This document shows, one piece after another, positions 1 through 64,000 of a DNA stretch of 64,000 nt. Source of the DNA: Bacteroidetes bacterium SW_9_63_38 (GTDB taxonomy: Bacteria; Bacteroidota; Rhodothermia; Rhodothermales; Salinibacteraceae); contig PXUA01000007.1 in the NCBI GenBank assembly GCA_003022435.1, positions 62,001-126,000 on the forward strand. Direction: 5' to 3'. The notes under the pieces were generated by a model, which saw nothing but the letters and a program-made list of their open reading frames with translations, made no database searches and was not told the origin of the DNA. Numbering within the stretch: the stretch's first letter is position 1; every line of letters begins with the position of its first letter. Made by a program: the position numbers and the translations under genes.

Positions 1-1714
1 CGACCAGGTAGCCCGAGACCGGCGTAAAGCTCTCGATGTCCGACTCGAACTCGATGGGTTTCCCCATGAGACTCAGGTCCGACTTGGCGTGGAAGCTGAC
101 CCCTTCCTCACGCACATCCATGATGGACTGCCTTTGCTCGGCGAGCCAGACGCCATTCCCGGGTGCGCCCGGGGCCTTCGCAGGCGCTGAGGCCACGACA
201 CGTCCGTCCTCAAGCCCATAGGCCACCACCGAGGTATCGGTCGCCACGTACGCCCGTCCATTATCCACGATCATGTTGAAGGACGAAGGGATCTCTCCTC
301 CCTTCGCAGCCATCCCGATAAGTCCGGACTTCGACATGTTGTACGGACTTTCGTGACTCCACCGCTCTTTTCCGTCCGACAGGCTCCACCCCACGATTTC
401 CTGACGACCGTCATCTCCGAACAGGCCCTGATCGAACCCAACCGCCCGTCCGACAATCTGATCGTTCACAATCTTGAGGTCCGACAGGACATTCATCTCC
501 TTCACGGGATCCGTGGACCACTGACTCTCCTCATCGGCCAGACCAATCTTACGAACATCATGGTCCGGACGGCCCACCACGTCTACGTCAGCAAGGTCCG
601 GCGCGTACAGTGCGTCTCGGTGGAGCACCGGGGGCGCCCCCATATTCAAGCTGTACTCCTGTCCGCGGTGAGCAAACGTGGTATTGACAAGCTTTGCCTT
701 CCAGTCCATTCCGATCTCGTAGGCCTTGGTCCCCTTCTCAATCTGAAAGGCTTCGAGATCTCCGTCCGCCTGCCGGTACAGGAGATAGTCCTTCCACAGG
801 AAGGCATTGAGGATCGCATCGGTGTCGTGGTCGGTGCGCCACTTCACGGCCCCGGTCTTCGGATTGAGACGAAGCAATTCCTTCCCGCCGGAGACGCGTC
901 CCAGAAGGCTGGTGTAGTCCGTCGCTAGAACAACATCTCCGGAGGGCAGCCACTTCACGTGCATCAAGCTGCTGCCCTTGACCTTATCGATGGTCCAATC
1001 GGTCTCGCCCGTCTTCAGGTTGACACGGCGCAGCTCCCCGACCGTCTTGAGAAGAACCGCGTTTCGGCCCGGCACCTTCGTCACGAGGTTGCTCACGTAA
1101 CGCTCCCGCGTGATGGCCGAGTTCGCAGCGGCCGTCGCCGCCCCGGCCGCTAGGCCGACGTTTTTGATGACGCCCGTTACGACCTTCGCCCCCACGGCCT
1201 GATACTTCTCAAGGCTCCATTTGTAGTCGGAGCGTTCCCACATTTTCTCTCCCGTTTTCAGGTCGAGCGCGCGGATGATGTCGTCGGAGGCTGAGTAGTC
1301 GAACGCGAGCGCAACGCCCGGCTCCGATAGCATTGCGTAGTCGAGTTTGTTGGACTTCATCTCCGAGAGCGACACGCCCGCTATTTTAATGTCGGTCGCC
1401 TCCTCGGCGGCGTCTTTCACCTTGCCGAGCAGCCCGCTGTCATCTTCCCCGTAAATGGTGTTGCCGTTCGCATCGATAATGGTCGTCTCCTTCTTCTTCC
1501 CCACGAGCAGGTGCTCGCGCTTCGGCTCCACATTGATGGTCCGGGAATCCATTCCAACATCGGCCTCCCACTCCTTCTGAAGCGTGGTGCTCGCCCCACA
1601 CCCCGTCCCAATCGTCACAAGGCCCACGGCAAGCGCGAAGAGCACGAGGGATTGGACGGCGGACTCGAAAGAGGGCAGGTACAATTGAGATAGACGTGTA
1701 GCAAGGCGGTGCAT
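1..1714 (-). CDS. PQQ-like beta-propeller lipoprotein/envelope protein, 3' end outside window
   Basis: The reading frame is open from an ATG at 1714 to the left edge, so the C-terminus is missing. The N-terminus has basic residues, then a hydrophobic stretch ending in GTGCG near residue 39, which looks like an exported or lipid-anchored start although the lipobox is not canonical. After it come repeated blades of the type 'ALDLKTGEKMWERSDY' and 'RRVNLKTGETDWTI', the tryptophan-docking pattern of PQQ-like (YVTN/quinoprotein) propellers. No quinone-binding or catalytic residue can be named, so a scaffold or sensor role is as likely as an enzyme. The family call is seen in sequence; the function is unknown. 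Confidence 0.75.
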   Translation of the reverse strand, partial: MHRLATRLSQLYLPSFESAVQSLVLFALAVGLVTIGTGCGASTTLQKEWEADVGMDSRTINVEPKREHLLVGKKKETTIIDANGNTIYGEDDSGLLGKVKDAAEEATDIKIAGVSLSEMKSNKLDYAMLSEPGVALAFDYSASDDIIRALDLKTGEKMWERSDYKWSLEKYQAVGAKVVTGVIKNVGLAAGAATAAANSAITRERYVSNLVTKVPGRNAVLLKTVGELRRVNLKTGETDWTIDKVKGSSLMHVKWLPSGDVVLATDYTSLLGRVSGGKELLRLNPKTGAVKWRTDHDTDAILNAFLWKDYLLYRQADGDLEAFQIEKGTKAYEIGMDWKAKLVNTTFAHRGQEYSLNMGAPPVLHRDALYAPDLADVDVVGRPDHDVRKIGLADEESQWSTDPVKEMNVLSDLKIVNDQIVGRAVGFDQGLFGDDGRQEIVGWSLSDGKERWSHESPYNMSKSGLIGMAAKGGEIPSSFNMIVDNGRAYVATDTSVVAYGLEDGRVVASAPAKAPGAPGNGVWLAEQRQSIMDVREEGVSFHAKSDLSLMGKPIEFESDIESFTPVSGYLV

Positions 1715-2011
1715 AAAAAGCTGTGGTGTTGTAGCGAGAAGTGCTTTTGGAGAAGGGGTTCTTGAACGAAACAGACGCGACCTCTCTTTTCAACCCTCGC
1801 TCACATCCCGCTCCTCCGGAACCGTTCCCAACGCCCTCTAACCCCCCACCTGTTTCTCAGATGAGATCGATGAAATCAAAACGTTCCTCTCACTTTCTTT
1901 CTAACCGCGAAACTGTGAATTTGAGACGAACAAAGACGAAGGGCACTGTTCTTCTAATCTGCGGATGTGAGCACTAAACCTAACAAAAACGAACGCTCAC
2001 GTCCCTGATAC

Positions 2012-2332
2012 TCAGCACCCCGAGTCGAACCCCAGTTCCATGAGGGCGGAGGGCTCGAACAAGCCCGTGACGCCGTAACAGCTCACGCGTCGGAGAATCA
2101 TAGTCCGTTGGACGTCGTCACCTCCCAGCGTTCGGGCCAGCCCGTTTCCCAGAAGCCACCCGAGCACAAGCCCAGGTCTAATTTCACGACGGCCCGAAGC
2201 AAAAATGGCGGCCTGCGGACCGGTGAGATAATCGAAGACGATGCCTCCACTGCGCCAGCACAATGCGGAGAGGACAGCTTGTTGGGAGGGCACGGGCTTT
2301 TTAGGAACGACGGCACTCCCGGAGACTGTCAA
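2012..2332 (-). CDS. small hypothetical protein, partly hydrophobic
   Basis: A 106-codon frame with a mildly hydrophobic centre (GLVLGWLLGNGLARTLGG) and a tail rich in small residues ending in GFDSGC. I do not recognise a family. The first 15 codons may not be translated; a later start near the SQQAVLSAL segment is possible. It lies between two longer minus-strand genes in a region otherwise without coding signal. The compositional evenness of the frame argues for a real gene, but there is no motif to prove it. Confidence 0.35.
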   Translation of the reverse strand: MTVSGSAVVPKKPVPSQQAVLSALCWRSGGIVFDYLTGPQAAIFASGRREIRPGLVLGWLLGNGLARTLGGDDVQRTMILRRVSCYGVTGLFEPSALMELGFDSGC

Positions 2333-2656
2333 GATTCACCTGCCCCCTCACGCAAATCACACGCACGGATCTCGCTTCTCCATCCATCATGCCGTCCCGG
2401 ACTAATGCTTCTACTGGCCTTGCACAGCTGCTCTGACGGTTTCGGGGCTTGGTCCTCTGACGCTACAATCGTCAGGCGTTTGGCGACGGCGGGCAACACC
2501 GAGCAGTGTCCACGCAGGAGACCTGGACGGAGATAGCGTCACGAAATCTGCGGTTTCCATCGTTTCAGTTGTTGTACACGCTCCCTGCGCTCCCACACGC
2601 AATCCTCAAACGCCCAGCGCCTATCGCGCAACGCCTACCGCAACACTCACAGCACA

Positions 2657-3763
2657 TTACCGCATGTGCTTCCGCCGATTGCGCACGTAGTCTTCGAACA
2701 GGAACGAGCCGAGATCGTCGAGCTCCGCGTAGTAGGCGCGTCCCCGATTCACCTCCGTCAACTTGCGCACAAAGTCTTGCAGTCCCGGGTCACGCGCAAT
2801 CATGAAGGTCGTGATTGCGATGTCCTGCCGGCGGCAGATCACACCCTCGTCGAGCACCTTGTTCACGATCTTCTGGTCCAGGCCGTAGGCGTTGCGGTAC
2901 ATCTGCCCGTTCTCGATGTGACAACTGGGCTTCCCGTCCGTGATCATGAAGATCTGCTTGTTACGGTTGTTGCGGCGGTGCAGGATGTCTCGCGCCCGTC
3001 GCAGGCCCGCCCGGGTGTTCGTGTAGTACGGCCCCACGTCGAGGTACGGCAGATCCTCAATCTCAATCTCCCAGGCGTCGTTGCCGAAGGCCACGATGTC
3101 GAGCGTATCCTTCGGGTACTTACTGGTGATGAGTTCCGCGAGCCCCATCGCCACCCGCCGCGCCGGTGTGATGCGGTCCTCTCCGTACAGCACCATCGAG
3201 TGGGAGAGATCAATCATCAACACCGTCGCCATGGTGGCGTGATGATCGGTCTCGTGGACCTGAAAGTCGTCCTCCGAGAGATTCCAGCTATCACCGATGC
3301 CGGACCGCTGAAAAGAATTCGAGATCGTACCGGTGACATCGAGCTGCGAGAGGTCATCCCCGAAGCGCCAGTCTTGGGTTTCCGGGCGCCGCTCGTCACC
3401 CTGTCCCGTGTAGGGCGTGCGGTGACCGCCGTCGCCATACTTCCGGAGCTCACTGAAAATCTCTTCCAGCGCCGACCGCCGAAGTGACCGCTCGGCCTTC
3501 GCCGTAATCTCAACGGTGCCATCCTCCTCGTCCTCGCGCAGATATCCGCGCTTCTCTAGCTCCTCAATAAAATCCTCCAACGTCTGGTCGGAGCCAGCCG
3601 TCAGGTCGTGCTCTTCGTCGAGCTGCTTCAACCACTCCAGGGCCTCCTCCGCATCGCCCGCTGTGTGCTCCAGCAGGTCCTGGAAAAGATCGAACAGTTC
3701 TTCAAACAGCGGCTTCTTACCACCGTGTCGGGTGGGATCCCACTTGGTGTATCGTAGACGCAT
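2657..3763 (-). CDS. VWA-domain protein (CoxE/YehP-like), 368 aa
   Basis: The C-terminal half is a von Willebrand factor A domain. It has the metal-binding DxSxS motif as DLSHS at residues 185-189, a conserved MITDGKPS strand, and TFMIARDPGLQ near the end. The N-terminal half is acidic and helical with no recognised catalytic motif. VWA proteins of this kind usually act with a MoxR-type AAA ATPase in metal-dependent assembly or chaperone work; no ATPase gene is adjacent here. I chose the ATG at 3763 (MRLRYTKWDP) because the 15 residues before it look like non-coding lead. Single gene, no operon partner visible. Confidence 0.8.
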   Translation of the reverse strand: MRLRYTKWDPTRHGGKKPLFEELFDLFQDLLEHTAGDAEEALEWLKQLDEEHDLTAGSDQTLEDFIEELEKRGYLREDEEDGTVEITAKAERSLRRSALEEIFSELRKYGDGGHRTPYTGQGDERRPETQDWRFGDDLSQLDVTGTISNSFQRSGIGDSWNLSEDDFQVHETDHHATMATVLMIDLSHSMVLYGEDRITPARRVAMGLAELITSKYPKDTLDIVAFGNDAWEIEIEDLPYLDVGPYYTNTRAGLRRARDILHRRNNRNKQIFMITDGKPSCHIENGQMYRNAYGLDQKIVNKVLDEGVICRRQDIAITTFMIARDPGLQDFVRKLTEVNRGRAYYAELDDLGSFLFEDYVRNRRKHMR

Positions 3764-4138
3764 GGTATAGAATCCCGGCTGTGGACGGACGATAACGGAT
3801 TGTAGCAACGCTGGGCGATCACAGTTTGTTTTCGGAGAGGTTGACCGAGCCGCAACATCTTCCCCGACTTACTGATCCGTGCACAGGTAGGTAAACTTTT
3901 TCTGTCATCCTGTCGGGGACCGCGGTTCGCTACCAGTCGGCATCGCCTTTAAGAACCTATTCACGTATCAGTAGAATCGAAGCGCTTTCCAAAGAGCCGG
4001 CCCAAAAATCGGACACCGGTCGGTCCCCGTGAAGAAGAACGTGATGCGTGAATACGTGATGCGTACAACGCCTTCCTCGCCCCGGAAATTCCTTTTCGGA
4101 TCCCTGACGCAATACGACGCATCACGCAATACGCCTCC
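3764..4138. other. intergenic region with short word repeats
   Basis: No convincing gene. The part from about 4038 to 4138 is built of repeated words such as GATGCGT, GAATACGTGATGCG and ACGCATCACGCAATACG. The same words recur near 55030-55060 and 61130, always just beyond the 3' end of a gene. Confidence 0.5.
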
Positions 4139-5335
4139 TTACCGCGAGTACGGCGTCTCCAGATACTGCTTCGCCCGGTCTTTGGCATCCACGGGGTCGT
4201 CCATATCCGTCACTCGCTCATATTGCTGAACGGCCTTCTCCCGCTCTCCCATGGCATCATGGACCATGCCCGTGTAGAGCGCCCCGAGAATGCGGTACCG
4301 GTTGTCCTCGATGTCGCGGTCGGTCAATGTATCGAGCCGCTGGAGATGCATGAGGGCCGTCTCGTAGTCACCACGGTGAAGCCGATCCTTGCCCATGTAA
4401 TAGCGCGCAATTTCCTCCATGTGCACGTTGTAGCCGGGCTGATTGCTCTCGCATCGGTCCAGCACGCTTTCAAAGACCTCCCTTGCCTGATCCCAACGGT
4501 TCCATTTGGCATACACGCGCCCCTCGTAGTTGTGGAAGTAGGGATTGTCGGGGTGCCGCTCCCGAAGCCGCTTCACGTACCGCCGCGCCGGCAGGTACTC
4601 CTCCTCGTACAGGAAGTAAATCTGCGTCAGAAAGTAGATCGCCTCCGTCTGCACATAGTGTCCCGACGACGCCGTCTCCTTCAGCAGTTTCAAGCCGCGC
4701 TCGCGATTCCCGTCCGGGATCATCCAGGTGAAGGCCTTTACCGCCGGATACTCCTCCTCCGAAATCGCGGTATAGTAGTCGTACAGCCCTTTGCCGAACA
4801 CGTAGTCGCCGTTCTCCGGGGGCGCGATCGTCGCAACCCGACGCACAGGCCCGATGGCCTTGCGCCCGTTGACCAGCGCCTTCCACCAGTCACTCCGATT
4901 GGACGCGAGGCGCGCCTTGAACCCCCGCGCCGCTCCCTTGAACAGAAGCGCGTCGAAGTGATCGGGATTGTCGTCCAGAATCTCCTCGCACCGGTCGATG
5001 ACCTCGTCCATGTGGTCGTAGAACCGGTCGTCGTACTGGTCGTCGGTCAGGTCCAGCATGATGCGCCACCATAGGTTGAGCCCTTTGAGGAATGGGCTCA
5101 CTGGATGACGCGGGTAGCGCTCGTCGATTTCCTGAAACAGGGTCTTCGCTGCCTCGGGGCGCGTATTGTAGAGGCGCTTGAGTCCCGTCGTCGCCCGCGT
5201 GCGGACAAACGGATCGGTGAGGACGGTGGAAAACGACGCCGTCGTATCCGGCAGCACCGACGACTGCGCCGCCGCGGACGGCCCCACGATCACGCCGATA
5301 CTCATCAGTACAGCCACCGCGATGCGAGACAGCAT
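4139..5335 (-). CDS. exported TPR-repeat protein, 398 aa
   Basis: Starts at the ATG at 5335 with a classic signal peptide (MLSRIAVAVLMSIGVIVGPS then AAAQS), which predicts export with cleavage after AQ or AA. The rest is helical and arranged in tetratricopeptide-type units; clear ones are 'HYVQTEAIYFLTQIYFLYEE', 'RHPDNPYFHNYEGRVYAKW' and 'RILGALYTGMVHDAMGEREK'. A repeat scaffold in the periplasm or at the outer membrane is likely. An in-frame codon 22 residues upstream exists but would spoil the signal peptide. No partner gene is apparent; ddl lies upstream on the same strand 149 bp away. Confidence 0.8.
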   Translation of the reverse strand: MLSRIAVAVLMSIGVIVGPSAAAQSSVLPDTTASFSTVLTDPFVRTRATTGLKRLYNTRPEAAKTLFQEIDERYPRHPVSPFLKGLNLWWRIMLDLTDDQYDDRFYDHMDEVIDRCEEILDDNPDHFDALLFKGAARGFKARLASNRSDWWKALVNGRKAIGPVRRVATIAPPENGDYVFGKGLYDYYTAISEEEYPAVKAFTWMIPDGNRERGLKLLKETASSGHYVQTEAIYFLTQIYFLYEEEYLPARRYVKRLRERHPDNPYFHNYEGRVYAKWNRWDQAREVFESVLDRCESNQPGYNVHMEEIARYYMGKDRLHRGDYETALMHLQRLDTLTDRDIEDNRYRILGALYTGMVHDAMGEREKAVQQYERVTDMDDPVDAKDRAKQYLETPYSR

Positions 5336-5484
5336 GGAGACGAGGAACGTGACAACAATAAACGCGCCTGCGATACCCGAGCCTGAATCGTGCTGTTCCA
5401 AAAAACGTTCAATGTTTTAACGTTGAACGTTATCGCGATCGATGTTACTTTTCTCGACGGAAATCGGGATCACGATATCCCACG

Positions 5485-6759
5485 CTATTCCTTCCCCGCT
5501 TTTATGCCCTGCAGGCTTTTCTGCGACAGCAGGTTCACGTCGTAGGTGCGCACCCGCCCATTCTGCTGGCAGTGGCGGCGCCGGGCAATCTCGACCAGCC
5601 GTTCCAGGAGTTCATCGAACGGGACGCCCGACGGCTCCCAGAGATAAAACGAAAAGGAGCCGGGAATGGTATTGATCTCATTGAAGTAAAGCTGTCCCGA
5701 CGGCTGTCGGGACTCGTCGATCATGAAGTCGATCCGCACCACCCCCGCACACTCAAAGAGGTGGAACAGCCGAACGGCCATGTCCTGGATGTGCTCGGTT
5801 CGGTCGTCGGAGAGCGGCGCCGGGACGATTCGATCGAGCGAGGCCATTCCCTCCGGCCCGTCGTCCGCCGTCTTCGCCCCACCCCCCTTCGCCTCCTCCC
5901 CGTCCTCCCGCATGTACTTGTCCTGAAAGGTGAGCACCTCGTCCTCGTCCGACGGCGTCGGCTCCTCCAGCACACTGGGCGTGGCCTCGTGCGCGTCCCC
6001 GAGCACCGAGCAGTTGATCTCCCGCATCTCAACGACGGCCTGCTCGACGATCACCTTGCTGTCGTACCGGAAGGCATCCTCGATGGCCGCGTCCAGATCC
6101 GCGCGGGTGTCGGCCCGCGCAATGCCGATCGACGAGCCGCAGCGGGCCGGCTTGACGACCATCGGGTAGCCGATCTCGGCCTCGCACCGATCCAGCCCCT
6201 CATCCTCCTGGTAGGCCCACTCTTCTTCGCGAAAGGCGACAAAGTCAACCACCGGAATGCCCACCTGCTCGCAGACCCGCTTCGACATTACCTTGTCCAT
6301 CCCGAGGGCCGATCCGAAGACGCCGGTGCTGGTGTAGGGTACGTTGCACGTCTCACACAGGCCCTGCAGGCCGCCGTCCTCTCCGGCGCCCCCATGCAGC
6401 CCCAGCAACATCACGTCAACCTGAATCCGACGCGGCGGACGCGCAAAGCGCTCGAACGCCCCGGCCTCGCGGGTTTCCAGCAGTTCCAGGTGGCCGTGCG
6501 GGGTTGGGCGCAGTGCCACCGGCGTCGCCGCCTCCAGCAGGGCATCAAGGTCAGTGTACCGATCCGCGTTCAGGAGCGCGTCGCCTGTGTACCACGTCCC
6601 GTCCTTGGCAATGTAGAGCGGCACCGGCGTGTATTTCTCCCGGTCGAGCGCCGCGGCCGCCTGCAGCGCTGAAATAATCGACACCTCGTGCTCCGGCGCC
6701 ACACCGCCCAGCGCCACCCCCACATTCACAGAATTCGTAGCCACAACAACACCCAACAA
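5485..6759 (-). CDS. ddl: D-alanine--D-alanine ligase, 424 aa
   Basis: ATP-grasp ligase that joins two D-Ala for peptidoglycan precursors. The N-terminal domain opens with NVGVALGGVAPEHEVSIIS, the family signature. The ATP-grasp part has LGMDKVMSKRV, MVVKPARCGSSIGIA and the C-terminal YFNEINTIPGSFSFYLWEP with the metal-binding Asn and Glu. At 424 aa it is longer than usual (about 310-370). Extra sequence lies in an acidic loop before the DRIVPAPL strand and just ahead of LYFNEINT, where a 20-nt palindrome is embedded in frame. The alanine racemase that supplies D-Ala is 2.9 kb away on the other strand, with dipeptidyl peptidase IV between them. Confidence 0.92.
   Translation of the reverse strand: MLGVVVATNSVNVGVALGGVAPEHEVSIISALQAAAALDREKYTPVPLYIAKDGTWYTGDALLNADRYTDLDALLEAATPVALRPTPHGHLELLETREAGAFERFARPPRRIQVDVMLLGLHGGAGEDGGLQGLCETCNVPYTSTGVFGSALGMDKVMSKRVCEQVGIPVVDFVAFREEEWAYQEDEGLDRCEAEIGYPMVVKPARCGSSIGIARADTRADLDAAIEDAFRYDSKVIVEQAVVEMREINCSVLGDAHEATPSVLEEPTPSDEDEVLTFQDKYMREDGEEAKGGGAKTADDGPEGMASLDRIVPAPLSDDRTEHIQDMAVRLFHLFECAGVVRIDFMIDESRQPSGQLYFNEINTIPGSFSFYLWEPSGVPFDELLERLVEIARRRHCQQNGRVRTYDVNLLSQKSLQGIKAGKE
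5694..5713. repeat. 20-nt palindrome inside ddl
   Basis: GTCCCGACGGCTGTCGGGAC: two 8-nt arms around a 4-nt centre. The identical 20-mer recurs at 23874-23893 in a non-coding region. In ddl it is read in frame as part of SRQPSG and adds several residues just before the conserved LYFNEINT strand. Confidence 0.85.
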
Positions 6760-6819
6760 TCAGTGCGAACAACGACGCAGTCTCACCCCCAATCTTCAAT
6801 CTTCTAATCTTCAATCTTC

Positions 6820-9156
6820 TCACTCAGGAGCTCCACGCGTCGGCTTCGAGGAAGCGATCTGCTCCTGAATAAACGACGTCAACATCCGAAACAGGTGCAG
6901 TCGCGTCGTGCCTCCGGCAATGCTGTGCCTCTTCTTCGGATACAGCATGAACTGAAATTGCTTCCCGTTCTCCTGCAGCCGCCTGGCCATCTGAATGCCG
7001 TTTTGCGGATGCACGTTATCGTCGAAGCCGCCGTGCGCGAGCAGAAGGTTCTGATGCGACTCGAGCCGGTCGGTGTAGGTCTGGGGCGCCCCCTGCACGT
7101 AACCGTCCTCATTGGCCTGCGGCGTCGACATGTACCGCTCCGTATAGATGGTGTCGTAGAGGCGCCAGTCGGTCACCGGCGCCACCGAGAGTCCTGCCGT
7201 AAAGGTCGAGGGCCCGTCGCCCGTAAGCATGGACATGAGCGTCATGTAGCCGCCGTAACTCCATCCCCAGATCCCGACCCGGTCGGGATCGACCCACGAC
7301 GAGTCGGTAAGGGCCTGTGCCGCTGCAATCTGATCGGCCGACTCCGGCTGGCCGAGACGCTGGTACGGCACGTCCTGAAAGGCCTTTCCGCGCCCCCCCG
7401 TTCCGCGGTTGTCGACACTCACCACCACTGCATCCTGGGTCTTGACGAGATACTGGTGCCACAGGTGCCGCACCCCACCCCACCGATCCGTCACCGTCTG
7501 AATGCCGGGTCCGCCGTACACGTACATCAGCACCGGGTACTGCGCCGACGGGTCGAAATCCTTGGGCTTCACGATGTAGGCGTTGAGTGGAGTCCCGTCT
7601 GCCGCCGGCAGCGTGGTGAACGACGCCGACGGCAGATTATTATGGTCGAGACGCTTTTCCAGTGCCTCGTTTTCCTTGAGGGTTGTGAGTTTCGACCCGC
7701 TCGCCTCGTGCAACGTCCACGTCGGCGGCATGCCTCGGCGCGAATGCGCGTCGATGTAATACTTCCGGTCCTTCGACATATTGATGTCGTGCCAGCCGGG
7801 AGCCGTGCTCACCTTGGTGGGCGGCATTGGGGCCTCGTGCCGCCCCAGCGACACACCCGCGCTGTAAAGGTGCCGCTCCGTCGAGTGCTCGCGGGTGGCC
7901 GTGAAGTAGGCCGTGAGCGACGCTTCGTCGACCCCGTGAAAGGCCGTGACTTCCCACTCTCCGCCCGTAATGGGCCCGAGCTTCGTTCCATCCGTCCGGT
8001 AGAGGTACGCATGGTTGTAGCCACTCCGCTCCGACAGAAAGACGAAGTGCTTGCCGTCGTCCAGGAACGAAAGCGTCTCATCCCCCACCTCAATGTAGGT
8101 GTCGTTTTGCTCCTGCAGAATGGTCTGCACCCGTCCGGTTCTCGGATCCCCGTAGAGCAAATCCAGCCTGTTCTGGTTCCGGTTCATCCGAAACATCCAG
8201 ACGCGGTGACGACCGCTGACCGTCGGCGTCCACCCCATCCGGGGAAGGTACTCGTGCTCCGTGCCCCCCTCTTCCCAGGTGTTGGTATCAAAGTACCGAA
8301 TCGCCTGCGGCTGCCGATCCTGCGACGGCCGCACCGCACTCAGGTCGATGACGCCCACCTTGATCTCGCTGTTCTTTTCTCCCGCCTTCGGATACCGGAA
8401 TCGCTTGTATTCCGGATAGCGGGTCGTGTGGTCGGTGAGGGCAAACTCGCGGGTCTCCGACTCGTCGAGCTTGAAGAACGCGATGTGCTTCCCCTCCGGA
8501 CTCCATCGCCACCCGTCGCGCACGCGAAATTCCTCCTCGTACACCCAATCGAACGTGCCGTTGATGATCGCCCCCTCACTGCCGTCGGTCGTGAGAGCTG
8601 TTTCCTGCCCCGTCTTCAAATTCTTCAGATACAGGTCACGATTCCGGATAAACGCCACCCTGGTTGCCGACGGGTTGAACTTCGCAAACATCTGATAGCC
8701 GTCGTCGCGGTCGGCCACCGGCGTGAGCGTCTGGGACGCCAACTCGTAGACGTAGTAATATCCTTTCGTATTGGCGCGCCACACCTGCTTCGAGTCGGTG
8801 TAGATGAGCACCTTGTCCCCGTCCTCGCTGAACTGGTAGTCCTCAATCGGCACGACCCGGCCTACATCATCGGCATACAGATTCACTCCGTCGATGACCC
8901 GCGTGCTGTCGTCCGTCTTCAGGTTGTAGCGCATCAGGTGGGTCGCGTCGCCGGTGTCGGCCGGCTGGATGTAGGTGATAACCGGCCCTTCGTCGGCCCA
9001 CCGCCCGCCCTGGAAGGCATCGGGCGAAAAGGCCTGCTCGGCGTGAATGTTTTTGAGCGTAAACGCCGTGGTGTCGACCGACTGGGCGTGCAGAGCATGC
9101 CCTCCGCCTACCAACAACGCCACTCCGAGAGCAAAAACACAAAGGCGACGCAACAT
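6820..9156 (-). CDS. dipeptidyl peptidase IV-type S9 peptidase, 778 aa
   Basis: Secreted serine peptidase expected to release X-Pro or X-Ala dipeptides from peptides in the periplasm or outside. The start at 9156 gives a signal peptide (MLRRLCVFALGVALLVGGG then HALHAQS). The middle is a DPP IV-type beta-propeller with YDYYDY-like 'YYYVYELASQTLTPV' and 'DWVYEEEF', the latter carrying the Glu pair that binds the substrate N-terminus in DPP IV. The catalytic triad is visible: Ser in GWSYGGYM (about 634), Asp in GGFDDNVH (about 712), His in KRHSIAGG (about 744). Length fits the family (720-800). Upstream codons as far as 9519 are open but consist of repeat DNA. Confidence 0.92.
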   Translation of the reverse strand: MLRRLCVFALGVALLVGGGHALHAQSVDTTAFTLKNIHAEQAFSPDAFQGGRWADEGPVITYIQPADTGDATHLMRYNLKTDDSTRVIDGVNLYADDVGRVVPIEDYQFSEDGDKVLIYTDSKQVWRANTKGYYYVYELASQTLTPVADRDDGYQMFAKFNPSATRVAFIRNRDLYLKNLKTGQETALTTDGSEGAIINGTFDWVYEEEFRVRDGWRWSPEGKHIAFFKLDESETREFALTDHTTRYPEYKRFRYPKAGEKNSEIKVGVIDLSAVRPSQDRQPQAIRYFDTNTWEEGGTEHEYLPRMGWTPTVSGRHRVWMFRMNRNQNRLDLLYGDPRTGRVQTILQEQNDTYIEVGDETLSFLDDGKHFVFLSERSGYNHAYLYRTDGTKLGPITGGEWEVTAFHGVDEASLTAYFTATREHSTERHLYSAGVSLGRHEAPMPPTKVSTAPGWHDINMSKDRKYYIDAHSRRGMPPTWTLHEASGSKLTTLKENEALEKRLDHNNLPSASFTTLPAADGTPLNAYIVKPKDFDPSAQYPVLMYVYGGPGIQTVTDRWGGVRHLWHQYLVKTQDAVVVSVDNRGTGGRGKAFQDVPYQRLGQPESADQIAAAQALTDSSWVDPDRVGIWGWSYGGYMTLMSMLTGDGPSTFTAGLSVAPVTDWRLYDTIYTERYMSTPQANEDGYVQGAPQTYTDRLESHQNLLLAHGGFDDNVHPQNGIQMARRLQENGKQFQFMLYPKKRHSIAGGTTRLHLFRMLTSFIQEQIASSKPTRGAPE

Positions 9157-9239
9157 AAGCACCGGCACTGGAGCAAAAAGCACGCGAACGGGGAGCGTCC
9201 CGCTACAGCAAAGGTATTCCTCGACGCCCCACCTTCGCA

Positions 9240-9510
9240 ACACACCCCCAGAGCGATTGCATGTTGGCAGATGTCCGGGGACGTAGGCACCGATTGTGCC
9301 GTTGAGCGGCCCGATTGCCCGGAACGAGCGGAGGCATGGATGCATGGAGGCAGTCACGTCGTGCCCGTCCCTCCCCTCTCGGGGGCTCCGGAGAGCAAGA
9401 TGCGATTGCCGTGCAACACACCCCCAGGGCAAATCGCATGATGGAAGGCGTCGGGAAAGCAGAAGGCGCTTTTGTCGTTCATCGACCAATCTGCCCGGAA
9501 TGAATGGGCG
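9240..9510. repeat. two copies of an interspersed intergenic repeat
   Basis: Non-coding stretch between the DPP IV gene and alr. Read on the minus strand it holds two diverged copies (about 9240-9350 and 9415-9505) of a 100-135 bp repeat. Shared blocks are CATGCCTCCG, TTCCGGGCA, GGTCGATGAA, AAAAGCGCC, CTGCTTTCCC and a 3' end GCAATCG/GCGATTT followed by CTGGGGGTGTG. Other copies lie at 13628-13760, 28690-28820 and 54700-54792. Confidence 0.7.
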
Positions 9511-9650
9511 CCTCTGCAATCTTGCGATCGTCCAATCTGCGCATCCTCACGCCACCACCGAAATTTCAACCTTCAACGACCGACCTCTGCTCCCGGAAGC
9601 CCTTCTTCCGTCGGAACCATTGAGCGGGACGCAATTTAAGGACAGCTCGT

Positions 9651-10916
9651 GTGCTTGTAGCGACAACGGCTTTCACCATCCCCCCCCGACCCATCGACCG
9701 CTCGGCCTCCGACACCAATGACCTTGTGCCGGTAACGGCAACGGTGGACCTCGCGGCCCTCCGCCACAATGTCCGTGCCCTGCAGGCACGTGCACAGGGG
9801 GCCGATCTCATGGCAATCGTGAAGGCCGACGGGTATGGGCACGGCGCCCTTCCGGTGACTCGGGTGCTGCACGACGAAGGCGTGCGCTACTTCGCGGTCG
9901 CCCGCCCGGCAGAGGGCGTGCGTCTGCGCAAGAACGGCGTTGCGGACCGCATCCTGATACTCGGCGCTCCCTTCCCAAACGACCTGTCCGTGTATGCGAA
10001 GCATGACCTGGACCTGACGATCTCCTCGGCCGACACGGCCGCTGCGGCCTGCGAGCACGGCCCCTGGGTCCAGCCCCTCCGGGTCCACGTGAAGGTCGAC
10101 ACCGGCATGGGCCGTATCGGGTTGCCGCTTGACGAGGCCCCGGTGGTGATTCGCCGGCTGTCCGGGGCTCCCGGCATTCATCTGGCCGGCGTCTGGACCC
10201 ACTTTGCCACCGCCGACGAGCCGGAGAGCGACTTTGCGCAGACACAGCTCGACCGGTTTGAGGCCGTCCTGGACGAACTCGGCGCCGATCCGTCCGTGTC
10301 CCCCGATCATATTCACGCGGCCAATACGGGAGCGCTCCTGACCCTCGGGAGCCGGGCCCACCGTCACTCGGCCCCGCTGGTCCGAACGGGCATCGCCCTG
10401 TACGGACTCACGGCCTCCCGGCCCCTCGGCGATCGGATCGACCTGACGCCCGTGATGCGACTTCGGGCCCGGGTGACGCACCTGAAGACGGTGCCGCCCG
10501 ACACGCCCATCTCGTACGGGGCGACCTGGCGAGCGCCGCGGCCCGCCCGCATTGCAACGCTGGGCGTCGGCTACGGCGACGGATATCCGCGCCTCTGCTC
10601 GGGCCGGGCCTCCGTCCGCATCGGCGGCACCGAACGGCCCATCGTCGGCACCGTCTGCATGGATATGTGCATGGTGGACCTGGGTCCCCCCGACGCCCCA
10701 GCGGCCCAGCGCGTGGAGGTGGGCGACGAGGCCACCTTATTCGGCGCCGCCCCCCCGACCCTGTACGACGTTGCCGACTGGGCCGAAACCATCCCGTACG
10801 AAATTTGCTGTAGTCTCTCCCCCCGCGTTCCACGCCGATACGTGGACGCGTCCACCGATACGACGGCGACCGGCCGGGTTTCCCCCCCGTCCTCCCGCCC
10901 TCAGCCCCGAATCTAG
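9651..10916 (+). CDS. alr: alanine racemase, 421 aa
   Basis: PLP enzyme converting L-Ala to D-Ala for cell-wall synthesis. The PLP-binding lysine is in AIVKADGYGHG (Lys58); the second catalytic base is the Tyr of PISYGATWRA; GVGYGDGYPR and GTVCMDMCMVDL are further family signatures. It starts with GTG at 9651, supported by AAGGA eight bases upstream. The C-terminal 30 residues (Ser/Thr/Pro-rich) extend past the normal end of the fold. D-Ala made here feeds the Ddl encoded 2.9 kb upstream on the opposite strand. Confidence 0.93.
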   Translation: MLVATTAFTIPPRPIDRSASDTNDLVPVTATVDLAALRHNVRALQARAQGADLMAIVKADGYGHGALPVTRVLHDEGVRYFAVARPAEGVRLRKNGVADRILILGAPFPNDLSVYAKHDLDLTISSADTAAAACEHGPWVQPLRVHVKVDTGMGRIGLPLDEAPVVIRRLSGAPGIHLAGVWTHFATADEPESDFAQTQLDRFEAVLDELGADPSVSPDHIHAANTGALLTLGSRAHRHSAPLVRTGIALYGLTASRPLGDRIDLTPVMRLRARVTHLKTVPPDTPISYGATWRAPRPARIATLGVGYGDGYPRLCSGRASVRIGGTERPIVGTVCMDMCMVDLGPPDAPAAQRVEVGDEATLFGAAPPTLYDVADWAETIPYEICCSLSPRVPRRYVDASTDTTATGRVSPPSSRPQPRI

Positions 10917-10955
10917 ACAAGATCGTTACGGATTTCTATATTGTGAGGACAGCGA

Positions 10956-10995
10956 GCCTGCATCTTGTGTTATTAACTTATTGTAAGATGCAGGC
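10956..10995. promoter_or_regulatory. 11-bp inverted repeat downstream of alr, upstream of the response regulator
   Basis: GCCTGCATCTT at 10956-10966 is matched perfectly by AAGATGCAGGC at 10985-10995, with an AT-rich 18-nt spacer between. There is no T-run after it, so a Rho-independent terminator is doubtful. It sits 83 bp ahead of the response-regulator start and could be an operator or an mRNA hairpin. Function unproven. Confidence 0.5.
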
Positions 10996-11078
10996 ATTAC
11001 AACCAGGATTCATCGCACCTGTATGTACGCCTCACCACGTGTCTTTTATACTCTCTGTCATCGACCCTGATCTGACCC

Positions 11079-11792
11079 ATGCCCATCACTGCCGACCCTG
11101 GTGACATCGACGTTCTCGTCGTGGACGACGAAAGAGACGTCGTCGAAGTCGTCGGGCACTTTCTCGAAGAGGAGGGCTACACGGTACACGCGGCCCACGA
11201 CGGCGAGGAGGCCTTGGAGATGGCATCCGGCGACGTGGACCTCATCGTTCTCGACATCATGCTTCCGGACGTTGACGGCTACGAGGTGTGCAAGAAGCTC
11301 CGTGCCCGCGTCGAGACCGAAGAGATTCCCATCGTCTTCCTGAGTGCCAAGACGGAAGAGGAAGACCAAATCGAAGGCCTCATGCTGGGTGGCGACGACT
11401 ACCTCACGAAGCCGGTGTCCCCGCAGGTCCTCGTGGCCCACGTCAAGGCGGTGCTCCGGCGCTCCGGCGTCGAGGAAAGCAGCATCCTCGAGGTCGACGG
11501 CCTCAAGATTTACGAGGACGAGTACCGCGCCGAGCTTAACGGCGAGGACCTCGGCCTGACGCTGACGGAGTTCGAATTGCTCCGGTACCTCGTCCGTCAT
11601 CCGCGAAAAGCCTTTACGCGCCAGCAGCTGCTCGAAACCATCTGGAAGGATGCGATGATGGTTACCGAGCGCACGGTAGACGCCCACATCAAAAATCTCC
11701 GTGAGAAGCTGGGCGATTACGCCGAGCACATCCAGACGGTGCGCGGCGTTGGATACCGCTTCGTCCGCGAAGAAGAGTCGGCCGAGGCGTAG
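11079..11792 (+). CDS. OmpR/PhoB-family response regulator, 237 aa
   Basis: DNA-binding output of a two-component system. The receiver domain has the acidic pair VVDDERD, the phospho-acceptor in LIVLDIMLP (Asp59) and the conserved Lys in YLTKPVS (Lys111). The C-terminal half is a winged-helix trans_reg_C domain (LTLTEFELLRYL, TVDAHIKNLREKLG, IQTVRGVGYRF). The histidine kinase gene follows on the same strand after a 282-bp gap, so the two very likely form a pair. PhoB-like by sequence, but phosphate sensing cannot be claimed without PhoU/Pst neighbours. Confidence 0.93.
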   Translation: MPITADPGDIDVLVVDDERDVVEVVGHFLEEEGYTVHAAHDGEEALEMASGDVDLIVLDIMLPDVDGYEVCKKLRARVETEEIPIVFLSAKTEEEDQIEGLMLGGDDYLTKPVSPQVLVAHVKAVLRRSGVEESSILEVDGLKIYEDEYRAELNGEDLGLTLTEFELLRYLVRHPRKAFTRQQLLETIWKDAMMVTERTVDAHIKNLREKLGDYAEHIQTVRGVGYRFVREEESAEA

Positions 11793-12074
11793 CCCGAGTG
11801 CTCCTGTCGGATCGTTGCGACCGCGCCCGACCATCTCGTGCAACAGGACGCGTCCAGCGGCGACTCTCGAGTCGTCCCCGGGGGCCTGTGGCCGCCGATT
11901 GACGAGCGTCTGCCTGTTCCCGTAGATTGACGCCCACTGCGGCGTTGCGTCCACGGCGTCTTCAGCCCCCCGCGGGCTCACGACGCGTGTCCTCTGCGAC
12001 CGAGTAGGTCGGTTGGGGAGACTGTACCCGCCGCCGGTCTCGATCCGACACGTGTCTATCGTCCCTTCCGCTGT

Positions 12075-13523
12075 ATGTCCCTGTTTCGCACCCTCAGCAA
12101 CCTCGTCTTCCCGCGTCGGGCATCGACCCGCACGTGGATGGTCCTGACGTTTGCACTGTTTGTGGGAATGGCTGTCGTGGCCGCCGCCCTGTACGTGGTC
12201 CTCGTGCTTCGGGGCGAGATGCGTACCGCCATGCACCAGACTCTCCGCGACCACGCCGAGCGGGTGGCGGATCAGGTCGTGCAGGCCGACCCGCCCCGCC
12301 GGCACGCCATCGTGGAAAACCTGACCGAGCTCACCAACCTGCGCGTGACGCTCGTCACTCCCGACTCCACGTACCGCGCCGCCAATGCCTCCCCCGCCAC
12401 CGACTCGCTTACCCAGCTCGCCACCCTCGACCGTCTCGACCGGGAAACGGCCCGCTTCGCGGAATTTCCCGGCGACGACGGTGAAACGCTCTTCACGGCA
12501 GCTCTCCACCGCCCGGACGAGCGTCTGATCGTTCAGGTGTCGCAGCTGGCCCCGCCCCTGTACCACCTCGTGCAACGAACACAGGTGGTGCTCATCCTCG
12601 GCATGGGCCTCGCTCTCGTCTTCGCGCTCCTCGGGAGCTTCATCGCCACCTATCAGGTCACGACCCCACTCCAGCGCATTCGCGAGACCGCCCGTCGCGT
12701 GGCGGACGGCAAGTTCGCGGGCAAAATCCGCGTCGACTCCCGGGCCGCCGAGTTTCAAGACCTCGCCGAGAGCCTCAACCGGGCCGGGGAGGCCATCCGC
12801 GAGAAAATCGACGAACTGGAACGGCTGACACGCCTGCAGAGCGAGTTCATCGGCAACGTTTCCCACGAGGTCCGTAACCCAATCTTCTCCATTAGCGGCT
12901 ACCTCGAAGCCCTCGGCACGCCTGGCCTTGACGACAAGCAGCGGAAGTCCTACGCCGAGAAGGCGCTCATGAACCTGGAGCGCCTGCAGAACCTCTTCAA
13001 CGACCTCATCGACATCGCCCGCCTCGAATACCGGGAAGACCTCATCAACCGGTCGCCCTTCAACTTGAAGGATCTGGTCGACGAGGTGGCCGAAATGCTG
13101 CGCCCGAAGGCGGAGGACAAGGACCTGGACCTGCAGGCCGACGTGTCCGAATTTTTCGTCAACGCCGACCGCTCTCGCATCCGCCAGGTGCTCACCAATC
13201 TCATCGAAAACGGCATTGCCTACACCGACGAGGGCTCCGTCCGGTGCCGAGTGCAACGACGAGCCGACAAGGTGCGCATTCAGGTCGTCGACACCGGCCA
13301 GGGCATCGACGAGGATCACCTCAACCGTATCTTTGAGCGCTTCTACCGCGTCGATGAGAATCGCGCCCGCGACAGCGGCGGGACCGGACTGGGCCTCAGC
13401 ATCGTGCAGCAAATCATCCACGCCCACGGGGAGGACATCCACGTCGAGAGCACGAAGGGGCGGGGCACCCGCTTCTGGTTTGAGCTTCCCTACGCCCCGG
13501 CACCGGAAACGGTCGAGGCATAG
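12075..13523 (+). CDS. membrane sensor histidine kinase, 482 aa
   Basis: Partner of the response regulator just upstream. Domains in order: transmembrane helix about 23-45, an extracytoplasmic sensor of about 120 residues, a second transmembrane helix about 171-193, a HAMP linker about 190-245, a HisKA dimerisation helix with the phospho-accepting His264 in FIGNVSHEVRNPIFS, then an HATPase_c domain with NLIENGIAYT (N box), DTGQGIDEDH (G1), FERFYRVDENR (F box) and GGTGLGLSIV (G2). It has no fused receiver. The 282 bp separating it from the regulator gene contain no other gene and may hold a second promoter. Confidence 0.93.
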   Translation: MSLFRTLSNLVFPRRASTRTWMVLTFALFVGMAVVAAALYVVLVLRGEMRTAMHQTLRDHAERVADQVVQADPPRRHAIVENLTELTNLRVTLVTPDSTYRAANASPATDSLTQLATLDRLDRETARFAEFPGDDGETLFTAALHRPDERLIVQVSQLAPPLYHLVQRTQVVLILGMGLALVFALLGSFIATYQVTTPLQRIRETARRVADGKFAGKIRVDSRAAEFQDLAESLNRAGEAIREKIDELERLTRLQSEFIGNVSHEVRNPIFSISGYLEALGTPGLDDKQRKSYAEKALMNLERLQNLFNDLIDIARLEYREDLINRSPFNLKDLVDEVAEMLRPKAEDKDLDLQADVSEFFVNADRSRIRQVLTNLIENGIAYTDEGSVRCRVQRRADKVRIQVVDTGQGIDEDHLNRIFERFYRVDENRARDSGGTGLGLSIVQQIIHAHGEDIHVESTKGRGTRFWFELPYAPAPETVEA

Positions 13524-13627
13524 CCGCGGGCCCCATCGTCGTGTCCTGATCGGTCTGCCGTCTCCCGCTGCGACCGCTTTTCGTTCTTCTCGGTGTTGGT
13601 CTGTGAGGGCACTCCTCTCTTGCTCCA

Positions 13628-13760
13628 TGATGGGTACAGGCGAGCGTCAGGGCACAATGCCCCTGGTTCCATGCCTCCAGACCTCCGGTCATTCCCGGTA
13701 GATTGGCCGATGAATGGAAAAAGCACCGTCTGCTTTCCCGTAGGCATTCTCTCCTGCAAT
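13628..13760 (+). repeat. interspersed intergenic repeat, fullest copy
   Basis: Begins with GATGGGTACAGGCGAGCGTC and continues through CCATGCCTCCAGACC, TCATTCCCGGTAGATTGG, AAAAAGCACCGTCTGC and CTTTCCCGTAGGC to CTGCAATCG. The same order of blocks is seen in the copies at 9240-9510, 28690-28820 and 54700-54792. It lies in the 584-bp gap between the kinase and E1 genes, in which I see no gene. Confidence 0.7.
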
Positions 13761-14107
13761 CGCCTCGGTCGGTCTGCCGCGATCGGGCACGATCTTTCGG
13801 TTGAGCGGTTCGTTTTCTATGTTGGAAAGTGATACGGGACGCGTTGTCGGCCAAGGATTGTTCCTCCGGGGGCAGGTGCCGTGCGTTCTCGGTTCCGCTC
13901 TCAGGGAATGCTCCCCACACAACGGGAGGATTCTGAGCGGGCCTCTCCCTCAATCGCCCCGGTGCCCTTACGCCCCGGCGGCCGATTGAACGCTCCTTCC
14001 GTCTCCGCGGCACGATCATTCCGTCAGTACGACCTGGTCGTCGGGATGCTGCCGGGACGCGGCGGTCCCGGCCCTTCGGATGGCTTCGAGCAACGACCGA
14101 TTTGGAC

Positions 14108-16375
14108 ATGGCCAACGCCCCCGATTCCCAACCCTCCGATCCTTCTTCCGAGTCGGCCGAGCCGAACGCCCCGGACGTGGCGGGCGGGGACACCTCTCCG
14201 TCCCCGACGCCCGACGGGACCACCGGGGCTGCCGACGAGGCGGACGAGCGCGACATTCCCGCCGGCGCCCTCACGTACGGCGACGGCCATGCCGCCATCC
14301 CGGACATTCCCTCCTTGCTGACGGACGGCTCCATCGAGGTGGATCGGCTCTCGCCCGCCGACTTTGCCCCCGACGACCTGCGGCGGCGCTTGCGCACGAT
14401 GATGCTCTCCCGTCGGCTCGACGAGAAGATGCTGACGCTCCTCAAACAGGGCAAGGGCCACTTTCACATCGGCTGCGCCGGGCACGAGGCCGTACAGGCC
14501 GCCATCAGCTGCTACTCGCACCCCGGTCGCGGGGCGGGACACGACTGGTTCTACACCTACTACCGCGACCTCTGCATGGTGCTCTCGCTGGGCATGACCA
14601 CGCGGGAGGCCCTGCTGGCCCACCTCGCCAGGGCGGACGACCCCCACTCCGGCGGGCGCCAGATGCCGGAGCACTTCAGCCTAAGCCGCCTCAACGTGGT
14701 GACGCCCGCCTCGTCGGTGGGCTCCCAGTTCAACCCGGGGCTCGGGCTGGCCCTCTCTATCCAGCAGCGCGGGGAGGACAATTACGTCTACGTCTCCTGC
14801 GGCGACGGGGCGACCTCGCAGGGCGATTTCCACGAGACTCTCAACTGGGCCGCCCGCGAGCAGGCACCCGCCCTCTTCGTCGTGCAGGACAACAAGTACG
14901 CCATCAGCGTCCCGATCGACGAGCAGACCGCCGGGGGCACCCCCTACAAGCTCGCGGCGGGCTACGAGGGCCTCACGCGCATGCGTGCAGATGGAACCGA
15001 TTTCTTCGCCAGCGCCTCAGCGGCGAAGGCCGCGCTTGAACACATCCGCGCCGGGAAGGGGCCGGTCTGCCTCGTGGCCGACGTGGTGCGCCTCCTGCCC
15101 CACTCTTCCTCCGACGACCACAGCAAGTACCGCACGCCCGACGAGCTGGAGGCCGACCGCCAGATCGACCCCGTTGCCCGACTGGAATCCGCGCTCTCAG
15201 GCGCGGGCATCGTGACTGAAGAAGACCTTGACGCGATGCGGGACGGTATCCACGAGGAGATCAATGAGGCCGCCACCTGGGCTCAACAACAAATCGATCC
15301 CGCCCCCGACTCGGCCACCGAGCACGTCTTCTTCGAAGGCGATCTCGACATCGACTACAATTCGCTGGACGACGTGGACCCGGACGGCGATCCGATGGTG
15401 ATGGTCGACGCCGTCAACCGCACGCTCAAGGAGGAGATGGCACGCGACGAGTCCATTCTCGTCTACGGGGAGGACGTGGCTGGGGAGAAGGGCGGCGTCT
15501 TCACCGCCACGAAGGACCTGACCGCTCAGTTCGGCGAGGATCGCTGCTTCAATACGCCCCTCGCGGAAAGCTCCATCATCGGCACGGCGGTCGGCTACGC
15601 CGCCAGCGGCTTCAAACCGGTCGTCGAGATCCAGTTCGGCGACTACATCTGGCCGGCGATGCAACAACTGCGCAATCAGGTGTCCCCGTTCCGCTACCGC
15701 TCCAACAATGAATGGAGTTGTCCGATGGTGATCCGCGTGCCCTGCGGCGGCTACATTCACGGCGGCCTCTGCCACTCCCAGAATATCGAGTCGATCTTCG
15801 CGCACACGCCCGGCCTCAAGATCGCACTGCCGTCGAACGCCGCCGACACCAAGGGGCTCCTCGCCACCGCCATCCGTATGGAGGATCCGGTCCTCTTCCT
15901 CGAACACAAGGCCCTCTACCGCGCCGCGGCGGCCCGGCGGCCCACGCCCCCAGAGAACTTCACGCTGCCGTTCGGGGAGGCCAACGTCGTCCGCGAGGGC
16001 ACCGACCTCAGCATCATCACCTACGGCATGATGGTGCTGCAGTCGCTGAAGGTGGCGAGCGAGCTGGAAAACCACGGCGTCGACGTGGAGGTCATCGACC
16101 TGCGCACCATCGTCCCGTTCGACCGCGACACCGTTCTCAACTCGGTCCAAAAAACAAACCGGGCACTCGTGGTCTACGAGGACCAGGAGTTCGTGGGCTT
16201 CGGCGCCGAGATCAGCGCGCAGATTGCGGACGAGACCTTCACGTATCTCGACGCCCCCGTCCGCCGCGTCGCCGCGGATTTCTCCCCCGTCCCCTTCGCC
16301 CACCCGCTGGAGCGGTCCGTCCTTCCCACCGACGACGACATCCTCACCGCCGCGCGCAACCTGGTTGCATTTTAG
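14108..16375 (+). CDS. 2-oxoacid dehydrogenase E1, fused alpha-beta subunits, 755 aa
   Basis: Thiamine-diphosphate E1 of a branched-chain 2-oxoacid or pyruvate dehydrogenase complex. Residues from about 95 to 410 are the alpha part, with the ThDP motif GDGATSQGDFHETLNWA ending in VVQDNKYAIS, and the GRQMPEHFS loop. Residues from about 430 to the end are the beta part (YGEDVAGEKGGVF, FNTPLAESSIIGTAVGYA, PCGGYIHGGLCHSQ, LVVYEDQEFVGFGAEIS). In many bacteria these are two genes; here one chain carries both. The N-terminus has about 90 acidic, low-complexity residues. I start at the ATG at 14108, two codons after an in-frame TTG. E2 and E3 are not in the window. Confidence 0.9.
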   Translation: MANAPDSQPSDPSSESAEPNAPDVAGGDTSPSPTPDGTTGAADEADERDIPAGALTYGDGHAAIPDIPSLLTDGSIEVDRLSPADFAPDDLRRRLRTMMLSRRLDEKMLTLLKQGKGHFHIGCAGHEAVQAAISCYSHPGRGAGHDWFYTYYRDLCMVLSLGMTTREALLAHLARADDPHSGGRQMPEHFSLSRLNVVTPASSVGSQFNPGLGLALSIQQRGEDNYVYVSCGDGATSQGDFHETLNWAAREQAPALFVVQDNKYAISVPIDEQTAGGTPYKLAAGYEGLTRMRADGTDFFASASAAKAALEHIRAGKGPVCLVADVVRLLPHSSSDDHSKYRTPDELEADRQIDPVARLESALSGAGIVTEEDLDAMRDGIHEEINEAATWAQQQIDPAPDSATEHVFFEGDLDIDYNSLDDVDPDGDPMVMVDAVNRTLKEEMARDESILVYGEDVAGEKGGVFTATKDLTAQFGEDRCFNTPLAESSIIGTAVGYAASGFKPVVEIQFGDYIWPAMQQLRNQVSPFRYRSNNEWSCPMVIRVPCGGYIHGGLCHSQNIESIFAHTPGLKIALPSNAADTKGLLATAIRMEDPVLFLEHKALYRAAAARRPTPPENFTLPFGEANVVREGTDLSIITYGMMVLQSLKVASELENHGVDVEVIDLRTIVPFDRDTVLNSVQKTNRALVVYEDQEFVGFGAEISAQIADETFTYLDAPVRRVAADFSPVPFAHPLERSVLPTDDDILTAARNLVAF

Positions 16376-16441
16376 ATTTTCGAGTTGCGAGCATCAAGTG
16401 GGAGACGCTTTCCCAACTCGCAATTCGCCACTCGCAATTCG

Positions 16442-17842
16442 TCATTGCCAGAATTGTCCGTGGAACCCAAACGGGATGGCGTGCGGCACCGTCGCCCGCG
16501 CCCGTTCGGTGAAGGAATCGGCGTCGAGGACGAGCAGAAAAGATTGATCAGCCGTCGGATCGAGCACGACGGAGAGGAGCACGCTGTCGTCCTCGTTGTC
16601 GCCGTCCGGATGTGAGACAAACACCGGCTCGCCCGGATACGTGCCGTCGTCGTACCACGTCTCCGACGCCCCGTCGTCCACATCAATCTTGACGAGCTGA
16701 TCGGCAAAGTCGCCCTCGACCCGGTTGCCGATGCCGTAGACCGTGTCGTACGGCTGGGCCCGCGCCGCGTCTTCGTGAATCCGGGGCAGCTCAATCCGCT
16801 CGTCGCTGAGCACGTGCGACGAGGGCGTTCCTCCGTTGAGCGGCAAGCGGTAACGGCGGAGATTCCCCGTACCGGGCGACGGATCGTCGCTGCGAAGCCG
16901 GTCGAGGGACAGCTCGTCAATGATGGAGGCGTCCGGGTAGGTGACGATGTCGCAGACGACCTCGCCGTCCCGCTCGAAGGCGTTGACGTGGTGGAAGGCG
17001 AACGCCGGGTCCGTCGTGCAGCGTGCCACTTCTTCGCCATCCGACTTCCGCAGCACCCGAAACCGTGTGCCCCGTTCGGGCTGCCACTCGAAATTCTCGA
17101 TGAACGGCTCGCCGCGCAGGAGCAGATCCGTCGGATCCACCGTGAGTGGCCACTCGCTCAAGATCACGTACCGCTCCGTCATCCCAAAGCTGTGCATGTA
17201 GCGGGGCCGGTCGACATCGAACGACGCCAGCAGCGTGCGCGACGCATCGTCCGGCGGAATGCCGCAAATCTGATACTCGGATTGCCGCCCGAATCCGACC
17301 TGATAGGTGAAGATGCGCCCCGTGTCCGGCTCCACGTGCGGGTGCGCTGTCGCCATCTGCGCGTCCACGTCGTCCTCGTAGTCGACCACGCCCACCGTCT
17401 CCAGCGTCTCCGGATCAAATGCCACCGGAATCGGCGTCTCGGTAAGGGCCACGTGGGCGTCATCGAGCCGGGTCACGTTGATGCTCGCGTTGTCCGTCGG
17501 CTTCGGGTTGAAGACGCTCATGATGCGCCCGAAGATCGACATGCACGGGTCCGTCGCAAACTCGGACCGCACGATCTCACCGGCCTCCAGCGCCTCGGTC
17601 CGGCTCTGCGTTTCCAGAAAACGATTGCGGTAGCTAACGGTCCCGTCCCCAATCCGAAACGAGTGCAGCATCGCGTGCCCGTCGAACCAGTGGTTGTAGT
17701 CCTGATCCCCGACGGAAAACTGCGCGGGTCCGTTGCGGAGGAGCGTGCCCGAGAGCCAGTCCGGCCAGTCGCCCTCCAGCGGCAAGTCGGGCTCGTGGAT
17801 CTCCTGCGTCAGATCCTCAAAGCCCCGGCAGTAGTCGGTCAT
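16442..17842 (-). CDS. carotenoid cleavage oxygenase (RPE65 family), 466 aa
   Basis: Iron(II) dioxygenase expected to cleave a conjugated double bond of a carotenoid or apocarotenoid. The four iron-ligand histidines of the family are visible in context: TAHPHVEPD, YMHSFGMTE, FAFHHVNAF and the C-terminal FGFHGQFW. The N-terminal LSGTLLRNGPAQFSVG with DGHAMLHSFRI is the family opening. Length fits the 450-500 aa norm. If the organism has a retinal-based rhodopsin, as Salinibacter does, this enzyme could take part in making retinal, but the bond it cuts cannot be read from sequence. It runs convergently to the E1 gene with only 66 bp between them. Confidence 0.9.
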   Translation of the reverse strand: MTDYCRGFEDLTQEIHEPDLPLEGDWPDWLSGTLLRNGPAQFSVGDQDYNHWFDGHAMLHSFRIGDGTVSYRNRFLETQSRTEALEAGEIVRSEFATDPCMSIFGRIMSVFNPKPTDNASINVTRLDDAHVALTETPIPVAFDPETLETVGVVDYEDDVDAQMATAHPHVEPDTGRIFTYQVGFGRQSEYQICGIPPDDASRTLLASFDVDRPRYMHSFGMTERYVILSEWPLTVDPTDLLLRGEPFIENFEWQPERGTRFRVLRKSDGEEVARCTTDPAFAFHHVNAFERDGEVVCDIVTYPDASIIDELSLDRLRSDDPSPGTGNLRRYRLPLNGGTPSSHVLSDERIELPRIHEDAARAQPYDTVYGIGNRVEGDFADQLVKIDVDDGASETWYDDGTYPGEPVFVSHPDGDNEDDSVLLSVVLDPTADQSFLLVLDADSFTERARATVPHAIPFGFHGQFWQ

Positions 17843-18042
17843 GAGACATTACGTCAGTGAGCGAAGACAACAGTTCCGGTATGACAACGCCCTCGCCCCC
17901 CGGACTGCTCCATACGAAACGTTCAACGTTGAACGTTACGACGACAGGAACCTCCAGTTCGTCCTCATGGTTGATACCTGTAACATCACGGGTTACGTTC
18001 CAGCCGGAAATTTTTTCCAGAAAGGATCCGCATTCGTACTTC

Positions 18043-18321
18043 GTGATTCAGAAAATCCGTCACAAAGGATTCGAAAAGCTCTACGAAGAGGACAGCGCCG
18101 CGAAGGTCAACCCAGACCACGCGGACAAATTGCGGCGCATTCTTGCCCGTTTGGACGCGGCGTCCAGCCCGCAGGACATGGACCTCCCCGGCTACCGACT
18201 GCACAAGCTGAAGGGCAAGTACGAGAACCATTGGGCGGTGGAAGTATCCAGAAATTGGCGGGTCGTCTTCCGGTTTGAGGGCGGGCACGCAACGGACGTA
18301 GACTTCGTCGACTACCACTGA
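18043..18321 (+). CDS. higB: HigB/RelE-type toxin, 92 aa
   Basis: Predicted ribosome-dependent mRNA interferase of the RelE superfamily. It starts with GTG at 18043, which restores the family's usual opening (IQKIRHKGFEKLYEEDSA); codons further upstream are open but do not resemble the family. The body has PDHADKLRRILARLDAA and the C-terminal block NHWAVEVSRNWRVVFRFEG typical of HigB. The gene precedes its antitoxin by 40 bp, the reversed toxin-first order that marks higBA loci. Likely autorepressed by the HigA-HigB complex. Confidence 0.85.
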   Translation: MIQKIRHKGFEKLYEEDSAAKVNPDHADKLRRILARLDAASSPQDMDLPGYRLHKLKGKYENHWAVEVSRNWRVVFRFEGGHATDVDFVDYH

Positions 18322-18361
18322 GCGACAGTGAATCAACAACCTCACAAAAGCGGGACCAACC

Positions 18362-18652
18362 ATGCCGATGGACAACCCTCCCCATCCAGGCGAAATCGTC
18401 CGAAAGGACTGCCTTGAGCCGTTGGACCTTACTGTGACGGAAGCAGCCGACGGGCTGGGCGTAAGCCGGAAGCACCTTTCAGCGCTTCTCAACGGTCGAT
18501 CCGGGATTTCTCCTGAAATGGCCATCCGTCTCTCGAAAGCCTTCGGGGGAAGTCCCGAAAGTTGGCTGACCCAGCAGATGCAATACGATCTCCGGAAGGC
18601 GAAAGAACAGTCCGACCCGGAGGTGAAGCGGTTTACGACGGCAGAACGTTGA
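18362..18652 (+). CDS. higA: HigA-type antitoxin, XRE HTH, 96 aa
   Basis: DNA-binding antitoxin paired with the toxin just upstream. [20 protein letters not shown] is the standard HigA opening; the helix-turn-helix is [20 protein letters not shown], followed by [20 protein letters not shown]. Start at 18362 (MPMDN) or one Met later. Expected to neutralise the toxin by direct binding and to repress the shared promoter. Confidence 0.9.
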
Positions 18653-19025
18653 CGCTCCCTCTCTCAGAGCAATCGTATGGACAAAACGTCGGCTAAGCGA
18701 AGGAGACGCTCTTCCATTATCCCCCAATTATGCCGAAAAGCATGGGAGCATGGGGGTATGGAGAGACATCGGACTGTTATGAACGCAAGTCATGCCGGTA
18801 CAGAACCCGAGATGCGATTGCTAATCCCTCTCCCGGCTCTTGGACCTTCCGATACGGGTTCTCAAATCCGCGGCGGTCGCCGGTCATGAATGCAGTTTTT
18901 CAATCAAGAACGGAGGCAACGCCTTCAAGTGGCAGAGCGCCTATGCCCCCACGCCTCCATGCTCCCACGCAGTGTCCGGCACGCCCGATTGGGGACGGCA
19001 GGGAATCCCCCTACGATCTCCTTCC
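18653..19025. other. intergenic region without a gene
   Basis: Between higA and the 3' end of mutS. It contains imperfect purine/pyrimidine words such as CATGGGAGCATGGGGG and CCCCACGCCTCCATGCTCCC, similar to words near 22090-22130 and 56680-56700. I see no coding signal or tRNA. Confidence 0.4.
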
Positions 19026-21752
19026 CTACTCCCCAAGCTTGTCCTTCATCTCCGACAGCTTCATCAGCGCCTCCACCGGGGTGATGCGGTTCGGGTCGAT
19101 CTCGTTGAGCATCTCCTTGATCTCCTCCGCCACCGGATCGGGCTGCCCGAAGAGGTGCATCTGGTTGGCCTGACTGTCGTCCAGGTCCGGCACGGCGTCG
19201 GCGTCGCCCTTCTTGGCCTGTACGCCCTCGTCTGCCGACGCCCCATCGCCCATCTCGCCGTCGCCGCCGACCTCCAGGTGCTGGCTCTCCAGGTTTTGGA
19301 GTACCTCGCGGGCCCGGGCAATGACCGCATCCGGCAGACCCGCCATGCGCGCCACCTCGATGCCGTAGGAATGGTCGGCCCCGCCGCGGATGAGCTTCCG
19401 CAGGAAGACGATCTCGCCCTCTGCCGAAAGCTTTCGGCACTGGATGCGGTAGTTGTGCACCCGCTCCAGGCGGTCCGCCATCGCGTTGAGCTCGTGATAG
19501 TGCGTGGCGAACAGGGTGCGCGCCGCCACCTCGGGCCGCTCATGCAGATACTCCACAATGGCCCACGCAATCGAGAGGCCGTCGAACGTGGACGTGCCGC
19601 GGCCCACCTCGTCAAACAGAATGAGGGACCGTGACGTGGCGTTGTTGAGAATGTTGGCCGCCTCGTTCATCTCGACGAGGAACGTGCTCTCGCCCGCCGC
19701 CAAGTTGTCGGACGCGCCCACACGCGTGAAGATACGGTCCACGACGCCGATGTGCGCGGCGTCCGCCGGGACGAACGAGCCGACCTGCGCGAGCAGCGTG
19801 ATGAGGCCCACCTGCCGGAGTGCCACACTCTTCCCGGCCATGTTCGGCCCGGTGATGATGAGGATCTGCTCGTCGTCCGGGTTGACGTAGGTATCATTCG
19901 GAATAAAGGGGTCGCCCGGTGGCAGCGTTTCTTCGACGACCGGATGGCGGCCCTCTTCGATATCGATTTCGAGGCTGTCGTCCACCGTCGGCCGCACGTA
20001 GTCCTGCCGCTCGGCCACCGCGGCCAGCCCCGAAAAGCAGTCGAGGTGGGCCAGGAGCTCGGCGTTCTGCTGCAACTTTCCGGTCTCCTGCGCAATCATG
20101 TCGCGCAGTTCGTTGAAGAGCTCCAGCTCCAGTGTCTCGATCTTCTCCTCCGCCGTCAGGATCTTCTCCTCCATCTCCTTCAGCTCCGGCGTCACGTAGC
20201 GCTCGGAGTCGACGAGCGTCTGCTTCCGGATGTAGTCGTCGGGCACCTTGTCGGCATGCGTGTTGGTGACCTCCAGGTAGTAGCCGAAGACCTTGTTGAA
20301 CCCGACCTTGAGGGAGGGGATGGCGGTGCGTTCGCTCTCCTCCTTCTCCAGGTTGGCGACCCAGTCCTTCCCCTCCTGCGCGATGGTACGCAGTTCGTCC
20401 AGCTCCTCGGAGTAGCCGTCGCGGATGAGGCCGCCCTCGCTAATCTTGGCGGGCGGGTCGTCCACGAGCGCGCTCCGGATCTTCTCGACGATGTCGGGGC
20501 AGGGGCTCAGCTGCTCCTGGATCTCGTCGAGCGCATCGGACTCGGCGTCGGCCAGCCGCTCCTTGACCGCCGGCAGGCGGCGCAAGGTCTGTTTGATCGC
20601 AATGAGGTCGCTCGGGGAGGCGCGGCCGGTGGCCACCTTGCCGGACAGGCGCTCCAGGTCGCCCATCTGGCCGAGTTCCTCGCGGAGGTCGTCGCGGAGG
20701 TGCCGATCGTCGACGAACGCGTCTACGGCGTCGAGGCGGTGCTGAATGCGGTCCACATCGCGCAGCGGACGCACCAGCCAGGCGCGGAGGCGACGCCCGC
20801 CCATCGGCGTCTCCGTGTCGTCGAGGATGCTCACAAGCGTCCCCTCGTGCCCGTCGTCTTGGATGGACTGTACGAGCTCCAGGTTGCGCTTCGTCTCGGG
20901 ATCGAGGGCAATGTGCTTCTCCTTCGAGTACCGCTTGATCTTGCGGACGTGGGGCAGCTTGCGCTGCTGCGTCTCGCCCAGGTAGTGGAGCGCCGCCCCC
21001 GCGGCAATGACGCCCAGGTCCATGTCGTCGACCCCAAAGCCCTTCAACGAGTGCGTGTCGAAGTGCTCCAGCAGCGTCTGGTAGGCGAAGTCGTACTTGA
21101 ACACCCAATCCTCCTGCTCGGTCACCGTGAACGCCACCTCCCGCAGCCGTTCCTGCAGCCGATCCGTGCGGCGCTTGTCGAGGATGACCTCCGAGGGCGC
21201 CACCGTCTGAATCAGGTCCGGCAGCTCCTCGATGCCGGCCTCCGTGACACTGAACTCGCCGGTCGTGGCGTCGATGAACGCAAAGCCGATCCGGTCCTTG
21301 TCGCGCCCCGTGCCGAAGTGGACGGCGGCGAGGAAATTGGACTGCTTCGGGTTCAGGAGTTGGTCATGAAACGAGACGCCGGGCGTGACGACCTCTACCA
21401 CGTCGCGGTCCACCACCTTGCCGCTCGAATTGTCGGCGTCCTCCGTCTGCTCGCAGATGGCCACGCGGAGGCCCGAGCGGATGAGCTTGGGCAGATGGCT
21501 GTCGAGGGCGTGGTGGGGAAAGCCCGCCATCGGCACGTCGTCGGCCTCTCCGTTGTTGCGCTCCGTGAGCGTGATGCCGAGGAGGCGGCTCACGGTCTTC
21601 GCGTCGTCGTCGAAGGCTTCGTAGAAGTCGCCCATGCGAAACAGCAGAATCGCCTTCGGATGCCGCTCCTTGATCTTGTAGTACTGCCGCATGAGGGGCG
21701 TGCGCCCCTTGTTGGTCGTCGACGAAGCAGTGTCGGTCTGCGAGTCAGCCAT
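19026..21752 (-). CDS. mutS: DNA mismatch repair protein MutS, 908 aa
   Basis: Recognises mismatches and recruits MutL. All domains are present: the mismatch-binding N-terminus (TPLMRQYYKIKERHPKAILL, then FRMGDFYEAF with the intercalating Phe and Glu), connector, lever and clamp, then the ABC ATPase with Walker A GPNMAGKSVALRQ, Walker B LILFDEVGRGTSTFDG and FATHYHEL. Start chosen at ATG 21752 rather than a TTG seven codons upstream. The C-terminus has an acidic linker and the short helical dimerisation tail. An 18-nt palindrome is embedded in frame in the ATPase domain (positions 19422-19439), adding about two residues relative to usual MutS proteins. Confidence 0.95.
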   Translation of the reverse strand: MADSQTDTASSTTNKGRTPLMRQYYKIKERHPKAILLFRMGDFYEAFDDDAKTVSRLLGITLTERNNGEADDVPMAGFPHHALDSHLPKLIRSGLRVAICEQTEDADNSSGKVVDRDVVEVVTPGVSFHDQLLNPKQSNFLAAVHFGTGRDKDRIGFAFIDATTGEFSVTEAGIEELPDLIQTVAPSEVILDKRRTDRLQERLREVAFTVTEQEDWVFKYDFAYQTLLEHFDTHSLKGFGVDDMDLGVIAAGAALHYLGETQQRKLPHVRKIKRYSKEKHIALDPETKRNLELVQSIQDDGHEGTLVSILDDTETPMGGRRLRAWLVRPLRDVDRIQHRLDAVDAFVDDRHLRDDLREELGQMGDLERLSGKVATGRASPSDLIAIKQTLRRLPAVKERLADAESDALDEIQEQLSPCPDIVEKIRSALVDDPPAKISEGGLIRDGYSEELDELRTIAQEGKDWVANLEKEESERTAIPSLKVGFNKVFGYYLEVTNTHADKVPDDYIRKQTLVDSERYVTPELKEMEEKILTAEEKIETLELELFNELRDMIAQETGKLQQNAELLAHLDCFSGLAAVAERQDYVRPTVDDSLEIDIEEGRHPVVEETLPPGDPFIPNDTYVNPDDEQILIITGPNMAGKSVALRQVGLITLLAQVGSFVPADAAHIGVVDRIFTRVGASDNLAAGESTFLVEMNEAANILNNATSRSLILFDEVGRGTSTFDGLSIAWAIVEYLHERPEVAARTLFATHYHELNAMADRLERVHNYRIQCRKLSAEGEIVFLRKLIRGGADHSYGIEVARMAGLPDAVIARAREVLQNLESQHLEVGGDGEMGDGASADEGVQAKKGDADAVPDLDDSQANQMHLFGQPDPVAEEIKEMLNEIDPNRITPVEALMKLSEMKDKLGE
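19422..19439. repeat. 18-nt palindrome inside mutS
   Basis: TGCCGAAAGCTTTCGGCA, a perfect palindrome, read on the coding strand as part of CRKLSAE in a surface-loop position just before the conserved IVFLRKL strand. A near-identical palindrome, TACCGAAAGCTTTCGGTA, lies in non-coding DNA at 28568-28585. Confidence 0.75.
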
Positions 21753-22243
21753 AGAGTCCCGATGCTCAGTCAAAAGATCATCCTACAACAGTGGACGCCC
21801 ATCCGGGAGAGAACGAGGACGGTCGACGTTCCCCAAGATACAGCGACCACCGGCCCTGCGGGCGGGATTCCCCGTTCCGGGGACGCCGGACTCCGGAGAC
21901 GCGTTATTCCCCCAGGACACTCGCGACGGAGAACGTCTTCCGTGAGCCCAAAAACACCGAACCCTCAACCCACAACTCCCAACACAAGCAACGTAGCGCA
22001 CGCCGCGTCGAGTTACAACGGGAGTCCCAACAGACGACGACCTGTCCCCGTGAATCCGACGTGGTTTTCGGTTCGGTGAATCCTACGTCCCCTCCCCACG
22101 CTCCCGTCCCACACTCCCGTGCTCCCACACGTCCCAAACTCTTTCTCTGTGACCGCATATCAGCTTTCGCATACGGGCTGGATACCCAACGGAGCCTCTA
22201 CGAATGCGTCTCCCGGTTTCTACACAATGACGCCGCCTCCACC

Positions 22244-22744
22244 ATGCCGACCACAACCACTCGGGAGCAGCAGGAGCGCTGGGCCAACATCGTGAATGAT
22301 CCGCTCCTGAATGACCTGCCGTACAAAATTGAAACCAACGCCCGCGGTCAGATTCTCTTGAGTCCCCATACCTTTCAGCACGCCGACGCGCAAGGACGCC
22401 TCCTCGACCTACTCCGCACTCATACGGATGCGGGACGGGGCCTGCCGGAATTTCCTCTTTGCACAGACGCCGGCACCAAGCAAATCGATGTCGTGTGGGC
22501 CAGTGACGAGCGGCTTTCCCGCATCACGGACAGCGGCGATCCGCCTACGATTGCCCCCGAAATTTGCATCGAGGTGATGAGCGAGTCGAACAACTGGGAT
22601 GAGATGCATCAGAAACGGACCCTCTACCGGGAAGCGGGAGCCGACGAGGTCTGGATCGTCGACCGGGACGGCCAGATCCATTTCTTTCAGGACGAGGAAC
22701 GCGACCGGTCCGACCGTGCCCCGGACGTTCCGTCGTCTCTGTAG
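22244..22744 (+). CDS. Uma2-family (DUF820) putative nuclease, 166 aa
   Basis: Member of the Uma2 group of the PD-(D/E)xK nuclease fold. The conserved acidic residues appear in KQIDVVWASDERL, APEICIEVMSESNN and the final ADEVWIVDRDG strand. ATG at 22244 gives the usual family length; the open frame upstream is repeat-like DNA. These proteins are common in mobile or variable regions, but their biological role is unsettled. It is a single gene here, divergent from mutS. Confidence 0.8.
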   Translation: MPTTTTREQQERWANIVNDPLLNDLPYKIETNARGQILLSPHTFQHADAQGRLLDLLRTHTDAGRGLPEFPLCTDAGTKQIDVVWASDERLSRITDSGDPPTIAPEICIEVMSESNNWDEMHQKRTLYREAGADEVWIVDRDGQIHFFQDEERDRSDRAPDVPSSL

Positions 22745-22759
22745 TCCGCCCTCGCTCCG

Positions 22760-23227
22760 TCAGTAAACGGCCTTCAGTTCGTCCAGCATCCGACGTAGCG
22801 CTTCCGCTCGCGTCCGGAGGACCGCCTCCATGTCGGCCTCCTCGGCGATGGCCTGATAGGCGTCGGTGGCCCGGATCGACTCGATGGCCAACTCCAGCGT
22901 CGTTACGGCCCGACGCAACTCCCGAGCGGTGCGCGCCTCGTATTCCCGCTGTGCGTCGTGATAGGCATTCCGGTGCTTCGCACTGCGCATGTGGCGCTGG
23001 GCCGCTCGGCGCAGATGCCCCATTCTCAGCCGCAGCACCTTCTCTTCCAGCGGAGCCCCCTCGTCGGCGTACCAGCGCCGGACAGCCTCGAGTTGCCGTT
23101 CGAGCTCGGCCTCTTCCCGCTGTCGACACGCCAGCCGCTGCCGCAAGTCCCGACGAGAGGGATTCACAATAGTCGGCGATGCTTGTTGCTGTTTGGAACA
23201 GTTTCTGTTGCATTTCTGAACGAGCAT
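22760..23227 (-). CDS. hypothetical coiled-coil protein, 155 aa
   Basis: I do not recognise this family. From about residue 26 the chain is almost entirely charged helix (LRQRLACRQREEAELERQLE, RTARELRRAVTTLELAIESI), consistent with a long coiled coil. There is no membrane segment or signal peptide. The N-terminal 25 residues include two Cys (QKCNRNC) that could be a partial metal site or an over-extended start. It lies tail-to-tail with the Uma2 gene, 15 bp apart, and divergent from the stress protein gene. Confidence 0.55.
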   Translation of the reverse strand: MLVQKCNRNCSKQQQASPTIVNPSRRDLRQRLACRQREEAELERQLEAVRRWYADEGAPLEEKVLRLRMGHLRRAAQRHMRSAKHRNAYHDAQREYEARTARELRRAVTTLELAIESIRATDAYQAIAEEADMEAVLRTRAEALRRMLDELKAVY

Positions 23228-23324
23228 TCCCCACCCCTGAGATCCATCCTGGTGCTTCTTATCGTGTAGGTGAAACCCCTTTCAAAACCCACCGCGATCC
23301 TTTTCTTGCTTACCGACCTGCCCC

Positions 23325-23750
23325 ATGTACGATACCATTCTAATTCCGGTCGATCTCTCTTCTGCCAACGACGCCGTGTTCTCAAAAGCCCGGGCGCTGG
23401 GAGATCCGGACCGTACTAAAGTCATTCTGTTTCACGTCATCGAGACGCTCCAGGACGACAATCCGGGCGAAATGGACGACTTCTACGAGGAGCTTCGCGA
23501 GGAGGCGGACACCAAGATGACGGAGTGGGCCGCCGACGTCGCCGAGGACGGCTTTGAGGTACATGCGTCCATTACCTATGGCGAGCGTGCTCCCGAGGTC
23601 ATACGAGCCGCCGGTGAGCATGACGTAGACCTCATCGTACAACGCTCCCACAAAATCGACCCCGAAGACGAAGATCCCAATGTGGGCAGCGTCAGCCACC
23701 AGATCGCCATCTTCGCCCCCTGCTCCGTCCTCCTGGTGCGCCCCGACTGA
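23325..23750 (+). CDS. universal stress protein (UspA family), 141 aa
   Basis: Single Usp domain. MYDTILIPVDLSSANDAVFS is the family start, followed by KVILFHVIETLQ. The C-terminal half has DVDLIVQRSHK and SVSHQIAIFAPCSVLLVRPD. The ATP-binding G-2x-G-9x-G(S/T) loop is modified (the expected G-S-V run is NVGSVSHQ), so nucleotide binding is uncertain. Cytoplasmic, role in stress survival by family. Its stop codon lies in the first unit of a short tandem repeat that extends into the intergenic region. Confidence 0.88.
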   Translation: MYDTILIPVDLSSANDAVFSKARALGDPDRTKVILFHVIETLQDDNPGEMDDFYEELREEADTKMTEWAADVAEDGFEVHASITYGERAPEVIRAAGEHDVDLIVQRSHKIDPEDEDPNVGSVSHQIAIFAPCSVLLVRPD

Positions 23751-23876
23751 ACGGGAGTGAAGAAGGAAGTACTTTCAGAGTGCGCCCCGACTGAACGGGA
23801 GCGAAGAAGGAAGTGGTCTCCGGGCCACGCCCCGACTGAACACGTCGATCTAGATCGACAGGAACGAGGAAGTGTC
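23736..23876 (+). repeat. imperfect tandem repeat copying the end of the usp gene
   Basis: Three units start with GCGCCCCGACTGAACGGGA or a variant of it (from 23738, 23783 and 23828) and end in GAAGAAGGAAGT or GAACGAGGAAGT. The first unit includes the last sense codons and the TGA of the stress protein gene. The third unit is more diverged. The spacing is about 45 bp. Confidence 0.7.
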
Positions 23877-23893
23877 CCGACGGCTGTCGGGAC
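23874..23893. repeat. 20-nt palindrome, identical to the copy inside ddl
   Basis: GTCCCGACGGCTGTCGGGAC directly after the usp tandem repeat and 30 bp before the 3' end of the DUF3047 gene. It is non-coding here. As a hairpin it could also act on transcript 3' ends, but no T-run follows. Confidence 0.8.
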
Positions 23894-23923
23894 GCGTCTC
23901 CACGTCAGCGGGAGAAGATCCTT

Positions 23924-24682
23924 CTACTCCGAGGCAGAGACGTTCCGTTCTCGTTTACGAAAAACGATGTCCCCGTACAGCGCCGTCGCCGTGCCGCCAG
24001 TGTTATCGGTATCCGTCATGACCGCGATGCCGTTTACCGGCGGCGGCGCTTCACCGTACACCTCGCGGTAGTCCGCCCGCACGTTGCGTCGCTCGGTCAT
24101 CCACCTCCCAACATGTGCCGAGCCACTGCGTACCGGCATCATCATGATCTGATCGGTGTAGGGACTCTCAATCACGTCCCCCGAGGCGTGCTGCGTGGCC
24201 CACAGGTAGTTGAGCGCGCGGGACGGAGCCTTTTCGTACCCAAATCGACGCAGGAGCGCCAGCTTGATCCGATCGATCACGCCGAGGTCATCGTAGTCGA
24301 ACGTGACGTAGAGCCGCGCAGCGGCGTCGTCGGTCGTGTCTGTGGCCACGTCGGCGCGCGCCGGCAGGTCCTCGACCCGCCACCGCCACTCCAGAATCGG
24401 ATACTCGGCCAGATCGACGCGCGGGTGCCGGATGAGACTGGACGATCCATTTGTGCTCTGCGCCTGTATAACAACGGCGCTGTCCCGACGCATGAGATTG
24501 TACTCGGTGCCCGCCTCATTTTGCCCGAGGCGGATTTCGGCCCAGCCCGATGGAAGGCTATCGGTCGGCGCGGCGTCCGAGAAGTTTCCCACCCGAAGCG
24601 TCGGCGGACCGGCCATCGCCGTAAGGCCCAGAATGGCAAGCGCCCCTACGAGAAATGCACCCTGGGAGCAGCGACGAACCAC
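23924..24682 (-). CDS. DUF3047 exported protein, 252 aa
   Basis: Signal peptide at the start (GAFLVGALAILGLTAMAG), then the DUF3047 pattern: an IRLGQ strand, RHPRVDLAEYPILEWRWRVE, a LYVTFDYDD strand, ALNYLWATQH, and the ending PPPVNGIAVMTDTDNTGG with ALYGDIVF. The fold is thought to be a beta-sandwich in the periplasm; no activity is established for the family. A second copy is encoded at 58819-59583 with the same block order. No operon partner. Confidence 0.82.
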   Translation of the reverse strand: MVRRCSQGAFLVGALAILGLTAMAGPPTLRVGNFSDAAPTDSLPSGWAEIRLGQNEAGTEYNLMRRDSAVVIQAQSTNGSSSLIRHPRVDLAEYPILEWRWRVEDLPARADVATDTTDDAAARLYVTFDYDDLGVIDRIKLALLRRFGYEKAPSRALNYLWATQHASGDVIESPYTDQIMMMPVRSGSAHVGRWMTERRNVRADYREVYGEAPPPVNGIAVMTDTDNTGGTATALYGDIVFRKRERNVSASE

Positions 24683-24792
24683 AGAATTGCATCGGTTCTA
24701 AGCAGGAATACGCAACACGCGTTCTTACCCCGATGTCCCAGCACGGGATTCGGGGCTCTTCTTGCCCCCACCTGAAAATTGGGCCTCTTCTC

Positions 24793-27114
24793 TCATGCCG
24801 AGGCCGCCTGCCCGTTCTCTTCGGCGTGCTCCTCTTGGATCCGCGTGAGCGACGCCTCCAGCGTGTCGCGACTAATCACCTCGCCGGTGTTGGGCTGTAC
24901 CTGCCCAAATTCTAGCACGCCGGTCGGACAGCTCTGCACGCAGGCCGAACAGCGCACGCACTCCGGGTCTTCCATCGGCTTGCCCTGCTGCGCAAAGTGC
25001 ATCACGTCAATGCCCTGATGGCACACGCTCGTGCACACATTACAGGAGATGCACTTCTTCTTGTCGGCCAGGATGCGGAAACGGCTGAACCGGGCGTAGA
25101 TGTGCATCAGCGCCGCCAGCGGGCAGAAGAACCGGCACCAGAAGCGTCCGCTCAGCCAGAAGTAGACCCCGTACCCCACCATGCCCGCCAGTACCACGTC
25201 CACGAGCCAGCTATAGTTGAGCTTGAGGCCGAACCACTCCCCGCGCATCCCCGCCTGGAACGCCGCATCTACCCAACTGCCGGGCCAGATCCACCCGCCG
25301 ATGCGGAGAAACAGAAGCGCGAATGCAAGCACCATAATCACCTGCCCCGCCAGGTTCAACTTGTTCCAGCCGTCCCCGTGCGGCATCTTGTCGCGGTGCT
25401 GATCCCCCAGCGTCTCGGCCAGCGCCCCGCACGAGCAGATCCACCCGCAGTACGCCCCCTTCCCCCAGAAGTAGATCATGCCGGGGATGAGCACAAACGT
25501 CTGCACGAAGCAGATGGCCAGCCACCACCACAGCGGGTCCTGCGTGAACACGTTGTAGACCATAAGCGGCCACGCCAGGATGAAGCCGTAGGCGCGCCAG
25601 TATTGCCGCCCGTGGACCGCGTACTCACTGGTCGGAAACAGCGCATTTAAGAAGCCCGTCGGTAGCAGGCCGTTTTTTCCAAGCCACGGCAACACGATCT
25701 CCGGCAGGAGGAACAGGGGCAGCACCTGTATGGCCATGAGGGTCATCGTCTGCATCTTGATATAGGGCGTCTTCCGCCGTCGGATGCGTTTGATGCCGAA
25801 GATCACGACGATGGCCGAGTACGCCAGTGTGTAGTAGAACGAGGGCTTGGACATTGAGCCCAGTAGGATCTCGCCGAGGCCCGTGCCCGTCCCCGGACTC
25901 CACCCGAACGGAAACACCTCGGCGGCCTTCGCGAGTCGCCGTACCACGCCCCCATCCTTCCAGCTGTACACGGCGGCCATGAACAGGAAAAAGGTGGCGA
26001 ACGCCCCGATGCGATCCCACCGCAGGTCCGTGAGCCACGATAGGCCGCTCATCGCCTCTGTCAGCGAGTCGGGCACCGTGCCCCAGTCGTTGCGCAGCTC
26101 GATGCCGGAGCGGCGGAAGAAGTCGAGCGGCGCCTCCCGACCGATCATAGCAAAGACCTGATCGGCCTTCACCCCCGTCTGCCCGTCTTCGGTCGAGAGG
26201 CGAACGCTGTCATCGCGGATCTCTTCGACATCCGTCGGCTTGAGAATTTCGAGGGGGTTGTCGCCCTCCGGATCGTTCGCGAGCTCGTGCACCCGCTCCA
26301 CGTTTTCCGGCTTCGGGCGCACGAACTCGTCCCGGCGGTAGGAGAGCGTCACGGCTGCCCCCGCCTCCGTAAGCGCCGTCGCCGCCTCCATGGCCGAGTC
26401 GCCGCCGCCGATGACGACCACGTCGTGGCCCTCACAACGAGTCGGATCGTAGAGGCGGTGGTGGACGTGGTCCTTGTCCTCACCCGGCACATCGAGGCTC
26501 CGAAAGTTCCCGCTGCGGCCGATAGCCACCACCACGTTGCGGGCCGAAATGCAGTCGCCCTCATTTGTAACCACTTCGAGACCGTCGGCGGTTTCATCAA
26601 TGCGGTGTGCCTCGGCGTGGCGGACGGGAATGTCGTCGGTCTGCGCCTCCAGTTCGTCAATCAGCTCTTCCTTCACCGTCGCCGAGACCTGCAGGTCCCC
26701 CGCCGGGGCCATGTCGTTGGGGTAGGTGTAGATGGGCTTCCCTTTCTGGAAGTCGTGGATCGTGGCGAAGCGGCGTCGCGCCTCCAGCACACAGAACGAG
26801 AGCCCTTGTGTCTTCGCCTCGCGGGCCGCCGCCATGCCGGACGCGCCCGCCCCCAGAACCACGACATCGTACGGGTCCTGCTCGCTGTTCGACTCGCCCG
26901 ACGGCACTTCTTGGTTGTCGACAATGTCCTGAATGGCACGGGCGCCGCCGTCGACCGAAAACTTGAGCAGCGGCACGCCCGCCAGGTCGCCCACCACGTA
27001 CACCCCATCCACGTTGGTGCGAAAATCGTCGTTGACCCGCGGCAGGGTTTCGACCTCGCCGCCCGGCCACTGCAGGTGAAGCCAATCCACGTACTGTTTG
27101 ACGAACCCGAGCAT
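24793..27114 (-). CDS. FAD/NAD(P) oxidoreductase fused to a membrane polyferredoxin, 773 aa
   Basis: A three-part chain. Residues about 80-360 form a thioredoxin-reductase/YpdA-like flavoprotein with the FAD motif VVVLGAGASGMAAA and the NAD(P) motif VVVIGGGDSAMEAA. Residues about 370-690 hold several membrane helices with the NapH/CcoG-like signature GAYCGWICSCGALAE and FWCRFFCPLAALM. The C-terminus carries two ferredoxin clusters, CISCNVCTSVCHQG and CVRCSACVQSCPTG. It should move electrons between NAD(P)H and an Fe-S partner at the membrane. The first 75 residues (RTNVDGVYVVGDLAGVPLLK) look like the end of a further flavoprotein module. ATG 27114 preferred over a TTG three codons earlier. 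Confidence 0.82.
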   Translation of the reverse strand: MLGFVKQYVDWLHLQWPGGEVETLPRVNDDFRTNVDGVYVVGDLAGVPLLKFSVDGGARAIQDIVDNQEVPSGESNSEQDPYDVVVLGAGASGMAAAREAKTQGLSFCVLEARRRFATIHDFQKGKPIYTYPNDMAPAGDLQVSATVKEELIDELEAQTDDIPVRHAEAHRIDETADGLEVVTNEGDCISARNVVVAIGRSGNFRSLDVPGEDKDHVHHRLYDPTRCEGHDVVVIGGGDSAMEAATALTEAGAAVTLSYRRDEFVRPKPENVERVHELANDPEGDNPLEILKPTDVEEIRDDSVRLSTEDGQTGVKADQVFAMIGREAPLDFFRRSGIELRNDWGTVPDSLTEAMSGLSWLTDLRWDRIGAFATFFLFMAAVYSWKDGGVVRRLAKAAEVFPFGWSPGTGTGLGEILLGSMSKPSFYYTLAYSAIVVIFGIKRIRRRKTPYIKMQTMTLMAIQVLPLFLLPEIVLPWLGKNGLLPTGFLNALFPTSEYAVHGRQYWRAYGFILAWPLMVYNVFTQDPLWWWLAICFVQTFVLIPGMIYFWGKGAYCGWICSCGALAETLGDQHRDKMPHGDGWNKLNLAGQVIMVLAFALLFLRIGGWIWPGSWVDAAFQAGMRGEWFGLKLNYSWLVDVVLAGMVGYGVYFWLSGRFWCRFFCPLAALMHIYARFSRFRILADKKKCISCNVCTSVCHQGIDVMHFAQQGKPMEDPECVRCSACVQSCPTGVLEFGQVQPNTGEVISRDTLEASLTRIQEEHAEENGQAASA

Positions 27115-27270
27115 GCAGCACAAAAAAGCCCTATGGAAAAGACAAAATCCGAGTCTTAGTGCAGCGGTCTGGTTGGAACGTTACGCGCACGCCCCGCCTT
27201 TCAGCAGAGGTGTTGCGACATCGCCCCTCGCACCGCCGTTCGATGTCCTCGTCCTCGTCCGCCCCCCTCC

Positions 27271-28161
27271 ATGACCTACGGCATCACCGGGAATACGACG
27301 AAAGACGACCTCTGGCCCCCCGTCGCCGAGGTTGTCACGTGGTTTCGCGACCACGACCACGACTTCTGGATCCACGAGCCCATCGCTGCGGGACTGACGG
27401 AGCGGGACCTCATCGCTGCCTCGGTCGCAGAGGAACACAGCATCACGGACGTGGTGCAGTCCGGCGACCTCGTCCTCTCCTTCGGCGGCGACGGCACCCT
27501 GCTCCGCGCCGCCCACCTTACCGGGCCCAACGACACGCCCCTGCTGGGCGTCAATATCGGCCGCCTCGGCTTCCTGGCCGACATTGAGGTGGAGCAGCTC
27601 CACGAGGCCCTCGAGCAAATCGTCGCTGGACAGTACACGGTTGAGGAGCGGCTGGTGTTGGAGGCCCAGGCGAACAACCCCGCCCATTTCGGCACGGAGT
27701 GGGCCCTGAATGAGTTCGTCGTGGACCGCAGCGGCTCGGCTGGCATGATCAAGATCGAGGTCGAGGTCAACGGCACCCCGCTCAACACCTACTGGGCCGA
27801 CGGCCTCATCGTGGCTACCCCCACCGGCTCCACCGCGTACTCCCTCTCCACCGGCGGCCCCATCATCACTCCCGGCGTCAAAGCGGTCATCCTCACGCCC
27901 ATCGCGCCCCACACCCTCACGGTGCGCCCCATCGTGCTGCCCGCCGACTCGACCATCACCTGTCGCGTGATGGGAGAGGATCAGCCCTATGTCTTTGCCG
28001 CCGACGGGCGCAGCTCCATGTTCGAGGACCACGGCCTCCAGTTCACTGTCCAGCGGGCCTCCCACACCGTCAATCTCGTCAAACTGCCCGACCAACACTT
28101 TTTCCATACGCTGCGATCGAAACTGATGTGGGGCGTCCGCCGTTCGGACGACTCGTCGTGA
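27271..28161 (+). CDS. nadK: NAD kinase, 296 aa
   Basis: Phosphorylates NAD to NADP. The signatures are all present: SFGGDGTLLRAAHL, GVNIGRLGFLADI, TEWALNEFVVDRS, the TPTGSTAYSLSTGGPI block, and TPIAPHTLTVRPIVLP. Length is typical. It is divergent from the flavoprotein-polyferredoxin gene, with 156 bp between starts, so both may share a control region. The N-terminus is shorter than in many NadKs but begins with the expected ITGN strand. Confidence 0.93.
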   Translation: MTYGITGNTTKDDLWPPVAEVVTWFRDHDHDFWIHEPIAAGLTERDLIAASVAEEHSITDVVQSGDLVLSFGGDGTLLRAAHLTGPNDTPLLGVNIGRLGFLADIEVEQLHEALEQIVAGQYTVEERLVLEAQANNPAHFGTEWALNEFVVDRSGSAGMIKIEVEVNGTPLNTYWADGLIVATPTGSTAYSLSTGGPIITPGVKAVILTPIAPHTLTVRPIVLPADSTITCRVMGEDQPYVFAADGRSSMFEDHGLQFTVQRASHTVNLVKLPDQHFFHTLRSKLMWGVRRSDDSS

Positions 28162-28303
28162 TCAGGCCCGTTGCGGCCCTCAGCGGTCTCGGTGAAGGGG
28201 GCATAAAGTTTCTCGGACTCATTGACACCCCCCGGTCCTGACACCTACATTCGAGACACCGGTTGGGAGTATTCGGTTCGTGCTGACCGACCAGATCAGC
28301 TGG

Positions 28304-28376
28304 GGCCAGGTAGCTCAGGTGGTAGAGCAACGGCCTGAAAAGCCGTGTGTCGACGGTTCGAATCCGTCCCTGGCCA
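28304..28376 (+). tRNA. tRNA-Phe (GAA)
   Basis: Complete cloverleaf: acceptor GGCCAGG pairs with CCTGGCC, D arm GCTC/GAGC, anticodon stem ACGGC/GCCGT around loop CTGAAAA (anticodon GAA), T arm GACGG-TTCGAAT-CCGTC, discriminator A. The CCA end is not encoded. Confidence 0.95.
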
Positions 28377-28383
28377 CATTCCC

Positions 28384-28422
28384 CCCTGTTCGGTGGACAA
28401 CGCCGAACAGGGCTTTTCTTTT
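28384..28422 (+). terminator. Rho-independent terminator after tRNA-Phe
   Basis: CCCTGTTCGG (28384-28393) pairs perfectly with CCGAACAGGG (28403-28412) around a 9-nt loop, followed by CTTTTCTTTTT. Confidence 0.92.
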
Positions 28423-28567
28423 TAGAGAGGGTGCCCCTCGGCAATACCGGGGAGAAGAAGCAAATCAGCGGCCCCTCCCGATAGAAGCTGAGAACCTGTT
28501 TTGCGAGCGGGTGCGTCGCCGAGACACAGTGGGCGAAGGGCCATGGAGTGCCCAAATGAGCCTTGTA

Positions 28568-28585
28568 TACCGAAAGCTTTCGGTA
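28568..28585. repeat. 18-nt palindrome TACCGAAAGCTTTCGGTA
   Basis: Perfect palindrome in the 530-bp non-coding stretch between tRNA-Phe and the EF-hand gene. It differs only in the outer arm bases from the copy inside mutS. Confidence 0.75.
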
Positions 28586-28689
28586 CACCCAGATCTCCAG
28601 CGAAGAAGTCCTCCTGGAGTGGCAGTGAACGTCTCGCCAAACAGGTTCTGAACCTTCAATTGTCCCTTTCCCGCGATTGCATCGCGCCC

Positions 28690-28820
28690 TATGATGGTTA
28701 CAGGCGCAGTGTCCTTCCCCCCATGCCTCCGGGCGTCCGTTCATTGCAGGCAGATGGAGAGCTGAACGGCAACAGTGCCTCCGCCCTCCTCGACGACCGT
28801 CTGCTCACCTGCAATAGCAT
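28690..28820 (+). repeat. interspersed intergenic repeat copy
   Basis: Starts with GATGGTTACAGGCGCAGTGTC, then CCATGCCTCCGGGCGTCCG, TTCATTGCAGGCAGATGG, GAACGGCAACAGTGCC, and ends near CTGCAATAGCATCGG. Same order of blocks as the copy at 13628-13760, with lower identity. Confidence 0.6.
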
Positions 28821-28952
28821 CGGCTCTCTTCTTTCATTCGTCGCGACGCGTCGTTATCTACATTTTCCCTCACCGTGGACGACAAGCCCGCACGGCTGCG
28901 TGTCGAGCCCCTGCCTGTTGTCGTCTGTTCCCCCACACATCCCCTCCGCACC

Positions 28953-29513
28953 ATGCTTGGTCACCTGCAGCGTCAGAAGTCCCACCACTACTTTGAGCTT
29001 CTCGACCGGGACGAGGACGGGCATATCGACGGAGCCGATTTTAAAGCCCAGGCCGAGCGTCTGGCAAACGAGCGCGACCTGTCGGACGAGGAGCACGAGA
29101 CCCTGGAGGAACAGATGCTGGGCTGGTGGAACCAGTTGTGTGCAACGGCTGACGCCAACGACGACAATCAGGTGAGTCGAGGCGAGTGGGAAAACTTCTG
29201 GGACGCCATCCAGACCACTGTCGAGGACGGCAGCGACGAGAAGCGCGAGCAGATGCTCAGTAGCTTGGAGCAGGCCGGAAAGGTCACGTTTCAAACCATC
29301 GACGCCAGCGGCAGCGGCGAGGTCACGGAGGAGGAGTACGCCAACTGGCTCGAGGCCTGGGGGGCGGAAGGCAGTGACATGGCCTTCGATGAGCTTGATC
29401 GCTCCGGCGACGGCACGCTCTCCGAAGAGGATGTTGTGGAAGCGACCAAGGAATTTTACCTGTCCAACAAGTTCGATGCCCCCGGCAACCTGCTGTACGG
29501 CTCGCTCCAGTAG
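28953..29513 (+). CDS. four-EF-hand calcium-binding protein (calerythrin-like), 186 aa
   Basis: Four EF-hand loops are visible: DRDEDGHIDGADF, DANDDNQVSRGEW, DASGSGEVTEEEY and DRSGDGTLSEEDV. Each has acidic ligands at positions 1, 3, 5 and 12 or a close variant, so most should bind Ca2+. The spacing and the WWNQL and FWDAIQTT helices resemble calerythrin or sarcoplasmic-type proteins. There is no signal peptide, so a cytoplasmic Ca2+ buffer or sensor is likely. ATG at 28953 is chosen because the 26 codons before it encode Pro/Thr-rich, non-family sequence. Confidence 0.85.
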   Translation: MLGHLQRQKSHHYFELLDRDEDGHIDGADFKAQAERLANERDLSDEEHETLEEQMLGWWNQLCATADANDDNQVSRGEWENFWDAIQTTVEDGSDEKREQMLSSLEQAGKVTFQTIDASGSGEVTEEEYANWLEAWGAEGSDMAFDELDRSGDGTLSEEDVVEATKEFYLSNKFDAPGNLLYGSLQ

Positions 29514-29520
29514 CTCTCGT

Positions 29521-29544
29521 CTCCGCCGAACGGTCGGCGCGGAG
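29521..29544. terminator. possible bidirectional terminator hairpin
   Basis: CTCCG-CCGA and TCGG-CG-CGGAG can pair with a two-base bulge, lying exactly between the convergent EF-hand and exonuclease genes. No T-run; weak call. Confidence 0.35.
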
Positions 29545-29549
29545 GGCGG

Positions 29550-31229
29550 TTAGGCCTTCACCGGATCCGCGACTTCGTTGAGGATGTCGTCGGCAAACGC
29601 AGCGGCCGGTTGATCGTCCGCCCGTCGCAGAACGCTCAACTCATCCCGGTGGGCGTACGTCCAGTGCGAGAGCAGGCGGATCTCATCCGTAGCCCGCCTC
29701 GACAGATCGCTCGGCGGGGACGCGTCGTCGAAGTGAGTGTCGACCCCCTCTCGAAGCGTCGCCCGGTCCTCCGTGCTCGGGGGGAACGCACAGGACACCG
29801 CGTCCACGAACCGTCCGAAGCGCACGAATAGCACGTCGGTGCCGTCCATCGCGTCGGTCCGATGCACCAGGGCCGCGTTGTGCTGTCGCACCGGCGCCGC
29901 CATGAGCCGCTGCTTGTCGAGAATCGTTTCCAACTGCTCCAAGATGTCCCGAAATTCAGCGGCTTTTTCGAAGTCGAGATCCTCGGACGCCTGCTGCATC
30001 CGCTCGCGGAGTCGGTGGAGCACCGAGCGATCCTGCCCCGTCAGGAAGGCGCGCACCCGCCCCACCGCCTCGGCGTACGCCTCCGGGTCCTCATTCTCGC
30101 AGGGTGCCGTGCACCGGTCCATATCGGCGTAGAGGCAACGCTGCCCCAGGTGCAGGCGCTCGTCCTCGCACTCGCGAAGGCGAAAGAAGCGACTCGCTAT
30201 GTCGACCACCATCTCGGCCCGCTCGGTGTTGCGGACGGGCCCGTAGTACTCGGCACCGTCGTCGGCCAGGGTGCGGCTCCACGAAATCGTGGGATACTCG
30301 TGGGTGGTGTCGAGCCGGATGAACGGACGGTTGTAGTAGCGGCGCTGGGCCCGATTGTAACGCGGCTTCTCGGTCTTGATCAGGCGCGACTCACGCAGGA
30401 TGGCCTCCAGTTCAGTCCCGGTCGTCTCCCAGTCGACCGTGCGCACCTTCTGCAGCATCTTGCGCTTGCGAGCAGCCTTCGACTCCACAGCGGTGAAGTG
30501 GCTGCGCAGACGGTCGGAGAGTTGTTTGGCCTTGCCGATGTAGAGAGGGATGCCGCTGCTATTCTTGAACACGTACACCCCCGGCGCGTCCGGCGCCTCG
30601 GGCAGCTGCTCCTCACGAATGGTCTTGAGGTGATTCGGCACCTTGCGCACCTTCTGGTAGCGCCGGTGCTGGAAGGCGAGCAGGTCCTCGACCGTATCGA
30701 TCTCGTGCTCGAACGCGAGTTGGCTGAGGAGCCGCGCCAGCACGTGCCCCGTGGCCTCCGCGTCGCCGAGCGCCCGGTGCCGCCCGTCCACCGAGATGTC
30801 GTAAAACTGCACCAGCCGGCTCAGCCCCTTCGAGTCGAGGCCCGGCAGCAGCCGGCGCGCCAGCCGCACGGTGCAGAGCGTCTCGTTGGGCAGCGGGTCC
30901 TTCCCCATCCGCGCCAGCTCGGCGTCGAGAAACCCCTTGTCGAACGACAGGTTGTGGGCCGTCAGGATGCCGTCGCCCAGAACGTCGAGATAGCCGGGCA
31001 GTACCTCATCGATCGTCGGGGCATCGAACACCATGCCGGTAGTAATACCCGTCAGCTGCGTGATGCGTCCCGGGATGGACCGCTGGGGATTGACGAGCTG
31101 CTGAAACCGGTCCACAATCTCTCCGTCTTCCACCTTCACGGCCCCCACCTCAATGACCCGATTCTCTTCGGCCTTCGTGCCGGTCGTCTCGGTATCGGTA
31201 ACGACGAATGTGGCGTCGGAAACGTGCAT
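29550..31229 (-). CDS. DEDDh exonuclease fused to UvrC-like GIY-YIG nuclease, 559 aa
   Basis: The N-terminal 190 residues form a DnaQ-like 3'-5' exonuclease: FVVTDTETTGT (Exo I), ILTAHNLSFDKGFLD (Exo II) and HRALGDAEATGHVLARLL (Exo III, DEDDh). After a linker comes a GIY-YIG domain (PGVYVFKNSSGIPLYIGKAK) with the UvrC-type KPRYNRAQRRYYNRPFI. The C-terminus has a UvrC-like Cys cluster (CLYADMDRCTAPC) and a UVR-type helix pair. Similar fusions are known in other phyla and are annotated as DEDD exonuclease domain proteins. It may act in a UvrC-like incision-resection role. Start at ATG 31229 (MHVSDATFV). Confidence 0.88.
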   Translation of the reverse strand: MHVSDATFVVTDTETTGTKAEENRVIEVGAVKVEDGEIVDRFQQLVNPQRSIPGRITQLTGITTGMVFDAPTIDEVLPGYLDVLGDGILTAHNLSFDKGFLDAELARMGKDPLPNETLCTVRLARRLLPGLDSKGLSRLVQFYDISVDGRHRALGDAEATGHVLARLLSQLAFEHEIDTVEDLLAFQHRRYQKVRKVPNHLKTIREEQLPEAPDAPGVYVFKNSSGIPLYIGKAKQLSDRLRSHFTAVESKAARKRKMLQKVRTVDWETTGTELEAILRESRLIKTEKPRYNRAQRRYYNRPFIRLDTTHEYPTISWSRTLADDGAEYYGPVRNTERAEMVVDIASRFFRLRECEDERLHLGQRCLYADMDRCTAPCENEDPEAYAEAVGRVRAFLTGQDRSVLHRLRERMQQASEDLDFEKAAEFRDILEQLETILDKQRLMAAPVRQHNAALVHRTDAMDGTDVLFVRFGRFVDAVSCAFPPSTEDRATLREGVDTHFDDASPPSDLSRRATDEIRLLSHWTYAHRDELSVLRRADDQPAAAFADDILNEVADPVKA

Positions 31230-31548
31230 GGACTGGCCGGAGGCGCTCCTCGAACGAGTGCATCGTGACAAGTGCGGCTACATGTGTAGAGAATAAGCCC
31301 CGACACGGAGAACGTCCACCACCTCCCCGTAACAACCGTACCTTCAACGTCTCCGTTGAAGATGAAGACACGTGCAGTCCCCCCATCGACGTATCGTTCC
31401 GAACGGGCGACGTGCTCGGATACGCAACGGTACGGGGAAGCAAAAAGCCGACGAAGGTACTTCTCGGCCGTCTCTACGAGCAAACACGCCCCCCGCTCCA
31501 AGGTACAGGCATGTCGGTTGCCTCTCTTTGAGCAGACACCTCGCCCAC

Positions 31549-32613
31549 ATGGAATCCCCGGATGCCCCGCAGCAAACCGACATCTCCAACATTGGGGAGT
31601 TCGGCCTCATCGCCGTGCTCCGCGACAAACTCGGCGAGCCGTCCGACGACGACCTCGTCTCCGGCATCGGCGATGACACGGCCGTCTACCGCGTCGACGA
31701 CGATCGGGTGCACCTCCTGACGACCGATACGCTGACGGAGGGCATCCACTTCGACCGCGCGTTCATGCCGATGGAGCACCTCGGCTTCAAGGCCCTGTCG
31801 GTGAACGTGAGCGACATCGCAGCCATGAACGCCACGCCCCGCTACGCGACCGTCACGCTCGGCCTCTCACAGCAGGTGTCCGTCGAGATGGCGGAGACGA
31901 TCTACGAGGGCGTGAAGGAGGCATGCGACGCCTACGACATGACCGTGGTAGGCGGCGATACCGTGAGCGCGCACGCCCTGTCGCTGTCGGTGACAGTGGT
32001 CGGGGAGGCCGACGAGAACGATGTTGTATACCGCAGCGGTGCGCAGGTCGGCGATAAGCTCTGTGTGACCGGCGACATCGGCGCGTCCTACGCCGGCCTC
32101 AAGGTGCTGGTGCGCAACCGGCAGCAGCTCGACGAACAGGGTGAGGACTTCCAGCCCAACCTCGATCCGTTCTCGTACGTCATCCGGCGCCACCTGGCCC
32201 CCCCCGCGCAGCTGAAAACCGTCAAGGACTGGGCCGACGCCGGCGTCACCCCGAACGCGCTGATCGACATCTCCGACGGCCTCGCCTCGGAGGTCCATCA
32301 CCTCTGCGAAGCCAGCGAAGTAGGCGCGCAGCTCTACGAGCCCGCCCTCCCCATTGACCCGGAGACGCGCAATACGGCCACCGACTTCGGGGAAGACGTG
32401 AACCGCTACGCCCTCATCGGCGGCGAGGACTATGAACTCGTCTTTACGATGCCAGAGGAGGACCTGGACGCGCTCGACCCGCAGTCGTACACGGTCATCG
32501 GCGACATCGAAGCCCCGGAGGACCCGGACCATCCCGTGCTCATCCAACGTGCCGACGGGGAAAACGTCCCGCTTCAACCGGGCGGCTACGACCACTTTGA
32601 CGACCGGGCGTAA
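31549..32613 (+). CDS. thiL: thiamine-monophosphate kinase, 354 aa
   Basis: Phosphorylates thiamine monophosphate to the diphosphate cofactor that the E1 dehydrogenase in this window needs. PurM-like fold: the N-terminal GEFGLIAVLRDKLG, the metal-binding GIGDDTAVYRVDDD, LTTDTLTEGIHFDRAF, KALSVNVSDIAAMNATPRY, VVGGDTVSAHALSLSVTVVG, then DISDGLASEVHHLCEAS and LIGGEDYELVFT. The length is normal. ATG at 31549 chosen; the preceding open codons do not fit the family. The gene is convergent with the Hpt gene. Confidence 0.93.
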   Translation: MESPDAPQQTDISNIGEFGLIAVLRDKLGEPSDDDLVSGIGDDTAVYRVDDDRVHLLTTDTLTEGIHFDRAFMPMEHLGFKALSVNVSDIAAMNATPRYATVTLGLSQQVSVEMAETIYEGVKEACDAYDMTVVGGDTVSAHALSLSVTVVGEADENDVVYRSGAQVGDKLCVTGDIGASYAGLKVLVRNRQQLDEQGEDFQPNLDPFSYVIRRHLAPPAQLKTVKDWADAGVTPNALIDISDGLASEVHHLCEASEVGAQLYEPALPIDPETRNTATDFGEDVNRYALIGGEDYELVFTMPEEDLDALDPQSYTVIGDIEAPEDPDHPVLIQRADGENVPLQPGGYDHFDDRA

Positions 32614-32635
32614 CCCCCCTTCCCCGTTCCCCGGA

Positions 32636-35056
<2,421 letters not shown>

Positions 35057-35138
35057 CCGCAACTTCGAATTCCGAATGTCGAGGGTCGAATGAGAACTCG
35101 GCATTCGACATTCGCCACTCGCAATTCGACACTGATTT
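35057..35138 (+). repeat. word-like repeat between atpD and atpC
   Basis: Short repeated words AATTCCGAATGTCGAGG, GCATTCGACATTCG, CCACTCGCAATTCG. The words ACTCGCAATTCG also occur twice at 16416-16440, after the E1 gene. It is AT-richer than the neighbouring genes. Confidence 0.55.
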
Positions 35139-35579
35139 ATGGCCGACGAACTCGACGTTGACATCGTTACGCCGGACGAGCTCACGTTTCAGGGCTCGGC
35201 CAACGGCGTACGTGCGCCGGGCGTGGAAGGCTCCTTCGAGGTCCGGGAGGACCACGCCCCCTTGATTTCTGCCTTCGGGGTTGGGCCCCTAATCGTGAAG
35301 ACCGAGTCCGCTCGCGAGTATGCCGACATGCATGGCAGCCGTGTGATCTTTGCTACTAGTGGCGGCTTCCTGGAAATCCTTGACAACAAGGTGACCGTCC
35401 TCGCCGAAACGGTCGAACCGGCGTCGGAAATTGACGTGGAACGGGCCGAAAACGCGGAGGAGCGTGCCCTGCGTCGCCTCGACAAGGGACTGCAGGGCGA
35501 GGAGCGCGAAAAGCACGAGGCAGCCCTCGAACGCGCCCGGAACCGGCTCCGTGTCGCCATGGGCCAGGTAGGCGCATAG
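35139..35579 (+). CDS. atpC: F1 ATP synthase subunit epsilon, 146 aa
   Basis: Central-stalk regulatory subunit. The N-terminal beta-sandwich reads LDVDIVTPDELTFQGSANGV and FEVREDHAPLISAFGVGPLI, the typical VPG-E-FGVL-HAP region in divergent form. The C-terminal helical hairpin is longer and highly charged (ERALRRLDKGLQGEEREKHE). Cotranscribed with atpD. A weak terminator-like hairpin follows. Confidence 0.92.
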   Translation: MADELDVDIVTPDELTFQGSANGVRAPGVEGSFEVREDHAPLISAFGVGPLIVKTESAREYADMHGSRVIFATSGGFLEILDNKVTVLAETVEPASEIDVERAENAEERALRRLDKGLQGEEREKHEAALERARNRLRVAMGQVGA

Positions 35580-35621
35580 TCCTGACGCTTCCGCCCCACT
35601 CCTTCGCCGACATCCGACACG

Positions 35622-35665
35622 TCCCTGTATCGCCCCCCGGACGGTGCAGGGATTTGTTATTTTTC
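35622..35665 (+). terminator. possible terminator of atpDC
   Basis: TCCCTG (35622-35627) pairs with CAGGGA (35647-35652) with a GC-rich interior, followed by TTTGTTATTTTT. The stem is short and the loop large, so this is tentative. Confidence 0.4.
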
Positions 35666-35846
35666 ACCCGTTCTCCTCCGACTGAAGAGTATAACACCAA
35701 GTCGCTGAAGGATTCGGGGATGCAGATGTGTAGACACAAGAAATATCTACGCATCTCCCACGCATTTACCTACAGATATGTACGCCCGTACCCCAACGAA
35801 TCTTCTAGAGTTGGGATAAACGGAGTGTGGCATGACCGACCGGGCT

Positions 35847-35911
35847 GAAATGACAAGAGCCCGGCCGACTCATCGACCGGGCTTCTCATCAGCTCCCCGG
35901 GCTGGATTCGA
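35847..35911. repeat. 65-bp direct repeat, copy 1 (tRNA-Asn 3' end plus its terminator)
   Basis: Exactly identical to 36244-36308. The repeat contains the tRNA-Asn hairpin terminator and the 3' part of the tRNA up to the TTCGA of the T loop. The two copies are 397 bp apart and enclose the GIY-YIG gene. Similarity continues about 30 bp to the left with mismatches. Confidence 0.9.
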
Positions 35912-35954
35912 TCCCGCATGCCGACAGTTGTCGGCATAACAGCCGCATGCTCTA
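35889..35954 (-). pseudogene. tRNA-Asn remnant with inserted palindrome
   Basis: Read on the minus strand: part of the D arm (GTAGAGC), the anticodon region (GCGGCTGTTA), then the palindrome ATGCCGACAACTGTCGGCAT, then GCGGGATCGAATCCAGCC and CGGGGAG. The 5' acceptor is missing. The palindrome replaces the 3' anticodon strand, variable loop and 5' T strand of the intact tRNA-Asn at 36290-36361. The D-arm fragment also supplies the stop codon (CTA on the plus strand, 35952-35954) of the GIY-YIG gene. Confidence 0.8.
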
Positions 35955-36230
35955 CGTGTCCCCGATCCGCTCCTCCAGGTCGATCGTTCCTTCCACCACG
36001 TAGCGGGTCATCTTCCGACTCTTCCAACCCTTAAGAAGCTTCTCGGCCTGAATTGCCTCGTCCTTTGTCGAAAACTCCTGCTGAAAAACAAGGCGCCAGG
36101 GCCGGCAGCGCGCCGTAAACCCCGTCGAGGTCGAATTGTGATGCTCCACCCGACGTTCCGGATTCTGGGACCGTCCGACGCAGTACCGCCCATTCTCCTC
36201 CGACTGAAGAATGTAAACAGAGTGTGCCAT
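35952..36230 (-). CDS. small GIY-YIG nuclease (UPF0213/YhbQ-like), 92 aa
   Basis: Single-domain GIY-YIG protein: HSVYILQSEENGRYCVGRSQ holds the diverged GIY-YIG strands (VYI and YCVG), followed by RRVEHHNSTSTGFTARCRPW and the Glu-containing SRKMTRYVVEG helix. The length is normal for stand-alone members. Its stop codon is contributed by a tRNA-Asn fragment, and the gene lies between 65-bp direct repeats of the tRNA-Asn 3' region, so it looks like a cassette inserted at the tRNA. GIY-YIG proteins are often mobile-element nucleases, but the role here is inference. Confidence 0.8.
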   Translation of the reverse strand: MAHSVYILQSEENGRYCVGRSQNPERRVEHHNSTSTGFTARCRPWRLVFQQEFSTKDEAIQAEKLLKGWKSRKMTRYVVEGTIDLEERIGDT

Positions 36231-36243
36231 GACAAAACGGGCC

Positions 36244-36308
36244 GAAATGACAAGAGCCCGGCCGACTCATCGACCGGGCTTCTCATCAGCTCCCCGGGCT
36301 GGATTCGA
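36244..36308. repeat. 65-bp direct repeat, copy 2
   Basis: Copy belonging to the intact tRNA-Asn; see 35847-35911. The plus-strand segment AGCCCGG (36255-36261) pairs with CCGGGCT (36274-36280) and is probably the tRNA-Asn terminator hairpin. Confidence 0.9.
36255..36280 (-). terminator. hairpin downstream of tRNA-Asn
   Basis: AGCCCGG and CCGGGCT arms around a 12-nt loop, immediately 3' of the tRNA on the minus strand; followed by CTCTTGTCATTTC, only moderately T-rich. Duplicated at 35858-35883. Confidence 0.5.
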
Positions 36309-36361
36309 ACCAGCAGCCCTGCGGTTAACAGCCGCATGCTCTACCGTTGAGCTACCGAGGA
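36290..36361 (-). tRNA. tRNA-Asn (GTT)
   Basis: Full cloverleaf on the minus strand: acceptor TCCTCGG/CCGGGGA with one G-T pair, D arm GCTC/GAGC, anticodon stem TGCGG/CCGCA with loop CTGTTAA (anticodon GTT), T arm GCTGG-TTCGAAT-CCAGC, discriminator G, no encoded CCA. Confidence 0.93.
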
Positions 36362-36389
36362 TTATATGGATATAGCGAATTCGATGCGG

Positions 36390-36467
36390 CCTCGGGCTGG
36401 GTTCGATCCCGCGTGCCGACAGTTGCCGGCATAACAGCCACATGTTCTACCGTTGAGCTACCGAAGA
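36390..36467 (-). pseudogene. degenerate tRNA-Asn with inserted palindrome
   Basis: Upstream of the intact tRNA-Asn on the same strand. It keeps both acceptor strands (TCTTCGG and CCGAGG), the D arm with one mismatch (GCTC/GAAC) and the GTT anticodon (GGCTGTTA), but has ATGCCGGCAACTGTCGGCAC where the anticodon 3' strand, variable loop and T stem begin, and the T loop reads ATCGAAC. Unlikely to make a working tRNA. Confidence 0.75.
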
Positions 36468-36603
36468 ATCGAATGTTAGCGACGATAGGTATTTTGCTTA
36501 AAAACCGTTTGTAGGAACAGGGGATATTCGGAGGAGGTTCCGTCGGAGAACCGTCCGTTAGATCAACTCCGCAAGAAACGCTACGGGAACACCGAGCCGG
36601 GGG

Positions 36604-37952
36604 TCAAGGGGTGGATTCGCTCTTTCCGCTGGGCGCGGACGGAGTCCACTCGTTGTTGGAGCGATAGAGGTCCGGCAGGACTCCATCGGGGTTGAGCACT
36701 ACCCGCGAGACCGATTCCCCCTCCAGCACCACCTCCACCTGTCGCCGGCCGTTGAGCCAAGCATCCACGTCGACGCGGCGCTCTACGGTACGCCCGTCGG
36801 CGTACGTCGCTTTCAGAAACACCGGCATGGGCAACCGTCCCTCGTCGGCCACCGTCACCACGGTGCTGTCGCCCTGACAGCTGACCGACTGGATCGCGTG
36901 GTCCATCGTCCACGACTCGTAGAATGCTCCCCGCCAGAACCAGTCCAGCTCCCGCCCTGCTACGTCCTCGAAGGTATTGAAGAAGTCGTAGGGCGTGGGA
37001 TGCTCGTACGTCCACCGCTCCGCGTACATCCGATACGCCTCTCGAAACGTCTCCGCGCCCAGAATGCCGCGCAGTGCGTGTAGCATCACGCCCGGCTTGT
37101 CGTAGGAGGCCACGAACCGGGCGGGCCCATCAACCGGGTAGCGGTCGGCGTGGCGCATGGACGGGATCTCCACGAAGGTTACGGACCGGTGGTTGTGCTC
37201 CGAGCGGACCCAGGCGTTCTGATCCGGGTAAAAGGCGCTACGCCCCTCGGTCTCGTTGAAGGTCGTGGTGCCCTCGTCGAGCCACGCATATTTTTTCTCG
37301 TTGGTTCCCACAAGCATGGGAAACCACATGTGGCTGATCTCATGATAGGTGACCCCGAACAGGGCCTCAGACGAGGAGAGATCTCCCATCAGCGTGACCA
37401 TCAGGGACTCTATCCCACCCCCAATCGGCCCCTCAATCGTCGTCATCTGCGGGTATGGATATGGGAGCACCGTGTCCGAAAGGTGTGCGACCGTAAACTG
37501 TGCGAACTCGGCCGAGCGCCGCCAGGGAGCCTTCTCAGGGCGGTAGAAGGCGTGGATCATGCTCCGGCCCGTCCCGGTCTCGGTGGACGTGGCATCCCAC
37601 ACGAACTGCTTTGACGCCCCGACGGCAACGTCGCGCACCTGCTCCGCCGCGAACTGCCAGGTGAGGGTACTATCGCCCTCGGGTGTAGCCTCTGTGGCGA
37701 TACCCACCCCGCGCCCGGTACGGTCCACAACCGAGATCACGCTATCGGCGTTACGCGCCCGGTCCAGTCGAGCCTGAACGGAATCGGTCAGCACTGCGCC
37801 GGCGTTCTGCAGAGTGCCCGTGGCGCCGACCAGCCCCCCGGCACCGTTACCGATACGTTGTCGTCGGCGTACCCCATGTAGAACTCCCCATTGCCCTGAT
37901 AGGGCTCGGCCGTCCAGCCGTTGACGTCGTCGTGGACAGCCATCTGCGGGTA
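36604..37952 (-). pseudogene. M1-type (gluzincin) metallopeptidase, 5'-truncated and frameshifted
   Basis: The zinc site is intact: TYHEISHMWFPMLVG with HEISH, then WLDEGTTTFNETEG with the third ligand. The part upstream, YPQMAVHDDVNGWTAEPYQG and EFYMGYADDNVSVTVPGG, is the family's conserved pre-catalytic region. It is in a different frame from the rest; the switch falls in the run of six C at 37834-37839. Upstream of YPQMAV there is a stop, and the expected first 150-200 residues, including the signal peptide, are missing. The gene abuts the end of the next pseudogene, as if a deletion joined them. Homopolymer sequencing error could explain the frameshift but not the missing 5' end. Confidence 0.75.
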
Positions 37953-38044
37953 TCAGCAATCCATTCGCTGGATGCGAACCGAAACGACACACGTCATGAC
38001 TGTGAGCCCGCGGAGGGGACGTGCATGCTGCCCCCGTTGTCCTG

Positions 38045-38748
38045 TCAGTCGCCCCATCCTCCGATGTGCATCCGAACGAACGGCCCGCCCAACGTGGCGT
38101 CCGGGCCGCCGGACAGCGACTCGTCTCCCAGTTCCCAGTCGGCCCCGGACGGCACCCACAGGTATCCGGCGCGTATTCCAACCTGAAGCCCGCCCTCTCC
38201 GCGGTCACCGAGGAACCGGTATCCGCACCGGCCCCGAGACTCACCAGCAACTGCCCGCGGGTGAGCGTCGCGCTCTGATTCGGGTCCCGCAATACGTCGT
38301 CGAAGCTCTCCGCCCCAGTGCTACCAATGTCCAGCTGTACCGCGCCGCCCCCGAGGCCGAGTCGGATGCAGGCGCCAGCGCGGCGCGGGCCGAAACTGGT
38401 ACCCCAGCGTGAATACGCCGTAGCCCCCACCGGCGGCAATTGTCCGTCCACCCGTGGTGCGCGAGGGCCCAGCAAGCCCGTAGCCCTCGCCACCGATGAG
38501 GACGTGATCGCCCACAAGGCCGTATCCGCCCCCCCGGCGGCGATCAGGGTCGTAGAGACAGTCGGATACCCTTCCGACCGCAAACGCGTATTCAAGGCGT
38601 CGAGGGCCACTTCGTGAACGCCGAGGGCGAGGAAGCCGCCCCCTCCAGTCGACGACGCATTCGTCTTCGCCGACTGGGCCCATCCAGCGGCGCCCGATCC
38701 ACTCAGAAGCAGCGCCGCGAGCACAAGCATCCGTCCGAGTCGTCGCAT
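38045..38748 (-). pseudogene. exported glycine-rich envelope protein with multiple frameshifts
   Basis: Starts with a signal peptide (MRRLGRMLVLAALLLSGSGA). To read a smooth product one must change frame at least three times: after VSTTLIAAGG (at the run of seven C, 38529-38535), after GYGVFTLGYQF, and after GADTGSS, to end in FVRMHIGGWGD and stop at 38045. The restored chain is glycine-rich with alternating hydrophobic strands (LIGGEGYGLAGPSRTTGG, LQVGIRAGYLWVPSG), suggestive of an outer-membrane barrel. I do not recognise the family. Either decay or poor sequence quality. Confidence 0.6.
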
Positions 38749-38837
38749 CTATGCTCAATCCGAAGTCATCTCAGGGCTTCGTAATGGGTCCTGTCCGTTG
38801 ATTCGTACCGCCTGAGAGTCCTCCTGCCATCCCCGCG

Positions 38838-40898
38838 TCATTTCGCCGGCGTCGGGCCGCCGTGCCGCTGGAACCACTCCAGGACGTGGGCTGCCTTCGC
38901 CGCGAGGTGGCTGGGACGGGCCACGAGATTGTGAGAAGCGCCCGGGATGCGGACGAGCGCCGCGTCGACCTCCCGCAGCTTGAGGGCCTGGTAGAACTGC
39001 ACCGCCTCCGACATCGGGGTTCGGTAGTCTTCCGTGCCCGTCATGAGCATCGTCGGGGTCGACACCTGATCGACGTTCGAGATGGGAGAATGCTTCATGT
39101 AGTGCTCGCGCTCCTCCCAGGGCATGCCCGGGAACCAGTACTTCACACCGTACGGATAGATATCGGTCGTGAGCGCCCAGGTGTACCAGTTGACCGCGGG
39201 TTTTGCCGCGACGGCCGCCCGGAACCGGTCCGTCTGCCCGACGATCCAACTCGTGAGTACGCCGCCGCCGCTCCCCCCAGTTACATAAAGCCGATTCTCA
39301 TCTACGAAGCCGCGCTCGAGGACAGCGTCAACCCCGGACATCAGATCGTCAACATCGTTCCCTGGATAATTGTGGTGGATGGCATTGGCAAACTCTTCCC
39401 CGTAGCTCGTCGACCCGCGCGGATTCGTGTAGACGACGACATAGCCCGCCGCCGCGTAGAGCTGCGCCTCGGCCGAGAAGTACGGCCCGTACGCCGCGAA
39501 CGGCCCGCCGTGAATCTCGAGAATGAGCGGGTACTCCTTCGACGAATTAAAATTGGGCGGCTTCACGATCCAGCCCTCAATTTCCTTCTGGTCGTGCGAG
39601 GAGGAAAACGTGAACTGCTCCACGCTCCCGAGTTCGATTTGCCCAAAGAGATCGTCGTTGAGCGAGGTGAGTACTTGTGGCTCCTGCCCCTGTCGAGCCA
39701 CCGCCACGTCCGCCGGGCGCCGGGCCGTACCGTGCGTGTACGCCACCTGTCCATACGACGTCAGGCTGAACGATCCACTCGTGTAGGGCCGCCCGATGGT
39801 CGCGCCCACATGCTCGGCCACAACCTTGCGCTCTCCGTCGAGCGTTACGCTACCAAGCTTCGTCGACCCCTCGTCGGTGTACTGAAAGACAATCCGGCTG
39901 CCGTCGGCGGTGAACGTCGGGTTATGGACGCTATGCTCAAAATCTTTCGTCAGCACGCGCGTCTCACCCTCGTCCCGGTTCATGACGTATAATTTTTCAA
40001 CCTGATATCCCTTCTCCCGGTCGTCGAAGCCGGTGTACGCAATGATCTTCCCCCCTGGCGAAACGGCTACCTCGCGGTCCGGTCCCTCGCGGCTCGTGAG
40101 GGGCGTTACGTCACCGCTCTTCAGGTCAATCTCGTGGAGGTCTGTGTTGAGAGGATCGAGCCGCCAGTTTTCATTCCGGTTGGCGCTAATGATCAGGCTT
40201 TTTCCGTCGGGTCCCCAGGTGGGCATGCTGCTGTGTTCGTAAGGCGCCGTGGTCACCTGTCGCGGGGTCCCCCCGGACGCTGGAATTGTAAAGACCTGTT
40301 CGTGTCCGGTCTTCTCGTAGCCCTTGCTGTCGGCCCGGAAGTGGGTCCGCTGGGTGACCTCGGGAACCGGGGCCCAGTCCGCCTTCTCGGGGGCACTCGG
40401 CATTTTCGCAAAGGCCTGCTCCTTCGTCTCGACAAACATCGTGAAGGCGAGACGCTCGCCGTCCGGGTCCCAAGCCAACCCGCTCGGGGTGTGATCCAAC
40501 TGGGTAAGGCGCGCCGTCTCGCCGGATTCCATCCAGCGTACGAAGATTTCAGCGCCGTCCTCCGTGTCCGCGACGTACGCAACGCGATCGCCGTTCGGGG
40601 ACCATCGCGGATGCGACACGCGGCTTCTTGGATCAGTGATTGGCCGATGGCTTTCTCCGTCCGCATCTACGACCCAGAGCCGGGCCGTACGGCGATCATT
40701 CATGCGGTCCATGAACGTGCGGGCGTAGACCACCTGGTCGCCTCCCGGCGAAATCTGGGGATCCGTCGCGTATTCAAGTTCAAAGACGTGTTCGAGGTCA
40801 AAGGATAAAGAATCCTGGGCGTATTGCGCCTGCGCGGGGCTGCCCGCCAGAAGAGCAGTCAACAGGAGGCTGAAAAAAGAAAGACGGAAGATCTGCAT
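38838..40898 (-). CDS. S9-family prolyl oligopeptidase-like peptidase, 686 aa
   Basis: Exported (MQIFRLSFFSLLLTALLAGS then PAQAQ). The N-terminal half is a TolB/WD-type beta-propeller (ATDPQISPGGDQVVYARTFM, HPRWSPNGDRVAYVADT). The C-terminal alpha/beta hydrolase has the nucleophile Ser in TGGSGGGVLTSW, Asp in MTGTEDYRTPMSEA and His in GASHNLVARPSH. Best matches in style are acylaminoacyl peptidases (S9C). With the DPP IV protein and the M1 remnant it forms a set of periplasmic or secreted peptidases for peptide use. Confidence 0.92.
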   Translation of the reverse strand: MQIFRLSFFSLLLTALLAGSPAQAQYAQDSLSFDLEHVFELEYATDPQISPGGDQVVYARTFMDRMNDRRTARLWVVDADGESHRPITDPRSRVSHPRWSPNGDRVAYVADTEDGAEIFVRWMESGETARLTQLDHTPSGLAWDPDGERLAFTMFVETKEQAFAKMPSAPEKADWAPVPEVTQRTHFRADSKGYEKTGHEQVFTIPASGGTPRQVTTAPYEHSSMPTWGPDGKSLIISANRNENWRLDPLNTDLHEIDLKSGDVTPLTSREGPDREVAVSPGGKIIAYTGFDDREKGYQVEKLYVMNRDEGETRVLTKDFEHSVHNPTFTADGSRIVFQYTDEGSTKLGSVTLDGERKVVAEHVGATIGRPYTSGSFSLTSYGQVAYTHGTARRPADVAVARQGQEPQVLTSLNDDLFGQIELGSVEQFTFSSSHDQKEIEGWIVKPPNFNSSKEYPLILEIHGGPFAAYGPYFSAEAQLYAAAGYVVVYTNPRGSTSYGEEFANAIHHNYPGNDVDDLMSGVDAVLERGFVDENRLYVTGGSGGGVLTSWIVGQTDRFRAAVAAKPAVNWYTWALTTDIYPYGVKYWFPGMPWEEREHYMKHSPISNVDQVSTPTMLMTGTEDYRTPMSEAVQFYQALKLREVDAALVRIPGASHNLVARPSHLAAKAAHVLEWFQRHGGPTPAK

Positions 40899-41168
40899 GA
40901 ACCGTGGGGTCAGTCAAGTCAATGGGAGCATCCCATTTAGCATACAAGATTTATACCGAGCGCGTGCGCCCCCGGAATGGCCCCGGAACGGTTTTGCAGC
41001 TGCCTTTTCCCTGTGCTCGTGGATTTGCGGAGAGGTGTGCCTCGTCGCCGGAAGAAATGAAACCTCCGCGTGTTGACCGTCTTCCTCTCCGGGTGAAGGG
41101 GGCGTGTGCCGTTTCTTCAAGGAACAATGCAGCGGATGCGCAGCGTTCACTGCATTCCACATTTAGAT

Positions 41169-41252
41169 GCCCGAGTGGCGGAATTGGTAGACGCGCGTGA
41201 TTCAGGGTCACGTGTCCGCAAGGACGTGGAGGTTCGAGTCCTCTCTCGGGCA
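41169..41252 (+). tRNA. tRNA-Leu (CAG)
   Basis: Type II tRNA: acceptor GCCCGAG/CTCGGGC, anticodon stem CGTGA/TCACG with loop TTCAGGG (anticodon CAG), long variable arm GTCC-GCAA-GGAC, T loop TTCGAGT, discriminator A, no encoded CCA. It is the attachment target of the element that follows. Confidence 0.94.
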
Positions 41253-41259
41253 CTGGTCT

Positions 41260-41301
41260 CCCTCTCAAACCGGACTCTCCCGGTTCGAGAGGGCATTTTT
41301 T
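41260..41301 (+). terminator. Rho-independent terminator after tRNA-Leu
   Basis: CCCTCTCAAACCGG (41260-41273) pairs with CCGGTTCGAGAGGG (41280-41293) with one mismatch, followed by CATTTTTTG. Confidence 0.9.
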
Positions 41302-41379
41302 GTCTCGCCGAGGAGGCCGACTCGCTCTCCTGTCTCCTCTCGTCCCATGTGGATTCCATGTGGACCACTAGACCCGATG

Positions 41380-41435
41380 GGTCACGTGTGCCGACCGCCG
41401 TCGGCACGGGGAGGGTCGAGTCCTCTCTCGGGCAC
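41380..41435. repeat. attL, 56-bp direct repeat
   Basis: Begins GGTCACGTGTGCCGACCGCC and ends CTCTCTCGGGCAC. The outer parts match the anticodon 3' strand, T arm and acceptor of tRNA-Leu at 41169-41252, but the variable arm is replaced by the palindrome GTGCCGACCGCCGTCGGCAC. Confidence 0.88.
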
Positions 41436-41551
41436 CAACGAAAAATGCCCCTCAGCGCCTTCAAACGGCGATTCAGGCGGGTTTTCTTTTTGCCGTTTCA
41501 GAAAGAGGTGGAGACAGATAGACACAATATGCGTTATCTGGTACGCTCTAC

Positions 41552-41579
41552 GGGGACGTCGTGGGGACGAGATGGGGAC
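41552..41579. repeat. three GGGGAC direct repeats at 11-bp spacing
   Basis: GGGGAC starts at 41552, 41563 and 41574, one helical turn apart, between attL and the integrase 3' end. Possible integrase arm-binding sites; inferred from position only. Confidence 0.5.
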
Positions 41580-41583
41580 ACCT

Positions 41584-42372
41584 CTATTCCCCTCCGAACG
41601 TCTCGTCCATCGCTCGCTCCATCACGTCGGGGCTGAGGTGGCTGTACATCTCCGTGACCTGCGTATTCGAGTGTCCAAGAATCTCTGAAATCACACGGAG
41701 CGGCACCCCTTGCATCGACAGCCACGAGCCGGTTGTGTGTCGGCACGAGTGGAAGGAGAGCTCCTCCCGGTTGGAGAGCTTCGCCTTGCGGACGTAGAAC
41801 GTGAACCGCTTGGAGACCCGATCCGGCTTGGGCACGTCGTCGTTGGCGTCCACGAACACCGGATCGTTGTCTAAAGACGACCGCTCCTCCTTCATCGCCC
41901 GAAGCGTCTCCAGTGCATCCCCACGGAGGGGCACCGTTCGCTCGTTTCCGTTCTTCGCGGTGAAGCCCTCTCGGTTGCCTGTCCCTCGTTGACGCGGGCG
42001 TGGATGTAGCTATGAACGTGATCCGGCTGCACGTCTCGCACCGTTGCCCCGGTGGGCGTGTGCCGCACGAAGCTGTTGAGCTTGTACTCGTACCCGTCGA
42101 GCGTGCTCTCTTGGAGGCCGTCCCTTTGCCTCCGGAAAGCGATCCACTGCGTCCGAAACGGTCTCGTTTTCCACGAGCCACCCAGCTGGCTGGGTTCCGC
42201 CGTTCCAGGGGTCATAATCGCCCCGGGCGTACGCCTCCTCCAGACGCCGCATCTTCGGTTCGGCAACCGACTTCCGACTCGTCCCGAGGGCGACCTCCTT
42301 CCGCTTCGGGGAGCGATCTGAATCGTAGAACCGGGCGCTGTATCGGCCTTTGTGCTTCCGTGGAGAAGCCAT
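41584..42372 (-). pseudogene. tyrosine integrase, frameshifted with internal deletion
   Basis: The start at 42372 gives an AP2/Arm-type N-terminal DNA-binding domain (MASPRKHKGRYSARFYDSDR). The frame breaks between about 42118 and 42135; the core-binding domain continues in another frame (LQESTLDGYEYKLNSFVRH). At about 41980 the frame changes again and the sequence jumps from the core-binding domain (SYIHARVNEGQATE) to the C-terminal catalytic part (GNERTVPLRGDALE, then FHSCRHTTGSWL with HxxR, and LGHSNTQVTEMYSHLS with the nucleophile Tyr). About 130 residues holding the first catalytic Arg are absent. It cannot be active as it stands. Confidence 0.85.
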
Positions 42373-42386
42373 AGCTGAGGGGACAG

Positions 42387-42809
42387 TTACTGAGAAGTGC
42401 CGTCTGTGTCGTCGAGAAAGGCGTCGTAGGGAACGCGGTATTTGCCCGTCCCCCACGGCGGCGGTTCTTCTCCTTGGTTGCGGAGGCGACGCCGTTCCTT
42501 GAGGGCCTCTTTCCAGCCCTTGAGGCTCCGTGCTCCCTCTGCGGACGGCGTGCCCGACAGCATTCCCTTCACGGATAGATCCTCGTCCAACAGGGGCCAG
42601 TGAAGGCCGCGCCCGCGCCCGGCAACCTCGAACTGCTGACGTTCGTGCGAGGTGGCAAACGCGAGGCGGGGATACCATTCGAGCGGGGTCGTGACGGTGC
42701 GGCCGTCTTCAAGATGCACGGTCAACTCGTCTTTGTTGACCTCCGCATCGACGATTCGGGCCGTCTCGTGCCGGTCGGCAGTGTCGGGAGCGCGTTTACG
42801 AGTAGGCAT
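42387..42809 (-). CDS. DUF2442 protein, 140 aa
   Basis: From residue about 15: ARIVDAEVNKDELTVHLEDG, RTVTTPLEWYPRLAFAT and GRGLHWPLLDEDLSVKGML form the DUF2442 pattern (a small NEDD/MazE-size beta domain). The C-terminal 50 residues extend beyond the usual domain. Its start overlaps the end of the DUF4160 gene by 14 bp, so the two are translationally coupled. DUF2442 and DUF4160 genes are often neighbours and have been discussed as toxin-antitoxin-like; the activity is not established. Confidence 0.82.
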   Translation of the reverse strand: MPTRKRAPDTADRHETARIVDAEVNKDELTVHLEDGRTVTTPLEWYPRLAFATSHERQQFEVAGRGRGLHWPLLDEDLSVKGMLSGTPSAEGARSLKGWKEALKERRRLRNQGEEPPPWGTGKYRVPYDAFLDDTDGTSQ

Positions 42810-43029
42810 TCCAGGCGTCGAGTAGGTCTTGTTCGTGTTCTTCGAGTAGGCGACGGATCTCACGGAGCTCGTGCCGGGGAAACCCGCCGCTCCGTTCCAG
42901 GCGCACAGGGTCCAACCAGAATTTCGCTTCGTTGCGGTCGCGCTCGACGTGCACGTGCGGCGGTTCCTCCAGGCGATCCTGCGAGTAGAAGTGCACCCGG
43001 TACGGCCCTTCACGGAGAATGGTCGGCAT
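42796..43029 (-). CDS. DUF4160 protein, 77 aa
   Basis: MPTILREGPYRVHFYSQDRL, EEPPHVHVERDRNEAKFWL and ELREIRRLLEEHEQDLLDAW make up a complete DUF4160 domain; the PPHVHV motif is its hallmark. Encoded between the HTH gene (47 bp upstream) and the DUF2442 gene (overlapping), so a three-gene operon is likely. Small size and pairing suggest a toxin-antitoxin-like module, but which partner would be toxic is unknown. Confidence 0.85.
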   Translation of the reverse strand: MPTILREGPYRVHFYSQDRLEEPPHVHVERDRNEAKFWLDPVRLERSGGFPRHELREIRRLLEEHEQDLLDAWNAYS

Positions 43030-43076
43030 TCGCCCAACGGGCTTACGAGTGGAGAGCAGCGATGGTGCGTCCCCGT

Positions 43077-43292
43077 TTACTCTGACTCGTCTTCGTCGGA
43101 GAGCTTCCGCACCCGAGCGCCCTTGAGCCGAGGCTCGAACTCCTCCCACGCCTCGTCTTTGAGGAGCATCCGGCGCCCGCCCACCTCCACGTCGTTGAGG
43201 CGCCCGTCGTCCGCCGCCCGGTAGAGCGTGGTCCGGCTGCATCCGATCTCTCGGGCCGCGTCGCTGAAACTGATGAGATCGTTGGGGTCCAT
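43077..43292 (-). CDS. excisionase-like HTH protein, 71 aa
   Basis: MerR/Xis-type winged helix: LISFSDAAREIGCSRTTLYR, AADDGRLNDVEVGGRRMLL, then an acidic tail. First gene of the minus-strand operon with DUF4160 and DUF2442. Its position beside the integrase suits an excisionase, and its position behind a palindromic operator suits an autorepressor; both can be true for this fold. Confidence 0.8.
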   Translation of the reverse strand: MDPNDLISFSDAAREIGCSRTTLYRAADDGRLNDVEVGGRRMLLKDEAWEEFEPRLKGARVRKLSDEDESE

Positions 43293-43337
43293 CGGTCGGG
43301 GGTGTCGTGCGCATCGAATGGAGTATATTAGACACTC

Positions 43338-43358
43338 TACGGAACGTCTCGTTCCGTA
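43338..43358. promoter_or_regulatory. 9-bp inverted-repeat operator in a divergent promoter region
   Basis: TACGGAACG (43338-43346), spacer TCT, CGTTCCGTA (43350-43358): a perfect dyad, 46 bp upstream of the HTH gene start and 48 bp upstream of the plus-strand gene. GTATATTA just to the left (43323-43330) could be a -10-like element for the minus-strand operon. Likely binding site of the adjacent HTH protein. Confidence 0.7.
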
Positions 43359-43405
43359 AAGTATGCAGGTGATGTGTGCGTAGTCGAGTAACGAGCTGGG
43401 AGACG

Positions 43406-44169
43406 ATGGACAAAGATGTGAACGACTATCGACGGTTGGCCGACAAGGAGGGAATTGGGGAGTTGAATGAGCGGGAAAGAGCGATAGAGGGCACGGTTGA
43501 GTGGCTTGAGAAGCACATAACACAGCTTCTCGAAGACGTTGAGGGGAGAATTGAGGACGTATACCCTGAGAAGTCAGATGACAAAAAGAGTGAACTGATG
43601 GCTTGGATTCAGGCGAGCGTGGCAATGGACTCTCCTAGGCTATACCTAGTGGGAACGCTACAGCAAGATTTGGATGATGAGGTGGCCGCTGTGCTTGTTC
43701 GATGTAAATACCCACGACTGTTTGTCGAGGATGAAGAGAGGCGAGACTATTGGGGGCTGTATGGGACTGAATTCATACCCTGCGCAGAGAAGAAAGAGGA
43801 CTGGAGGAACGACTGGGCTATGTACAGAAGGCTCGTGCCAAACATCTTTTGTTGGGCGAAGAGGAGCCCGAACAAACCCTCCCCAATCTATTCAACAGGC
43901 GCCCTACCCTCCGCGGCCATGCCGAACGCCTCGTGAAGAAATACCGCCAGCCATCTACCTGCCTCCCCCATGGCATGGAGGCGTTCAAGGAATGGGTACC
44001 CGATGGACCAAACGCGGAGGGAAGGAGCATCGTGGCCCAAATGCAAACTGCATTCAGGGAGGAGGATCTTTCCGACAGGTACGACGACCCTGAATCGTTC
44101 TGTGAGCTTGTCAAACGCCTGCTGGAGAGGCATTTCAACACTCGTCTGAAACGTTCTGAAATGTTCTAA
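43406..44169 (+). pseudogene. unknown element gene, apparently frameshifted
   Basis: Two overlapping frames read as one protein. The first runs from MDKDVNDYRRLADKEGIGEL to about KKEDWRNDWAMYRR; the second, in another frame, continues KARAKHLLLGEEEPEQTLPN, FNRRPTLRGHAERLVKKYRQ and ends LLERHFNTRLKRSEMF. The frame change lies between about 43790 and 43850. I recognise no domain. The base composition is clearly less GC-rich than the surrounding genes, a sign of separate origin. It might instead be two overlapping genes. Confidence 0.45.
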
Positions 44170-44400
44170 CCCCCCGGCCTGGTGCACGTGAGAGGTGGCG
44201 AGGAAGCCGGAGACCGACATGCTGACTCGCCGCCGTCTCCCGGCTGCGCACACGCAGGTACTGCCCTCCAGTGATGCCCTCCGGCTTCCTCAGCTGGAAG
44301 GCATACCTGTATGTGCGCACCACGAAGAAAACCCGCTCCGAGCGGTGACTCGAAGCGGGCGCAAGGTGGGCCGGGAGCGGCAAAGATCCAACGTGTCCTT

Positions 44401-44733
44401 ATGGTAGCGAACAGAGACGACTCCGACAAGGGAGATTCCCCACCGGAAGACAGTCTACGGGAGCAGTTACGCGCCCTCGTGGACGGGCTCCGTGAGGACG
44501 TACAGGCCCTCCGTGAGGAAGTGCAGGCCCTACGCCGGAAGGAGTCCCCCGAAGGCCCCGACGCGCTTCTTCCCCGTGAAGAGGCGGCCGAAACGCTTGG
44601 GATCTCCGTGCGCACCCTCGATGATCTTGCGGAGGCGGGCGAGATTCAGCCGGTACGCATCCGAGGCCGCGTCCTCTACGCCCCCGACACGCTTGAGGCG
44701 TTTGTCCGGCGCAAAGCCGGGGAGGGCCGATAG
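44401..44733 (+). CDS. helix-turn-helix DNA-binding protein, 110 aa
   Basis: N-terminal heptad-like coiled coil (REDVQALREEVQALRRKE), then an excisionase/MerR-type HTH: LLPREEAAETLGISVRTLDD, LAEAGEIQPVRIRGRVLYAP and TLEAFVRRKAG. ATG at 44401. It ends directly against the start codon of the primase gene (stop TAG then ATG), so the two are cotranscribed; a regulator or replication-accessory role is plausible. Confidence 0.8.
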   Translation: MVANRDDSDKGDSPPEDSLREQLRALVDGLREDVQALREEVQALRRKESPEGPDALLPREEAAETLGISVRTLDDLAEAGEIQPVRIRGRVLYAPDTLEAFVRRKAGEGR

Positions 44734-47125
44734 ATGGATACCTCGACGCGACCCGACACGAGAACGCGCTCCACACGTCCCTCCGCTCCCTCGAGCCGCA
44801 CCGATCCCGACGATGTACGCGCCCGCCTTGGCACCCGCGACCACCGGCGTATTTTGAAAAGGTGCGGGTTCGTGAAGGACTGGGGCTCCGGTGGCTACGA
44901 GGGCGACGTGTTCGACGTGGTGAAGGACGTGCATGGGCTGGACTTCCCTGATGCCCTCGAATGGATCGCGGACGAGTTGAATCTCAACGCTTCAACACTG
45001 GAACGAGAGGCTGCGAATGGGAGCTCCTCCGAGGCGTCCACCTCCACATCCGACAACGACGATCCCGAGCCGGTCGCCTCCCACGAGCAAGTTCAGAAGT
45101 GGCACGAGCGGCCCGTGGGCGAGTCCGAGGCTGCACAGACCGCCCGATCGTACCTGATGGGCGAGCGGGGACTCCATCCGGGCGTCGTGAAAATGGCCCA
45201 CGTGGGCCTTGCCCACAAAAGCGAGATTCCCGACGATTGGAGCGGCTTCTACAGAGCAGAGGCGCATTCGGTGACGCGGTGGATCATCTTTCCAGTGGCT
45301 CGACGCGACCTCGACGGGGCGCCCATCGTCTCCGTGAAGGGTGTAGCCTTCAACCCCTCAACGTGCGACTGGATGCGCAATGAGGACGGGGAGAAGATTC
45401 CGAGCAACGTCTCCTCTGCCCTGAGGGACCTCGTACCTACGGAGAAGGACGGCACGCCGCGAATCGACGGGCCGGTGGTCGTCTGTGAGGGCGAGCTCGA
45501 CGCGCTGTGTGCCCTCTCCTGTGGCTTCAATGCAGTGACGGGCACCGCAGGAGCCAGGACATTCAAGCGAGTGGGCGTCGTACCTTGCCCGCGTTGGGCC
45601 CGCACAGGACCACGGCGTTGTCGTGGCGTTCGATGGGGACGAGACGGGACGAGAGGGAGCACAGACCGCCGCTGGGCTTCTCCACGAGGTGTCTCTGGAG
45701 GTGCGGATTGCCTCCCTTCCCGATGGGATGGACGTGAACGACGTGCTCGTGGAGGGCGACGCGGCGGATCTGGATGCCCATCTCGAACAGGCCGAACCCT
45801 GCGACCCTTCCGAGACAGATACGGCCGTTGAGGGAGAAGACACGGGGGAGCCTGGAGGCGAGCCCGAGCTCCCGTACGAGCCGTTTCCGATGGATGCCCT
45901 CCCCGGCCCCATCCGGGCTTACGTCCGTGCCTCGACGCGAGCACTCGGGGAGGAGGTGCCGCCCGCAATGGTCGCAGTGCCTACGCTGTCCGTCCTGTCC
46001 GGTACCGTAGTCGACGCGGCGCGTCTCGAACTGAAACGCTCGTGGACCGAGCCCGCGACGCTGTGGACGGTGCTCGTGACCCCATCGGGCTCTACCAAAT
46101 CCCCGGCCTTCTCCCACGCCGTCCGCCCTGTCTTTCGGCGTGACTCGGAGGCCCGAGACGAGCACGAGAAGGCCCTTGCGGAGTGGAAATCGCAGGATGA
46201 TCCCGACCCGCAAGATAAGCCGACGCGCAAGCGATTCCGCACCGGAGACGCGACGCCGGAGGCCGTGGTGAAGATCCTGGAGGAGAATCCTCGGGGCGTC
46301 CTTCTCGCCCGCGACGAACTGGGGGCGTGGATCGGCTCGTTCGACCGCTACGTGAACGGCGCCGCCGACCTCCAATTTTGGGTAGAGGTGTGGCAAGGGT
46401 TTCAGGCGTCACGGGACCGGGCCGGGGAGGGCAACACGACCGTGGACACGCCCGCCGTGCCTGTGACCGGCACGATCCAACCGGGCACCCTCACGGAGAA
46501 GTTAGGGGAGATCCATTTCGATACCGGCTTTGCGGCTCGCCTCATCCTGTGCCAGCCGCCCACAGTGGCGAAGCGGTGGACCGAGGCGGACGTGGCCCCC
46601 GGCGTTCGTGACGCCTACGAGCACACTCTTACGCGTCTCTACGGACTGGGCCGTGGGCAGGCCCTTTCCCTCTCCCCTGATGCAAAACGCCTGTGGATCG
46701 ACTATCACAACGAGGCGAACGCCAACCTGGAGACCCGGCTCGAAGGCCCCGCGAAGGCCGTTGCCGCGAAGGGAATTACGCACACCGCCCGCCTTGCACT
46801 CGTGCTCCATCTGTGCCGGAGAGCGAGCCGGGAAACCGACTCGAACGAGGTGGACGCCGCAAGCGTGGAGGCCGCCCTCCAGGTAGGCCGGTGGCTTACG
46901 GAGGAGACGCTCCGTGTCTACCGGATGCACAATCTCGGAGCGAAGGCAAAGCCGCCCATCCGTCGATTCCTGGAGAGGCTCCCCGACAGGTTCGAGACGA
47001 GCGACGCGAAGGAGGTTGCTGCATCCAACGACATTCCCGAGCGGACTTGTGAGAAGTGGCTCCGTGACCTCACAGACGCCTCCGACCTCGAAAAGATCAA
47101 GCGTGGACTGTACCGAAAAGCCTGA
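44734..47125 (+). pseudogene. TOPRIM primase fused to DUF3987 helicase-like domain, one frameshift
   Basis: Part 1 (44734 to about 45570): a shortened CHC2-like region (GSGGYEGDVFDVVKDVHGLD) without the zinc cysteines, then TOPRIM strand 1 VVVCEGELDALCALSCGFNA. The frame then shifts: the second frame reads SSEWASYLARVGPAQDHGVV followed by VAFDGDETGREGAQTAAGLL, which is the DxD half of TOPRIM. Part 2 continues with DUF3987 (PAMVAVPTLSVLSGTVVDAA, TVLVTPSGSTKSPAFSHAV, LARDELGAWIGSFDRYVNG) and a C-terminal winged-helix-like end to 47125. No slippery heptamer is visible at the junction, so decay or sequence error is more likely than programmed frameshifting. This is the element's replication gene. 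Confidence 0.82.
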
Positions 47126-47273
47126 CTGTTTTGCCGCTTGCGGTTTGCGGTAGCTGCGGAAGTCTTCACAAAACCGGGGGGAATGTGAAGGAAACTCCAG
47201 TAACTCCAAACTCCAACCGAGTAAATGACTCTCGAACGCTCCGCTGTTTAAACCAACCCGGAAATCCAATCCA

Positions 47274-47570
47274 ATGCCAAAAGCCCCCAGGAATCCCGAC
47301 CGGGACGACCGGCACGCTCGACGGCGTGGAGGGGAGGACTCCGACCCCGACGGCCGTGACGCCGCGTCGCTCCTGTACGGCGGGCCCGACCACAGCGACG
47401 GCTCAACCGACACAGACACCGACACAACCGACACCCCGACCGATGCCCGATCTCCTACCGGAAGCCGTGGACTTTGGCCTCCTTCTCGTGGTGGTCCTGT
47501 GCGCACACACCCCGCTCGTGGCGAGGCCCGATTACCTCACGTACGTTCCAAATCTCGAATAACCCCATAG
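47274..47570 (+). CDS. doubtful small acidic, Thr/Asp-rich protein
   Basis: MPKAPRNPDRDDRHARRRGG followed by a Thr/Asp repeat (DTDTDTTDTPTD). The frame's second half looks out of frame; another frame from 47443 reads MPDLLPEAVDFGLLLVVVLC, a possible membrane peptide. No family recognised. One of the two may be real. Confidence 0.25.
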   Translation: MPKAPRNPDRDDRHARRRGGEDSDPDGRDAASLLYGGPDHSDGSTDTDTDTTDTPTDARSPTGSRGLWPPSRGGPVRTHPARGEARLPHVRSKSRITP

Positions 47571-47574
47571 ACCA

Positions 47575-48099
47575 ATGCCGTTTGAGGGCGCGAAACAATG
47601 TACCGCCACCGCAAAGAGCACGGGCGAGCGGTGCCAGAACCCCGCCGTGACCGGATGGGACGTGTGCCGGATGCACGGTGCGGGAACGCCGAAGAACGGC
47701 ACGAGCGGAGGCGCTCCCCCCAAGCACGGTCGCTACGCTGCGAAGCGCCGAGAGAGCCTCCAGGAGAAGATTGAGGAGTACCGACGGGAGGACGATCCCG
47801 CAAGCCTGTGGGAGGAGGTGGCCCTCCTTCGTGCCCTTCTCCAGGAGTGGCTGTCCGAGCTGGAGACGGTGGACGAGGACACGGTGGGCGTCGTACTGGA
47901 CCTCCAGGATTCGATCCGTCGCACCCTCAATACGATCAACAAGATTCAAACCCGCACGGCGCTAACCCAAGCCGAGGTGGAGTACCTGCAAGCCCGCATG
48001 GCCGACGTGCTCAAAACGCACGTGCCGAAAGACCGGCGGGCCGATGCAATCGAAGACCTGAAAGCCCTCACTACCCCTTCCAAACAGCGCCGCAACTGA
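47575..48099 (+). CDS. HGG-motif phage-type protein, 174 aa
   Basis: The N-terminus has the Cys/His cluster CTATAKSTGERCQNPAVTGW and CRMHGAGTPKNG, followed by GGAPPKHGRY: a zinc-knuckle-like pattern found in phage and plasmid proteins near packaging genes. The rest is helical and charged (SLWEEVALLRALLQEWLSEL). Some relatives are annotated as small-terminase-like; whether it acts in packaging here is inference. It supports a phage-satellite origin for the element. Confidence 0.7.
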   Translation: MPFEGAKQCTATAKSTGERCQNPAVTGWDVCRMHGAGTPKNGTSGGAPPKHGRYAAKRRESLQEKIEEYRREDDPASLWEEVALLRALLQEWLSELETVDEDTVGVVLDLQDSIRRTLNTINKIQTRTALTQAEVEYLQARMADVLKTHVPKDRRADAIEDLKALTTPSKQRRN

Positions 48100-48114
48100 G
48101 CAGCACCTGAACCG

Positions 48115-48423
48115 ATGAACGATCCAACTGGGAGCCCCGACAGCCTCCGAAGCGACAGCCCCGTGAGCCCCGACGCATACAGCAATCTCGTGTCCGGGAT
48201 TGAAGAGAGGGTAGAGGCAACCAGAGGCCGAGCGGCGGACTGGGATCTCTATGAGCCGGAAGCGGCCAAAAATGAGGGGGCCGAGCCGCCCCCGAGCGAC
48301 CTTTCCGATCCGGCGTGGACCGTGCCGAACGGTTGGATGGAGCGGAGCGAAACGCCCCTCGACAGCGCAGACGGCCCGATACTCTTCATTTGGGCCGCCC
48401 CTGACGACGTAGAACGCCCATGA
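48115..48423 (+). CDS. small element protein A (SPxAxNxLVxGIEE family), 102 aa
   Basis: No known family. The segment SPDAYSNLVSGIEERVE near residues 18-34 matches segments in the next two genes, and the C-terminus GPILFIWAAPDDVERP resembles the end of the third. Acidic, no membrane segment. Its stop overlaps the next start (ATGA). Confidence 0.6.
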   Translation: MNDPTGSPDSLRSDSPVSPDAYSNLVSGIEERVEATRGRAADWDLYEPEAAKNEGAEPPPSDLSDPAWTVPNGWMERSETPLDSADGPILFIWAAPDDVERP

Positions 48424-48716
48424 CTGACCTTCCCGACCCCGTAAGCCCGAGTGCCCTAAACGACTTTCTTGGCGGTGTTTTTGACCGCCTCCCAGATCGG
48501 GAAGAGTGGCAAAAGGTGTGTGAGTACAAGCGACAGCTTGCCCATCGAGGACAGGCGTTTCTGTCTCGCTTCCGTGGAGAGCCTACGGCGATGCCGCCGG
48601 TGCCCGATCCTCCCGACTGCATCCCGAGGCCAACACGTCCCATCGAAGAAATCCGGCAGTCTCTCGCCGAACGTGCCGCTCGGCTCGGCACTGAGGAGGA
48701 CGAAAAGCGAGAGTGA
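48420..48716 (+). CDS. small element protein B, 98 aa
   Basis: Starts MTDLPDPVSPSALNDFLGGV, the same N-terminal pattern as its neighbours, then a different, longer C-terminus (PTRPIEEIRQSLAERAARLG). Overlaps the preceding gene by 4 bp, so it is translationally coupled. No family recognised. Confidence 0.55.
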   Translation: MTDLPDPVSPSALNDFLGGVFDRLPDREEWQKVCEYKRQLAHRGQAFLSRFRGEPTAMPPVPDPPDCIPRPTRPIEEIRQSLAERAARLGTEEDEKRE

Positions 48717-48760
48717 GCACTCGCCTTTACGTGGACCGATCCCAACAACATCACAAGCCC

Positions 48761-48991
48761 ATGAACGACCTCGTAAGCCCCGTCGCACTCAACAACCTCG
48801 TGAATGGCATCGAAGAGGAGGCCGTGGGCAAAGACCCCGGCCCCATCGCTTGTACGGTGGGCGAGGGATTCGACCACGACCCGCCCCGCTCATTCCAGAC
48901 GGAGGAGGCCCGAGAGTATTTCGACGAACGGGAGGCGGAACCAACGCTCGTGATCTTTGCCCCTGTCCCGGAAGAGAAGCGGAAGGAGTGA
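48761..48991 (+). CDS. small element protein C, 76 aa
   Basis: MNDLVSPVALNNLVNGIEEE is clearly related to the N-terminus of protein A, and EPTLVIFAPVPEEKRKE to its C-terminus. ATG at 48761. Last gene before the right end of the element. No family recognised. Confidence 0.6.
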   Translation: MNDLVSPVALNNLVNGIEEEAVGKDPGPIACTVGEGFDHDPPRSFQTEEAREYFDEREAEPTLVIFAPVPEEKRKE

Positions 48992-49039
48992 GCCCCCAAT
49001 CTGCGTTCGACTGAGAGCCCGTGTATAGGCCCGAAAACC

Positions 49040-49076
49040 GGGGGAAATAGGATGTAATGGGGGAATTATGGGGGAA
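49040..49076. repeat. three GGGGGAA direct repeats near the right end
   Basis: GGGGGAA at 49040, 49059 and 49070, the last two 11 bp apart, about 80 bp inside attR. They mirror the GGGGAC repeats near attL and could be recombination accessory sites. Confidence 0.45.
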
Positions 49077-49153
49077 CTGTTTTCGGACACCCCTCAAAAT
49101 CGGCGTTCTACGATGCTGAACGGTGAAATAAGATAAACCCACACGTTATTCGT

Positions 49154-49209
49154 GGTCACGTGTGCCGACCGCCGTCGGCACGGGGAGGGTCGAGTCCTCT
49201 CTCGGGCAC
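49154..49209. repeat. attR, 56-bp direct repeat
   Basis: Identical to 41380-41435, including the central palindrome GTGCCGACCGCCGTCGGCAC (49162-49181). Beyond 49210 the sequence returns to chromosomal style; 49210-49432 has no gene. Confidence 0.88.
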
Positions 49210-49432
49210 TGCTGACAATCCCTTCCTGCGGCGATCAGTATCGCCTTGGAGGGAATTTTCTTTTCCTCCACAGGCGTCCGTGTCCATCAGGGCTTCTCCT
49301 CTGTCTCTTCTCTACGGGCTCCGGTGCCGACACAGTCCGGGGTTGTCTTTTTCAGTAAGGCGACAGCCAGGAAATGTCCCTCAGGTCGCCGTCCCCAGAC
49401 GATGAGGCAAACCTAGAACGCGCCGCGACGCA

Positions 49433-49816
49433 TCAGCCTACGTGCTTTCCCCAGTCTCCCGACGCCACCTGGGGCTGATCGGCCACGGTTCCGTTGTACC
49501 AGTACACCCAGGCCGTGGTGTCCGGCGTCGAGAGGGACACCTCACGCCGGACAAAGGTCGACGCCGCCGGCCAATCCGGATCATACCCTTCATACGGATC
49601 GAGCACCGCCCACGCGTCCGGCGAGTCGAGCCGGAACAGTTCGCCGTGAATCGTCCCGTCCCCCGGCACCGCCCCTGGGAACGGCCCGATGTCGTACAAC
49701 TCTCCCTCCCACCGACACCGCTCCACAAAGTCCATTTGGGGCCGTACCCCCAACTCGTCCTGAATGTCAAAGCCGCGCATGAGCGTACCGTACGTCGCAA
49801 GTAACGGGGAAGACAT
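49433..49816 (-). CDS. gamma-glutamylcyclotransferase-like (AIG2/GGCT), 127 aa
   Basis: LLATYGTLMRGF is the family's YGTL substrate loop; RWEGELYDIGPFPGAVPGDG and the catalytic Glu in VLDPYEGYDPDWPA follow the GGCT pattern. Predicted to release 5-oxoproline from gamma-glutamyl amines or amino acids; the exact substrate is not readable. Single gene at the chromosomal side of attR. Confidence 0.85.
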   Translation of the reverse strand: MSSPLLATYGTLMRGFDIQDELGVRPQMDFVERCRWEGELYDIGPFPGAVPGDGTIHGELFRLDSPDAWAVLDPYEGYDPDWPAASTFVRREVSLSTPDTTAWVYWYNGTVADQPQVASGDWGKHVG

Positions 49817-50041
49817 GGCGGTGTATTCGCTTGCAAACAGCGGTCGGAGCCCACGCAGGTCCTTGACGACTCCTTTTTCGGTGTCTGTCTTCGTTTTTCT
49901 TGCGGAAATATTACGTTAACACGTCTCTCCCCCGTCCCCCATCCGGAAAAACGATGCGAACACCTGCGTACAATATATTGACATAAATGCCTTTCCACTA
50001 GGGGATTTTTCACCAATTTCTTTCACCACCCACCCTACGAG

Positions 50042-50236
50042 ATGTATAACACTGAAGGCGTCGACTCCGTCGCAACAATCACAGAATTGCGCTCTGAAAC
50101 GTCCGACCTCATCGATCACGTACGGGATACCAACAACGGCATTCTTATTCAGAAGAATAATGAGCCCCATGCCGTCTTGATATCCTGGGAGACATACAAG
50201 GCCATAAAAGAAAAGGTAAACCTTGACGAACTTTAG
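50042..50236 (+). CDS. orphan Phd/YefM antitoxin, 64 aa
   Basis: VATITELRSETSDLIDHVRD and ILIQKNNEPHAVLISWETYK are the Phd/YefM fold. Lower GC than its neighbours, suggesting acquisition. No toxin of the Doc, YoeB or PIN type follows; the next 110 bp are empty and then a gene on the other strand ends. Confidence 0.82.
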   Translation: MYNTEGVDSVATITELRSETSDLIDHVRDTNNGILIQKNNEPHAVLISWETYKAIKEKVNLDEL

Positions 50237-50350
50237 GCACTCTGCGCACACGGAAACGCGTTTCGTTGCCACAGAAGCCAGGCAGGGACGGAGGCAAACA
50301 CCTCTCCTGCCCCTCTGCCCCGGAACGACGGATACCGCCCGACGGCGCAA

Positions 50351-51100
50351 CTACTCCTCCTCCGCGTACCCCCAGAGCGATGCCGGGCGCTCCGACGGGT
50401 TCTTCTCCGTCGGCTCCGGCGTGGGCTCCTCCTCGGCAGCGCCGTTCTCGTCGGAGTCGTCGACATCCTGCACCCGTCCCTGCAGCGCACGCGCCTGAAA
50501 GAGCGGAGCGTTGAAGTACCGGGGCCCGTGCTTCTCCCGCAGCGTCTCCAAATGACTCTCCAGCGGCTCGTAAAGCTCATCGGGCAACTCAACGATCTGC
50601 TTGGGGGTGCCCATCGCGTCACTCACGTAAATGAGCCCCGAGTCAAGGTCAACGTCCCCCGCGCAGAGTTCCATCGCTTCGCTGATCGGGAGCGACGTGT
50701 GGAAAAGCAGTCGTGTGAGCAGGTTGCTCTGCTCGCCGCTTTTCTCCGGTTCCTCGGATTGCTGCTCGTCCGCCTCCGGCTCGGGCTGGTGGTCAGGGTG
50801 CCATTCCGTCCCTGTCAGATCCACCTTTAGCAGGTTCTCGAAGAGGAACGCCAGAGACTCTGCGACTCGCTCGCGGGACGCCTCCTCTACGTCCTTCTCC
50901 TTGGTCAAGTACCCAATGAAGGCCGGCACGTGGCTCGGGTCGCGCCAGGACCGGTCGTTGACTGTGCAGTACCGCACAAAGCACGCTGCCCATGCTCCGA
51001 AGATACGGGCGCGCGAGTCCGACTTCCCCGCCTTCTTCGCATTCTCCTCGACGGAGTTGACGAATTTCTGTAGCTTCGGTGGGAATGACGACGGGCGCAT
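50351..51100 (-). CDS. inactive integrase-like protein (IntI/XerC fold), 249 aa
   Basis: The N-terminal 90 residues resemble a SAM-like core-binding domain (ARIFGAWAACFVRYCTVNDR). After an acidic linker, LLTRLLFHTSLPISEAMELC and AGDVDLDSGLIYVSDAMG align with the tyrosine recombinase stretch around the first catalytic Arg, but the Arg position is Pro (SLPISEA instead of GLRxSEA). The later HxxR and Tyr region is absent, replaced by an acidic, Pro-rich tail. Probably a domesticated or structural derivative without recombinase activity. Start at ATG 51100. Confidence 0.65.
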   Translation of the reverse strand: MRPSSFPPKLQKFVNSVEENAKKAGKSDSRARIFGAWAACFVRYCTVNDRSWRDPSHVPAFIGYLTKEKDVEEASRERVAESLAFLFENLLKVDLTGTEWHPDHQPEPEADEQQSEEPEKSGEQSNLLTRLLFHTSLPISEAMELCAGDVDLDSGLIYVSDAMGTPKQIVELPDELYEPLESHLETLREKHGPRYFNAPLFQARALQGRVQDVDDSDENGAAEEEPTPEPTEKNPSERPASLWGYAEEE

Positions 51101-51236
51101 GGCACTTCGGAGTTCGTACAACAGTAGAGTATGCCGGCCTCCCCGTCACCGATCGGGTGGGTTCATGATCGATGTCGAGGTGGTGGCGTTCAATAACCGG
51201 CAGTCGGCCCCGCCCAAGCGGAGAGGCCTTTATGCT

Positions 51237-51833
51237 TTATTTTAGAAAAGAACCCAGCGTTCGCGTCCCGGAGTACAGCAGCCCAACCGCAAGAATCTTC
51301 GCGAGGTCGATGACCACAAATCGCAGGAACCCTTTGTCGATGGACTCCATCCAGGTGCCGTGTCCGGCGGCGTAGTGCAGCCACACGACGCCGATCCCAA
51401 ACACAATCGCAGCCCCCAACACCATGGAGAGGGTGCTTCCGGACAGCGACTTCCACCGACGGGAGAGCGCCCCGATGACCGCTGCCGCAAGAGGATAGGC
51501 CAGCAGGTACCCGGCCGTAACGGCCCCCGCGAAGTACGCAACCCCGCGACCGTCCCCGACAAACACCGGAAAGAATAGTCCGAGCGCGAGGTACAGGAGT
51601 TGAGCGAGCATCCCATTCCGGGCCCCCAGATACAACCCGCTGGCGTACACGGCTGCGTTCTGCAGCGTGATCGGAACCTCCCATAGATAAAGCCGGAACT
51701 CCATCTGCGCCGCCAGCACGGTGAGCAGGGCAAAACTCGTCACCCCAATCCCCTGCAGGAGTAGTGAGGCCTTTTCCCCTCGAAGACGATCGACGAGGGC
51801 GGAGCGTGCAGATTGAAGAGAAAGGGCGTTCAT
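51237..51833 (-). CDS. bioY: BioY-family biotin transporter S component, 198 aa
   Basis: Five to six membrane helices with the BioY signatures VPITLQNAAVYASGLYLGAR, GLFFPVFVGDGRGVAYF and AGAVTAGYLLAYPLAAAVIG. S component for biotin uptake, alone or with an ECF module; no EcfA or EcfT genes are nearby. I looked for a BirA operator upstream of 51833 and found none convincing. Confidence 0.88.
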   Translation of the reverse strand: MNALSLQSARSALVDRLRGEKASLLLQGIGVTSFALLTVLAAQMEFRLYLWEVPITLQNAAVYASGLYLGARNGMLAQLLYLALGLFFPVFVGDGRGVAYFAGAVTAGYLLAYPLAAAVIGALSRRWKSLSGSTLSMVLGAAIVFGIGVVWLHYAAGHGTWMESIDKGFLRFVVIDLAKILAVGLLYSGTRTLGSFLK

Positions 51834-52184
51834 GGCAGCGGAAAAATCGGTTCCAGAAACAAACTTGTAAGGCTGTCGGGGTACAGTGCGCCTCTATGTA
51901 CAGGCTCTCTCACAGTTTTGAATATCCGCAAAGAGTGTACCGCCTACCGGAAACAGACGCAATGCCCCCTGTTTTTCGTGGCGGAAATAATACATTTCCC
52001 AAAGGAAAATACGAAGGGACACTGAGAAATCCCAAAACCGGGACCTCGGGACGCGGCAAGGGGCTGCACACGATCCGCGGCACGTAGAACATGGAATTTC
52101 CGCATTGTGCCCCTTGCCAGCCGTCGCAGTAATATGTCGTACGCCAAAAATCTTCTTCCGCTCTACAGCCGGTGCGACAAACGA
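51834..52184. other. intergenic region without a gene
   Basis: About 350 bp between the bioY start and the 3' end of the SDR gene. AT-richer than average; no RNA gene, strong hairpin or conserved frame seen. Confidence 0.4.
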
Positions 52185-52904
52185 CTACCACGGAAGCTCA
52201 TCACCGTCGTACGCCAGAAACTGCCCGCTGTGCGACAACTGCAAATCGTACAGGACCTCGAGCATGCCCGTGACCGACTCCTCGGTGGAGAGGCGGGCGT
52301 TGGCCCCGCCCATGTCGGTGCGCACCCATCCCGGATGCATGGCCACGACGATCACGTCGTCCCCCTTCAGTTCCGTAGCCTGCAGGCGCGTACCCATGTT
52401 CAGGGCCGCCTTGCTTGCCTTGTAGCTGTGCCAGCCGCCCCCGGAGGTGCGTTCGATCGAACCGAGCTGTGAGGTCACGTTCACGACCGTCGCCGTGCCC
52501 CGTTCATCCGCGCCGGCCGCCAGAAGATCCGCGAAGGCCTGCGTCATGAGGTGCGGCCCGACGGCGTTCACGCGCAGCACCTCCGTCATCGTCTCCGCGT
52601 CAACGTTGCCGAAGCAGTCGCTCGTCGCCCCGCCGCTAATCCCGGCGTTGTTGACGAGCAGGTGCAACGCCCCCTGCTCTCGCCGCACGCGATCCACGAC
52701 GTCGTCAATGGCAGCGTCGTCCGTCACGTCGAGCCCAAGCACGTCAACGGTGTCGCGATGCGTCTCCGTGAAGGCCCGCAACTCGTCGGCCTCCGCAGGC
52801 GCACGACAGGTCGCATACAACTGGTCGACCTCGTCGATGAGTTGCCGAACCCATTCCAGGCCGAGCCCTCGATTGGCTCCGGTCACGAGAGCGGTGATGG
52901 GCAT
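52185..52904 (-). CDS. short-chain dehydrogenase/reductase (C-factor-like), 239 aa
   Basis: Classical SDR with the NAD(P) motif ALVTGANRGLGLEW (TGxxxGxG at 8-15), LHLLVNNAGISGG, catalytic Ser in NVTSQLGSI and YKASK (Tyr/Lys pair). The pattern HPGWVRTDMGGANA with a short C-terminus is like the CsgA/sniffer group. Substrate unknown. Cytoplasmic, single gene. Confidence 0.88.
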   Translation of the reverse strand: MPITALVTGANRGLGLEWVRQLIDEVDQLYATCRAPAEADELRAFTETHRDTVDVLGLDVTDDAAIDDVVDRVRREQGALHLLVNNAGISGGATSDCFGNVDAETMTEVLRVNAVGPHLMTQAFADLLAAGADERGTATVVNVTSQLGSIERTSGGGWHSYKASKAALNMGTRLQATELKGDDVIVVAMHPGWVRTDMGGANARLSTEESVTGMLEVLYDLQLSHSGQFLAYDGDELPW

Positions 52905-53244
52905 GTCAGCGTCTGAAGCCGTTCAATGGTGAGGCCCCGTGGATGCCCATTCCTCTTCGATGGGGAATGCGCCTTCGGGGCCTCGGCGGTGAAATGTCTC
53001 CGTGCCTCACTCATCCCGATAGACGACGCCGTCGACTGTTCCATTACATGCAATCGATCCGCGTCCTCGCTCCCTCGACACCTCGGGTTTGAACAAGGCC
53101 CCGGTCGGTCTCGACCGTTTCCGGGCCGTCACCCGGGCCGCCCGACGGCAGAACGTTGCGAAGACGACGCGGATGCGTTCTCGTCGCCGGCCGCGAGGCC
53201 CAGCCCAAAGAGAAAGAATCCAGCACACAAAATGACGGCGGTCA
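52905..53244. other. intergenic/degenerate DNA between the SDR gene and the symporter remnant
   Basis: Frames here are open but out of register with the symporter and have no family-like sequence; probably the eroded continuation of the pseudogene that follows on the minus strand. Confidence 0.4.
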
Positions 53245-53690
53245 CCAGCCGTTCCGAATACGATGCCCACCGCCAGCAGATTCGCGAACACCTCCGAAAG
53301 CAGCCGGAGGGAGACGAGCGCGTTGTAGCACGTCGTCCCGGCCCCGCCAAATTTCCGGCGCAGGAATTCCTGCACGTTGTCGACGCCGTGCTGCTCCCGC
53401 AGGTGCTCGACAATGAACGCCCCGGTCAAAAACGGCCCGTAATAGGCCGTGTACGCGACCGCCCCGGCGATGCCGAACGCGTACCCTAGAATGCCCGCAT
53501 TCAACAGGGAGCGAGCAAAGATCCAGGTCGTCACCTGCGAGAACGTAAGCATAAATACGCCGGGCGGCTGCCCCTCCGCCGTCCGACCGGAAAAGAAGCT
53601 CGCGGCGGTCTGCGACCGGGGGGCCAGAACCAGACTGGCCGCCCCGACGACGGCTAACACGCTGATAAAACTCGGGAGATGGACGGTCAC
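53245..53690 (-). pseudogene. 5' remnant of an SSS-family sodium/solute symporter
   Basis: The first about 145 residues match the sodium/solute symporter family: helix 1 (FISVLAVVGAASLVL), TFSQVTTWIFARSLLNAGIL, GIAGAVAYTAYYGPFLTGAF and a loop with VDNVQEFLRRKFGG. After LLAVGIVFG the family sequence stops and the frame breaks; about 350 residues of the transporter are missing. Confidence 0.7.
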
Positions 53691-53781
53691 AATCGACTGG
53701 GCACCGAATGCTCACGCGTGCGAGTGCGCACTCTGTGAAAGAGCGTAAAGAGCGGAGGACAATGCGTCCCCCACCCGCTCC

Positions 53782-54639
53782 TTATGACGTCGTCGTCCCA
53801 ATTTCTTGAACAACGTCCTTCATGATGCGGCTGAGCTTCGGCCGCGCCTCGGCGGCGGCCGCCATCGCCGCCTCCACGTCGATCGGATCGAGATCGTCGG
53901 GCAGGCACTCGTCGGTAATCACGGAAAGCGCCATGCAGCGCACGTCCATGTGGCGGGCGGCAATGACCTCCGGCACCGTACTCATGCCGACAACGTCGCC
54001 CCCGAGGTCGCGCATGTACCGGTACTCCGCCTCTGTCTCCAGCATCGGACCCTTGACCGACAGGTACACGCCCTTGCGCAATGCAATCCCGTGGTCCAGG
54101 GCCGTCTGCTCGGCGATCTCTCGCAGCGCCGGATCGTAGGGCTCGCTCATGTCCAGGAAGCGCGGGCCCCAGTCGTCCACGTTCGGCCCAATCAGCGGAT
54201 TGGTGCCCTGCTTGTTGATGTGATCGGTCACCAGAAGCAGATCGCCGGCGTCGTGGTGCGGGTCCATGCCGCCGGCCGCGTTCGAGAGGAGCAGCGTGTC
54301 GATCCCCAGCGTGCCGAGCACCCGCACTGGAAAAACGACCTCGTGGGCCGTGTATCCTTCGTACAGGTGGAGGCGGCCATTCATCGCCACGACGGGCACG
54401 CCCTCCAGTGTGCCAAAGATGAGTTCGCCCTCGTGCATCTCCATCGTCGACGGCGGAAAGCCGGGCAGGTCCTCGTACGAAAGGGTGGTCTCCGGATCGA
54501 TCTCCTCCGCGAGCGCCCCGGCCCCCGTGCCGAGAATGATGCCGATTGCGGGGGGCTGATCAATCTCGTCGCGGATCGCGTCGGTGGCCTCGTCCACGCG
54601 CTCTTTGTAGTCGTGAAGGTCGTCGGATGTGTAGTGCAT
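53782..54639 (-). CDS. punA: purine nucleoside phosphorylase, 285 aa
   Basis: Trimeric class I PNP for purine salvage. GIILGTGAGALAEEI holds the phosphate-binding Ser/Thr-Gly loop, MNGRLHLYEGYTAHEVVFPV the RxHxYEG motif, LSNAAGGMDPHHDAGDLLLV, and GPMLETEAEYRYMRDLGGDV with the base-binding Glu, then GMSTVPEVIAARH. The usual length is 270-290. ATG at 54639; the earlier codons fall in repeat DNA. Confidence 0.93.
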   Translation of the reverse strand: MHYTSDDLHDYKERVDEATDAIRDEIDQPPAIGIILGTGAGALAEEIDPETTLSYEDLPGFPPSTMEMHEGELIFGTLEGVPVVAMNGRLHLYEGYTAHEVVFPVRVLGTLGIDTLLLSNAAGGMDPHHDAGDLLLVTDHINKQGTNPLIGPNVDDWGPRFLDMSEPYDPALREIAEQTALDHGIALRKGVYLSVKGPMLETEAEYRYMRDLGGDVVGMSTVPEVIAARHMDVRCMALSVITDECLPDDLDPIDVEAAMAAAAEARPKLSRIMKDVVQEIGTTTS

Positions 54640-54699
54640 ATGGTCGCAAATTGTGAATCGTGAATAGGGAATCGAGATGAACAAGTGGGGACGAAAGGA

Positions 54700-54792
54700 C
54701 ACCTGTATGCTTACTTCCGAGCATGTGGGAGGCGCTTTTGCTATCGATCCCCCTTCTGCCCAGAATGAGCGGAGGCATGGATGCATGGAGGC
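54700..54792 (-). repeat. interspersed intergenic repeat copy
   Basis: On the minus strand: CCATGCATCCATGCCTCCGC, TCATTCTGGGCAGA, GGGATCGATAGCAAAAGCGC, CTCCCACATGCTCGG. The block GAGCGGAGGCATGGATGCAT is shared exactly with 9327-9346. Confidence 0.7.
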
Positions 54793-54940
54793 CGCGACGC
54801 CGTGCTCCAACTGCTCCCCCGTTGTCCGCCTCCGGCACGATGCTGTTTCCATGAACGGATGCGTCCCAACTGGTCAATGCCTCCATTCCGGTCGAGCGCT
54901 CTTGTATCAGATCCGTGAAGGCGTGACTCGTACCCATCAA

Positions 54941-55032
54941 TGCAAGGCGCAGGCAGCTACGCAAAGCACGAGCAGCCTATGCAGAGCAAGGCACCCATGC
55001 AAAGCAAGGCACCTATGCAAAGCAAGGCAGCC
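54941..55032 (+). repeat. 18-bp tandem repeat
   Basis: Three near-exact units ATGCAAAGCAAGGCACCT (54979-54996, 54997-55014, 55015-55032) preceded by two more diverged units. It lies in the 437-bp gap between the PNP and ArsS genes, which has no gene. Confidence 0.8.
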
Positions 55033-55076
55033 TCACGCAACACGCATCACGCAATATCCCCCATTTAGAAGGAGAA

Positions 55077-56225
55077 TTACTCGTCGATGGCGCCACCGCA
55101 GCTACTGCCGCTGCCCGCGGTGCACCCGTAGCAGTGCCGGTGCGTCTGGATCGAATGCCGCTTCCATTCCGCCAGATCGAAGTCGCTGATGTGCGGCCGG
55201 TCCTTCTCGCCTAGGTCCATGTTCATCTCCAGCTGCTGGTTGAAGTCGCAGTCGTAGAGATACCCGTCCCATGAGATCGAGAGGGTATTCCGGCACATGA
55301 GCCCGGTGATGGTCGACGGGTTGAAGGCATTGACGAGGCGCTGCAGGTACTCTTCGACCTTGTCCTTCTCCATCAGCCATTCGAGGTAGCGCGACATCGG
55401 CATGTTATTGAGCGCCAGCAACTCGTCGAAGGTGACGCCGTGGTTGCGCTTCAAGGCGTCCTTCCACTCCTGCTCCAGCGACTCCTGATCGCCGGCGAGG
55501 TACGCGCCCACCGGGTTCGTCAGCAGGGTCAGCTTACGGTCGGGGTTGCCCTTGCCGTAGCCGGCGTCGTTCAGCATTTCGAGGGCGCGGATGGACTTCT
55601 TGTAGGTCCCGTCGCCGCGCTGGGCGTCCGTGTTCATCTCGCGGTAGTGCGGCAGCGAACAGACGACCTCCACGCCCCGCTCCCCCATCCACTCCGGCAG
55701 GTGCTGGTAGGGCTCGGTCGTGAGAATCGTCAGGTTACAGCGGTCAATGACGTGCCGCCCGTTCTCGGCGCACGTGTCGACGATGTACTCAAAGTTCGGA
55801 TTCAACTCCGGGGCGCCGCCGGTGAGGTCGACGGTGTGAGCGTCCGATTCGAGAATGACCTCCAGACACTGTTCGGCGGTCTGCCGATCCATATTTTCCT
55901 CGGTACGGTCCGGCCCGCTGTCGACGTGGCAGTGCCGACAGGTCATGTTGCAGAGCTTGCCGACGTTGATCTGCACGATTTCCAGCTCCGCAGGCGTAAG
56001 GTCATCCCAGCCGGAGGCCTTGAGATCCTCGCGGAACCAACCGCTTCCTGTCGGGCCGCCGTCCATATCGGCATTACTGAGGACCTCAAATTGCTTCTCG
56101 GGCGCCGTCAGCGGCACGCGCCGCCCTTTCATGCTGGTGGTGCTCTTCGGCCCCTCCGGCGTGGAGGAGGAACCGTTGTCGTCGATTGTCTCCAGTTCGA
56201 TGAAGTCCTGTTCGTCGGTAGCCAT
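55077..56225 (-). CDS. arsS: arsenosugar biosynthesis radical SAM protein ArsS, 382 aa
   Basis: Radical SAM enzyme thought to transfer an adenosyl-derived group onto methylated arsenic. The iron-sulfur motif is CNMTCRHCHVDSGPD; LTGGAPELNPNFEYIVD is the GGxP strand; the C-terminal DUF3641-type region has LMCRNTLSISWDGYLYDCDF and the Cys-rich end CYGCTAGSGSSCGG. Last gene of a four-gene same-strand cluster (glycosyltransferase, metallophosphoesterase, AhpD-like, ArsS). The cluster matches the known arsenosugar set, but an ArsM methyltransferase is not in the window. Confidence 0.9.
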   Translation of the reverse strand: MATDEQDFIELETIDDNGSSSTPEGPKSTTSMKGRRVPLTAPEKQFEVLSNADMDGGPTGSGWFREDLKASGWDDLTPAELEIVQINVGKLCNMTCRHCHVDSGPDRTEENMDRQTAEQCLEVILESDAHTVDLTGGAPELNPNFEYIVDTCAENGRHVIDRCNLTILTTEPYQHLPEWMGERGVEVVCSLPHYREMNTDAQRGDGTYKKSIRALEMLNDAGYGKGNPDRKLTLLTNPVGAYLAGDQESLEQEWKDALKRNHGVTFDELLALNNMPMSRYLEWLMEKDKVEEYLQRLVNAFNPSTITGLMCRNTLSISWDGYLYDCDFNQQLEMNMDLGEKDRPHISDFDLAEWKRHSIQTHRHCYGCTAGSGSSCGGAIDE

Positions 56226-56284
56226 AGCTGGGAAGTCGATCTTTCAGAAGACATGCGAGCGAAAAATGGGAGTACGACGCAGCG

Positions 56285-56617
56285 CTACATCATGAGGTCC
56301 TTCACTTTCTCGATCATCTGCTCGCCGTGGACGAGGGACGCGCCGCCCCGGATGGCCGTGGCCACGTGGACGGCCTCTTTCATCTGCTCCAGGTCGGCCC
56401 CCTTCTCCAGACAGCTCTCGGAATAGGCGTCGATGCAATAGGGACACTGCACGGCGTGGGAAACAGCCAGCGCAATGAGGGCCTTCTCGCGTGCGGTCAA
56501 GGCGCCGTCCTGAAAAACCTTTCCGTAGTACTCGAAGAACGATTCGGAGAGCTCGTCGCCGGGCTCGAAATCACCGAAATCGTCCAGGTGATCGGAATCG
56601 TAGTAGTCGTCAGACAT
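56285..56617 (-). CDS. AhpD/CMD-like arsenosugar-associated protein, 110 aa
   Basis: Carboxymuconolactone-decarboxylase fold with the redox pair CPYCIDAYSESC and a trailing HVATAIRGGASLVHG helix. In arsenosugar clusters such a peroxidase-like protein regularly accompanies ArsS. Encoded 59 bp upstream of arsS, likely the same transcript. Its actual substrate is unknown. Confidence 0.88.
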   Translation of the reverse strand: MSDDYYDSDHLDDFGDFEPGDELSESFFEYYGKVFQDGALTAREKALIALAVSHAVQCPYCIDAYSESCLEKGADLEQMKEAVHVATAIRGGASLVHGEQMIEKVKDLMM

Positions 56618-56659
56618 GGTGCGTAGATGCGTATGTACGTGTGTGGGTATGTGAGCAGT

Positions 56660-56679
56660 GTCCCGACTACTGTCGGGAT
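56660..56679. repeat. 20-nt palindrome GTCCCGACTACTGTCGGGAT
   Basis: Member of the palindrome family (centre TACT, one arm base changed). It lies in the 135-bp gap between the AhpD-like and metallophosphoesterase genes and is followed by GTGGGAGTGTGGGAGCGTGG word repeats. Confidence 0.8.
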
Positions 56680-56752
56680 GTGGGAGTGTGGGAGCGTGGG
56701 AGTGCCTGTGCTTTGCGGAGGCTGTCTGTATCGACGGTCACGAGTCGCGTCG

Positions 56753-57721
56753 TCACGAATCACGTTGAAGGCGAATCGCGTCGGCGCGGATGTGGGCCGG
56801 GCCGTCGAGCAGTCGATTTCGGTAGTTGGTCCAGGCGGGGGGGCCCGGCGGCCACGTCTCCTCAAACCATGTGAGCCAGTCGGCCGGCGTACACTCAACC
56901 CCAACGGCCTCGCAGTGGACGTCCTTCAGGGTAGTGTCGTAAAGCACGTCGAAGGGAGCCGCCTGCGTGCTAATTCGCGTGATGGCCCCTGTCCGGCCGC
57001 CGCGGAAGTTGGGCATGCCGGCGGCACCGTTGTTGACAACGAGCCGACGGGTACCATCGACCGTGAAGTCTTGAAGATGCGGTAGACAGGTGTGCGTACA
57101 GGCGAATCCGTCCACCTCGGCGGCGCGGAACCACCGAGCAACATTCGGGGGCGTGGTTCCCGGGGGCGGCATTTGCTTGACGGCGAGCCCCCATCCAGCG
57201 AGCCGATCGGGGTCGCTGTGGATGATGCCGATGCAGGCGCTTCCCACCTCCGCCGTCAGCTGCAACGGCGGGTCGGCCAGTGCGTCGGTCCAATCCGGAC
57301 CCTGACGTGCAACTGCCTGGAGGCGCTCCATGATGCGGTTGGACGCGTCTACGCGCTCGTCGGAGACCGAATCGGGATACGCGCACCCACAGCCTGCTCC
57401 GGGCGTCGGGGCGCCCAGCTCCGCCTCCACGTTGCCCTGCAACGTCCAGTGGTCGAATACCGCCTCGTTGATGGCCCGAAAGGCATCCGTCGTCGCGTTG
57501 AACCAGTTGAAGTCGCCGTTGAACACGAACACCGGGGCCGGGCGCCCCGCCTCTCGTTCCTGCTCGGCACGAGTCTGCACCGCGGCAAGGGCCGCCACGT
57601 TGCCGTAGAGGCCGCCGACAACGTAGATTATCTCGGCGGTCACGTCGGCCGCTCCGGCGAGCGCGTCGGGCTGCGTCCGGTAGCGGCGAGGACATGTACG
57701 ACCGGGAGTGGTCATGGGCAA
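56753..57721 (-). CDS. metallophosphoesterase-like protein of the arsenosugar cluster, 322 aa
   Basis: Calcineurin-like fold: IIYVVGGLYGNVAALAAVQ, VFVFNGDFNWFNA, WTLQGNVEAEL, CIGIIHSDPDRL, GFACTHTCLPHL. The first motif, normally GDxHGN, here reads GGLYGN, so the first Asp and His metal ligands are missing. As far as I know a GG(V/L)YN-type motif occurs in other members of the arsenosugar cluster, so this may be normal for the subfamily. Third-to-last step unknown; might dephosphorylate a sugar-arsenic intermediate. Confidence 0.8.
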   Translation of the reverse strand: MPMTTPGRTCPRRYRTQPDALAGAADVTAEIIYVVGGLYGNVAALAAVQTRAEQEREAGRPAPVFVFNGDFNWFNATTDAFRAINEAVFDHWTLQGNVEAELGAPTPGAGCGCAYPDSVSDERVDASNRIMERLQAVARQGPDWTDALADPPLQLTAEVGSACIGIIHSDPDRLAGWGLAVKQMPPPGTTPPNVARWFRAAEVDGFACTHTCLPHLQDFTVDGTRRLVVNNGAAGMPNFRGGRTGAITRISTQAAPFDVLYDTTLKDVHCEAVGVECTPADWLTWFEETWPPGPPAWTNYRNRLLDGPAHIRADAIRLQRDS

Positions 57722-57941
57722 AAAGCAGGGGACAGGAAGGAGCCCTCCGAAGCAGAAGAGGCATGCGGGCGACGCCCAAAGAGCGATCCTCGTCCGGCAG
57801 GGCCGCCGGACATAGCGTCGGCGTGCTCATCGGCAGAAGAGACAGTCGGTGCACACCGCTTCCAGGAGGCCTCCGGAGACGAACGCCCTCAACAGACGTC
57901 CCTCCCCCACGAATCCCACCACTGGGGACTGAGGAGGGTCC

Positions 57942-58646
57942 CTACGACGAGCAGTCTGCACCGATGTGAGGAGACGAGCGGAGAGGCGGAGCGCGGGACC
58001 GACGGTGCCCCCCCACATGCTCGCTGCTCGGGGGACGTGACGACGGCGCGGGGAGGTGGATGCCCAATACGCGGCGGAGGCGGACCCGCAGGAAGACGGG
58101 GAGACGAGTCCGATGTTGCACAAGAGCCAGCAGTTCCCGATGCCCATTCACATCGTCACGGACAGGGAGTACCCGCGGGGAACGGCCGGACTGCCGTTCG
58201 AGATACTGCTGGAGAGCAGGCAGAAGTGCCGGCGTGGTCCACGGGAGCGCTTCGAACGAGTCACGGTCGAACTGCTCCCGACTCAACCCCATCAGATAGG
58301 TGCCCTCCTGTCCGGCGGTGGGACCGAGCACGGGTGTGCCGTCAGCCACTGTGTCCGCCACAGCGGCCCAGTCTACTTCATGAAGGCGCGGACAGTCGCT
58401 CCCTACCGCGATAACGTGTTCGTACCCCTGCGCGAAGGCATCGGCGACGGCGTTGGCAAAGCGCGGCCCGAACCCATTCCCCCGTTGCCGTTCGTCGGTC
58501 GCCTCCACGACCGGCAGTCCGCTGTTGTGAACGGCCCGCCGCGCGTGCCGATAGAACGCCTCGGCGACCCGTCGATGCTTTGCATAGTCCTGCCGTACGA
58601 ACTGCTTGTTCTGCCCCTCCCGCGCCGGGCGGTGGCTGAAGAACAA
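57942..58646 (-). CDS. DUF2064/TIGR04282-like glycosyltransferase of the arsenosugar cluster, about 234 aa
   Basis: GT-A-like fold: LFFSHRPAREGQNKQFVRQD at the N-terminus, QRGNGFGPRFANAVADAFAQ, HVIAVGSDCPRLHEVDWAAV with the metal-binding Asp, and DGTPVLGPTAGQEGTYLMGL. No ATG suits the start; the TTG at 58646 opens just inside the first strand, and open codons upstream (VIDTPGVHTAV) suggest a start a few residues earlier. The C-terminal 40 residues are Arg/Pro-rich and atypical. First gene of the cluster. Confidence 0.78.
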   Translation of the reverse strand: MFFSHRPAREGQNKQFVRQDYAKHRRVAEAFYRHARRAVHNSGLPVVEATDERQRGNGFGPRFANAVADAFAQGYEHVIAVGSDCPRLHEVDWAAVADTVADGTPVLGPTAGQEGTYLMGLSREQFDRDSFEALPWTTPALLPALQQYLERQSGRSPRVLPVRDDVNGHRELLALVQHRTRLPVFLRVRLRRVLGIHLPAPSSRPPSSEHVGGHRRSRAPPLRSSPHIGADCSS

Positions 58647-58818
58647 GACGGCGGTATGGACACCGGGCGTGTCGATGACTGCAAACGAGTCAGTTGAGAG
58701 GACGGGCGGACGCGGAGGCCACTGTTAAATACAAGTGTTTTGACAAGAGTTTGGGACCGCGGATGTCCGAAGCGTTACGCTTATAATATCAAGACATCAT
58801 GAATGGAGTTTCTTCCCA

Positions 58819-59583
58819 TTACGGAGTCCGATCCGTCGAGTCGCCGGATGCCGTGCGGAAGACGATGTCGCCGTAGTAGGCCGTGGCTTCTCCGTCCGTG
58901 TCGTCGGTGTCGGTCATGAGGGCGACGCCGTTCACCGGCGGCGGATCGCCGCTGAACGCCGCGCGGTAGTCCGCCAGCACGTTTCGCCGCTCGGTTCTCC
59001 ACTGCCCCGTGCTGTCCGCGCCACTCTGCACCACCACCATCATTACCCAGTCCGTGTACACGTTCTCTAGGATGGTATCGCGCTCAACGCGATTCGCCCA
59101 GACGTAGTTGAGTGCCCGGGTCGGAATCTCGTCGTAGCCCAGCGCGCGCAGCGCCACGAGCTTGACCTGATCACCGAAGCCGAGGTCGTCGTAGTCGAAC
59201 GTCACGTAGAGGCGCGCCGGATAATCGTCCCCGTCCTTTGTGCGAGCATTGCCGTCCTCCACGACACCGTTGACCTTCCATCGCCACTCCAGAATCGGAT
59301 ACTCGGTGAGGTCGACGCGCGTCTCGGTGGCCAGTCCGGAGGCCCCTCCATCGCTCCGCGCCCGCACCACGGTGCCGGTACTGCCAGCCACGAGATCATA
59401 CTGCGTCTTTGTATCGATCTCGGCAAAGGAAATCGGCTGCCAGTCGGCCGGCTGCGTACGGGCCGGATCCTGCTCCGAGAACGCTCCGATTCGAAGCACA
59501 TCGGCCGGAACGAAGCTGATCCCCATGCACAAAAGCCCGACCGAAAGCACACCGAGAACGCGCGGCAACGGACACGTGTCCAT
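58819..59583 (-). CDS. DUF3047 exported protein, second copy, 254 aa
   Basis: Paralogue of the protein at 23924-24682: same block order TRVDLTEYPILEWRWKV, YPARLYVTFDYDDLGFGDQV, IPTRALNYVWANR, QWRTERRNVLADYRAAFSGD and PPPVNGVALMTDTDDTDGEA, AYYGDIVF. Signal peptide at the start (LPRVLGVLSVGLLCMGISF). ATG at 59583. No operon partner; function unknown. Confidence 0.82.
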   Translation of the reverse strand: MDTCPLPRVLGVLSVGLLCMGISFVPADVLRIGAFSEQDPARTQPADWQPISFAEIDTKTQYDLVAGSTGTVVRARSDGGASGLATETRVDLTEYPILEWRWKVNGVVEDGNARTKDGDDYPARLYVTFDYDDLGFGDQVKLVALRALGYDEIPTRALNYVWANRVERDTILENVYTDWVMMVVVQSGADSTGQWRTERRNVLADYRAAFSGDPPPVNGVALMTDTDDTDGEATAYYGDIVFRTASGDSTDRTP

Positions 59584-59718
59584 GGCGACAGTCAGAAACG
59601 GCTGTAAGGAAACGGATGTGCTCCAATGCTTTTCGGCTCGTTGGGATCTCTGTGACCGCTGCGCCCCCAACATCGTTACAACCGCCCGTCCGTCCGACCT
59701 GGACGGAGCTCGTCCAAA

Positions 59719-60936
59719 TCAGTATGAGTGCCCCAGCACCGCCAGGGCTGCGCCTCCTGTGAGGAGCGCCCCGCCGGCCGCCACGATGAACACGGCGTCG
59801 AGCCCACCGAGCACGAGGGCGGCGCCCATCACGAGCGGCCCCACCGCCTGCCCCAACCGCAGCACCATGCCGTTGAGCGACAGCAGGATGCCGCGCGAGG
59901 CATCGGACGCCAAGGTCGCGAGTCGGCTCTGGAGCGCCGGCTGGTTGAGGCCCTGCGCCGTTCCGAACAGGAGCGCCGCCGCCCCGATGCCCCACGACGT
60001 CGACGCCACGGGAATCAGCACGAGCGCCACGGCGTCGATTCCCAGCGAAATTTGAGTGAGACGCTCCGGAGACACCCGCCGCTGAAGAACGCCGAGCTGT
60101 GTGGCGACGAGGCCGCTGGAAATGGACGTAAGGGCAAGGACGAGGCCGGCCCCCTCCGGCGGCACCCCAAATCGGGCATCGAGCAACTCCGGCACATACG
60201 TGAAGAAGGCTCCGAACAGAAGCACATACACCCCGAAGTTGACTCCGAGTACCCCAAGCACCTGCGGATCCGTGAGACGGCGCCGGGCCACCACGACGTA
60301 CCGTGTGAGGCTTCGCGCGCGCTCAACAGGCGGCGGCGCCACGCCCCACGCCACCGCCGCCGCGACCGGCAGCGCCAGCAGCGGCAAGGCAAACGGCCAG
60401 AACCACGCAAGCCCGGCCAGCAGGCCCCCGACGGCCGGATAGAGCGTGGTGCCCACATTCAGCGCCGCGGCGTTGTACCCGATGGCGGTTGCCCGCCGGG
60501 TCCCATCGTACCGATCCCCAATCATGGTAATGGCAAGTCCCACCAGCGGGGCCGCCGCAGCCCCCTGCACGCTCCGAAGCACGAGCAGCACCGGAAACGA
60601 CCGCGCCAGGGCACAGGCCCCGCCCGCAAGTCCAAACACGACCATCGTCGGCACTAGCACCGGCTTACGCCCCAGCCGATCGGCCAGCCCTCCTGCCAGC
60701 GGCGCCCCAACGATCCCCGGCAGCGAGTAGGCCGTCACTACCCACCCCACCTGTACACGGGACACGCTGAACACGTCGATGATTTGGGGAAAGGACGGGG
60801 CGACGCTCGACACATTGCCCACCGCTACCAGGGTGACAGCAAACAGCACCCATAGCCCGGGATCACGGCCCGGATCGGTCGTCGCCGAGGTATCCGACCT
60901 GGAAGCCGACGAAGACGAGACACTCGAATTAGACAT
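59719..60936 (-). CDS. MFS transporter, 405 aa
   Basis: Twelve predicted helices. Between helices 2 and 3 is the MFS signature GGLADRLGRKPVLVPTMVV, and helix 5 is glycine-rich (PAVGGLLAGLAWFWPFALPL). N-terminal 25 residues are Ser/Asp-rich and cytoplasmic. Most similar in outline to drug:H+ antiporters (DHA1), but the substrate cannot be inferred. Single gene. Confidence 0.88.
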   Translation of the reverse strand: MSNSSVSSSSASRSDTSATTDPGRDPGLWVLFAVTLVAVGNVSSVAPSFPQIIDVFSVSRVQVGWVVTAYSLPGIVGAPLAGGLADRLGRKPVLVPTMVVFGLAGGACALARSFPVLLVLRSVQGAAAAPLVGLAITMIGDRYDGTRRATAIGYNAAALNVGTTLYPAVGGLLAGLAWFWPFALPLLALPVAAAVAWGVAPPPVERARSLTRYVVVARRRLTDPQVLGVLGVNFGVYVLLFGAFFTYVPELLDARFGVPPEGAGLVLALTSISSGLVATQLGVLQRRVSPERLTQISLGIDAVALVLIPVASTSWGIGAAALLFGTAQGLNQPALQSRLATLASDASRGILLSLNGMVLRLGQAVGPLVMGAALVLGGLDAVFIVAAGGALLTGGAALAVLGHSY

Positions 60937-61139
60937 ACACGCTGGGACGATTCGAGCACGGGCAACAGACGCGTTCCCTCTACGCCTCGTCTCTCAACGA
61001 GTTGACCGCACCGCTGGCCTTCCCCGGCTTTTACGAATCCCTGGACGGTGTTCTGAGACTACTCCTGACGGGGAGCTGTCAGTCCCGAAGAGCTGAAATT
61101 CCTACCTCCACGAAGGGTGTGAAAGGTCTTGTATACGCA

Positions 61140-61505
61140 TCACGCGTCGCCTTCTACAATCCCGTGGACTACGGACAGCAGTTCCGCCTGTGAAAACGGC
61201 ATCTGCAAGGCGTCGTCGAATCCCTCTTCAAGCAGCATGTCGCCACTACGCTCGTGCGACGGGCCACAGACGGCCACGACCGGGGTGTCCGCATGCGCGT
61301 CGACGGCACGAATCTGACGAAGGACCTCTTTTCCCCGCTCCTCGTCTCGCGGATACAGGCTGATCACTATGCCGTCGTAGTGAGACTGCGTCCGCACTCG
61401 GTCGATAACCGCCTCGTACGTGGCGACCGCCTCCACCTCGTACTTCGAGTCCAGAACCTGCCCCATCAACTCTCGCGTGGGTGGATCCTGCTCGACCAGA
61501 AGCAC
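61140..61505 (-). CDS. receiver-like protein lacking the phospho-Asp, 121 aa
   Basis: The CheY fold is recognisable: LLVEQDPPTRELMGQVLDSK, VEAVATYEAVIDRVRTQSH, VVAVCGPSHERSGDML and FDDALQMPFSQAELLSVV. The phospho-acceptor position (LxDLxMP) reads VISLYPRD, with Ser for Asp, and the conserved Lys of the KP motif is Met. So it cannot be phosphorylated in the usual way. GTG start at 61505 is supported by GGAG eight bases upstream. A pseudo-receiver could act by protein contact alone; partners unknown. Confidence 0.6.
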   Translation of the reverse strand: MLLVEQDPPTRELMGQVLDSKYEVEAVATYEAVIDRVRTQSHYDGIVISLYPRDEERGKEVLRQIRAVDAHADTPVVAVCGPSHERSGDMLLEEGFDDALQMPFSQAELLSVVHGIVEGDA

Positions 61506-61897
61506 CGAACACGCTCCGAGTGGAGTCCTGAACTGCTGTGCGTCCTCGATGTGACTGTCCCGATCTGTGAAACGGTGCGCTTCTCGCCCGTCAACAAAGA
61601 CGCTGGCGGCCCCCGTGCGGCGCTTCGACTCTCACCTGGGCGGAGTGAGCAACTCTCCTCGGATCCCCGTCGTAGGGAGACGGGCGAACCGGGCTCTGCG
61701 TGAAACCACTACTCTTCAGTGCACGCAACCCACTGGCCAAAATGCAGCCCTTTCGGGACAAAACTAATTTTACTTAGGGGACAGGAGTACAAACCCTGTA
61801 AAGCCTTGTTCTTCCCTAGGCTTAGTTAATTCCTCCCAGCGGGACGACTGAGTCGATCGGGGCCGGTTTTTTCTTCTTATTCCGCTTCCTCGAATCT
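61506..61897. other. non-coding region
   Basis: No supported gene in about 390 bp. The part from 61730 to 61880 is AT-rich (TTTTACTTAGGGG, TTTTTTCTTCTTATTCC) and could hold promoter or terminator signals; nothing specific can be named. Confidence 0.35.
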
Positions 61898-62150
61898 CTA
61901 CACCGGGTAGCGCCCGACGACGTAATGGTAGAGGACATCGACCTCCTCCTGCGCATTGGGCAGCAACTGTTTGCCCCAGTCACCGATGGAGACGATTCCG
62001 CGGATCTCGCCGGCGCTCACAACGGGCCGGTGTCGGCACCGGGCCGACGTTGCAGTCAGCCATCGTCTGAATACTGTCGCAGACGGTTCGGTGCAGGGAA
62101 ATGGTTAGGACGTCCCCTTGCGTCGCGGAGGAGGCTGGACCGTTCACGTC
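61898..62150 (-). pseudogene. CBS-domain protein remnant
   Basis: On the minus strand VLTISLHRTVCDSIQTMADC followed, in another frame, by VVSAGEIRGIVSIGDWGKQL and a C-terminus ending VVGRYPV with a stop at 61898-61900. This is the second CBS motif of a tandem-CBS protein (xDVLTISxxxTVxD...MxxxNVGxxPVV...IVSIGD) with one frameshift. The first CBS domain and start are absent. Confidence 0.6.
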
Positions 62151-62267
62151 ATGGTCCCCGAATGATGGGAGTAGACGTATGGCAGATGTGGGACGCTCAT
62201 CTGCCTGTTCCGGTTCGCACGGGGGCAAATGTTTTCTGGGCCTCTTCCCCTTCTCCCGGACTTCGGT

Positions 62268-63236
62268 TCATTCTCCGCCTGGCACGTTCACCGACACGCG
62301 GTACACATGCGGTCGCGCGGTGATGTAAAGCGTTGTCCGGTCTTCTCCCCCAAACGCCAGATTCGTCGGTGCCTTCGGAACTGCAATTCGGGCCCGCTGG
62401 GTGCCGTTGGGTCCGTAGACCCAGACCCCGCCCGGTCCGGTCGTGTAGACATTTCCGTTGGCGTCGACCTCCAGACCGTCGGTCGTCCCGTCGGCGCCCT
62501 GATCTCGAGGCGCGGCAAACCGGTATCGATTTTCGATGTCCCCAGTCTCGGTGATGTCGTAGGCCCAGACGAGCGTCCGTTCCGCATCGTTCACGTACAG
62601 GGTCGAGTCGTCCGGTGCAAGCTCAATCCCGTTAGGTCGAGACAGCGCCTTCGTGAGGAGGGTGAGGTTGCCGTCGGACGACAGCCGGTAAACCCCGGAG
62701 AAGTTCAATTCGCGCGCCTCCTGGTCGATCCCGTACGGGGGATCGGTGAAGTAGATGGTGCCATCGGAGGCCACGACCAGGTCATTCGGGCTGTTAAGCC
62801 GCTTTCCCCCGTACGACTGCACGAGGGTCGTCATTGTGCCCTGTACCCACCGTGCCACCGTGCCCTGATGCTGGGCGAGGAGAAGGTGCCCGGAGGTGTC
62901 CACAGCGAGACCGTTAGCGCGCCCGGACGGCTTGATGAAAGCCGTCGTCTCGCCGGACGGAGTCCGCCGATACACGGTATTGGCCGGAACGTCGGAGAAC
63001 AACAGTGCTCCCTGATGCCAGACCGGGCCCTCCGTAAATTCGAAGCCGGCATCTACCAGTTTGACGGCCGCGCCCTGGGGGACAGGAGCCGCCTGTGCGG
63101 ACGCCGTTTGTGCAACTCCCATCTCCGGACAGCCCCCGAGGATCAGAAGAACCCCGAGGACTACGCCCCGTTCCCCCCAGAACGACGCCCCCCAGCGGGC
63201 AAATGCGGCGAGACGACCGACCCAAGCGGTGTACAT
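62268..63236 (-). CDS. SMP-30/gluconolactonase-family lactonase, 322 aa
   Basis: Exported or lipid-anchored (GVVLGVLLILGGC, a lipobox-like LGGC at about 36). Six-bladed propeller with the metal-binding Glu in GFEFTEGPVWHQGALLFSDV, NGLAVDTSGHLLLAQHQ, RLNSPNDLVVASDGTIYFTD with the conserved Asn, RPNGIELAPDDSTLYVND, and GTTDGLEVDANGNVYTTG with the Asp. Predicted to hydrolyse gluconolactone or similar sugar lactones in the periplasm. ATG at 63236. Confidence 0.9.
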   Translation of the reverse strand: MYTAWVGRLAAFARWGASFWGERGVVLGVLLILGGCPEMGVAQTASAQAAPVPQGAAVKLVDAGFEFTEGPVWHQGALLFSDVPANTVYRRTPSGETTAFIKPSGRANGLAVDTSGHLLLAQHQGTVARWVQGTMTTLVQSYGGKRLNSPNDLVVASDGTIYFTDPPYGIDQEARELNFSGVYRLSSDGNLTLLTKALSRPNGIELAPDDSTLYVNDAERTLVWAYDITETGDIENRYRFAAPRDQGADGTTDGLEVDANGNVYTTGPGGVWVYGPNGTQRARIAVPKAPTNLAFGGEDRTTLYITARPHVYRVSVNVPGGE

Positions 63237-63665
63237 GACCACGTCCGTGTTGTGAGGAGAACAAGCGCACCCCCAGTCACTCCGCAGGAAAGGGGCAACA
63301 CCGGAGCGTTGCCCCCTCAAAGCGAAAAAGCGCCGGCCGATCCCGATGCTTCCGGACCAATCCGACGTAGTCACAACAGTAATTGCCTATGCGGAACAGA
63401 AAGGAGCGGTCGAGCCACGGTAGGGCTTCTGTCCAGCTTCCCTCTTCGGGGAGTCGAAGCTCGACACAGGCCGCTTCTCTCCAAAAAAGATGGCGCCAGC
63501 GAGCCGAACTCGCACGCCCCGGTACGAAGGACCGGGTCGAGAACCCCTCGGAGGGGTGCGCCAACGCCCCAACGGGCCGTGGCGAGTTCGGCTCGACGAT
63601 CGCGACGCCTCAAACACAGGATACGGTCCCGAGCGCACCCGACGGGGACCGCCGTCGGCATCAGT
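63237..63665. other. non-coding or degenerate region
   Basis: Frames on the minus strand (63277-63564) read through but show no family. GACCGCCGTCGGCA at 63645-63658 equals the right half of the palindrome in the attL/attR repeats. Confidence 0.35.
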
Positions 63666-63875
63666 TTACCACTGACGCTCGGTCACGCGCTCAACGCCGA
63701 TCGCGCTCAATCCCTTGTCGGTTTCTTCGATTTCAAATTCGACCCGATCACCTTCTTCCAGGTCCTCGTCGGGGACCTCGCTGTGGTGGAGAAAAACGTC
63801 GTCTTCTCCTTCGTCGGGTTCCGCGAATCCGTATCCCTTAGCGGGACTGAACCACTTAACGGTTCCTTGCACCAT
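63666..63875 (-). CDS. csp: cold-shock protein (CspA family), 69 aa
   Basis: Single S1-like cold-shock domain: VQGTVKWFSPAKGYGFAEPD holds the RNP1 motif (KGYGFAEP), DDVFLHHSEVP the RNP2 motif (VFLHH). RNA chaperone that melts mRNA structure. Acidic for a Csp, in line with the halophilic proteome. Codon 2 is GTG, so the exact start could be ATG 63875 or GTG. Confidence 0.94.
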   Translation of the reverse strand: MVQGTVKWFSPAKGYGFAEPDEGEDDVFLHHSEVPDEDLEEGDRVEFEIEETDKGLSAIGVERVTERQW

Positions 63876-64000
63876 AATTCCGGGTAGTCTTTATCCTCTT
63901 TCTTGTTCGATGATCTTCTCCGACAGCCCTTCTTCCAGAAGAAAAAGGGGTTGGAAAAGTGATTACGCCCCCTCCTACGGGGCGTCTGGGCGCGTGTTCT

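Follow-up and report, generated by a model that had tools for sequence, protein, structure and literature searches.

Palindromes in the window

The window, the whole 64-kb stretch of DNA that was analysed, comes from the genome of SW_9_63_38, a MAG near Salinivenus/Salinibacter, and holds nine short palindromes. All nine (9/9) lie exactly where the first-pass annotation had placed them. They are listed here with the features around them, the strand being given where one is assigned.

5694..5713, palindrome in ddl, coding for SRQPSG in frame; net +9 nt
19422..19439, TGCCGAAAGCTTTCGGCA in mutS (MutS by NCBIfam), taking the place of 12 nt; net +6 nt
23874..23893, palindrome for which no coding frame was found; the same 20 nt as the ddl copy, as first annotated
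28470..28660, MITE-like repeat with inverted ends GAACCTGTTT...AAACAGGTTC
28568..28585, TACCGAAAGCTTTCGGTA in the MITE-like repeat, downstream of tRNA-Phe
35918..35937, minus strand, palindrome in a tRNA-Asn 3' remnant; 10 nt lost, net +8 nt
36289..36361, minus strand, functional tRNA-Asn (GTT), without palindrome
36413..36432, minus strand, imperfect palindrome (6/7 pairs) within a tRNA-Asn-like pseudogene of full length, itself upstream of the functional gene
41169..41253, plus strand, functional tRNA-Leu (CAG), whose variable arm TCCGCAAGGA is the sequence swapped out in the remnants
41388..41407, plus strand, palindrome in a tRNA-Leu 3'-half remnant; left 10 nt identical, right 27/29 nt
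49162..49181, plus strand, palindrome in a second tRNA-Leu 3'-half remnant; left 9 nt identical, right 27/29 nt
56660..56679, palindrome with a TACT centre in a G/T-rich spacer whose sequence context is found again in other parts of the genome

The arms of the 18-mer pair at 7/7 positions in 8/9 window copies, the exception being 36413-36432. The copies at 19422 and 28568 form the CCGAAAGCTTTCGG subtype, and the mutS copy behaves like the rest of the family. Compared with relatives, the copy at 23874..23893 has one distant partial match, in locus L222, and none in L223.

Form and abundance of the family

The palindromes are far too frequent for chance, as the first-pass annotation had supposed. 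The window has 6 matches to CCGAC-N4-GTCGG where 0.39 are expected, with at least 6 in 0/100 shuffles, and CCGAAAGCTTTCGG occurs twice (expected 0.00). Genome-wide (2.84 Mb), the wider pattern KNCCGACNNNNGTCGGNM has 41 matches and its reversed control 1, and YCCGAHNNNNDTCGGR has 77 matches against 3 in the reversed control. These counts bear on the reading of the palindromes as regulatory hairpins or terminators, or as a chance product of GC-rich DNA, which we regard as extremely improbable: a copy just 3' of tRNA-Val, ahead of a T-run, would suit a terminator, but a four-T run is found near 2/47 copies, on which count intrinsic terminators (a hairpin, then a T-run) were rejected.

Arm and flank statistics come from 47 copies with 7/7 arm pairs in retrieved DNA of the SW_9_63_38 genome, and their consensus is R-TCCCGAC-N4-GTCGGGA-Y. 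Because these copies were picked for perfect pairing, the counts show only how varied the pair types are, pair 2 being C-G in 37, G-C in 7, A-T in 2 and T-A in 1, and pair 7 C-G in 38, A-T in 8 and G-C in 1. Immediately flanking the 18-mer, with the two arms taken together (n=94), the base is G in 46, A in 34, C in 13 and T in 1. Of the plan GTNCCGA-N6-TCGGNAC proposed earlier, the paired arms stand but the constant outer GT..AC does not. The free centre is borne out, the central 4 nt varying freely among the 47 copies, with AGCC/GGCT in 13 and AGCT in 9.

CDS-like context accounts for 21/47 copies (frames 12, 9 and 0) and for 436/600 random positions in the same loci, so that the palindromes are under-represented in genes yet common there. 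Many copies lie deep in housekeeping reading frames, and the earlier alternative of a protein-binding hairpin is therefore not supported. In the retrieved stretches of about 2.6 kb, nearly every copy stands alone. L079 and L086 each have a close pair and L062 has three copies, spaced 218-673 nt, and inverted doublets making one larger hairpin, as in REPINs, were not found there. The pattern matches at least 120 stretches of viral contigs, with no sign beyond chance as judged without a formal expectation, and these matches were discounted as uninformative.

Replacement at gene sites

Eleven gene sites were aligned with orthologues (HrpB1-3, IleRS1-2, ddl, mutS, CysRS, UvrB, and CCA-adding enzyme 1-2). 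The palindrome is missing from all aligned relatives at these sites, except that the ddl copy is shared with L017 alone; it is thus found in two independently assembled genomes and missing in L018-L025 (8/8). The mutS palindrome is missing in 10/10 relatives. The empty orthologous sites anticipated for a mobile element were thus found, but the clean insertions anticipated with them were not: what is seen instead, tRNA remnants included, is replacement with a net gain of 6, 8 or 9 nt and no target duplication.

The modal net change is +6 at seven of the gene sites, +9 at two, +12 at one and +33 at one, and at 9/11 a modal 12 or 9 nt are exchanged, in frame, for the 18-nt palindrome. Target duplication was absent from the aligned gene sites, and with it the combination of terminal inverted repeats and target site duplication that marks a MITE. 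Single sites vary: IleRS1 has an imperfect palindrome and a gain of 33 nt, one of 15 rows in the alignment of CCA-adding enzyme 1 (CCA1) is without a gap, and at HrpB1 length alone is no mark, since 5/12 relatives used have an 18-nt nonpalindromic stretch. Species are at best 76-88% identical at the compared gene sites, and the lost stretch is therefore viewed across that divergence.

The lost stretches at 9/11 gene sites are mini-hairpin-like. Over nine sites and part of the relatives (IleRS1 and CCA1 were excluded in advance because they were atypical or aligned poorly), the ends of the lost stretch pair at 2.38 of 4 positions against 1.07 in neighbouring stretches and resemble the palindrome ends at 4.12 of 8 against 2.40, with 0/20000 draws as high in either case, although just some of the nine sites pass 5% singly and the null of neighbouring stretches was drawn without restriction to protein loops, in which turn codons may naturally pair. 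Such pairing ends, together with symmetrical arm changes, could also point to growth in place, with quasi-palindromes perfected by intrastrand template switching and selection for an mRNA or DNA hairpin. We find this quite improbable, however, because the same arms and similar centres (the AGCC/GGCT and AGCT counted above) recur at unrelated sites, for which a shared source is needed.

Replacement in tRNA remnants and a MITE-like repeat

Four window copies fall within tRNA-like remnants, tRNA-Asn-like at 35918 and 36413 and tRNA-Leu-like at 41388 and 49162. In a tRNA-Leu remnant, the palindrome replaces the 10-nt hairpin of the variable arm between identical flanks; in the G008 copy, the 18-mer stands in place of TCCGCAAGGA, and the flanks match over 15 nt to the left and 29 nt to the right. 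The net length change is +8 in tRNA-Asn, tRNA-Leu and tRNA-Met remnants alike. The palindrome-bearing remnants are absent from the 37 tRNAs of the genome's tRNA scan. Among 30 tRNA loci examined for nearby palindromes, a set without the window tRNA-Leu, five have perfect-arm palindromes within 400 bp (six palindromes), and a seventh palindrome lies at about 640 bp.

Between the tRNA-Leu 3' halves at 41388 and 49162 lie 7.8 kb that include a DUF3987/Toprim_2 gene, an arrangement that might suggest integrase attachment, in which the tRNA remnants would be att sites and the palindrome the recombinase core. This explanation is very unlikely, as the functional tRNA copies are without the palindrome, most copies lie far from tRNAs and without cargo, the centre (the would-be overlap) varies freely, and no integrase was found among 18 distinct ORFs, part of those in the tested stretch.

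The 28568 copy is nested in a larger MITE-like repeat that is itself dispersed. Nine distinct copies of this repeat comprise four with the 28568-type hairpin (one with a changed end), four with a different hairpin there and one too diverged; three kinds of hairpin occur at this one place.

Distribution and a possible Y1 transposase link

At least one copy was found in 15/60 genomes examined. Within the genus, copy number ranges from 0 to 28, with 28 in SW_9_63_38, 17 and 15 in two congeners and zero in 5/12 congeners, a patchiness that supports a mobile element.

The evidence on the suggested link to a RAYT/IS200-type transposase points both ways. Palindrome number follows that of Y1_Tnp matches over 60 genomes (rho 0.55, phylogeny not corrected for), 27 family genomes (0.47) and 13 genus genomes (0.60), and a family palindrome lies within about 450 bp in 3/14 retrieved Y1_Tnp loci. 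In L458 and L459, palindromes lie about 80-110 bp from tnpA. Passages of PMC3733652, moreover, describe REPs inside genes, including tRNA synthetases and DnaE. All this would be in keeping with classical REP elements moved by RAYT as single hairpins, the missing bases being due to later sequence drift. We nevertheless consider that account unlikely. A GTAG/CGTC tag lies within 10 nt of the palindrome in 4/47 copies, against 8.1 expected. In L458 and L459, tnpA is flanked by true REP-like hairpins with GTAG, whereas the family palindrome occupies the loop of a separate hairpin repeat. The L454 copy is a passenger within a tnpB-like gene. G011 has 17 copies and no Y1_Tnp match, whereas several genomes have Y1_Tnp but no copy, among them G018 and G020 with strong matches. 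The RAYT of the SW_9_63_38 genome itself sits in a different repeat array.

Relation to known repeats

Small dispersed repeat (SDR) families are cyanobacterial. Those of Nostoc, reportedly described by Elhai et al. in 2008, are said to be about 20 nt, structured, thought to be mobile and often nested in other repeats. By this account, the palindromes resemble SDRs in size, structure, putative mobility and nesting but differ in phylum and sequence, and we know of no hairpin replacement in SDRs. HIP1 is a fixed octamer in thousands of evenly spread copies, and a HIP1-type repeat was rejected for a family of 41-77 copies with a free centre.

As far as the consulted parts of PMC3733652 and PMC3116915 go, REP/REPIN sequences with RAYTs are likewise short dispersed palindromes, both intergenic and in frame within genes, some Y1-linked, and lineage specific. 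The palindromes here differ in being 18-20 nt without a GTAG/CGTC tag, in not forming inverted doublets in the copies seen, in replacing a target stretch and in recurring in tRNA remnants. Rickettsia palindromic elements also place palindromes in frame in housekeeping genes (PMC10969869 and PMC3733652, in part). Those are about 150 bp and, per PMC3733652, CGTC tagged; against the 100-150 bp or so and the conserved coded peptide that define them, we found an 18-mer that adds 2-3 net codons and uses two frames. Excerpts of PMC7218506 and PMC4478555 treat Neurospora PstI palindromes, yeast GC clusters and Podospora MUSE1 as ultrashort, GC-rich mitochondrial sequences regarded as mobile. Some of these fungal and algal mitochondrial palindromes flank tRNA genes, and the yeast clusters merge and shuffle; they are, however, organellar, and GC clusters have a putative target duplication, which was not seen here. 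Literature searches with CCCGATAGCTATCGGG and with a set of five sequences found no paper, topic searches gave related families only, and PMC2864250, a candidate description, concerns CRISPR in the text available.

Proposed mode of spread

Genome-wide excess, patchy copy number and empty orthologous sites make the mobile palindromic mini-element of the first-pass annotation the best reading, with replacement in place of clean insertion. The best description is an untagged REP/SDR-like micro-element that spreads through hairpin-for-hairpin replacement. We think it rather probable that the window copies are an ultrashort mobile palindrome, spreading in genomes of the Salinivenus/Salinibacter group by replacing short stem-loops already there.

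The unit would be the 18-mer TCCCGAC-N4-GTCGGGA and its pairing-preserving arm variants, usually with R before and Y after. In each event, 7-12 nt of target would leave and 18 nt enter without target duplication, the donor presumably being another copy. The target hairpin, on exposed single-stranded DNA, may be opened or cut at its foot, then resealed or recopied with a palindrome taken from another site. A candidate Y1/HUH nuclease that acts at the feet of hairpins may do this, or replication may switch templates from one hairpin to another. Within genes, only frame-keeping copies coding for SRQxSG or PDSxRD would survive.

More tentatively, DNA mobility of a separate kind may be at work here: with neither target duplication nor a self-encoded enzyme, the 18-nt palindrome would substitute for small stem-loops in genes, tRNA variable or anticodon arms, REP loops and MITEs, and in doing so would alter housekeeping proteins by two to three codons. 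If mobile, the palindromes rank with the smallest mobile DNA elements of bacteria, and replacement, if true, would be mobility at a scale too small for any transposon end and tied to pre-existing secondary structure. Closely related species with many or no copies make the mechanism testable. Replacement would also give essential proteins, among those compared MutS, UvrB, CysRS, IleRS and Ddl, a natural supply of small in-frame changes. The best PDB match of Ddl has a four-residue gap opposite the palindrome peptide, which probably sits between two beta-strand segments.

A palindrome family in excess of chance

All nine palindromes that the first-pass annotation reported in the window are present, with arm pairing in the 18-mer (TCCCGAC-N4-GTCGGGA and arm variants) complete at 7/7 in eight copies and at six pairs in the copy at 36413. 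For CCGAC-N4-GTCGG the window holds 6 matches against 0.39 expected, for a second pattern 2 against 0.00, and the suspected genome-wide excess over control is borne out (41 versus 1 for one pattern, 77 versus 3 for another); these counts rule out a chance origin. Our flank census is based on the matches listed: 77 core matches, 63 of them with at least 6 arm pairs and 47 with 7/7. At window 7270-7290, within an ORF on the minus strand (6820-9519), GATCCCGACCCGGTCGGGATC carries the same arms around a 3-nt centre and may be either a family member or a chance match.

The source genome is a MAG of 2.84 Mb, 84% complete, whose Ddl is closest to records of Salinivenus, Salinibacter and other Rhodothermota. 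It holds 28 copies of TCCCGACNNNNGTCGGGA, compared with 17 and 15 in its congeners G011 and G008, 14 in G021 (a different genus), 5 in G012, 4 in G014, 3 in G006 and 1-2 in several others; 45 of the 60 genomes surveyed have none. The distribution is one of lineage-wise amplification.

Probable replacement at sites within genes

Genes hold fewer copies than random placement would give, but still many: 21 of 47 perfect copies are CDS-like, versus 436 of 600 random positions. These occupy two reading frames (12 and 9 copies, encoding SRQxSG or PDSxRD) and never the third; relaxed to at least 6 arm pairs, the split is 15, 12 and 1 of 28. Host genes named by homology are those for Ddl, MutS and UvrB, and from reading of the peptides we take others to encode HrpB, IleRS, CysRS and the CCA-adding enzyme.

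Orthologues were aligned at 11 in-gene sites.

Aligned rows without the palindrome, and net length difference (nt), by site
HrpB1: 13/13; +6 (modal)
HrpB2: 13/13; +6
HrpB3: 13/13; +9
IleRS1: 15/15; +33
IleRS2: 15/15; +6
mutS: 10/10; +6
CysRS: 11/11; +6
UvrB: 16/16; +6
CCA1: 15/15 (two rows, one genome); +12 in 14/15 rows
CCA2: 15/15 (two rows, one genome); +6
ddl: 8/9 (present in L017); +9

The empty orthologous sites anticipated for a mobile element do exist, the palindrome being absent from every aligned row at all sites except ddl (10/11). The clean insertions anticipated with them were not recovered: none of the 11 sites shows a clean 18-20 nt insertion, and none a target duplication. Locus L017, from the Ddl search, is located in G060, a genome with the same contigs and coordinates as G008. 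The HrpB1 counterpart stretch is 12 nt in 7 of the 12 rows used, among them sister genome G008, and 18 nt without a palindrome in the other 5.

We read these sites as ones where the palindrome would have taken the place of a small stem-loop already at the target. The lost stretch is hairpin-like: its ends pair at a mean of 2.38/4 versus 1.07, and it resembles the palindrome ends at 4.12/8 versus 2.40 (0/20000 draws as high for each), over 9 sites and part of the relatives, against neighbouring same-gene stretches drawn without regard to protein loops. Two such lost stretches are CCCTGATGCGGG, from IleRS, and GTGCTCGCTCAC, from mutS. Because the mutS stretch pairs well at its ends but resembles the palindrome poorly (1.10/8), it argues for structure over shared letters at the replaced stretch.

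Palindromes in tRNA remnants and other repeats

Partial or whole tRNA-like copies carrying the palindrome adjoin functional tRNA-Asn, tRNA-Leu and tRNA-Met, and remnants of all three show a net +8. MAFFT alignment favours an insertion of 8 extra nt; our own reading of that alignment is that 10 nt may have been exchanged for the palindrome. The cleanest case is G008 C95, where the palindrome stands in place of the tRNA-Leu variable arm TCCGCAAGGA, between a left flank of 15 nt and a right flank of 29 nt that are both identical to the window's functional tRNA-Leu. Remnants of tRNA-Asn also occur in G008, with four copies in G014, of a different genus. Because they have a GCGGG T-stem in common, they suggest one old event followed by duplication, and would therefore not be independent events.

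Two tRNA-Leu 3'-half copies bound a 7.8-kb stretch (41388-49181) containing a DUF3987/Toprim_2 gene (45623-47125) and, in overlapping frames, DUF2442 and DUF4160 ORFs. The stretch is possibly an integrative element; no integrase was found among the 18 distinct ORFs tested there.

Read by eye, 4 of 9 distinct copies of a MITE-like repeat hold the palindrome, and four others have GGCACACTAGTGTGCC, GGCACACTGGTGTGCC (two) or GGCAAGCGTGCTTGCC at the same place. This repeat, present in the window at 28470-28660, thus exists with several interchangeable central hairpins, and copies lie near tRNA-Phe and tRNA-Pro. In G014 and G021 the form TTCCGAC..GTCGGAA sits inside the loop of another hairpin repeat adjoining tnpA; at the same locus a further copy of this hairpin repeat is without it. 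One G008 copy lies in frame within a tnpB-type gene (PF01385, PF07282). In G012 (loci L204-L207), the palindrome is part of a longer dispersed hairpin repeat.

Candidate enzyme and known repeat classes

Evidence on the suggested link to a RAYT/IS200-type transposase points both ways. Palindrome number correlates positively with Y1_Tnp matches (found in 25 of 60 genomes), uncorrected for kinship and MAG completeness, but G011 is an exception, and the host's one weak RAYT-like gene is embedded in a tandem array other than the palindrome family. For these reasons we retain two routes, by which the palindrome might spread via a Y1 nuclease or via replication template switching. A related hairpin, CCCGA-CGCTAC-TCGGG, lies ~60 nt upstream of the host RAYT gene. 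At locus L107 (1148-2277) the RAYT-like gene (1563-2201, minus strand) has an array to itself, composed of 17-41 nt tandem repeats.

The palindrome works like an REP, an SDR or a mitochondrial GC palindrome, but differs from REPs in lacking the tag, from MITEs in lacking a target duplication and from RPEs in size. Tagged REPs within genes, among them those for tRNA synthetases and DnaE, have already been reported (PMC3733652). Searches of open-access literature gave no match to the palindrome sequence. Two further repeats were seen: a second repeated palindrome, GCCGGACGAGTCCGGC, at L070 1626, L091 296, L105 1376 and L387 2060, and a dispersed repeat of ~310 nt (L210, ~13340-13650) with many copies in the host genome.
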